A DNA stretch of 35,243 nucleotides from an uncultured Halobacteria archaeon (GTDB lineage: Archaea > Halobacteriota > Halobacteria > Halobacteriales > Haloferacaceae). The notes below the pieces were generated by a model, which had not been told where the DNA came from, made no database searches, and was given only the letters and a program-made list of their open reading frames with translations. The position numbers were made by a program, and so were the translations under genes. This document shows, piece after piece, positions 1 to 35,243 of this stretch. The stretch is from NCBI GenBank assembly GCA_937142015.1, contig CAKZQY010000288.1, positions 1 through 35,243 of the forward strand. Direction: 5' to 3'. Position 1 is the first letter of the stretch; the number at the start of each line of letters is the position of its first letter.

Positions 1-306
1 GGCGATGCCGGCGTTGTTGACGAGCACGTCGATCCCACCGAACCGCTCTGCGGTCGCCTCCATCAGCGCCTCGACCTCGCTCTCGCTCGTGACGTCCGTC
101 TCGACGTACGCCGCGTCCCGACCCATCTCGCGGACGAGTTCGACGGTCGTTCCCTCCTCCCGCTCCTCCTCCATGTTCGGCTCCTCGTCGACATCTGCGA
201 CGACGATGTCTGCTCCCTCTCTGGCGAGTTCGACTGCGATGCCGCGACCGATCCCGCTCGCCCCGCCAGTGACGACTGCGACTCTGCCGGTGAGGTCGAT
301 TCCCAT
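1..306 (-). CDS. SDR family oxidoreductase, N-terminal part (runs off window start)
   Basis: Reverse-strand translation from ATG at 306 gives MGIDLTGRVAVVTGGASGIGRGIAVELAR...IDVLVNNAGI: TGxxxGIG Rossmann motif and NNAG motif. Confidence 0.9.
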   Translation of the reverse strand, partial: MGIDLTGRVAVVTGGASGIGRGIAVELAREGADIVVADVDEEPNMEEEREEGTTVELVREMGRDAAYVETDVTSESEVEALMEATAERFGGIDVLVNNAGIA

Positions 307-398
307 AGCAGCCGAGTGTGCGGGTTCGAGCAATAAATGTTGGCTTCGGTCGATTGCTCCCCTGTGGTGAGGCCGCCCGTCCCGTGGTCGGTCGGCAG

Positions 399-2321
399 TC
401 ACTCGAACCGAAGGTTACCGCCGTCGGCGTGTCCGTCGAGGATTCGGCCGACCGGCCCGGGATCGATCCGGAGATCGAACTCGAAGCCGACGGCGTCTGC
501 GATCTCCCCCACAGTTCGCTCACCGTCGACGAAGTTCCACGCCTCGTCGGAGACGACACGCAGCGACCGCCACCCGGCGTCCGCGTCGGCGTCGTTGAGT
601 TCGTCGGCAATTTCGAGGAGGTCGGCGTACTCCAGTCCGGTCCACCGCTCGACGAGCGCGTCACCGTCGTCGACGGTTCGCACCGGAACCCGCTCGGCGT
701 CACGACCTCGGTCCGGCTCCGTTCCGTCGAGTTCCAGCGCCTCGATCTCCTGAGTCGCAGTCTGTCTCACGCTGTCTGCCAGCTGGTCGAGTCGGTCACT
801 CACGTCGCCGTCGGCGAGTTCAGCCGTCGACCGGAGCGCAGCAGTGTCGCGCTCGGCGACGTACTCGACGTGTCGGCGCGCACGGTCGTCGACCGCCTCG
901 CCCGCGTACTGGGAGCCGAGCCGACGCAGTCGGTCGGTCGCCCGGCCAGCGACGATCCGTGCGACGGACTCGGCCGTCTGGTCACCCGCCGCGGCGAGTT
1001 CGAGACCGGCGACGCCGGAGATCAGCGCCGAGCGTCTGAGCACACGACTGTCGATCACGTCCGGCGTCAGGAGTTGGCTGTGGAAACACCTGTCCGGCCA
1101 CGACATGAACAGCGGCGCGGGAATGCCGGCTGCCGCGAACCGGGTGTTGTCGCTCCACGGCGTGTAGTAGTGCTGTGTGAGACTCACCAACGGGAGCTCC
1201 TGCCCGCCCTCCTTGCCGATCCAGTCTGCCTCCTTCGGACAGGTTGCTGCTAGCTCGGCGAGGTAGTCGTTCGTGTAGTGCGGGACGGAGTCCGGCGACG
1301 AGGAGAGCAGTAGCGTCGACTCCGTCTCCGCCTGTGCGTGCCCCGTCGAGCAGTACGTGAGCGTCGTCACGACGTTCTCCGCTGCCTCGGGGTGTGTGTC
1401 GAGGTACTGTTCGGACACTGGCCCCTCTCCGCCCACGACGAAGGTGAGCGACCGCTTCGGCTCGACGAGACCCCGGTCGACAATCGACTGGAGCGTGCGG
1501 GCGAGTTCGACGACCAGCCCAGTTCCCTCGGCACAGTTCGCGCCGGGCTCGATGCCGGAAGCGTGACCACAGAACAGAATCGTCTCCTCCGGCGTCTCCG
1601 TCCCGGGAATTGTCGCCTCCACGTACGGGAGATCGCTGTCGAACACGTCCACGTCGACGGTCGCCGCTACCGTCACCGGGCCGTCGTCGAGGTACGAACG
1701 CAGCTGTTGGGAGGCCTCGTGTGGAATCGAGAACGCCCAGATGTCTTCCTCGACGAACGCCTCCGACGGACGGAGGCGGAGGAGTTGGGCGGCCTCCGGA
1801 ACCAACTCCGGCTCTCGAACGTCCGGCGTCTGGTACAGCATGTAGTCCGTGATGATCCCACGAGCACCCGCGTCGAGCGCGTTCCGTGCCGCCTCCCACC
1901 ACGCCGGCCGCCGCTCCGTCCCGTGAACGAAGACGACGTTCCCCTCGACGTCCTCGGGGAAGTCCGCTGGGTGCTCTCCAGTCCCCACGTCGATCACGTC
2001 GAACTCCTCGGTTCCGTCCGTCCCGGAGGATGCCCACGCGAGACACGCCGGCGCGGTCTCGTAGTCGATCAGTGTCGTCTCCGCTGGCTCGACGACAGCC
2101 AGACTCGCGTCGTTCGGCTCCCACGCGTTCTCGATTGGCGGTCGGTCGACCGAGACGTCGAGTCCCGCGTCTGTGAGTTCCGCCGTGACCGTCTCCATCA
2201 CCGCGTGGAATCCGCTGGTCCCCGGCGCTCTGTACTGCTGTGTCGTCTCGACGGCCGTCTCTCGAGCCCGCTCTGGATCGAACTCCCAGTCGACGGTCTC
2301 GAACAACGCGTCTCGGTTCAT
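399..2321 (-). CDS. M28-type aminopeptidase-like protein (possibly degenerate metal site)
   Basis: 640 aa ORF; LFCGHASGIEPGANCAEGTGLVVELARTL resembles the M28 metal-binding segment; C-terminal WSDNTRFAAAGIPAPLFMSWPDRCFHSQLLTPDVID. Confidence 0.7.
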   Translation of the reverse strand: MNRDALFETVDWEFDPERARETAVETTQQYRAPGTSGFHAVMETVTAELTDAGLDVSVDRPPIENAWEPNDASLAVVEPAETTLIDYETAPACLAWASSGTDGTEEFDVIDVGTGEHPADFPEDVEGNVVFVHGTERRPAWWEAARNALDAGARGIITDYMLYQTPDVREPELVPEAAQLLRLRPSEAFVEEDIWAFSIPHEASQQLRSYLDDGPVTVAATVDVDVFDSDLPYVEATIPGTETPEETILFCGHASGIEPGANCAEGTGLVVELARTLQSIVDRGLVEPKRSLTFVVGGEGPVSEQYLDTHPEAAENVVTTLTYCSTGHAQAETESTLLLSSSPDSVPHYTNDYLAELAATCPKEADWIGKEGGQELPLVSLTQHYYTPWSDNTRFAAAGIPAPLFMSWPDRCFHSQLLTPDVIDSRVLRRSALISGVAGLELAAAGDQTAESVARIVAGRATDRLRRLGSQYAGEAVDDRARRHVEYVAERDTAALRSTAELADGDVSDRLDQLADSVRQTATQEIEALELDGTEPDRGRDAERVPVRTVDDGDALVERWTGLEYADLLEIADELNDADADAGWRSLRVVSDEAWNFVDGERTVGEIADAVGFEFDLRIDPGPVGRILDGHADGGNLRFE

Positions 2322-2371
2322 GTAACTACCACTCCGAGCGACATCACTCGGCGGTTCTCACACCTCCACAA

Positions 2372-2450
2372 TGAAGATTCCGCCAGCCGGCGCAGTCACG
2401 ACGACGCGTGTTGAAGATTCCGCCAGCCGGTGCAGTCACGACGACACGTG
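2372..2450. repeat. 2 x 40 bp direct repeat
   Basis: tgaagattccgccagccgg(c/t)gcagtcacgacgac(g/a)cgtg at 2372 and 2412. Confidence 0.9.
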
Positions 2451-2467
2451 CTACACTCCGTCCGTGT

Positions 2468-2575
2468 GGCGACGGGTTTTGTACCGGCGACGGGTTCTGT
2501 ACTGGCTGCGGGTTTTGTACCGGCGACGGGTTCTGTACCGGCGACGGGTTCTGTACCGGCGACGGGTTTTATACA
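2468..2575. repeat. 6 x 18 bp tandem array (ggcgacgggtt(t/c)tgtacc); last unit contains the TATA box of the M32 gene
   Basis: Unit starts at 2468, 2486, 2504, 2522, 2540, 2558; last copy reads ggcgacgggttttataca. Confidence 0.95.
2567..2574 (+). promoter_or_regulatory. Putative archaeal TATA box for leaderless M32 transcript
   Basis: ttttatac centred about 27 bp upstream of ATG 2598. Confidence 0.6.
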
Positions 2576-2597
2576 GGCGGCGGTCAGTACCGAGGGT

Positions 2598-4136
2598 ATG
2601 GCGACAGACAACAACTCCGGGGAGACGACTCCGGAGGCAGCCTACGAGACAGTCTTGGAGAAGAGCCAGCGCATTCTCGACTTAGAGAAGACAGACTTCC
2701 TGTTGCGGTGGGACTCAGACGTGATGATGCCGTCGGGGGGCGCACCGGCACGGGCGAGCCAGCGGTCGTCGATTGCGGCCGCACAGCACCGCTACCGCAC
2801 GGACGAGGAGCTCGGGGAGGCACTCGACGTGTTGGCAGACGCCGATCTGGACCGGGATCGGGCGGCAATCGTCCGTGAACTGCGTCGGGAGTACGAGGTT
2901 GAGACGAGCGTGCCGCGCGAGCTCACAGACCGTCTCGCGTCGGTCACCTCCGGCGCACACGAGGACTGGAAGCAGGCGAAGGAGGCGGCAGACTGGTCGG
3001 CGTTCGCGCCGACGATGGAGCGAGTCGTCGACACGTGGATGGACTGGGCAGACAGCGTCGATCCGGACGGTGACCCGTTCGAGACGCTGTGGAGCGAGCG
3101 GTCGGGCTACCACGCACAGCGGTACATCGACTTGGAGACAGTCGAGACGGTGTTCGACGACCTCCGAGCGGCGCTGATTCCGCTGATCGAGGATATTCGG
3201 GAGAGTGAGACGGATCTGGCGACGGACGCGTTCACCGCTCACGGCCCGTACGATACCGACACACAGCGAGCACTCTGTCGGGAGACACTCTCCCTTCTCG
3301 GTCTCGACTGGGACCGTGCGCGGCTGGACCTCGCTCCCCACCCGTTCTCGTACGGCACCCAACACGACGTGCGGATCACCACACGGTTCAGCGAGGAGAC
3401 TCCGATGGACGGACTGCAGGGTGTCCTCCACGAGTTCGGTCACACGGCCTACACCCACGGCCTCCCACAGGAGCACTACGGCGATCCGATTGGCGAACCC
3501 CGCGGGCTCGGCGTTCACGAGTCACAGTCACGGTTCTTCGAGAACCACGTCGGCCGGACGGAGGCGTTCTGGGAGTACTTCCTCCCGACAGTGCAGGACC
3601 ACTTCCCACAGCTGGAGGCGATCACCCCGCGTGAGGCCTACGAGTGTGTCAATCAGGTGTACGAGGACAACCTGATCCGCGTCTCGGCTGACGAACTCAC
3701 CTACCACATGCACATCATCCTCCGAACCGAGATCGAGCAGGCGCTCGTCGCCGGCGAGATCGACGTCGCGGACGTGCCGACCGTCTGGAACGACAAGATG
3801 GAGGCGTACCTCGGCATCCGCCCGGAGTCCGACGCAGAGGGACCGCTGCAGGACCCACACTGGGCCGGGCAGATTCCCGCGTTCATCACCTACACCGTCG
3901 GCAGCGTCCTCGCGGCACAGCTAGACGCCGCGATGCGTGCGGACCTCGACGTGGACGCGCTCGTCCGTGAGGGGAACTTCGACCCGATTCACGAGTGGCT
4001 CACCGAGCGGATTCACCGCCACGGCCAACGGTACGAGACTGACGAACTGATCGAACGCGCCACTGGAGAACCGCTCACCGCCGACTACTTCGTCGAGTAC
4101 GCCCGCGAGAAGTACGGCGAACTGTACGATCTGTGA
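2598..4136 (+). CDS. Carboxypeptidase M32 (paralogue 1)
   Basis: HEFGH zinc motif, HESQSRFFENHVGR, HPFSYG, DVRITTR, QDPHW; start moved from the ORF track to ATG 2598 by TATA spacing and homology to the other M32 starts. Confidence 0.95.
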   Translation: MATDNNSGETTPEAAYETVLEKSQRILDLEKTDFLLRWDSDVMMPSGGAPARASQRSSIAAAQHRYRTDEELGEALDVLADADLDRDRAAIVRELRREYEVETSVPRELTDRLASVTSGAHEDWKQAKEAADWSAFAPTMERVVDTWMDWADSVDPDGDPFETLWSERSGYHAQRYIDLETVETVFDDLRAALIPLIEDIRESETDLATDAFTAHGPYDTDTQRALCRETLSLLGLDWDRARLDLAPHPFSYGTQHDVRITTRFSEETPMDGLQGVLHEFGHTAYTHGLPQEHYGDPIGEPRGLGVHESQSRFFENHVGRTEAFWEYFLPTVQDHFPQLEAITPREAYECVNQVYEDNLIRVSADELTYHMHIILRTEIEQALVAGEIDVADVPTVWNDKMEAYLGIRPESDAEGPLQDPHWAGQIPAFITYTVGSVLAAQLDAAMRADLDVDALVREGNFDPIHEWLTERIHRHGQRYETDELIERATGEPLTADYFVEYAREKYGELYDL

Positions 4137-4224
4137 CAACGGACACTCCGACTGACGGTCTGTGACAACGGGCGCTCCGACTGACGGTCTGTGGCAACGG
4201 GCGCTCCGACTGACGGTCTGTGGT
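4131..4224. repeat. 3.2 x 29 bp tandem array beginning at the last codon and stop codon of M32-1
   Basis: ctgtg(a/g)caacgg(g/a)c(g/a)ctccgactgacggt at 4131, 4160, 4189, partial at 4218; stop TGA is 4134-4136. Confidence 0.93.
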
Positions 4225-4240
4225 GACGAAGCCCTCGGTC

Positions 4241-4306
4241 GACGACGACCGTCTCACGATTTCCCCGCGGAGCGACGACGACCGTCTCACGATTTCTCCG
4301 CGGGGA
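4241..4306. repeat. 2 x 33 bp direct repeat
   Basis: gacgacgaccgtctcacgattt(c/t)(c/t)ccgcgg.. at 4241 and 4274. Confidence 0.85.
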
Positions 4307-4323
4307 GCCGACGAGCGGCAGTA

Positions 4324-5310
4324 TCAGTAGGGAGCAGGTGCAGCCTCGTCGAGTCGGTCGAACTCGGTGTCGGTGAGCGTCAGTTCCGCAGCGGCGAGAT
4401 TCTCTTCGAGTTGTGCCACCGTGCGCGGCCCGATCACCGGCGCAGTCACCGCCGGGTGGGCCGACAGCCACGCCAGCGAGACACAGACCGGCGAGGTGTC
4501 ACGCTCGGTGGCAATCGTCTCGACAGTGTCGAGCACGTCGAAGTTCTCCGCCGTCAGGTACGTCTCGCGGAACCGTTCCTCGCGGTCGCCGCGTGACCCC
4601 GCCGGCGGGGTCTCGCCACGACCGTACTTTCCGGTGAGGAACCCCCCAGCGAGCGGCGAGAACGGCATCAGGCCCAGTCCGTACTCCTCGACCATCGGGA
4701 GGTACTCCGGCTCCACCTGTCGGTCGACGAGGTTGAACACGATCTGAGACTGTGTGAACGGCTCGTACCCCTCACGACGGGCGATCTCGTTCGCCATCGC
4801 CACCTGCCACGCGTTGGGAGCCCGGTTCGACGCGCCGAGGTAGTGGACACGACCGTCGGAGACGAACTCGTCGAGCGTCCGCAGAAACTCTCTCGCCGGT
4901 GTCGCGTCGTCCCACCGGTGGATGTACAACAAGTCGAGATAGTCGGTTCCCAGTCGGTCGAGGATGCGTGTGAGCTGTCGACGGAGGTGTTTGCGGTTGA
5001 GACCGTCGCCGTTCGGGTCGGCTTCCCGTGTCGGCCAGTAGATCTTCGACGCGATCACGAACGACTCGCGGTCGCGGTCGTCGAGCCAGTCGCCGACGTA
5101 CCGCTCTGCGTCGCCCCCGCCGTACACGTCCGCGAGGTCGAGGAAGTTGCCACCGGCGGCCGCGTAGCGGTCGAGGATGTCGTGGGCCGTCTCGCGGTCG
5201 ATCTCTACGTCCCCGTCGTCCCCCCGCTCGCTGCCGAACCGTGCGGTCCCCAAGGCGAGTTCACTCACACGCAGTCCTGTCGACCCCATGCTGACAGTGT
5301 CGAGCTCCAT
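4324..5310 (-). CDS. Aldo/keto reductase
   Basis: MELDTVSMGSTGLRVSELALGTARFG...FLDLADVYGGGDAERYVGDWL...YLDLLYIHRWD: AKR family motifs. Confidence 0.93.
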   Translation of the reverse strand: MELDTVSMGSTGLRVSELALGTARFGSERGDDGDVEIDRETAHDILDRYAAAGGNFLDLADVYGGGDAERYVGDWLDDRDRESFVIASKIYWPTREADPNGDGLNRKHLRRQLTRILDRLGTDYLDLLYIHRWDDATPAREFLRTLDEFVSDGRVHYLGASNRAPNAWQVAMANEIARREGYEPFTQSQIVFNLVDRQVEPEYLPMVEEYGLGLMPFSPLAGGFLTGKYGRGETPPAGSRGDREERFRETYLTAENFDVLDTVETIATERDTSPVCVSLAWLSAHPAVTAPVIGPRTVAQLEENLAAAELTLTDTEFDRLDEAAPAPY

Positions 5311-5372
5311 GTCCGCCCTCTCTCGGGGAGCGACAAAAAACCGTACAGTTGCTGTCGGACGACACACTCGTA

Positions 5373-5487
5373 CGACAGACCGACGCGACAGAGTCGCGCG
5401 ACAGGCCGATGGGACGGAGTCGCGCGACAGACCGACGGGACGGAGTCGCGCGACAGACCGACGGGACGGAGTCGCACGACAGACCGC
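5373..5487. repeat. 4.4 x 26 bp tandem array abutting the stop codon of the next SDR
   Basis: cgacagaccgacgggacggagtcgcg at 5373, 5399, 5425, 5451, 5477. Confidence 0.95.
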
Positions 5488-6275
5488 TACAGATTAGCGC
5501 TCCCAGATCCGCCGTCGATCACGATCGCCTGTCCGTTGATGTTGCCCGCGCGGGGGGAACAGAGGTACGCGACAGTGTCGCCGAGTTCCATCGGATCGCC
5601 GATACGGCCGATCGGGACGCTCTCGCCGCGGGCTTCCATCCCCTCCTCGTAGGAGTCGAACTCGCCGCGCTCGACGGCAGCCTCGACGAGGTTCTCGATC
5701 CGGCTGGTCTCGTGTGAGCCGGGGAGCACGGCGTTGACTCGTACCTCGGGAGCCAACTCCGTCGAGAGGGTCTTCTCTAACCCGATTACACTCATGCGAA
5801 CGGCGTTCGAGAGCACCAGCGAGTCGATGGCCTCCTTGACACTCCGCGAAGTGATGTTGACGATGGTGCCGCCGTCCGTCGTCAGGTGCGGCTCGGCCTC
5901 GCGGACCAGTCGGACGACACTCATCACGAGCAGGTCGAACGCCTCGTACCAGTCCTCGTCGGTCGTTTCGAGGAACGCCCCGCTCGGCGGCCCGCCGGCC
6001 GAGGTGACGAGGTGGTCTAACCCGCCGAACTCCTCGACAGGTCGCTGGACCATCGCTTCGATGTCCGACTTCTCCGTGAGGTCTCCCTGCTGTGTGACGA
6101 CCTCACCCGCCGCAACCGACTCGATCTCGGCTCTCGCCTCGGCCAGTCGCTCCTCGTCGCGGCCGTTGATCACTACGTCTGCACCCTCCCGCGCCAGCGC
6201 CGTCGCGGACGCCTTGCCGAGTCCACTGCTCGATGCCGTGACTAAGGCTGTGTCACCCTCGATTTCGAGGTCCAT
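5487..6275 (-). CDS. SDR family oxidoreductase
   Basis: MDLEIEGDTALVTASSSGLGKASATALAREGADVVINGRD...GNINGQAIVIDGG. Confidence 0.93.
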   Translation of the reverse strand: MDLEIEGDTALVTASSSGLGKASATALAREGADVVINGRDEERLAEARAEIESVAAGEVVTQQGDLTEKSDIEAMVQRPVEEFGGLDHLVTSAGGPPSGAFLETTDEDWYEAFDLLVMSVVRLVREAEPHLTTDGGTIVNITSRSVKEAIDSLVLSNAVRMSVIGLEKTLSTELAPEVRVNAVLPGSHETSRIENLVEAAVERGEFDSYEEGMEARGESVPIGRIGDPMELGDTVAYLCSPRAGNINGQAIVIDGGSGSANL

Positions 6276-6327
6276 GCTCTGTCAATCTGGTGCGGGCTAC
6301 AAGTGCGTTTTCATACCGTCAGTCCCG

Positions 6328-6449
6328 CGTCTCTCTCGTCGACTCCGCTCTCCCGATCCAACGTCTCTCTCGTCGACTCCGCTCTCCCGGTCCCACGTCT
6401 CTCTCGTCGACTCCGCTCTCTCGGTCCCACGTCTCTCTCGCACACTCGC
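6328..6449. repeat. 3.6 x 34 bp tandem array in the divergent SDR/PHP promoter region
   Basis: cgtctctctcgtcgactccgctctcccggtccca at 6328, 6362, 6396, 6430. Confidence 0.93.
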
Positions 6450-6480
6450 TTCGCCGCGCGGTCACCGACGGTGTGTCACC

Positions 6481-6527
6481 GCTCTGCCAGTACAGTCGTA
6501 GCTTTCGACACGCTCTGCCAGTACAGT
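6481..6527. repeat. Two copies of gctctgccagtacagt, 31 bp apart; second copy runs into the putative TATA element (gttatc)
   Basis: Copies at 6481 and 6512; ATG at 6556. Confidence 0.8.
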
Positions 6528-6555
6528 TATCGGTTCGCGCGGCATCGACACTCGC

Positions 6556-7758
6556 ATGCCAGACGGGAGCCCGACAGACGAGAGCGTGACAGACAGGAGC
6601 GCGACAGACGGGAGCGTGACGGCCACCAGCGCGACAGACGGGAGCGTGACAGACGGGAGCGCGACAGACACGGGGGTGGCAGACACAGGCAGCGTCGTCA
6701 CCGTCGAGGGTCCAGTCGCGCCGGAGACACTCGGCGTGACACTCCCTCACGAACACGTGTTCTCCTCGTGGTCCGCAGGGAAGTTTCGGGAGCCAGACAG
6801 CGCCTACGAGCGGCATCTCGCTCGCCAGCCGATCAGCCTCGACACGCTCTGGTACGTCCGTCGGAACCCGACCCGCCACCGGGGGAACCTCCGGATGGAG
6901 TCGTTCGAGGACGCAGTGACCGAACTCGGATACTACTACCGCGCCGGCGGTGACACACTCGTCGACGTGACGCCGAAGGGGACCGCCGGCGACCCGTCGC
7001 GTGTCCGCGGCGTGGCCCGAGAGACCGGGGTGACTGTCGTCCACGGGACGGCATTCTACACACGCGATACACATCCAGACCGCATCGAGAACGCGACCGT
7101 CGCGGAGTTGGCCGACGAGTTCGTCGGTGACGTACGCGAGGGAATCGGCGACACGGACGTTCGGGCGGGGATACTCGGCGAGATCGGCACGAGCGGAGCG
7201 ATCCACGACCGCGAGGAGGTGGTGTTGCGCGCCGCGGCGCGGGCCTCACTCCGCACCGGCGCGCCAGTCAGCGTTCACCCGCCGTCGGACCGCGACCCGG
7301 AGTGGCCGCCGTCGCGGCGCGCGCTCCAGATTCTCGACGTTCTCGAAGCCGAAGGGCTCCCGCTCGACCGCGTCGTCGTCTGTCACATGGACCAGTCGAA
7401 GTGGCTCGGCGGGTCGATGAGGTACCAGCGCGAGATTCTCGACCGTGGCGCGTACGTCGAGTTCGACCTGTTCGGACACGAACTGTACTTCGCCGACGCG
7501 GCGGACGCACAACCCTCCGACGTCGACCGTGCCGGCTACGTCGCCGACCTCGTCGAGGACGGCTACGCGGAGCAACTCCTGCTCTCACAGGACATCTTCC
7601 TCAAACACCTCCTCCGGACGTACGGCGGACACGGCTACGCTCACATCCTGACGAACGTGCTCCCGATGTTCGACGGTGCTGGTGTCCCCGACGACGTGGT
7701 GAACCGACTCCTCACCGACAATCCGCAGCGGATGCTCACCTTCGCAGAACCACAGTGA
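6556..7758 (+). CDS. Phosphotriesterase-family (PHP-like) metal-dependent hydrolase
   Basis: GVTLPHEHVF (HxH), GILGEIGTSGAI (Glu at the bridging position as in PHP), VVVCHMD, LLLSQDIF. Confidence 0.88.
   Translation: MPDGSPTDESVTDRSATDGSVTATSATDGSVTDGSATDTGVADTGSVVTVEGPVAPETLGVTLPHEHVFSSWSAGKFREPDSAYERHLARQPISLDTLWYVRRNPTRHRGNLRMESFEDAVTELGYYYRAGGDTLVDVTPKGTAGDPSRVRGVARETGVTVVHGTAFYTRDTHPDRIENATVAELADEFVGDVREGIGDTDVRAGILGEIGTSGAIHDREEVVLRAAARASLRTGAPVSVHPPSDRDPEWPPSRRALQILDVLEAEGLPLDRVVVCHMDQSKWLGGSMRYQREILDRGAYVEFDLFGHELYFADAADAQPSDVDRAGYVADLVEDGYAEQLLLSQDIFLKHLLRTYGGHGYAHILTNVLPMFDGAGVPDDVVNRLLTDNPQRMLTFAEPQ
6562..6672 (+). repeat. In-frame 15 bp coding repeats (GSVTD/GSATD) at the N-terminus of the PHP-like hydrolase
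   Basis: gggagcgtgacagac-type units encode PTDESVTDRSATDGSVTATSATDGSVTDGSATD. Confidence 0.9.
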
Positions 7759-7838
7759 ACGCGCCACGCTCGCGGTCGGTGTGACTGACACGACCGACAC
7801 GGTCGATACGGTCGATACCTTCGACACAATCGATCGGG

Positions 7839-7925
7839 ACTGTCTCACTCGACTCGTCACTCGTCGGCTGTCTCACCCGATTCGTCGGCAGTCTCACTCG
7901 ATTCGTCACTCGATTCGTCGGTCGT
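7839..7925. repeat. Imperfect 21 bp repeats spanning the 3' end and stop of the creatininase-family gene
   Basis: Reverse strand GACGAATCGAGTGAGACTGCC / GACGAATCGGGTGAGACAGCC / GACGAG(TGACGAG)TCGAGTGAGACAGTC. Confidence 0.85.
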
Positions 7926-8717
7926 CTGTTCGTACACCTCGTGCAGCAGCGATTCGACTTCCGCACACAGGTAGTCGAATATCTGTTCGCCCTTCTCGGC
8001 GCTGGCGAACTGTGGATCACCGACAGCGCCGTTTTCGGAGTACTCCTCTTCGAGTCGGTGGACAGACAGCGGTCCGGAGACGAACATGTCGTCGTAGGCG
8101 TGGGTGTACGGTTCGTCGAGGTGCGTCCCTTCGATCAGGTCCTCGCGGACGAGATCGGGACGCAGGTGGAGCATGAGTGACGTTTCCAACTCGCCGGCGT
8201 GGTTCATGCCGCCCGGATCGGAGTCGCGCAGTTCCGCGACGATCTCCGCCGCGAGCCCGAAGTAGGTCGTCGCCAGCACCTCCACGTCGGGATGGTCGAG
8301 TCCGATGGACTTGCTCGCCCCGCCGATGGCGTTGTGGTTGCCGCCGTGTCCGTTGAGCAACAACAGCGCGTCGAAGCCAGTCTCCAACGCCGAGGCGGCG
8401 ACCTCCTCGTACAGTTCCACCAGCGTGGTGAACGTCACGTCGATCCGCCCCGGGAAGGAGACGTGGTACGGCGAGTTCCCCGCCCACAGTGCCGGCGCGA
8501 CGATCACTGGCAGTTCGTCGACGACTGTCGCAGCGCCCTCGTGTGCCAGCGCGTCCGCACAGATCGTGTCCGTCGACACCGGCAGGTGTGGACCGTGCTG
8601 CTCGACGCTCCCGACCGGCTGGATCAGGATCGACCCGTCGCGCTCTGCGATTGCCTCGATCTCGCTGTACGTCTTCCCCGCCCACGCTGCCGGCTGACTG
8701 CCGAAACACTCGTACAT
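7857..8717 (-). CDS. Creatininase family protein (1)
   Basis: GSVEQHGPHLPVSTDT, LLLNGHGGNHNA, GMNHAGELETSLMLHL; TATA-like gttaac about 25 bp upstream of the start on the reverse strand. Confidence 0.93.
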   Translation of the reverse strand: MYECFGSQPAAWAGKTYSEIEAIAERDGSILIQPVGSVEQHGPHLPVSTDTICADALAHEGAATVVDELPVIVAPALWAGNSPYHVSFPGRIDVTFTTLVELYEEVAASALETGFDALLLLNGHGGNHNAIGGASKSIGLDHPDVEVLATTYFGLAAEIVAELRDSDPGGMNHAGELETSLMLHLRPDLVREDLIEGTHLDEPYTHAYDDMFVSGPLSVHRLEEEYSENGAVGDPQFASAEKGEQIFDYLCAEVESLLHEVYEQTTDESSDESSETADESGETADE

Positions 8718-8799
8718 GCGCTCCCGAACGACCGACTGTGGGTTAACTGTTCGTGCGCCACGAGCGACCGAGGTGGGTCACCAATCGTGGAACACTGAC

Positions 8800-8855
8800 G
8801 AGACGAGACGAGAGAACACGAGACGAGACGAGACGAGAGAACACGAGACGAGGTC
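8800..8855. repeat. Low-complexity gacga/gagaacac repeats
   Basis: gagacgagacgagagaacacgagacgagacgagacgagagaacacgagacgag. Confidence 0.85.
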
Positions 8856-8921
8856 GGACACTGACCACAGCGGAGACGTGCCGTGCCGGTAACTTATGCT
8901 GTCGGCGGTCGAGACCGACGT

Positions 8922-10541
8922 ATGGGAGCCGACACACACCAGTTCTCGGCAGTGGCAGTCGCCGAGCGCGTCCGCGAGGGAGACCTCTCGCCAGTCGCGG
9001 TCGTCGAAGCGCACCTCGACAGGATCGAGCGGCGGGACGACGATCTCGGGGCGTACATCACCCTCACACCAGAGCGCGCCCGCGAGGCGGCGAGGGAGGT
9101 CGCCGCCGCGGTCGAGCGAGACGACGACCCCGGCCCGCTCGCAGGTGTCCCAGTCGGAATCAAGGACATCGTCGACGTGGCCGGTGTCCCGACGAGTCAC
9201 GGCACGTCACTCCTCGCCGAGAACGTCGCCAGCGACGACGATCCGGCGGTTGCCAGACTCTGTGACGCCGGCGCGGTCGTCCTCGGGAAGACGAACACAC
9301 CGGCCTTCGCACGCAGTGCCGTCACGGAGAGTGACCTCGCGGGGCCCGCCGAGACGCCGTTCGCGTCGGGCTACAACGCCGGCGGCTCGTCTGGCGGCTC
9401 GGCGGCGGCCGTCGCCGCAGGACTAGCGACCGTCGGGTACGGCACCGACGGCGGCGGGTCGATTCGCATCCCCGCGTCACTGTGCGGCGTCGTCGGACAC
9501 AAGCCGACGTTCGGCCGTATCCCGTGGGTGAACCGCCCGGACGGGTTCGCACACGCCCGCGGGAACCACGCTGGCCCACTCACGCGGTCGGTCCGTGACG
9601 CTGCACTCGCGCTGGACGTTCTCGCTGGCCCGCACCACGCCGACCCGTTCAGCCTCCCCGAGCCGACACACGGACGCCAGAACGGCTCTCTCACCACCGG
9701 AGAGGGCACTGCCGCGGGAGACAGCACCGCCGTGGGAGACGACACCGCCGCGGGAGACAGCACTGCCGCGGGAGACAGCACTGCCGCGGGAGACAGCACC
9801 GCCGCGGGAGACAGCTACCTCGCTGCGACGGCGACGGACCCACAGGGGCTCTCGATTGCCTACAGCCCGGACCTCGGCGTGTTCCCCGTCGCCCCGGCCG
9901 TCGAACGGATCGTCGCAGACGCCGCTAGCGACCTCGCGGACGCGACCGCAGCGACACTCGACCGCGTCGAGATCGACCTCGGAGCGACGCTGTCGGAGTT
10001 GGTCGACCCGAAGTACCACCGCTGGGGTCCTGTCCACACCGCCGTGCTCGCGGAACACGTCGAGCGCGAACACGGCGTCGATCTGACAGCCCACCCGGAC
10101 GTGCTCGGCACGGCGTTCGTCGAGTCGATTGCGACCGGCCGCGAGATGGACGCCGTCTCGTACAAGCTCGTGAACGTTCCACACACGCGCATCTACGACG
10201 CTGTCCGGTCCGTGTTCGAGGAGTACGACCTCCTCGTCACCCCGACACTCTCCGTCGCCGGCGTGGAGAACGGGACCGACGGACCGGCGGTGATCGACGG
10301 CGACTCTGTCGACCCGTCGACCGACTGGTTCCTCACGTTCCCGTTCAACTTCGGCGGCCCCCCGGCGCTCTCCGTGCCTGCCGGGACGACCGAGGAGGGC
10401 TACCCCAGCGGGACGACCGAGCGTGGCCTCCCCGTCGGGCTCCAGATCGTCGGCCCGCGCTTCGCCGACGACACTGTCCTCGCCGCCGGCGCTGCACTGG
10501 AGCGTGCGCGACCGTGGTCACAGCTGTACGCCGATCTGTGA
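8922..10541 (+). CDS. Amidase (amidase signature family)
   Basis: GVPVGIKDIVDVAGVPTSHGTSLL, GKTNTPAF, GYNAGGSSGGSAAAVAAGL, GTDGGGSIRIPASLCGVVGHKPTFGR; taacttatgc about 27 bp upstream of ATG. Confidence 0.96.
   Translation: MGADTHQFSAVAVAERVREGDLSPVAVVEAHLDRIERRDDDLGAYITLTPERAREAAREVAAAVERDDDPGPLAGVPVGIKDIVDVAGVPTSHGTSLLAENVASDDDPAVARLCDAGAVVLGKTNTPAFARSAVTESDLAGPAETPFASGYNAGGSSGGSAAAVAAGLATVGYGTDGGGSIRIPASLCGVVGHKPTFGRIPWVNRPDGFAHARGNHAGPLTRSVRDAALALDVLAGPHHADPFSLPEPTHGRQNGSLTTGEGTAAGDSTAVGDDTAAGDSTAAGDSTAAGDSTAAGDSYLAATATDPQGLSIAYSPDLGVFPVAPAVERIVADAASDLADATAATLDRVEIDLGATLSELVDPKYHRWGPVHTAVLAEHVEREHGVDLTAHPDVLGTAFVESIATGREMDAVSYKLVNVPHTRIYDAVRSVFEEYDLLVTPTLSVAGVENGTDGPAVIDGDSVDPSTDWFLTFPFNFGGPPALSVPAGTTEEGYPSGTTERGLPVGLQIVGPRFADDTVLAAGAALERARPWSQLYADL
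9699..9814 (+). repeat. In-frame 18 bp coding repeats (GDSTAA) inside the amidase
   Basis: ggagacagcac(t/c)gccgcg units encode GEGTAAGDSTAVGDDTAAGDSTAAGDSTAAGDSTAAGDS. Confidence 0.95.
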
Positions 10542-10607
10542 CCGACAGTAGAGTTCGGGTCGTGTCGGGAGCGGCACTCGCTCCGTCGGACGTACGGCCC
10601 TTGGTCG

Positions 10608-11381
10608 TCATCGGCTCGCGAGCCACCCGCCGTCGACCGGGATCGCGGCTCCGGTGACGTAGCGCGCAGCGTCGGAGGCGAGAAACCGCGCAAGCTGTCC
10701 CACGTCAGACGGCTCCCCGAAGTACGGCAGGAGGACGTGTTCCTCGTACACGCGCCGTCGCTCCGGGTCGTCGAACGTGCCCTGTGACATACTCGTGTAG
10801 ATCGGACCCGGACACAGTGCGTTGACCGTGACACCGTCGGGGCCGTAGTCGACCGCGAGCTGTCGGGTGAGGTTGACGACACCGGCTTTCGTCGCACAGT
10901 AGCCCGCCGCCGCGGGGCCACCCTCGAAGGCAGCCGTCGAAGCGACGTTGAGGATGCGTCCGGCGTCGCTCTCCCGGAGGTGTGAGACGGCGTGTTTCGT
11001 CGTCAGGTAGACGCCGGTGAGGTTCACGTCGAGACTCGCCTCCCACTCCTCGGTGTCGAGTTCGTGAACCGACCCGCTCACCGAGATCCCCGCGTTGTTG
11101 ACGAGCACGTCCAGACCGCCGAACCGCTCGACCGTCGCTGCCACGGTCGCCTCGACCGCCGCCTCGTCTGCCACGTCACACTCGACGAACGCCGCCTCCG
11201 CCCCCGCCTCCGACAGCACCTCGACGGTCGTCCCGCGGCCACGCTCCTCCGTCAGCTTCGGCTCCTCCCGAACGTCCGCGACGACGACGTTCGCGCCGCC
11301 ACGGGCGAGTTCGATGGCGATACCACGACCGATTCCGGCGGCACCCCCCGTCACGAGGGCAGTCTTCTCTGTGAGGTCCAC
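10608..11381 (-). CDS. SDR family oxidoreductase
   Basis: MDLTEKTALVTGGAAGIGRGIAIELARGGANVVVADV...DVLVNNAGISVSG...YCATKAGVVNLTRQLAVDYGPDGVTVNALCPGPIYT. Confidence 0.95.
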   Translation of the reverse strand: MDLTEKTALVTGGAAGIGRGIAIELARGGANVVVADVREEPKLTEERGRGTTVEVLSEAGAEAAFVECDVADEAAVEATVAATVERFGGLDVLVNNAGISVSGSVHELDTEEWEASLDVNLTGVYLTTKHAVSHLRESDAGRILNVASTAAFEGGPAAAGYCATKAGVVNLTRQLAVDYGPDGVTVNALCPGPIYTSMSQGTFDDPERRRVYEEHVLLPYFGEPSDVGQLARFLASDAARYVTGAAIPVDGGWLASR

Positions 11382-11463
11382 GGTCGCACCTCGCCAGCGA
11401 CTGTGGAATAGTTTGTGGTGACGACGGTCGCCTGCAGCCCGATCGAGTCACTCGGGCGCAGGT

Positions 11464-11520
11464 GGGTGTCTTCGAGGGAGACTTCCGAAGATGGGTGTCT
11501 TCGAGGGAGACTTCCGAAGG
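11464..11520. repeat. 2 x 29 bp direct repeat
   Basis: gggtgtcttcgagggagacttccgaag at 11464 and 11493. Confidence 0.93.
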
Positions 11521-11550
11521 TTGATTACGGAGACTGTCGAGACCGGACGT

Positions 11551-11913
11551 ATGGAGCCTGTCAACTTCGACGAGGCAGAGACGTACGAGCCGGAAGACGG
11601 CTGGCGGCGCGTGTCGATGGCCGGCAGCGACGAGTTCAGCTTCGAGTGGTTCGAGAAGCCGCCGGGCCACTCCTCGCCGATGCACGACCACGAGAACGAG
11701 CAGGTGTGTCTCTGTCTCCGCGGGGAACTCACACTCTACACCGACGACGATCAGGTGACGCTACAACAGTACGACTCCGTGTGGCTCGACTCCTGGGAGT
11801 CACACCGCGTCGCAAACGAGGGTGACGTGCTCGCCGTCGGGATCGACGTGTTCGCACCCGGCCGGAGCTTCGACTTCTGGACGGACCGTACTGACGACGA
11901 CGAAGCGGAGTAG
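11551..11913 (+). CDS. Cupin domain protein
   Basis: SSPMHDHENEQVCLCLRGELTLYTDDDQVTLQQYDSVWLDSWESHRV; ATG at 11551 preferred over 11491, which lies inside the repeat. Confidence 0.85.
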   Translation: MEPVNFDEAETYEPEDGWRRVSMAGSDEFSFEWFEKPPGHSSPMHDHENEQVCLCLRGELTLYTDDDQVTLQQYDSVWLDSWESHRVANEGDVLAVGIDVFAPGRSFDFWTDRTDDDEAE

Positions 11914-12026
11914 ACCGCACTGACGACGCCGAGCAGAGGCTGCACTGACGACGCCGAAGCGGAGTAGACCGCACTGACGACGCCGAAGCGGAGGCTGCAC
12001 TGACGACGCCGAAGCGGAGGCTGCAC
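11890..12026. repeat. 5 imperfect units of about 25-29 bp; first unit is the 3' end of the cupin gene including its TAG
   Basis: actgacgacg(a/c)cgaagcggag.. at 11890, 11919, 11944, 11973, 11999. Confidence 0.92.
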
Positions 12027-12077
12027 GACGAGGGGGCGAGGAGTAGCTTTATGACCACCCGCTCGCAGAGTCGGCGT

Positions 12078-13607
12078 ATGGCGAGTGAGTCGACAGAGAA
12101 GGCGTACCAGACGGTACTGGAGCACTCTCAGCGTGTCCTCGACTTGGAGAAGACCAACCAGCTGTTACGCTGGGACTCGGACGTGATGATGCCGCCGGGG
12201 GGCGCACCGGCGCGGGCGAGCCAGCGGACGACGCTGTCGACGGCACGCAACCGGTATCTCACGGCGGACGCTCTCGGCGAGGCGCTCGCGGAACTGGACG
12301 AGGCGGCGTTGGACGACGAGCGGGCCGCGGTCGTCCGCGAGGTTCGTCGGGAGCACACCACCGCCGTGAGTGTGCCCGAGGAGCTCACCACTCGGATCAG
12401 CGAGATCAACTCCCGCGCACACGAGGCGTGGAAGAGCGCGCGAGAGGCGAACGACTGGTCACAGTTCGGGCCCGTCGTCGCCGAGCACTTCGAGGCGAAG
12501 AAGGAGTGGGCACACCACGTCGATCCAGACAGCGATCCGTACGAGGTCGTCTGGAGCCAGCGGACCGGCTACCTCGCACAGCCACACATCCCGTTGGAGA
12601 CGGTCGACGAGATCTTCGACCAGCTCCGCGAGGAGTTGGTGCCGTTGATCGCGGCGATTCACGACAGCGACGTCGAGTTGGCGACCGACGCACTCCACAG
12701 CGACGAGGCCGCATTCGACGTCGAGACGCAACAGCAACTCAACCGGGCTGCGCTCGACACACTCCAGTTGGACTGGGACCGGACGCGGTTCGACGTGGCT
12801 CCACACCCGTTCTCGTTCGGCCACCCCTACGACGTGCGAATGACGACGCGGTACGACGAGTCGGATCTCACCGAGGCGCTGACCGGGACGATCCACGAGT
12901 TCGGACACACGGCGTACGCACACGGACTCCCGCGAGACGAGTACGGGACGCCGCTGGGTGAGCCACGCGGGATCGGGATTCACGAGTCGCAGTCGCGGTT
13001 CTTCGAGAACCACGTCGGACGGACGGAAGCGTTCTGGGAGCTGTTTCTCCCGACGGTGAAAGAACAGTTCCCCAGTCTGCGCGACGTGACACCGCGTGAG
13101 GCCTACGAGTGTGTCAATCAGGTGTTCGACGACAACTACATCCGAGTGGACGCGGACGAACTCACCTACCACATGCACATCATTCTCCGGACGGAGATCG
13201 AACGCGACCTGTTCCACGACCGGATCGACGCAGACGAGATTCCACAGCTCTGGAACGAGAAGATGGAGAAGTACCTCGGCATCCGGCCGGAGACCGACAA
13301 CGAAGGCTGTCTCCAAGATCCACACTGGTCACAGAGTCTCCCGGGGTTCGTCGGGTACACTATCGGGAGCGTGCTCGCGGCACAACTCGACGCGACGATG
13401 CGCGAGGAGCTGGACGAGAACGTCGACGACCTGATCCGCGAGGGACGGATCGGCCCCATCCGCGAGTGGCTGACGGAGACTGTCCACCGACACGGACAGC
13501 GCTACCGAGCAGACGAACTCGTCCGCCGTGCGACTGGCGAAGATCTCACGGCAGACTACTTCCTCGAGTACGCCCGTGAGAAGTACGGCGAACTGTACGA
13601 CCTGTGA
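12078..13607 (+). CDS. Carboxypeptidase M32 (paralogue 2)
   Basis: HEFGHTAYAHGL, HESQSRFFENHVGR, HPFSFG, QDPHW; gctttatga about 27 bp upstream of ATG 12078. Confidence 0.95.
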   Translation: MASESTEKAYQTVLEHSQRVLDLEKTNQLLRWDSDVMMPPGGAPARASQRTTLSTARNRYLTADALGEALAELDEAALDDERAAVVREVRREHTTAVSVPEELTTRISEINSRAHEAWKSAREANDWSQFGPVVAEHFEAKKEWAHHVDPDSDPYEVVWSQRTGYLAQPHIPLETVDEIFDQLREELVPLIAAIHDSDVELATDALHSDEAAFDVETQQQLNRAALDTLQLDWDRTRFDVAPHPFSFGHPYDVRMTTRYDESDLTEALTGTIHEFGHTAYAHGLPRDEYGTPLGEPRGIGIHESQSRFFENHVGRTEAFWELFLPTVKEQFPSLRDVTPREAYECVNQVFDDNYIRVDADELTYHMHIILRTEIERDLFHDRIDADEIPQLWNEKMEKYLGIRPETDNEGCLQDPHWSQSLPGFVGYTIGSVLAAQLDATMREELDENVDDLIREGRIGPIREWLTETVHRHGQRYRADELVRRATGEDLTADYFLEYAREKYGELYDL

Positions 13608-13730
13608 ACACGGCCGCGTCGACTGTGAACACAGGCCCTGTCGGCTGTGAACACGGCCGCGTCGGCTGTGAACACAGGCCCTGTCGGCTGTGAACACGGC
13701 CGCGTCGACTGTGAACGCGGCCGCGTCGGA
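13602..13730. repeat. 6 units alternating 21 and 22 bp; first unit contains the stop codon of M32-2
   Basis: ctgtgaacacggccgcgtcg(a/g) and ctgtgaacacaggccctgtcgg alternate at 13602, 13623, 13645, 13666, 13688, 13709. Confidence 0.95.
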
Positions 13731-13750
13731 TTCGTCGTGCCGAGGCGTCT

Positions 13751-13820
13751 CGGGTCGCGTCTGTCGATTTCGGGTCGCGTCTGTCGATTTCGGGTCGCGT
13801 CTGTCGGTCTCTGGTCGCGT
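13751..13820. repeat. 3.5 x 20 bp tandem array
   Basis: cgggtcgcgtctgtcgattt at 13751, 13771, 13791, partial at 13811. Confidence 0.93.
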
Positions 13821-13858
13821 TCGCCGACCTCGGCGTATTGGTCTCGTACTCGACAGCG

Positions 13859-15118
13859 TCAGTCGGCACGACTCGGATCGTCGTCGGGCGCGACATCCAC
13901 GTCGAGGAGCGTCACGACGACAGCGACAGCAGCGACGAGGACGAGTGTCGTCGCACTCAGGTAGCTCAGGTCGTAGCCGACAGCAGCGCCGAGCGGGAAG
14001 GCGACGACGGGGCCGAGCGTCGCCCCGAGATCACCGAAAACGTTGTACACGCCGCCGAGTTTCCCGACCTGATCCTCGGGACTGATGTCGCCGAGGAGCG
14101 CGAGCAGCGGCGGGCTCGTTCCGCCGACACCGGCACCGACCATCGCCATCCCGAGGAGCGTGGTGTACAGCGTCGGGAACAGCCCGACGACAGCGAGGCC
14201 GACCGCCAGCGAGGCGAGCGCCGGGATCGTCACCAGTCCGCGACGGGAGAGCGTGTCGGAGTACCGGCCGGTGAGCAGCGTCGTCACGCTCATCGCCAGC
14301 ACGCTGACGGCCATCATCGCGCCACTGACACCGACCGACGAGAACGATCCGATCCGGATGCCGTGTGTGCCCGCGAAGACGACGATGGTCGAGAGGAGCG
14401 AGACGTAGACGAACCGGACGACGAAGTTCACCCCGCCGATCGAGAGCACCCGTGGGTCACGGGCGACGACCTGCGGGAGATCTCGCAGACTGGCAGCGGT
14501 GTCCACGTCGGCGCTGACGTTCGGGAGCACGGCTGCTGCGACGAGAGCGGCGATCACGCCGAACGTGCCGGCGACGAGGAACGCGGCCGCGTACCCGAAC
14601 AGGTCGGCGACGAGTCCGCCGAGCACTGTGCCCGTCGGGAACCCGAGCGACTGGCCGCCGCGCATGTAGCCGACCCACTTGCCGCGGTTCTCGCGTGTCG
14701 TGACGTGTGTGATCGTCGAGAACGCGCCGACGAAGACGAACGCCGACCCCAGCCCCCACATCGCTCTGGCGAGCAGGAACACACCAGCACTGTCGATCAA
14801 CGGGAGTTTGTCGGCGTGCAAGGCGAGCGCGTAGCCGAACGGAGCCACACCCTGGACGGTGAAGCCGACGATCATCGGCCGACGCGACCCCATCGTGTCG
14901 ATGATCTGCCCCGCGGGCGTGTTGGCCACGAGCCGGACGAACCCGTTCGTGGAGAGGATGATCCCGACGAGGAACGGCGAGATCCCCAGAATCGGCCCGA
15001 GGTTCGGGAGTGTCGGGTACGCGACGCCGCCCCCGACACCGCCGAAGAACACGCCCGCAACGAGGCTGGCGACGACGTACCGAACGTCGATCTCTGGCTC
15101 GTCGCTGCCGTCACCCAT
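13859..15118 (-). CDS. MFS transporter
   Basis: 419 aa, multiple hydrophobic helices, VRLVANTPAGQIIDTMGSRRPMIVGF loop motif. Confidence 0.92.
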   Translation of the reverse strand: MGDGSDEPEIDVRYVVASLVAGVFFGGVGGGVAYPTLPNLGPILGISPFLVGIILSTNGFVRLVANTPAGQIIDTMGSRRPMIVGFTVQGVAPFGYALALHADKLPLIDSAGVFLLARAMWGLGSAFVFVGAFSTITHVTTRENRGKWVGYMRGGQSLGFPTGTVLGGLVADLFGYAAAFLVAGTFGVIAALVAAAVLPNVSADVDTAASLRDLPQVVARDPRVLSIGGVNFVVRFVYVSLLSTIVVFAGTHGIRIGSFSSVGVSGAMMAVSVLAMSVTTLLTGRYSDTLSRRGLVTIPALASLAVGLAVVGLFPTLYTTLLGMAMVGAGVGGTSPPLLALLGDISPEDQVGKLGGVYNVFGDLGATLGPVVAFPLGAAVGYDLSYLSATTLVLVAAVAVVVTLLDVDVAPDDDPSRAD

Positions 15119-15338
15119 CGAACCACCGAACCACTGGCAGGGTGTCGGTCTCCTCCATCGACTCGTCGGTCGTCTGCCGGTCGCTTAGATATATCGATTC
15201 GAAACACTGCCAGACTCTCTCACACTCTCTCGGCCTGTCCCAGATTCCCCCGGACTCCCAAACCCTGCCCAAACTCTCCCAGCCTGTCCAGCCCCCGACC
15301 GCCAGAGCGCTTTTGTCGGCGTGTGCCCAGCGACACAC

Positions 15339-16343
15339 ATGGATCACCTGGTAGTGCTCGGTGGGACGCGATTCATCGGTCGTGCGACAGTCGAGGAGTT
15401 CCGGTCGGCCGGGTACCGCGTGACGACGTTCACTCGGGGGAACCGCCCAGATCCGTTCGCCGAGGAGGAGCACGTCTCACACGTCACCGGCGACCGGACG
15501 GACGAGGCGGCGGTCGCCGACCTCGCAGAGCGCGCCGATCCGGATGTCGTCGTCGACTGTATCGCCTACCATCCGGAAGAGGTAGCGACGGCGACGCGCG
15601 TGTTCGCCGACGTCGACGCGTACGTCTACGTCTCATCGAGTGGCGTCTACCCGGACGACTCCAACCCGAAACGCGAGGACCACACCCGGCTGCGGTCGTG
15701 TACTCCGGAGCAGGCGGTCGACGACTCACAGTCGACGTACGCCAACCGGAAGGCCGAGGGAGACCGCGAAGTGTTCCGCGCAGCCGACCGCGGCGTCGCA
15801 GCGACGAGTGTCCGACCCTGTCTCGTCTACGGCCCACACGACTACACGGAGCGGCTCGACTACTGGATCGACCGTATCGACCGGTTCGACCGTGTCGTCG
15901 TCCCGGGTGACGGACAACACCTGTTCCACCGAGTGTACGTCCGTGACCTCGCTCGGGCGTTCCGACTCGTGGCGGAACGAGGCACCCCGGGGGAGGCGTA
16001 CAACGCCGCCGACCGTCACCTCGACGATCTCGACACGCTCCTCGACGTGATCGCCGACGAACTCGACCGCGACGTGGAGTTCGTCCACGCGCTCCCCCGT
16101 GACCTCGCCGCGGGCGACCTCTCTGTGGACGACTTCGTCTGCTACCGTGACTACACACACGTGCTCTCGACACAGAAGCTCGCCGACCTCGGCTGGGAGT
16201 CGACACCGCTCGCGGCGGCCGTCGCCGACACTGTCGACAGCCACTTCGACACTGGTGTCGGCGGCGGGAAACACGAACTCGACCGCTCGCGCGAACGAGC
16301 CGTCGTCGACCACGTCGACGCGACGCGTCCGGAGGAGTCGTGA
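15339..16343 (+). CDS. NAD-dependent epimerase/dehydratase family protein
   Basis: MDHLVVLGGTRFIGRATVEEFRSAGYRVTTFTRG, YVSSSGVYPDD, RPCLVYGPHDYTERLDYW. Confidence 0.93.
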   Translation: MDHLVVLGGTRFIGRATVEEFRSAGYRVTTFTRGNRPDPFAEEEHVSHVTGDRTDEAAVADLAERADPDVVVDCIAYHPEEVATATRVFADVDAYVYVSSSGVYPDDSNPKREDHTRLRSCTPEQAVDDSQSTYANRKAEGDREVFRAADRGVAATSVRPCLVYGPHDYTERLDYWIDRIDRFDRVVVPGDGQHLFHRVYVRDLARAFRLVAERGTPGEAYNAADRHLDDLDTLLDVIADELDRDVEFVHALPRDLAAGDLSVDDFVCYRDYTHVLSTQKLADLGWESTPLAAAVADTVDSHFDTGVGGGKHELDRSRERAVVDHVDATRPEES

Positions 16344-16388
16344 GAACGCCGATACGAATCGAGAGGTGGTGAGACACTTTCTCACGGT

Positions 16389-16913
16389 TCAGATTCGGTC
16401 TCGGACACCGACGACGAGCGTGTCACCGAGTCGGTCACCGAGACGCTGGCGGTCGGCCGACAGCGAGAGGAGCATCAGTCCGACGAAGTAGTACAGCAGT
16501 CCGTCGACGACGCGACAGAGATTCCGGATCACAGCCTGCACCGGTCCCACTCGTGACCCGTCGGTACGGACGACGACGATACCGAAGATCGCCTTTCCGA
16601 TCGTCTGGCCGCGGAGCGACTCGAACAGCGCGGCGTACCCGCCCCAGACCGCCACCGCAGCGAGGAACCACAGCCACGACTGTCCGTGGAGGGTGACCAC
16701 CGGCGTGAGCCCGAACACGTTGAGAACGAACCAGAACAGGTAGTTGAACACCTGTAACGGCGGGCCGAACCCCCGAGAGAGAACGCCCGCCAGCGCGAGC
16801 AACCCGGCGTAGTAGACGACGAACACGACGACCGTGTCGACGACTGTCGCTGCCATCCGCCGACCCAAGACGTCGTCCTCGGACCCGGGCCGGTGTTCTG
16901 GGTGGTCCAGCAT
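16389..16913 (-). CDS. RDD family membrane protein
   Basis: LGRRMAATVVDTVVVFVVYYAGLL...SLRGQTIGKAIFGIVVVRTDGSRVGPVQAVIRNLCRVVD. Confidence 0.9.
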   Translation of the reverse strand: MLDHPEHRPGSEDDVLGRRMAATVVDTVVVFVVYYAGLLALAGVLSRGFGPPLQVFNYLFWFVLNVFGLTPVVTLHGQSWLWFLAAVAVWGGYAALFESLRGQTIGKAIFGIVVVRTDGSRVGPVQAVIRNLCRVVDGLLYYFVGLMLLSLSADRQRLGDRLGDTLVVGVRDRI

Positions 16914-16981
16914 ACGACTGCATCTCACGTGTGGTGGCATAATAGGTCGTTGGGTGCCTCACGATTGCGAACTGTGTTCTC

Positions 16982-17172
16982 CACGCGGGTCACCACATCC
17001 GAGACCCATCTTCACGCGGGTCACCACATCCGAGACGCACATTCACGCGGGTCACCACATCCGAGACCCACATTCACGTGGGTCACCACATCCGAGACCC
17101 ACATTCACGTGGGTCACCACATCCGAGACACAGCTTCAGGCGGGTCACCACGCCCGAGACACACGTTCAGGT
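16982..17172. repeat. 6 x 31 bp head-to-tail tandem array
   Basis: cacg(c/t)gggtcaccacatccgagacccacatt at 16982, 17013, 17044, 17075, 17106, 17137. Confidence 0.96.
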
Positions 17173-17177
17173 AGGCG

Positions 17178-18149
17178 TCACTCCGGGAAAATGTCCTCAC
17201 GGAGGTGGAGCGACACCACGTAGTTCGGCTCGTCGACGATCTCGTTGATCTTCAGGTCTCCGGCGACCGAGCAGAGGATGTAGGCCTTCTCACGGGAGAG
17301 GTCGCGTTCCGCGTGGAGGTGGTCGACCATCCCGGACACCGCCCGTTTCGAGGCCGTCATGAGGTCGTCGGCGACACCTGTGGTCGCGTACGTCGGCACC
17401 GGACTGGGTCGACCGGGGCCCGCTGGGTAGTCGGGTCGTTCCCCCGAGCGGAACTGCGGTTGGTCGAGAGAGAGGTCACGCCGGCGCTCGAACCGGCAGG
17501 TGACGTCTACCGCCGTCTCGATTGCGCCGCCGCACACTTCGCCGTCACCCTGCGCCGCGTGACCGTCACCGACCGCGAACAGTCCGCCGTCGACCTCGAC
17601 GGGGAGGTACAGCGTCGACCCGGCAGTGAGGTACTTCGTGTCCACGTTCCCGCCGACCGCCCGCGGCGGCGTCGTGCTGTGTGAGCCCGGCTCACCCGGT
17701 GTGAGACCGATAGTTCCGGGGAACGGCGCGAGTGGGATCTCGATCCCGTCGACGAACTCCCCGACACCGGCGGAGAGGTCCCACACGTGGAGTCCCCAGT
17801 CGGGGAACTCCTCGGGGAGCAGCCCGAACCCGCGCTCACCGGGGTAGAACAGCGTCCACCCCACGTCGCCGTGATCGACGTCGAGAATCTCCACTGCCAG
17901 CACGTCTCCCGCCTCGAGACCGTCGATTGCCACCGGCCCGACGAGTGGCATCCCGCTGTCGTGGTCCATCGCCTTCACGTCTGCCAGATCCGTGTCGAGA
18001 CTGAACTGTCCCTCGCGGGCGTCGGGACACTCGAACCGCACGACTGTGCCCGGCGCGACTGTCGTGATCGGGTCGAGTGCGTTGTTCCACTCGCGCTGGA
18101 AGTCGTCGTCGCCCCTCGGGAGTGTCAGGTCCGTGCTCGCTCGTGTCAC
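17178..18149 (-). CDS. Acetamidase/formamidase family protein
   Basis: TRASTDLTLPRGDDDFQREWNNALDPITTVAPGTVVRFECPDAREGQ...GHAAQGDGEVCGGAIETAVDVT...AYILCSVAGDLKINEIVDEPNYVV; GTG start at 18149 inferred because the upstream 320 aa of the track ORF is repeat-derived. Confidence 0.92.
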   Translation of the reverse strand: MTRASTDLTLPRGDDDFQREWNNALDPITTVAPGTVVRFECPDAREGQFSLDTDLADVKAMDHDSGMPLVGPVAIDGLEAGDVLAVEILDVDHGDVGWTLFYPGERGFGLLPEEFPDWGLHVWDLSAGVGEFVDGIEIPLAPFPGTIGLTPGEPGSHSTTPPRAVGGNVDTKYLTAGSTLYLPVEVDGGLFAVGDGHAAQGDGEVCGGAIETAVDVTCRFERRRDLSLDQPQFRSGERPDYPAGPGRPSPVPTYATTGVADDLMTASKRAVSGMVDHLHAERDLSREKAYILCSVAGDLKINEIVDEPNYVVSLHLREDIFPE

Positions 18150-18261
18150 GTTCCACCTCTCGACAGTCCGCGAGATAAGTTTTCGGACCTCCGTCAGGTG
18201 TGACCACGACAGCGTCGAGCGGTCGAGGACAGTGATCTGGCCGCCGAACAACCGGCGGCGA

Positions 18262-18520
18262 CGGTCGTGGAGTCGGGCGAGCGGAGACGGCGGCCGCGGA
18301 GTCGAACGAGCGACGACGGCCGCGGAGTCGAACGAGCGACGACGGTCGCGGAGTCGAACGAGCGGAGGCAGTGGTCGCGGAGTCGAACGAGCGGAGGCAG
18401 TGGTCGCGGAGTCGAACGAGCGGAGACGGCGGCCGCGGAGTCGAACGAGCGGCGGCGGTGATCGCGGAGTCGAACGAGCGACGACGGTCGCGGAGTCGGG
18501 CGAGCGGCGGCGGTGGTCGC
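18262..18520. repeat. 9-unit array of 26/29 bp units (ggagtcgaacgagcg..cggtcgc)
   Basis: ggagtcg(a/g)(a/g)cgag at 18269, 18298, 18324, 18350, 18379, 18408, 18437, 18466, 18492: spacings 29, 26, 26, 29, 29, 29, 29, 26. Confidence 0.94.
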
Positions 18521-18556
18521 CCGTAGATTTATCACCGCTCACTCGACGGGAGACGT

Positions 18557-20077
18557 ATGGGTACGAGCAGTCAGCCGTACGAGACAGTCGTCTCCTACGC
18601 CGACCAGATTCACAACCTCGAACAGGCAGACCACCTCCTCCGGTGGGACTCGGACGTGGCGATGCCGCCCGGAGGGACGGCGGCACGCAGCTCACAGCGG
18701 TCGACACTGTCGAAGACGATCTACGACCTCCGCTCCAGTGCTGCCCTGGGGCGAGCCCTCGACAGGCTCGACGACGCGGCGCTGGACGACGACCAGCGCG
18801 CGGTGGTCCGCGAGGTGCGACGCCAACACGAGGTTGCTGCCGCCGTCCCCCGCGAGCTGAACCGGCGGCTGGCAGACGCCACGGCCGAGGCCCACGAGGC
18901 GTGGAAACGGGCGAAACGACAGGACGACTGGTCGACGTTCGCGCCGGCGTTCGAGCGTCACGTCGACCTGCGCAGAGAGTGGGCGGCCGCCGTCGACCCG
19001 GACGGTGACCCGTACGAGGTGCTCTGGAAGAACAAGCTCGGCTACGAGTCACAGCCGTTCGTCGATCTCGACACGGTGACGCGCGTGTTCGACCGAGTGC
19101 GTGAGACACTGGTCCCGCTGATCGAGTCGATCCGCGCCAGCGACACCGAACTGGCTGCCAACGCGTTCACCGACCGTGGCCCCTACGACACTGACGCGCA
19201 ACTACGGGCCAACCGACGGCTCCTCGATCTGGTCGGCCTAGACCGCTCGCGCGCTCGGTTCGACGAAGCGCCCCACCCGTTCTCCTACGGCAACCCGTAC
19301 GACGTGCGCCTGACGACGCGCTTCGACGAGTCGACACCCGTCGACGCCATCACCGCGACGATGCACGAGTTCGGACACACCACGTACCACCACGGACTCC
19401 CGCAGGAGGCGTACGGCACGCCGCTGGGACGCGCTCGCGGACTGACGATCCACGGCTCGCAGTCCGGCGTCTGGGAGAACCACGTCGCCAAGTCCCGGGC
19501 GTTCTGGGAGTTCCTGCTGCCAGAACTGCGCGAGGTGTTCCCACAACTCGACTCCGTCTCCGTCGCGGACGCCTACGAGGCGGTCAACACTGTCCGCGAG
19601 GAGAGTCTGATCCGTACCGCTGCCGACGAGGTGACGTACCACCTCCACGTCGTGATCCGGACCGAGATCGAACGAGCGCTCGTCGCGGGCGACATCGAGG
19701 TGAGTGACGTGCCACAAATCTGGGGCGACAAGTACGAGCGCTACCTCGGCGTGCGACCGGAGACGCACCGCGACGGACCGCTCCAAGATCCACACTGGGC
19801 TGTCAATCTGCCCGGGTTCATCAACTACACGCTGGGCCACGGCGTGCTCGCCGCACAGGTGTGGGACGCGATGGCAGCCGACGTCGGCGACGTGGACGAC
19901 CTCCTCCGGCGCGGCGAGTTCGACCCGATCCACGAGTGGATGACCGAGTCGATCCACCGACACGGACAACGGTACCGACCGCAGGAACTCGTGCAACGCG
20001 CGACTGGCCGCGAGATCACTGCCGACCCGTTCGTGTCGTACGTGACTGACAAGTTCGAGCGACTGTACGACCTGTGA
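18557..20077 (+). CDS. M32 carboxypeptidase-like protein (paralogue 3) with altered zinc-ligand motif
   Basis: HEFGHTTYHHGL retained, but IHGSQSGVWEN replaces IHESQSRFFEN; HPFSYG, DVRLTTR, QDPHW retained. Confidence 0.93.
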   Translation: MGTSSQPYETVVSYADQIHNLEQADHLLRWDSDVAMPPGGTAARSSQRSTLSKTIYDLRSSAALGRALDRLDDAALDDDQRAVVREVRRQHEVAAAVPRELNRRLADATAEAHEAWKRAKRQDDWSTFAPAFERHVDLRREWAAAVDPDGDPYEVLWKNKLGYESQPFVDLDTVTRVFDRVRETLVPLIESIRASDTELAANAFTDRGPYDTDAQLRANRRLLDLVGLDRSRARFDEAPHPFSYGNPYDVRLTTRFDESTPVDAITATMHEFGHTTYHHGLPQEAYGTPLGRARGLTIHGSQSGVWENHVAKSRAFWEFLLPELREVFPQLDSVSVADAYEAVNTVREESLIRTAADEVTYHLHVVIRTEIERALVAGDIEVSDVPQIWGDKYERYLGVRPETHRDGPLQDPHWAVNLPGFINYTLGHGVLAAQVWDAMAADVGDVDDLLRRGEFDPIHEWMTESIHRHGQRYRPQELVQRATGREITADPFVSYVTDKFERLYDL

Positions 20078-20219
20078 GCGGCCCGGTATGGTATCGTAAA
20101 TAAATTCGTGGAAAGTACACCGATCCCGCCCTGTCACTGCCGTGCGAATACATTTCACAGGATTCACACAGTGATTATGAGATAGCTATTTATCCCGGGG
20201 CTCGGTGGGAACAGGTGAC

Positions 20220-22067
20220 ATGGCGAACAGCCAGCCCGACGACCCAGAGCGCAGAGATTACCTAAAGTACCTCGGCAGCACCGGTCTCGTGGGAGCGGGG
20301 TCGATGTTGGCGGGGTGTGCAGGCGGTGGAAGCGGCGGTTCGACAGAGACGACGAGCGGCGGCGGCGGTGACGAGGAGACGCCGACACCGGAGAGCGGCG
20401 ACGACACCACACCGACGAGCGAGGAGTCGGCCAGTTCCGGCGGCGAGATGATCGTCGGCATGCAGGCGGACCGGACAGACCCGCTGTGGCCCCACTGGTC
20501 GTCCGACTCCACCGGTGCGAACATCATGCGGCAGATGATGAACACGCTGACGTACGTCAACGCCGACGGCGAGCTCGTGGGCGACCTCGCGGAGGGGCCG
20601 CCGGAGACGTCCGACGCACAGACGTACACGTTCAAGCTGCGCGAGGGCGTGATGTTCCACGAGCCGTACAAGCGGGAGGTGACGGCAGACGACGTGGTCA
20701 AGAACTGGTACGCGATCCTCGATCCGTCGATCCTCGCCGAGGAGAGCGAGGGCGACCTCTACGAGGAGTACCCGACGGCCGGTCGGTGGCCGTTCCCCGG
20801 ACTGCTGTGGGGTGAGAACATCGACTCGAAGAGTCGCGTGAACAAGATCGACAAGTACACCGTCGAGTTCGACTTGGCGAAGCCGAGCGCGGCGTTCCCG
20901 GCGCTGGTCAGCATCGGGCAGTGTTCCATCGTTCCGATGGAGGCCTACGAGGAGAACCCGGACAAGATCGGGGCCGTCGACTTCGGGACGTACGGCACGG
21001 GCGCGTTCCAGTACGACTCCGGGCAGGCGGGCGACTCCTACACCCTCACGCGGAACCCGGACTACTTCAAGGAGGGAGAGAACGGTCAGCTGCCGTACCT
21101 CGACCAGATCACCTACCGGATCATCCCCGAGGCGTCAGTTCGGCTGACGAACCTGAAGACCGGCGACATCCACCTCGCGGAGACGATCCCGGCGAAGGAC
21201 GTTCAGGATGTCGACAGCACGGACGGCATTCGGGCGATCTCGAAGCCCGGAGCCTCACACGTGGAGCACTACCTGAACATTCGCGGATTCGAGCCGTTCA
21301 AGCTGTACGAGGAGGACCCGCAGCCGGACGCGGAGGTGCCGGGCTACGGCACGATCAGCGAAGACGGCAAGAAGATGCGGAAGGCGGTGCGGTACGCGAC
21401 CGGTCACGAGCAGGTGATCCAGACGAAGTTCGCCGGGAAGGCCTCACCCAAGTGGGCACCCGTCCCGCCGTTCAGTTGGGCCTACCAGGAGGACAAGATC
21501 ACCAAGTACCCGTACGACCCCGAGCAGGCGAGACAGCTCATGTCGGAGACGGGACGAGACGAGTTCTCCTTCACCGCGTGGGCGACGAACCAGCCGCGGT
21601 TCGTCGACACCGCCACCATCGTCCAGCAGACGATGCGACAGGCGAACATGAACATGGAGGTGCTCCCGAAGGAGAAGTCCGCCGTCTGGGGGCCCGTCAT
21701 CGGCAACTGGGACACGAACGGTGTCAGCCACGAGGAGACCAACTACGAGTCTCACTTCGAGGACATCGGCAGTGGACTCGACCCCGCCGACTACATGAAC
21801 CAAGTGCTCGGCGGAAACGGGATCAACTACACCCACTTCGGCCACCCCGAGTCCGACGACCTGATCCTCCGTGCGGGTCAGACGACGGACCGGGAGAAGC
21901 GCAAACAGCTGTACGGTGACGCGATGGAGATCGTCACCGACCTCGTCCCGCTCAACGGGATCTGCTGGCCGTTCGTCAACCAAGGTGTCAGCGACCAGGT
22001 CCAAAACTACCAGGTCAAGCGGAGCTCCTTCCGCTTCAACCTCGCTGACGTCTCCCTCTCTGAGTAG
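20220..22067 (+). CDS. ABC transporter substrate-binding protein, dipeptide/oligopeptide family (lipoprotein)
   Basis: RRDYLKYLGSTGLVGAGSMLAGC Tat-like signal and lipobox; SBP_bac_5-type body; tatttat TATA about 28 bp upstream. Confidence 0.93.
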   Translation: MANSQPDDPERRDYLKYLGSTGLVGAGSMLAGCAGGGSGGSTETTSGGGGDEETPTPESGDDTTPTSEESASSGGEMIVGMQADRTDPLWPHWSSDSTGANIMRQMMNTLTYVNADGELVGDLAEGPPETSDAQTYTFKLREGVMFHEPYKREVTADDVVKNWYAILDPSILAEESEGDLYEEYPTAGRWPFPGLLWGENIDSKSRVNKIDKYTVEFDLAKPSAAFPALVSIGQCSIVPMEAYEENPDKIGAVDFGTYGTGAFQYDSGQAGDSYTLTRNPDYFKEGENGQLPYLDQITYRIIPEASVRLTNLKTGDIHLAETIPAKDVQDVDSTDGIRAISKPGASHVEHYLNIRGFEPFKLYEEDPQPDAEVPGYGTISEDGKKMRKAVRYATGHEQVIQTKFAGKASPKWAPVPPFSWAYQEDKITKYPYDPEQARQLMSETGRDEFSFTAWATNQPRFVDTATIVQQTMRQANMNMEVLPKEKSAVWGPVIGNWDTNGVSHEETNYESHFEDIGSGLDPADYMNQVLGGNGINYTHFGHPESDDLILRAGQTTDREKRKQLYGDAMEIVTDLVPLNGICWPFVNQGVSDQVQNYQVKRSSFRFNLADVSLSE

Positions 22068-22125
22068 CTCTCCTCTCCTCCCTCTCTGAGTAGTTCTCCT
22101 CTCTCTCCCTCTCTGAGTAGCTCTC
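22053..22125. repeat. 3 pyrimidine-rich units of about 26-27 bp; first contains the stop codon of the substrate-binding protein
   Basis: tccctctctgagtag(c/t)tctc at 22053, 22079, 22106; stop TAG is 22065-22067. Confidence 0.9.
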
Positions 22126-22154
22126 TTCCCCCTCTTGCGGCCCTCCACCACACT

Positions 22155-22315
22155 TCGACGGACGCACGGGGGCGTTTTTTTTCGACAGACGCACGATACT
22201 GTCACTCGACAGACACACGAGGCTGTTCTTCGACGGACGCACGACGTTGTTCTTCGACAGACACACGAGGCTGTTCTTCGACGGACACACGAGAGGGTTC
22301 CTCGGACGGCAGACG
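22155..22315. repeat. About 6 x 24 bp tandem array between substrate-binding protein and permease genes
   Basis: tcgac(g/a)gac(g/a)cacgag..ttct at 22155, 22182, 22206, 22230, 22254, 22278, 22302. Confidence 0.92.
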
Positions 22316-22458
22316 CGTCGGAACCACAGCCGCCGGACCCGGGGGGAGAAATCTTTTTGTACCGTGAGAGAATGCACCACAGTATGCCGACACGAGAAGC
22401 GGTCGACAGACAGTCCTCCGAACCGAGCGACAGAGACACCACACACGGGTGACGTTCG

Positions 22459-23430
22459 ATGGGGCTGGGTAACTACACGATCAAGCGGCTGCTGCTGTTG
22501 GTGCCCGTGTTCATCGGGGTGACAGCGGCGGTGTTCCTCCTGCTGAAGCTCGCGCCGGGGGACGCCGTCTCGGCGCTGTTACCGCCCCGGTCACGGAACC
22601 CGGAGACGGTCGCACAGCTCGAGGCACGACTCGGTCTCGACCAGCCGATCTACATTCAGTACCTGAAGTGGTTGGCGAACGCCCTCCAAGGTGACCTCGG
22701 ACGGTCGTACGCGACCCGACAGCCAGTCACGGGGATGATTCTCTCACGGCTGTGGCCGACGGTCCAGATCTCGATCATCGCCTTCTTCGTGGCGATGTTC
22801 ATCGCAATCCCGCTGGGCGTCCTGAGTGCCGTGTACAAAGATCAGTGGGTCGACCACCTCAGCCGTGTGATCGCGTTCACCGGCATCTCGATCCCCTCCT
22901 TCTGGCTCGGGATCATGGTGATTCTGGTGTTCGCGCTGTTCTGGCAGAACTGGTTCGGATCGAGTCTGATCCCCGCTGGCGGCTACGTCGCCCCCAGTGA
23001 GGGACTGTTCGCGTGGCTCAACGCCGCGCTCCCACCCGGCATCACGCTCGGTGTCGGGTTCTCTGCGATTGTAACTCGGTTGACACGCTCGGCGATGGTG
23101 GAGGTGCTCAACGAGGACTACATCCGGACCGCTCGCGCGAAGGGTGTGAAAGAGCAGGCGCTGATCCTCGTTCACGCGCTCCGGAACGCGATGATTCCGG
23201 TGGTCACCATCGTCGGCCTCCAGGTCGGATTCCTGCTCAACGGCGCGGTCGTCGTCGAGCAGGTGTTCCAGTGGCCCGGCATCGGTCGGCTGCTGTACCA
23301 GGCCGTGCAGACGAACGACATTCCGCTGATACAGGGACTCGTGTTGTTCATCGCCGGTGTGTTCGTCCTGATGAACCTGTTCGTCGACCTGACGTACGCG
23401 CTGTTGGACCCGCGGATCAAGTACGATTAA
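22459..23430 (+). CDS. ABC transporter permease, DppB type
   Basis: MGLGNYTIKRLLLLVPVFIGVTAAVFLLLKLAPGD...YIRTARAKGVKEQALILVHALRNAMIPVVTIVGLQ. Confidence 0.95.
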   Translation: MGLGNYTIKRLLLLVPVFIGVTAAVFLLLKLAPGDAVSALLPPRSRNPETVAQLEARLGLDQPIYIQYLKWLANALQGDLGRSYATRQPVTGMILSRLWPTVQISIIAFFVAMFIAIPLGVLSAVYKDQWVDHLSRVIAFTGISIPSFWLGIMVILVFALFWQNWFGSSLIPAGGYVAPSEGLFAWLNAALPPGITLGVGFSAIVTRLTRSAMVEVLNEDYIRTARAKGVKEQALILVHALRNAMIPVVTIVGLQVGFLLNGAVVVEQVFQWPGIGRLLYQAVQTNDIPLIQGLVLFIAGVFVLMNLFVDLTYALLDPRIKYD

Positions 23431-23432
23431 CG

Positions 23433-24344
23433 ATGGCTACTGAGACACCTACCTTCGAGGAACGGTCAGTGCTCGAACGGCTCCAAGACGTGCTGTCGCG
23501 GTCCGTCGAGATCTACGGCCGCCTCGACACGAGTGCGAAAGTATCGTTCTGGATCGTCGCGGCGATCGTCACGCTGGCAGTCGCCGCGCCGCTGGTCGCG
23601 CCGTACGGCCCGGCGGAGCCGGACTACGACGCGTCGCTCGCGGGTCCGTCCGTCGATCACCCGCTCGGAACGGATCTGACGGGACGTGACGTGCTGTCGC
23701 GGGTCCTGTTCGGGGCCCGGATCTCGATTCTCGTCGGCGTCGTCGCCGTGGCGATGGCGGTCGCAATCGGCGTCCCGATCGGTGCTGTCGGCGGCTACAT
23801 CGGCGGCTGGGTCGACGAGGGACTGATGCGACTGATGGACATCATGATGTCGTTCCCGTCGCTGGTGCTCGCACTGGCGCTGGTCGGGGCGTTGGGGCCG
23901 AATCTGCGGAACGTGATCCTGGTGATCGGGATCGTCTACACCCCACAGTACGCTCGCCTGATACGCGGGAGTGTCCTGTCGGTCAAAGAGGAGGAGTTCG
24001 TCGAGGCCGCCGAGAACACCGGCTTGGGCGACACGAAGATCCTGTTCAAACACGTGATCCCCAACGCGTTCACCCCCGTGTTGGTTCAGGGGACGTTCCA
24101 CGTGGCGACAGCGATCATCTTCGAGGCGTCGCTCTCGTTCCTCGGGCTGGGCGTCCAGCCGCCGACGGCGACGTGGGGTGTGATGATCGCCGACGGCCGG
24201 GGGTACCTCCCCGACCAGTGGTGGATCTCCACCTTCCCCGGGATTGCGATCATGATCACGGTCATGTCGTTCAACCTGTTGGGTGACGGACTGCGCGACG
24301 AACTCGATCCACGCTCCGAAACCGAGGGAGGGCCGGGCGCATGA
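23433..24344 (+). CDS. ABC transporter permease, DppC type
   Basis: HPLGTDLTGRDVLSRVLFGARISILVG...EEFVEAAENTGLGDTKILFKHVIPNAFTPVLVQ. Confidence 0.95.
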   Translation: MATETPTFEERSVLERLQDVLSRSVEIYGRLDTSAKVSFWIVAAIVTLAVAAPLVAPYGPAEPDYDASLAGPSVDHPLGTDLTGRDVLSRVLFGARISILVGVVAVAMAVAIGVPIGAVGGYIGGWVDEGLMRLMDIMMSFPSLVLALALVGALGPNLRNVILVIGIVYTPQYARLIRGSVLSVKEEEFVEAAENTGLGDTKILFKHVIPNAFTPVLVQGTFHVATAIIFEASLSFLGLGVQPPTATWGVMIADGRGYLPDQWWISTFPGIAIMITVMSFNLLGDGLRDELDPRSETEGGPGA

Positions 24345-25498
24345 GCGACCGCACACCAGCTAACCACTCCAGTGACGCCGACGCACAGACTCGTGGCTCC
24401 GGTGCCCGCTCCAGTAGCTCCAGCACTCACACCAGCACCCACACCAGCAGTGCCAGTACAGAGCCGGGAGAACACGGCGTCTACAGCGAGGCGAGCGACG
24501 AGCCGGAGTTCGAGACGATCCAGCGGTCTGGTGAGCCGATCCTCTCAGTTCGGGATCTCCACACCCACTTCGACACGGAGGCGGGCGTCGTGCGCGCAGA
24601 CGACGGCGTCTCCTTCGAGATCGAGGAGGGAGAGATTCTCGGCTTGGTCGGGGAGTCCGGCTGTGGCAAGAGTGTCACGAGCCTCTCGATCATGCGGCTG
24701 CTCGCCAGTCCGGGGTACATCGACGACGGGGAGATCCTGTTCAGAGGCGAGGACCTCGCGGAGAAGACGACCGAGGAGATGCGCCAGATCCGCGGCAACG
24801 GGATGTCGATGATCTTCCAGGAGCCGATGACGGCGATGAACCCGGTCTTCGACATCGGCTGGCAGGTCGGCGAGCCGCTCCGCATCCACAGGGAGATGAG
24901 CCGGTCGGCTTCCCGCACGGAGGCAATCGAGCTGATGCGTCGCGTCGGGATTCCGAGCCCCGAGGACCGCATCGACGACTACCCACACCAGTTCTCGGGC
25001 GGGATGCGACAGCGTGCGATGATCGCCATGGCGCTGGCGTGTGAGCCCGACCTCCTCGTGGCAGACGAGCCGACGACGGCACTCGACGTGACGATTCAGG
25101 CGCAGATCCTCGATCTGATCCGCGAACTCAACGACCGACTCGGGATGTCGGTGTTGCTGATCACCCACAACTTGGGTGTCGTCGCCGAGACGTGTGACAG
25201 GGTGGCTGTGATGTACGCCGGTCGAATCGTCGAGTACGGGACTGTCGAGGAGATCTTCGACGACCCTCGGCACCCGTACACGAAAGGACTGATCAACGCC
25301 GTGCCGGACCCGACGCGGGACGAACAGGACCTCGAACCGATCACCGGGAACGTGCCGAATCTCGCCGACACCCCGACCGGGTGTAACTTCGCGCCCCGGT
25401 GTCCGTACGCGACTGAACAGTGCGAGACGGACGACCCCCGGCTCCGCGAGGTCGACGACGATCACTACAGCGCCTGTATCTGGGAGGACCCACTGTGA
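24341..25498 (+). CDS. Dipeptide/oligopeptide ABC transporter ATP-binding protein, DppD type
   Basis: Walker A GESGCGKS, signature FSGGMRQR, Walker [14 protein letters not shown]-terminal [19 protein letters not shown] overlap with the previous gene. Confidence 0.96.
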
Positions 25499-26967
25499 GC
25501 ACCGACGCGACGACAGACGGGAGTACGACGATGGACGGGAGTACGGCGACAGAGACGACGAGCGAGCGCGAGCCGCTCCTCCGTGTCGAGGGGCTGAAGA
25601 AACACTTCTCGGAGGGGGACACGCTGTTGAACCGACTGCGTCCGGACAAGACAGTCAAGACAGTTCGTGCTGTCGACGGGGTCGACCTCCGGCTGTCGCG
25701 GGGTGAGATCGTCGGACTGGTCGGCGAGTCCGGCTGTGGGAAGTCGACGTTGGCGCGCACGCTGCTCCACCTGCTCGACCCGACAGACGGCAGCGTCTAC
25801 TACGACGGAGAGGACATCACGGAGTACTCCTCCTCACAGCTGCGGGCGTTCCGCAGCGAGGCACAGATGATCTACCAGGACCCCTTCGCGTCGCTGAACC
25901 CGCGCTACACCGTCCGACGGACGCTGACGGAACCGATGTCCGTCCACGACATCGGCGACTCGAAGGCGGACAGAGTCCGGCGTGCGGTCGAACTGCTCGA
26001 ACGCGTCGGACTCGGCGAGGAACACCTCGACAGACACCCACACGAGTTCTCCGGGGGCCAGAGACAGCGCGTCGCAATCGCTCGTGCGCTCGCCGTCGAG
26101 CCGACGCTGCTGGTCGCCGACGAACCCACGTCTGCGCTGGACGTGTCCGTGCAGGCACAGATTCTCAACCTGTTGTTCGAGCTCCAGCGGGAGATGGAGT
26201 TGACCGTGTTGTTCATCACCCACGATCTCTCCGTCGTCCGGCGGATCTGTGATCGCGTCGCGGTGATGTACCTCGGCGAGATCGCCGAGGTGGCACCGAC
26301 GAGAGCGCTGTTCGGCGCGCCAGAGCACCCGTACACGCAGGCGTTGATGTCGTCGATTCCGGTGCCGAACCCCAACGCCGTCCGCGAGCGCATCCCGTTA
26401 GAGGGGGACGTGCCGACGCCAATCGACCCGCCGTCCGGCTGTTCGTTCCACCCACGGTGTCCGAAGGTGATCGCCCCGGAGAACTGGCGGTGGGGCCACG
26501 ACGCGTGGCGGCGGTTCCTCCGGTTCGAGACGCGGATGGCGAACGGCACCGTCCAGCCGGACGCGATGCGGACGGAACTCGAATCGCTCGAGGAGTCAGT
26601 CACGGACGACGACGTGATCGACGCGCTGTACGAGGAACACGTCGGCGGCTGGTCGGCGACGGACGTTACAGTCGCCGCCGACGAGACCGAGACGGAGACG
26701 GCCGCGGAGTTGCTCCCGCAGCCGGTCGAGACGCTCGTCCGTGACTCACTCACCACGCTCGTCGACGGCGACAGAGAGGCCGCAGTCCGAGCGCTCGACG
26801 ACGAGTACACCTCGATCTGTGCGACGGCTGAACCCGAGACGGTACAGACTGCAGCCGAACACCAGACCGTCTGTCACCTCTACGACGACGAGGTTCCCGG
26901 CAGCCCGGACGGCGCGAGCGAGCAGGTGCTCGCAGGCGAAACACCCACCCGGGCGGAGGACGACTGA
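25495..26967 (+). CDS. Dipeptide/oligopeptide ABC transporter ATP-binding protein, DppF type, with extended C-terminus
   Basis: [48 protein letters not shown]...; GTG start overlaps the DppD stop (GTGA). Confidence 0.95.
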   Translation: MSTDATTDGSTTMDGSTATETTSEREPLLRVEGLKKHFSEGDTLLNRLRPDKTVKTVRAVDGVDLRLSRGEIVGLVGESGCGKSTLARTLLHLLDPTDGSVYYDGEDITEYSSSQLRAFRSEAQMIYQDPFASLNPRYTVRRTLTEPMSVHDIGDSKADRVRRAVELLERVGLGEEHLDRHPHEFSGGQRQRVAIARALAVEPTLLVADEPTSALDVSVQAQILNLLFELQREMELTVLFITHDLSVVRRICDRVAVMYLGEIAEVAPTRALFGAPEHPYTQALMSSIPVPNPNAVRERIPLEGDVPTPIDPPSGCSFHPRCPKVIAPENWRWGHDAWRRFLRFETRMANGTVQPDAMRTELESLEESVTDDDVIDALYEEHVGGWSATDVTVAADETETETAAELLPQPVETLVRDSLTTLVDGDREAAVRALDDEYTSICATAEPETVQTAAEHQTVCHLYDDEVPGSPDGASEQVLAGETPTRAEDD

Positions 26968-26972
26968 TCGGT

Positions 26973-28103
26973 ATGACTGAACACTCGAATGCCGATACGA
27001 GGGAAGCGACAGCCGACGGAGACGAGACAGAGACAGAGCGGCCAGTCGACTCCGTGTTACTCAACGCGGTGACGGACGTGATCCTCGGGGAACGGAACGC
27101 CCTCGCCGACGACGCGTCGCAGGCGGTCGTCGAGGACGTACTGTCTGCAGCGACGACACCGGACGAGCGCGACCAGTTCCGTACGGCTGTCGAACAGATT
27201 CGTCGTGGCACGGACCGCGGTGGACCGGCCAGTGGTGGAGAGGCGGCGGCGAGCAGTTCGTCGGCCGAGACAGCCGCGCAGGTCGCCGACCCACGCGCGG
27301 CGGTTGCGACAGTCGTCGACGCGGTTCGAGCGGCGCTGGCAGACAGCGGTGCGCGCGTCACCGTCGACCACGTCGTTTCGATTCCAGTCGTACCGCGGGA
27401 GACGGCAGTGTACGACTTCGCGCGGACACGGGAGCCGGCAGCGCTCGACAGGCTCGATCTGTCGGAGACTGTCGCGTCACACGTGACGGACGGCGCACAA
27501 CTCGTCGCGGCGGGTGAGTTCGCGGCCGCAGCCGACGCGTTCACGCGTGCCGTCGACGAGACAGGCTCGGGTCACACCGCCGTCACGACCCGGACACTGG
27601 CCGCGTGGGCACACCACTGGGCAGGTGACGACTACGCGGCCATCGACTTCGTCGAGGAGGCGTTACACCACCACGCCGACGCGTGGCTCCCGACACTCCC
27701 CGGGTACAGTGCCGACCCGGACCCGTCGTTCGCACGCCCGGCGCAGTTCCGCGACGGGAAGTACGCCGCGATGGCAGTGCTCCGGTACACGGTCGACTGC
27801 CCGGAGGGGACGAGTTTCACGCCGTTCCTCGGCCGTGGCGAGACGCCCAGTGACGTTACCGACTGGACTGAACTCGACGGCACGGACGAGTGTACGCCGA
27901 TCCACCGCTTCGGAGCGGACCCCGTGCTCCGACTGCGACTCTCCGGCGAGGTGCCGGCGTTCCCGGGACTCCACAGCTACTACGTCGGCTCCGGAATCGT
28001 CGACCTGGAGGTGACTGAACTCCGCGAGGTGTACCGACTCCTGCTGGAAGGGCCACTCGGCGAGGAGGCCACCGAGACGATCTCTGTGGAACTTCCCGAC
28101 TGA
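26973..28103 (+). CDS. Hypothetical protein, last gene of the dpp-type operon
   Basis: 376 aa, starts 5 bp after the DppF stop; no recognised family; acidic haloarchaeal composition supports coding. Confidence 0.85.
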   Translation: MTEHSNADTREATADGDETETERPVDSVLLNAVTDVILGERNALADDASQAVVEDVLSAATTPDERDQFRTAVEQIRRGTDRGGPASGGEAAASSSSAETAAQVADPRAAVATVVDAVRAALADSGARVTVDHVVSIPVVPRETAVYDFARTREPAALDRLDLSETVASHVTDGAQLVAAGEFAAAADAFTRAVDETGSGHTAVTTRTLAAWAHHWAGDDYAAIDFVEEALHHHADAWLPTLPGYSADPDPSFARPAQFRDGKYAAMAVLRYTVDCPEGTSFTPFLGRGETPSDVTDWTELDGTDECTPIHRFGADPVLRLRLSGEVPAFPGLHSYYVGSGIVDLEVTELREVYRLLLEGPLGEEATETISVELPD

Positions 28104-28235
28104 CCACCACTGTCGCCACCACAACGGGTCGTTGTCGACCGACCACTGTCGCCACCACAACGGGTCGTTGTCGCCCGACCACCATCGTCGCCACAACGGG
28201 TCGTTGTCGACCGACCACAACCTCGCTACCGCAAC
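28097..28235. repeat. About 4 units of 36-39 bp; first unit contains the stop codon of the hypothetical gene; the first three units contain a 6 bp stem hairpin acaacg-ggt-cgttgt
   Basis: cgac(t/c)gacca..ctgtcgccaccacaacgggtcgttgt at 28097, 28136, 28172, and a diverged unit at 28208. Confidence 0.93.
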
Positions 28236-28282
28236 GGACCGTCGCCGCGGCACGACCGTCCTCACAGCGGATCATGTACGGC

Positions 28283-28424
28283 AGCACGACCCGGCGGGGG
28301 TCAATCCGCGCCCATCGGCACGACCCGGCGGGGGTCAATCCGCGCACATCGGCACGCCGCGGCGGGGGTCAATCCGCGCCCATCGGCACGTCGCGGCGGG
28401 AGTCAACCCTCGCCCATCGGCACG
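28283..28424. repeat. About 4 x 34 bp array whose last unit (plus-strand view) is the 3' end of the RidA gene
   Basis: ggcacgacccggcgggggtcaatccgcgcccatc at about 28283, 28317, 28351, 28385; RidA stop TGA is 28405-28403. Confidence 0.94.
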
Positions 28425-28789
28425 TCGACTTCGATTTCGATCAAGACGGGAGAGTCACCGAGCGGCCGGGTGCCAACCACCGTCTGACACGGGTACGGTT
28501 CCGAGAACGTCTCACTGTAGACGGTCTTGTAGCCGTCCAACGACTCCTGCTCCCCGACGATGTAGACGGTCACCTTCGCTACGTCGTCGAACTCCTTGCC
28601 GACTCTCTCCAACAGGATGCCGACGTTCTCGAACACTTTCCGCGTCTGACTCTCCAAGTCGTCGCCGACGATCTCGCCGTCGGCGTCACGAGCAACCTGT
28701 CCGGCCACGTGGAAGGTGCCGTTCTCGACGATGGCGTGGCTGTACGACGTGTCCGAGAGCTCTGCTGGACTGTAGGCTTCACGCGCCAT
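28403..28789 (-). CDS. RidA family protein
   Basis: SHAIVENGTFHVAGQVARDADGEIVGDDLESQTRKVFENVGILLERVGKEFDDVAKVTVYIVG...PCQTVVGTRPLGDSPVLIEIEV. Confidence 0.92.
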   Translation of the reverse strand: MAREAYSPAELSDTSYSHAIVENGTFHVAGQVARDADGEIVGDDLESQTRKVFENVGILLERVGKEFDDVAKVTVYIVGEQESLDGYKTVYSETFSEPYPCQTVVGTRPLGDSPVLIEIEVDVPMGEG

Positions 28790-28868
28790 GGGTCACACGC
28801 ACACCCCTCGGACATAAGTGAACCGGCGTCCGGCGACGGTCCTCTCCGGCATCCGGCCCAGTCGTCTC

Positions 28869-30662
28869 TCACTCGTCGTACGCGTCACAGAACCGTTCGG
28901 CGGCGGCGCGACTCTCTCTGAGCAGTTCGGCGACGCGGGCGACTTCGCGTCGCAGCGAGGTTTCCGCGAACAGTCGTGCGCGTCCGGTTCGCTCGTCAGG
29001 GTCGCCGACGGCGGCGATACCGGGGAGTCGGCGCTGCTCGACAGCGGGATCGTGTCGGTGGTTCGGGCCGCGCTCGTACAGCGCCGGGACGAGGCGGTTG
29101 TTCAGCTCGACGGTGAGATCCTCGGCAGCGCTGGCGACCGCCGGCTCCGCGGCACGCGCGTCGGCGATCCGCGTTGCCTCGGCGACGGTCTCTTCGAGCG
29201 CGGTGGCGCGCTCCCGGAGGTCGTCGAGTGCCGGGTGATCGAACCCCAGCGCGTCGACCGCCTCGGCGACCGCCGCAGCAGACGCCGCGTGGTCGACCGG
29301 CACCACTGGCGACTCACAGAGACGCGCCAGAAGTGCGACGTACAGCTTCGTCTCCTCGGAGAGCACGTCCGGGTCCACCTTGTCACGGGTGTCTGCCGGC
29401 GTGTGCCACCACCACCCGCCCCCGACGGGACCGCCGTCGTCCGTGCCGGGTGTGAGTCGCGCTCCCGACAGCAGTGACACCAACCCTGCCCCCCAGAACG
29501 ACTGGTCGGAGTTGCGACCCGGCCGCTCGTCTCCGAGAAACGACGACTGCTCGCTCTCGTTCGTGGCTTCCGAGTCCGCCGGACGTTCCAAATCGGGGAC
29601 CGCCGCGAGCACGTCGCGGTGTTCTTCGGCGACCGCAGCCATGTGCTGGTACCAGAGCGTGTCGGCACCACGCAGTCCGTTCAGGTCCAAGTGGAGGTAC
29701 GCGATCCCGTTCTCGCGGAGATCGGTGAAGTTGGTGTCGGCGAACCACGTGCTCCCGGCGTACCGGCCGAACGAGTGTGCCGTCCAGAAGCCGAAGACGA
29801 GCCCACGACGTGGCTGTGTGTCCCGAGCGCTGAACACCCGGGCGAGTTCGAGGGTGACTGCGACCGCAGTCGCGTTGTCGGTCACGCCCTCGTGCCACGA
29901 GTCGACGTGGTTCCCGACCACGACGTAGCGGTCACTCTCCCGTCCCTCGATGCGTCCGACGGGGCAGGGCAGTTCGTACAGGTCTGTCGTCACGCTGGTC
30001 TGGACTGTCGCTGCCACTGGACCGCGAGTCAACTGGTCCCGCAGGCGCTCGCCGGCCGACTGCTGGACTTCCACCACCGGGAGGTCGGGGACCCGTGAGG
30101 CGTCCTCGACTCCGGGCGTCCCCCAGACCGGCGTGACGATCATCTCGTGGCAGTGTCCCGGCGTCGGGGACTCGAAGACAGCAGCGCTCGCTCCCGCCGC
30201 GGCCAACGCCTCGACTGGTTCGGGAGTCGGGAGTCCGCGGGTGAACGCGATGCGCCCGTCGAGATCGAGCGACGCGAGCGTCTCCGGTGTCACCTCCGGC
30301 ACCGAGACGACCTCCCCGTGGACGCCGACCGGCGGTGTCGCCCCCCCGAACGCGACAGTGATGATCTCCTCGTCCGGCACCGCCCAGTTCGTCGGTCTGG
30401 TGACTGTCAGTCCCGCGTCCGTCGGCTCGCTGACGTACCCCTCGTACTCTCCCGCCTCGACATCGACACCGTACGCCCGGAGCTGGTCGACGACGTACTC
30501 TGCCGCCTGCCGTTCGTCGTCGGTGCCGGGGTGACGACGGAGGTCTGCGAGCGCGTCGACGTGCCCGACCACGCGGTCGATGTCGACCTGCTCGATCAAC
30601 GCCGACTCCGCCTCTCTGTCGACAGACTGGATCACGAACTCGACTGCGTGGCGAGTCGCCAT
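28869..30662 (-). CDS. M28 family peptidase
   Basis: VVGNHVDSWHEGVTDNATAVAVTLELARVF (HxD and bridging Asp), PVGGGWWWHTPADTRDKVD. Confidence 0.9.
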   Translation of the reverse strand: MATRHAVEFVIQSVDREAESALIEQVDIDRVVGHVDALADLRRHPGTDDERQAAEYVVDQLRAYGVDVEAGEYEGYVSEPTDAGLTVTRPTNWAVPDEEIITVAFGGATPPVGVHGEVVSVPEVTPETLASLDLDGRIAFTRGLPTPEPVEALAAAGASAAVFESPTPGHCHEMIVTPVWGTPGVEDASRVPDLPVVEVQQSAGERLRDQLTRGPVAATVQTSVTTDLYELPCPVGRIEGRESDRYVVVGNHVDSWHEGVTDNATAVAVTLELARVFSARDTQPRRGLVFGFWTAHSFGRYAGSTWFADTNFTDLRENGIAYLHLDLNGLRGADTLWYQHMAAVAEEHRDVLAAVPDLERPADSEATNESEQSSFLGDERPGRNSDQSFWGAGLVSLLSGARLTPGTDDGGPVGGGWWWHTPADTRDKVDPDVLSEETKLYVALLARLCESPVVPVDHAASAAAVAEAVDALGFDHPALDDLRERATALEETVAEATRIADARAAEPAVASAAEDLTVELNNRLVPALYERGPNHRHDPAVEQRRLPGIAAVGDPDERTGRARLFAETSLRREVARVAELLRESRAAAERFCDAYDE

Positions 30663-30665
30663 AAA

Positions 30666-30796
30666 GTTCTCTGCTTCTCTCCCTGCTTCCCTCCCTTCCT
30701 TCCTTTCTCCCTACTTCCCTCCCTCCCTTCCTTTCTCCCTGTCTCTCTCCCTACTTCCCTCCCTCTCTTCCTTTCTCCCTGTCTCTCTCCCTGTCT
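30666..30796. repeat. Polypyrimidine/polypurine tract with 40 bp internal periodicity
   Basis: ctacttccctccct(c/t)..cttcctttctccctgtctctctcc at 30711 and 30751 (1 mismatch visible), degenerate copy upstream. Confidence 0.93.
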
Positions 30797-30850
30797 GTCG
30801 TGATCTCCGGGGGGACAACACCTTTCTCGCCCGGAGCCGAGACGACAGTC

Positions 30851-31591
30851 GTGACCGGACAGACCGCGGCACTGGTGACCGGCGCGGCGAGTGGTATCGG
30901 GAAGTGCGTCGTCGAGCGGTTCGCGGCAGACGACCGACACGACGTGGTCGCCTGCATCGACATCGATCCGGCGGTGACCGAGGTCGCCGACGAGTTGGGA
31001 GCCGGGGTGAGGGCCTACGAGTGTTCCGTAACGGACTACGACGCGGTCGGTGCAGTCGTCGAGCAGGTCGAGGCGAACGCCGCGCTCCAGTCTGTCGTGA
31101 ACAACGCGGGGACGAGTCGCTACGCGTGGATCGGCGACCTCGACCCCGAGGAGTGGCACGAGATTCTCGACGTGAATCTCACCGGCCAGTACAACGTCGC
31201 GCACCACGCCACGCCGCCGATGTTCGAACGCGAGGAGGGGTATCTCGTCAACGTCTCCAGCGGCGCGGGACAACACGGCTCTGCCAGCGGCGGTGTCCAC
31301 TACTCCGCTGCGAAGGCTGGTGTTCTCGGCCTCACGAAGGGACTGGCCAAACAGCTCGCGCCACACGTTCGAGTCAACTGTGTCGTTCCGGGGCTGATCG
31401 ACACGCCGCTGACGACTGACTCCGGACTGTGGGACGAGGACGCGATTGCGGCGTTCGAAGACGATCTCCCGCTGGGCCGCGTCGGTGATCCCGACGAAGT
31501 CGCGCGTGTGATCGAGTTCTGCTGTGGCCCCGGCGCGGCGTACGTGACCGGGAGCGTGCTCAACGTCGACGGCGGCGGCGCACTGTCGTAG
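30851..31591 (+). CDS. SDR family oxidoreductase
   Basis: TAALVTGAASGIGKCVVERFAADD...SVVNNAGTSRYAW...YSAAKAGVLGLTKGLAKQLAPHVRVNCVVPGLIDTPL; GTG 30851 inferred start. Confidence 0.93.
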   Translation: MTGQTAALVTGAASGIGKCVVERFAADDRHDVVACIDIDPAVTEVADELGAGVRAYECSVTDYDAVGAVVEQVEANAALQSVVNNAGTSRYAWIGDLDPEEWHEILDVNLTGQYNVAHHATPPMFEREEGYLVNVSSGAGQHGSASGGVHYSAAKAGVLGLTKGLAKQLAPHVRVNCVVPGLIDTPLTTDSGLWDEDAIAAFEDDLPLGRVGDPDEVARVIEFCCGPGAAYVTGSVLNVDGGGALS

Positions 31592-31606
31592 CTGGCTGTC
31601 CGACGC

Positions 31607-32587
31607 TCACCGCGTGAGGAACCCGGAGACGACGTCCACCCACTCGTCTCGTCGGTCGGTCATCACGTGGTGGTCGGCGTCGTGCCAGAGGTGGAGCTCT
31701 GCCGTCGGCATCGTCTCGAAGAGGTGAACGCCCTGATCGAACCCCTCGTCGCGCCGGTAGTCTGGCCTCGTCTCGCGGTGGACTGTCACGTGTTTCTTCG
31801 CCGGGTCGGCCGCAGGCTCGTCAGTGCGCCGCGGCCACCCCTCGTACGGTCGCGTACTCCACGTGATCAGTGTCGGCTGTGAGACCTCCGTCGCCGCCTC
31901 GGTGACGTGTCTGCCGTCGTACGACAGCGCCTCGTTGAGCGACGCGGCGTCCGTCTGGAGACGGTCACTGCGGGCGTTCGTCCACTCCCAGTTGCGCTGT
32001 TGGATCTCGAACACTCTGTCGACGGCGTCTTCGGGAATGTCACCTCGGAACAGTGGGTGGTTCTCCGGGCGAACGAGGTGGTGGTCGCGGAACCCTTCGA
32101 GGAACTCACGAGCGCCCTCCCGCGTCGGCGCGTCCGACTGCAAGCTCCCGGGCACCTCGTTCGACGCGAGTTTCCGCGAGGCAGACCCCGCGTTGACGAC
32201 GATCAGGTCGTCGACGAGCGTCGGGTGTGCCAACGCGAGATACACCGCCTGGTAGCCCGCCCGACTGTTGCCCGCCACGGCGACCGAGTCGAGACCGACA
32301 GCGCGACAGAAGTCGGCGACGAACTCCGCCCGCTCCCGTGGCAGGTGATCGCGGTCGCCACGCGGCGGTGTGAATCCGAACCCCGGCTGGTCGAGCGCGA
32401 TCACACGACAGTGGTCGCTCAACGGACCGATCACTGCTCCCCAGTTGAGCTCTGCACACGAGGTGAGTCCTCCCCCGTGGAGGAGAACCACTGGCTTCCC
32501 CTCGCCCTCGTCGTAGTAGTGCGTGTCGACGCCGTCGACAGTGACTGTCTCACCGCGCTCTACGAGCTCGTGCCACTCGTCGGTCAT
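31607..32587 (-). CDS. Alpha/beta fold hydrolase
   Basis: GKPVVLLHGGGLTSCAELNWGAVIGPLSDHCRVIALDQPGFGFT...VAVAGNSRAGYQAVYLALAHP (Ser nucleophile elbow), HDADHHVMTDRRDEWVD. Confidence 0.93.
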   Translation of the reverse strand: MTDEWHELVERGETVTVDGVDTHYYDEGEGKPVVLLHGGGLTSCAELNWGAVIGPLSDHCRVIALDQPGFGFTPPRGDRDHLPRERAEFVADFCRAVGLDSVAVAGNSRAGYQAVYLALAHPTLVDDLIVVNAGSASRKLASNEVPGSLQSDAPTREGAREFLEGFRDHHLVRPENHPLFRGDIPEDAVDRVFEIQQRNWEWTNARSDRLQTDAASLNEALSYDGRHVTEAATEVSQPTLITWSTRPYEGWPRRTDEPAADPAKKHVTVHRETRPDYRRDEGFDQGVHLFETMPTAELHLWHDADHHVMTDRRDEWVDVVSGFLTR

Positions 32588-32677
32588 GTGAACGGTGTGC
32601 GCGACGTGAGGTGAATGCGTAAAGCTTCCGCTGGTGACGCGCCCTGTCGAGATCTCGTCGCCGTCACGGCCCGTCCT

Positions 32678-32762
32678 ACCTCGTCGTCCTCACGCTCCGT
32701 CCACCTCGTCGTCCTCACGCTCCGCGGAGGCACTGTCACCCTCACACTCCGCGGAGGCACTG
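32678..32762. repeat. 25 bp direct repeat crossing the stop codon of creatininase 2, plus an internal coding repeat (DSASAE)
   Basis: acctcgtcgtcctcacgctccg at 32678 and again 25 bp on; ctccgcggaggcactgtc twice. Confidence 0.88.
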
Positions 32763-33577
32763 TCGTCCACACTCGTCGCAATTTCGCCGAGGAGGTCGGC
32801 GAGTTCCTCGACGAGAAACTCGTAGAGAGCCGCGCCTTTCTCGGCGCTCGCCAGCGTGGGGTCGCCAGTCGTGCCGGGGCCGGTCTGTGAGTCGGCAGCT
32901 CGGTAGACGGACAGCGGGCCGTGGCTGAAGAAGTCGTGGAACGCGCCGTCGTACCCGCCTTTCGGTTCCTCGCGGTAGTCGACCGCGTACTCCCGTTCGC
33001 GGACGAGTTCCGGAGCGAGGTGGAGCATCAGCGACGTCTCGAACTCGCCGGCGTGGCTCATCCCGCCGTAGCGACTGTCGCGGATCTCCTCGGCGACGGG
33101 CTCCGCGAGGAAGTAGTACGTCGTCGCAATCACCTCGACGTGTGGGTGCTCCGTCCCGACGGTCTTCGTCGCCGCGGAGACGATCGGCGAGTTCCCCCCG
33201 TGTCCGTTCAGGAAGAAGATCGCGTCGAACCCGTTCTGGAGTGCAGACCGCGCGATCTGGGTCAACACAGTGAGCATCGTGGCAACTTCGAGCGTGATCG
33301 TCCCACCCCAGTGGAGGTGGTGATCGGACGACCCAGTCCACACCGGCGGTGAGACGAGTACCGGCACGTCGTCCGCGCTCGCGGTCGCTGCCGCCCCGCG
33401 AGCCACGGCGTCCGCGAGGACGACGTCCGTCGCCACCGGCATGTGCGGGCCGTGCTGTTCGACACTGCCGACTGGTACCACCAACACGGAGCCGTCCGAC
33501 TCGCCGACTGCACGGATCTCGGGGTACGTCCGGCCAGCCCACGAGACACTGTCGACGCCGAGTCCGTCGTACTGCAT
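32690..33577 (-). CDS. Creatininase family protein (2)
   Basis: VPVGSVEQHGPHMPVATDVVLAD, FFLNGHGGNSPIVSA, GMSHAGEFETSLMLHL; reverse-strand TATA (ttataagt) about 26 bp upstream. Confidence 0.93.
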   Translation of the reverse strand: MQYDGLGVDSVSWAGRTYPEIRAVGESDGSVLVVPVGSVEQHGPHMPVATDVVLADAVARGAAATASADDVPVLVSPPVWTGSSDHHLHWGGTITLEVATMLTVLTQIARSALQNGFDAIFFLNGHGGNSPIVSAATKTVGTEHPHVEVIATTYYFLAEPVAEEIRDSRYGGMSHAGEFETSLMLHLAPELVREREYAVDYREEPKGGYDGAFHDFFSHGPLSVYRAADSQTGPGTTGDPTLASAEKGAALYEFLVEELADLLGEIATSVDDSASAECEGDSASAEREDDEVDGA

Positions 33578-33604
33578 ACGACGACCACCGCGTGCCGCCC
33601 ACTT

Positions 33605-33714
33605 ATAATGATTACTGCGAGTCTTTACCGCCGTGGTGACTCGTGTCGACGATCAGAGCGTCTGAGCCGTCGATTTTCGACACCGTCCGTGGAACCATTC
33701 GCAGTAATCACTAT
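33605..33714. repeat. Interrupted inverted repeat, 12 bp perfect core (tgattactgcga / tcgcagtaatca)
   Basis: 33609-33620 pairs with 33699-33710; extended 18 bp arms match 16/18. Confidence 0.85.
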
Positions 33715-34337
33715 CAGAACCGGCGTTCCCCCACGTCTCACGTCGCGTCTGTCGAACCGAAGCCGTGCCTCTCGTGGCGGACATCCGAGAGTGAGCGACA
33801 CGACGACTGTTTGGAAGGCTCGACGTTCGACGCTACTCGAGCGACGTGTTCGATCCTAGTACTACTAATACTCCTTACATATATGACGGTATTCGGTTCC
33901 GAGTCACTGTTCACGGATCGGTTCACAGGACGGGTCTGTCGCCGAGTTCCGAACTACCCGTATCGTGCCGAATCGTTACGCACAAAATGGTAAAAATTCT
34001 ATTTTATATGGGGATAGTTGTCTTCTCTCACGTGCTGTCCCTCGTGTTCGAAACATCATCGAACCGTTACAGGATGCAAGACAAGTCAAACTGTTTATCT
34101 ATCGAACTGTCGATGTATTCGTGACTCTCGTCCTTCGATACTCGGAAGCGCTGCTCGAACGCCGGCCGGCGGGTGGGAGGACCTCGAGGTCGCGTGTTCA
34201 GGGATCTCCATCGAACGCCTGCCCGACGCTGCGAGTGCGGAGTGATTCGATATAGCAACATGACATTTACAAACGCTAGATCGGCGGTCGAGAGGTCTGT
34301 AACCGCCGACATCGAGCAGTACAGCAGAACGGACGAC

Positions 34338-34365
34338 ACTGTGTCTTAGTGCAGAAAGACACAGT
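34338..34365. promoter_or_regulatory. 28 bp dyad (10 bp arms, 8 bp asymmetric spacer) upstream of recombinase gene; candidate recombinase or operator site
   Basis: actgtgtctt-agtgcaga-aagacacagt; arms are exact reverse complements. Confidence 0.6.
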
Positions 34366-34372
34366 AGACTTA

Positions 34373-34404
34373 CGAGGGTCGACGCCCTCGGGTCAGCCGA
34401 CCCG
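34373..34404. promoter_or_regulatory. Two overlapping 6 bp stem hairpins ending at the recombinase ATG
   Basis: cgaggg-tcgacg-ccctcg (34373-34390) and cgggtc-agcc-gacccg (34389-34404); ATG at 34405. Confidence 0.6.
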
Positions 34405-35226
34405 ATGGACGACACACAGTCGCCCGGTTCGACCCGGCACACGACCGTCGAGGAGGCAATCGACCGTCGACTCCAGAGTCTCGCCGCCGGCGCGTACCGC
34501 TCCAACTCTCGGACGGTGTTGACACAGTTCGCCGCGTTCCTCGCCGAACAGCGGGACGTGACCCGTCTGAGCGAGGTGGCGGTGCTCGACTGCCGGCGGT
34601 ACGCACAGGAACTGCGGCGACGGGTTCGACAGGACGACCTGTCGGCAGCCTCGGCACAGACGTACTTCGACATCGTCCGGGCGTTCTGGAGTTGGGCCGT
34701 CGACGACGAGCGCGTCGAGAGCAACCCGGCTCGGCCGAACCGAGCCAGCGAACCGCTCCCCGCCGATAGAGGGGAGCCCGACCGTCAGTTCTGGGACCGA
34801 GCCACTCGTGAACGACTGCTCCGGTTCGTCGACGAGCGTGCCGAGCGGTCACTCGACGGCCGCGGTGACGTGGACGCGCTGGTCGCCTCCCGCGACCGAG
34901 CGGCGGTGGTGATGCTCTCACTCACTGGAGTCCGGGCCGCCGAGATCTTCGCCTCCTCCCGAGACGAGCGACGGAACGGCCTGTCGTGGGACGACGTCGA
35001 TCTGGACCGGGGTGTCGCAACGGTGCTCGGGAAGACGCGAGAGCGACAGCCAGTCCCGCTGCTCGACCGCGTGGTATCCGTGCTGGACCGGCACAGACGC
35101 CTCCGAGAGCCACCCAGCGGGGAGTGGCCCGTGTTCCCGACGCGTCACGCCCCCTCGCTCCGTCGGGCTGCCAGCGATCGACTGGCTGAGATCGGTGTCC
35201 GAGAACCGACCTCCGAGTCCGCCTAA
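34405..35226 (+). CDS. Tyrosine recombinase/integrase-like protein, apparently C-terminally truncated or disrupted
   Basis: SAM-like N-terminus RSNSRTVLTQFAAFLAEQ..., SAASAQTYFDIVRAFWSWAVDDERVESNPA, catalytic-type LTGVRAAEIFA; stop TAA at 35226 before any HxxR or Tyr motif. Confidence 0.75.
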   Translation: MDDTQSPGSTRHTTVEEAIDRRLQSLAAGAYRSNSRTVLTQFAAFLAEQRDVTRLSEVAVLDCRRYAQELRRRVRQDDLSAASAQTYFDIVRAFWSWAVDDERVESNPARPNRASEPLPADRGEPDRQFWDRATRERLLRFVDERAERSLDGRGDVDALVASRDRAAVVMLSLTGVRAAEIFASSRDERRNGLSWDDVDLDRGVATVLGKTRERQPVPLLDRVVSVLDRHRRLREPPSGEWPVFPTRHAPSLRRAASDRLAEIGVREPTSESA

Positions 35227-35243
35227 CTAATGCTCACCTACAC

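Follow-up and report, generated by a model that had tools for sequence, protein, structure and literature searches.

Pervasive tandem repeats whose units are private to each locus have been described in the Borg extrachromosomal elements (Schoelmerich et al. 2023, PMC9879509), which carry a mean of 46 perfect arrays per 0.83 Mb, about 55 per Mb. For two haloarchaea, a SATFIND survey tabulated 5–9 satellites per Mb and it noted Halobacteria for coding repeats with multiple-of-three units (PMC6749651). Haloquadratum walsbyi chromosomes differ by indels between short direct repeats of 4–20 bp (PMC3119063), and yeast without Rad27, the homologue of FEN1, acquires duplications of the form ABA to ABABA with a unique part of 1–91 bp and a direct repeat of 1–21 bp (PMC5677150). 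A direct description of pervasive intergenic arrays in haloarchaea was not found in the literature. Here, such arrays were analysed in a stretch of haloarchaeal DNA of 35,243 nt (the window) and in 539 kb of the genome to which it belongs (G000).

In the window, 47 rows reported by TRF were merged into 26 arrays, 21 of them intergenic or at gene edges and 5 wholly coding (Table 1), and shuffled sequence gave close to none. The units of different arrays are unrelated to one another, as had been predicted, and substitutions differ between the copies within arrays. In every window array the units are directly adjacent with no unique spacers between the repeats, which rules out CRISPR arrays. An Rfam search of the window gave no RNA family, and named plasmids near the window, sought for a copy-number comparison, were not found. 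That most intergenic regions carry an array is true of the window, with arrays in 15 of its 23 gaps ≥ 30 bp long, but in the genome 94 of 309 gaps, about 30%, have one. In M32-1, the Pfam M32 match starts with residue 76 of the longest ORF, so that the array at the 5' end predicted for this gene probably precedes or coincides with the true N-terminus.

Table 1 Tandem arrays detected in the window and their position relative to genes
Positions	Unit and copies	Strand	Placement	Basis
2372–2450	40 bp x 2.0		divergent gap, no gene end	TRF, gap class
2468–2583	18 bp x 6.4		predicted 5' end of M32-1	TRF
4121–4236	29 bp x 3.5		over M32-1 stop (TGA 4134–4136)	TRF, base check
4240–4314	33 bp x 2.3		unrelated second array in convergent gap shared with 4121–4236	TRF
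5373–5486	26 bp x 4.4		abuts stop of SDR (minus-strand gene)	TRF, base check
6322–6440	34 bp x 3.5		divergent gap, no gene end	TRF, gap class
6560–6685	15/30 bp		5' end of phosphotriesterase-family ORF, ahead of its Pfam domain	TRF
7861–7919	21 bp x 2.2	minus	in frame, creatininase-1 C-terminus, stop excluded	TRF, base check
8790–8852	25 bp x 2.6		divergent gap, no gene end	TRF, gap class
9706–9815	18 bp x 6.1	plus	in frame within amidase gene	TRF
11463–11519	29 bp, perfect duplication	plus	across cupin start codon (ATG 11491)	TRF
11884–12031	54 (26/28) bp		over cupin stop (TAG 11911–11913)	TRF, base check
13602–13729	43 (21/22) bp		over M32-2 stop (TGA 13605–13607)	TRF, base check
13750–13820	20 bp x 3.5		unrelated second array in convergent gap shared with 13602–13729	TRF
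16982–17169	31 bp x 6.1		8 bp from formamidase stop	TRF, base check
18255–18520	29/55 bp, 266 bp long		divergent gap, formamidase start/M32-3 start	TRF, gap class
22051–22125	26 bp x 2.8		over SBP stop (TAG 22065–22067)	TRF, base check
22153–22293	24/48/72 bp		codirectional gap shared with 22051–22125	TRF
25508–25553	18 bp x 2.6	plus	across predicted start of second ABC ATPase	TRF
28102–28218	36 bp x 3.3		begins at stop of hypothetical gene (TGA 28101–28103)	TRF, base check
28284–28424	34 bp x 4.1		over RidA stop (28403–28405; minus-strand gene)	TRF, base check
30671–30796	40 bp x 3.0, pyrimidine-rich		divergent gap, no gene end	TRF, gap class
32654–32764	25 and 27 bp		over creatininase-2 stop (32690–32692; minus-strand gene)	TRF, base check

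Many of these arrays had been proposed to capture the stop codon of a neighbouring gene. A base-by-base check found the stop inside the array for M32-1, cupin, M32-2, SBP, RidA and creatininase-2, and the SDR array abuts its stop exactly (5486/5487). At the hypothetical gene the capture is marginal, array and stop sharing 2 nt and the TGA being absent from the later units. The stop of creatininase-1 (7857–7859) is not captured, the array being wholly coding and 1 nt away from it, and the formamidase array, thought to abut, ends short of the stop (17169/17178). The sole perfect two-copy duplication in the window lies across a start codon, and the longest array and five others sit in divergent gaps, which contain no gene end; 6 of 8 divergent gaps in the window bear arrays.

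In the genome sample, TRF found about 50 arrays per 100 kb, covering 12.7% of the noncoding but 3.2% of the coding DNA. At a TRF score of 50, 131 noncoding and 127 coding arrays were observed versus ~ 2 and 13 after dinucleotide or codon shuffling, and at a score of 120 the shuffles gave none. Genes were called with a purpose-built hexamer-based caller (12% of the genome) and, for the same-genus relatives G001 and G002, with a seeded model. The units are mostly 15–45 bp long, most commonly 24–36 bp, with few below 15 bp. Reading frame filters the arrays strictly: coding periods are multiples of three in 126 of 126 cases, but noncoding periods are spread 49/43/40 over the remainders modulo three. 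Promoters impose a second filter, core promoters and starts being nearly array-free, with an array coverage of only 0.02 across the final 10 bp ahead of the start. Elsewhere the placement is uniform. Coverage peaks are similar past stops (0.18 at +30 to +60) and before starts (0.17 at −130 to −110), and arrays per allowed kb amounted to 1.70 ± 0.36 in divergent, 2.52 ± 0.48 in convergent and 2.29 ± 0.29 in codirectional gaps (2.16, 2.47 and 2.34 in the first sample); divergent gaps are slightly poorer, but the difference is not significant.

The arrays originated locally. Only three partial matches of 16–18 bp were found among 232 units, which rules out a dispersed satellite family, and the three M32 paralogs have near-identical ends through the stop, yet one has an array of 29-bp units, another has one of 43-bp units and the third has none. 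Their presence is also lineage-specific: in 41 comparisons of orthologous gaps with G001 and G002, an array was present in G000 only in 10 cases, in the other genome only in one and in both in none. The original prediction that no single repeat family had spread is thus confirmed. In 9 of the 10 gaps with an array in G000 only, the G000 gap was the longer one. At L074:10453-10544, a gene junction that overlaps by 4–8 bp in the relatives has become a gap of 92 bp made of 32-bp units that all have ATGA at their end. Within one genus, the array density was 50, 32 and 18 per 100 kb.

The closest precedent for these arrays are the Borg repeats (PMC9879509), whose signature is found here on a haloarchaeal chromosome. 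As in Borgs, the units are private to each locus, those in ORFs are all divisible by three but intergenic ones are not (49/132), the first unit often lies within a gene end, partial copies flank the arrays, close relatives rarely have arrays in common, and coding repeats are of low complexity without cysteine. Unlike in Borgs, the units are GC-rich without A bias (noncoding units 63.9% GC versus 60.0% in array-free noncoding DNA), perfect arrays of at least three units and at least 50 nt are rarer (7 in a 468-kb sample, 15 per Mb), many arrays are imperfect and presumably older, the density is graded across relatives, and the contigs carry chromosomal genes, for example a MutS-family gene on contig C10, where Borgs are linear elements. 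The satellites of the SATFIND survey (PMC6749651) are likewise tandem arrays of short units, but a SATFIND-like re-implementation, which is not the original program, gave 57 per Mb here, and here noncoding DNA is denser in arrays than coding DNA.

These findings are very probably explained by an elevated, genome-wide tandem duplication of 15–45 bp segments, which are expanded by slippage and filtered by purifying selection. With the same high confidence we regard this as a copying tendency of the whole genome under selection that is not targeted to gene ends and that has enlarged about a third of the gaps. We infer that the rate of duplication is raised, rather than retention alone. A founding duplication may arise at any site in the genome. 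It probably forms at a short direct repeat, to which a nascent strand or an Okazaki-type flap anneals again in the wrong register; this enzymatic route is our inference. Unequal slippage would afterwards add whole and partial copies, and purifying selection would set which duplications persist. Those in core promoters or across starts would mostly be lost, as would out-of-frame duplications within genes, whereas in-frame ones may survive in low-complexity stretches rich in Asp, Thr, Ser and Gly. Duplications elsewhere in a gap or across a stop would be tolerated, in the latter case because the first copy keeps the gene end intact and the extra copies land downstream.

The proposed product has the same ABA to ABABA form as in rad27 yeast (PMC5677150), and the deletions in Haloquadratum are its reciprocal, although that paper describes deletions and not pervasive arrays (PMC3119063). 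Two-copy arrays have a median extra partial copy of 10.5 bp, versus 1 bp in simulated blunt duplications; the lengths of the partial copies are nearly uniform over the unit and, therefore, are not sufficient proof that the first step was primed by microhomology. Unlike the yeast mutant, this genome has FEN1, and MutS-family genes are also present, so that a simple loss of repair by either route does not explain the array density.

A dedicated enzymatic or mobile-element-linked system that makes the founding duplications, for example by staggered nicking and gap filling, resembles the speculation made for Borg elements and is unlikely. It would fit the narrow range of unit sizes, the strong differences among related genomes and a mild enrichment of GTCGA in the units (41 versus an expectation of 20.5; corrected for 405 words, about 2e-3). 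The latter and the purine strand asymmetry of the units (0.094 versus 0.077) are not predicted by uniform neutrality. On the other hand, no motif was established at the unit ends, a candidate enzyme was not found, and density among relatives is graded and not on/off.

Multiplied terminators or insulators under selection, which were part of the original prediction, and protein-binding sites kept in the same way are very unlikely. The arrays do sit in noncoding DNA and are frequent past stops, but they are equally present upstream of promoters, their units share no common motif or family, and none was conserved in the orthologous gaps. Intrinsic (U-tract) terminators are not supported: past stops, TTTT starts numbered 0 in 5540 array positions versus 35 in 19271 non-array positions, and a hairpin search of the units gave folding energies equal to the control.

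A process acting at gene ends, such as slippage or break repair at sites of transcription termination, had been suggested by the about eight window arrays that overlap or abut stops. Against randomly shuffled positions this seems well founded, with 40 stop overlaps observed versus 15 expected and 53 versus 25 array edges within 30 bp of a stop, the test proposed originally. This null was discarded because arrays lengthen the gaps that hold them, which makes the excess a false positive. When each array was collapsed to one unit and placed within its gap, 39 overlaps were observed versus 38.7 expected (p = 0.51) and 54 versus 55.2 edges. The depth of overlap is uniform from 0 to one unit (KS p = 0.56) and exceeds 1.1 units in only 2 of 42 cases. 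Furthermore, 21 of 76 divergent gaps, without gene ends, bear arrays, the shares of gaps with an array and the array rates are similar in all three gap types, and 126 in-frame arrays lie inside genes. A gene-end process is therefore refuted as the main cause and highly improbable overall; the stop capture is a by-product of short gaps, in which copies across a stop are tolerated.

Metagenome assembly is extremely unlikely to have produced the arrays as artefacts. The genome is in 450 contigs, and 19 of 89 contig ends fall inside an array or no more than 30 bp from one, versus 7.2 expected, making copy numbers unreliable, but copies differ by substitutions, coding arrays are in frame without exception, and the near-complete genomes of the relatives G001, G002 and G013 have arrays of like kind and placement.

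Genome-wide tandem duplication under selection could, tentatively, mean that a tandem-duplication mutator acts on the chromosomes of some haloarchaeal lineages, as a duplication mechanism of its own by which gaps and protein linkers continually grow chromosome-wide. If so, the Borg repeat process would have a counterpart in free-living, culturable organisms. The graded signature on haloarchaeal chromosomes makes the origin of such repeats testable in culturable relatives. For tests of repeats near gene ends in general, repeat-driven gap growth must first be undone. Given the strict frame and promoter filters, the arrays are a natural readout of the tolerance for insertions of 15–45 bp.

The source genome of the window (4.34 Mb) is distributed over 450 contigs, the window being one complete contig. 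Gene calls came from a hexamer model trained on this genome and agreed with Pfam-domain ORFs in the window; tandem arrays were searched with TRF in 40 contigs beyond the window and then in 10 further contigs (539 kb analysed in total, 12% of the genome); contigs reading as N, of which three were seen, were excluded. The window contained 26 merged arrays. At a TRF score of at least 60, 270 arrays were found in the 539 kb (50 per 100 kb), and they make up 12.7% of the noncoding and 3.2% of the coding bases. At a score of 120, 133 arrays were observed and none in dinucleotide- or codon-preserving shuffles, showing that the arrays noticed originally are real. The density was 32 and 18 per 100 kb in two relatives of the same genus (G001 and G002) and, in small samples of 60 kb from the same family, 47 in G013 and about 8–10 in G004, G005 and G017; unrelated bacterial and non-halophilic archaeal loci had 4 and 1, respectively. 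In G013 (stretches L121–L123), which belongs to another genus, the arrays were equally dense and their units shorter, at a median of 22 bp compared with 29 bp here, suggesting that the preferred duplication length differs by lineage. Contig ends lay in or near arrays in 19 of 89 cases (7.2 expected); this excess indicates that the arrays caused part of the assembly's fragmentation and that assembled copy numbers are unreliable and probably too low.

Array units were private to each locus and, in 41 comparisons of orthologous gaps with G001 and G002, some gaps being counted once for each relative, an array was present only in the window's genome in 10, only in the relative in one and in both in none. 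The comparison argues for a local, recent origin of the arrays and bears out that no single repeat family has spread. At L074:10453–10544 of the same genome, a stop/start overlap of 4–8 bp in both relatives is multiplied into 32 bp units, each ending in ATGA, and the genes are now 92 bp apart; a four-base ATGA overlap in one relative corresponds to several ATGA junctions here, which could possibly affect translational coupling. The three M32 paralogs of the window have their last codons and stop in common and carry a 29-bp array, a 43-bp array and none. The youngest-looking array of the window is a perfect duplication of 29 bp (11463–11519) that includes the cupin gene's start codon; as 29 is not divisible by three, the upstream ATG copy would be out of frame.

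The placement and frame pattern of the arrays is the mark of a selection filter. Array coverage was 0.13–0.18 in the 60 bp after stops, and before starts it was 0.17 at 110–130 bp and 0.02 in the final 10 bp. The period was divisible by three in 126 of 126 arrays inside genes; outside genes the remainders modulo three were 49, 43 and 40. The coding arrays encode Asp-, Thr-, Ser- and Gly-rich repeats without Cys. In two genes (L036:7804–10116 and L026:14022–15989), orthologues in several same-genus genomes hold coding arrays in the matching linker region whose units differ in size (45 vs 30 bp; 36 and 24 vs 27, 12 and 18 bp), which points to recurrent, independent arrays at tolerated sites.

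The original prediction of a process acting at gene ends, with arrays enriched near stops, was not upheld. Arrays occurred in 6 of 8 divergent, 6 of 9 codirectional and 3 of 6 convergent gaps of the window and in 21/76, 52/177 and 21/56 genome-wide, divergent gaps thus carrying arrays too; per allowed kb, 1.70 ± 0.36, 2.29 ± 0.29 and 2.52 ± 0.48 arrays were found in the genome sample. A simple placement null gave a large excess of stop overlaps (40 observed, 15 expected) but was rejected as wrong because each array lengthens its own gap. Therefore, each array was collapsed to one unit, which could fall anywhere in the gap and extend into a gene end by no more than its own length, with a 50-bp promoter zone barred. 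Then, 39 stop overlaps were seen with 38.7 expected, and 54 array edges lay within 30 bp of a stop with 55.2 expected; with a 30-bp promoter zone, 34.7 overlaps were expected (p 0.14). The depth to which arrays enter genes was evenly spread between zero and one unit, with few going deeper, as expected if the true stop simply sits in the first copy. Multiplied terminators are unlikely, since arrays in the genome sample had neither T-runs nor a folding excess.

Two-copy arrays carried an extra partial copy (median 10.5 bp vs 1 bp in simulated blunt duplications). Such copies could arise when a segment flanked by short direct repeats is duplicated (ABA to ABABA; PMC5677150), but later partial expansion would also fit, since their lengths are nearly uniform. 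In Haloquadratum, deletions between direct repeats of 4–20 bp are described (PMC3119063). Homologues of FEN1 and MutS are present in the window's genome. Like the tandem repeats of Borgs, the arrays obey the frame rule, are private, carry partial copies, overlap gene ends and are poorly conserved, but they lack the Borgs' A bias, perfection and replicon (PMC9879509); they are therefore classed as working like Borg repeats rather than as belonging to them. A SATFIND-like count gave 57 per Mb, to be compared with caution, as the program was re-implemented by us, with the 5–9 per Mb of prokaryotic satellites in the two haloarchaea listed in the SATFIND survey (PMC6749651).

Further features of the window
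Feature	Position	Remark
M32 carboxypeptidase paralog	2466-4136	one of three on one contig
M32 carboxypeptidase paralog	12078-13607	one of three on one contig
M32 carboxypeptidase paralog	18557-20077	one of three on one contig
Phage-integrase-like protein	34405-35226	weak match; contig end, after array-free 827-bp gap

The M32 paralogs share the contig with two creatininases, an amidase, a formamidase, RidA and an oligopeptide-type ABC transporter, a set that looks like a peptide/amide catabolic cluster. Among the noncoding units of the window's genome, GTCGA occurred in 41 of 123 (20.5 expected), and the purine asymmetry of the units was slightly above that of array-free gaps.
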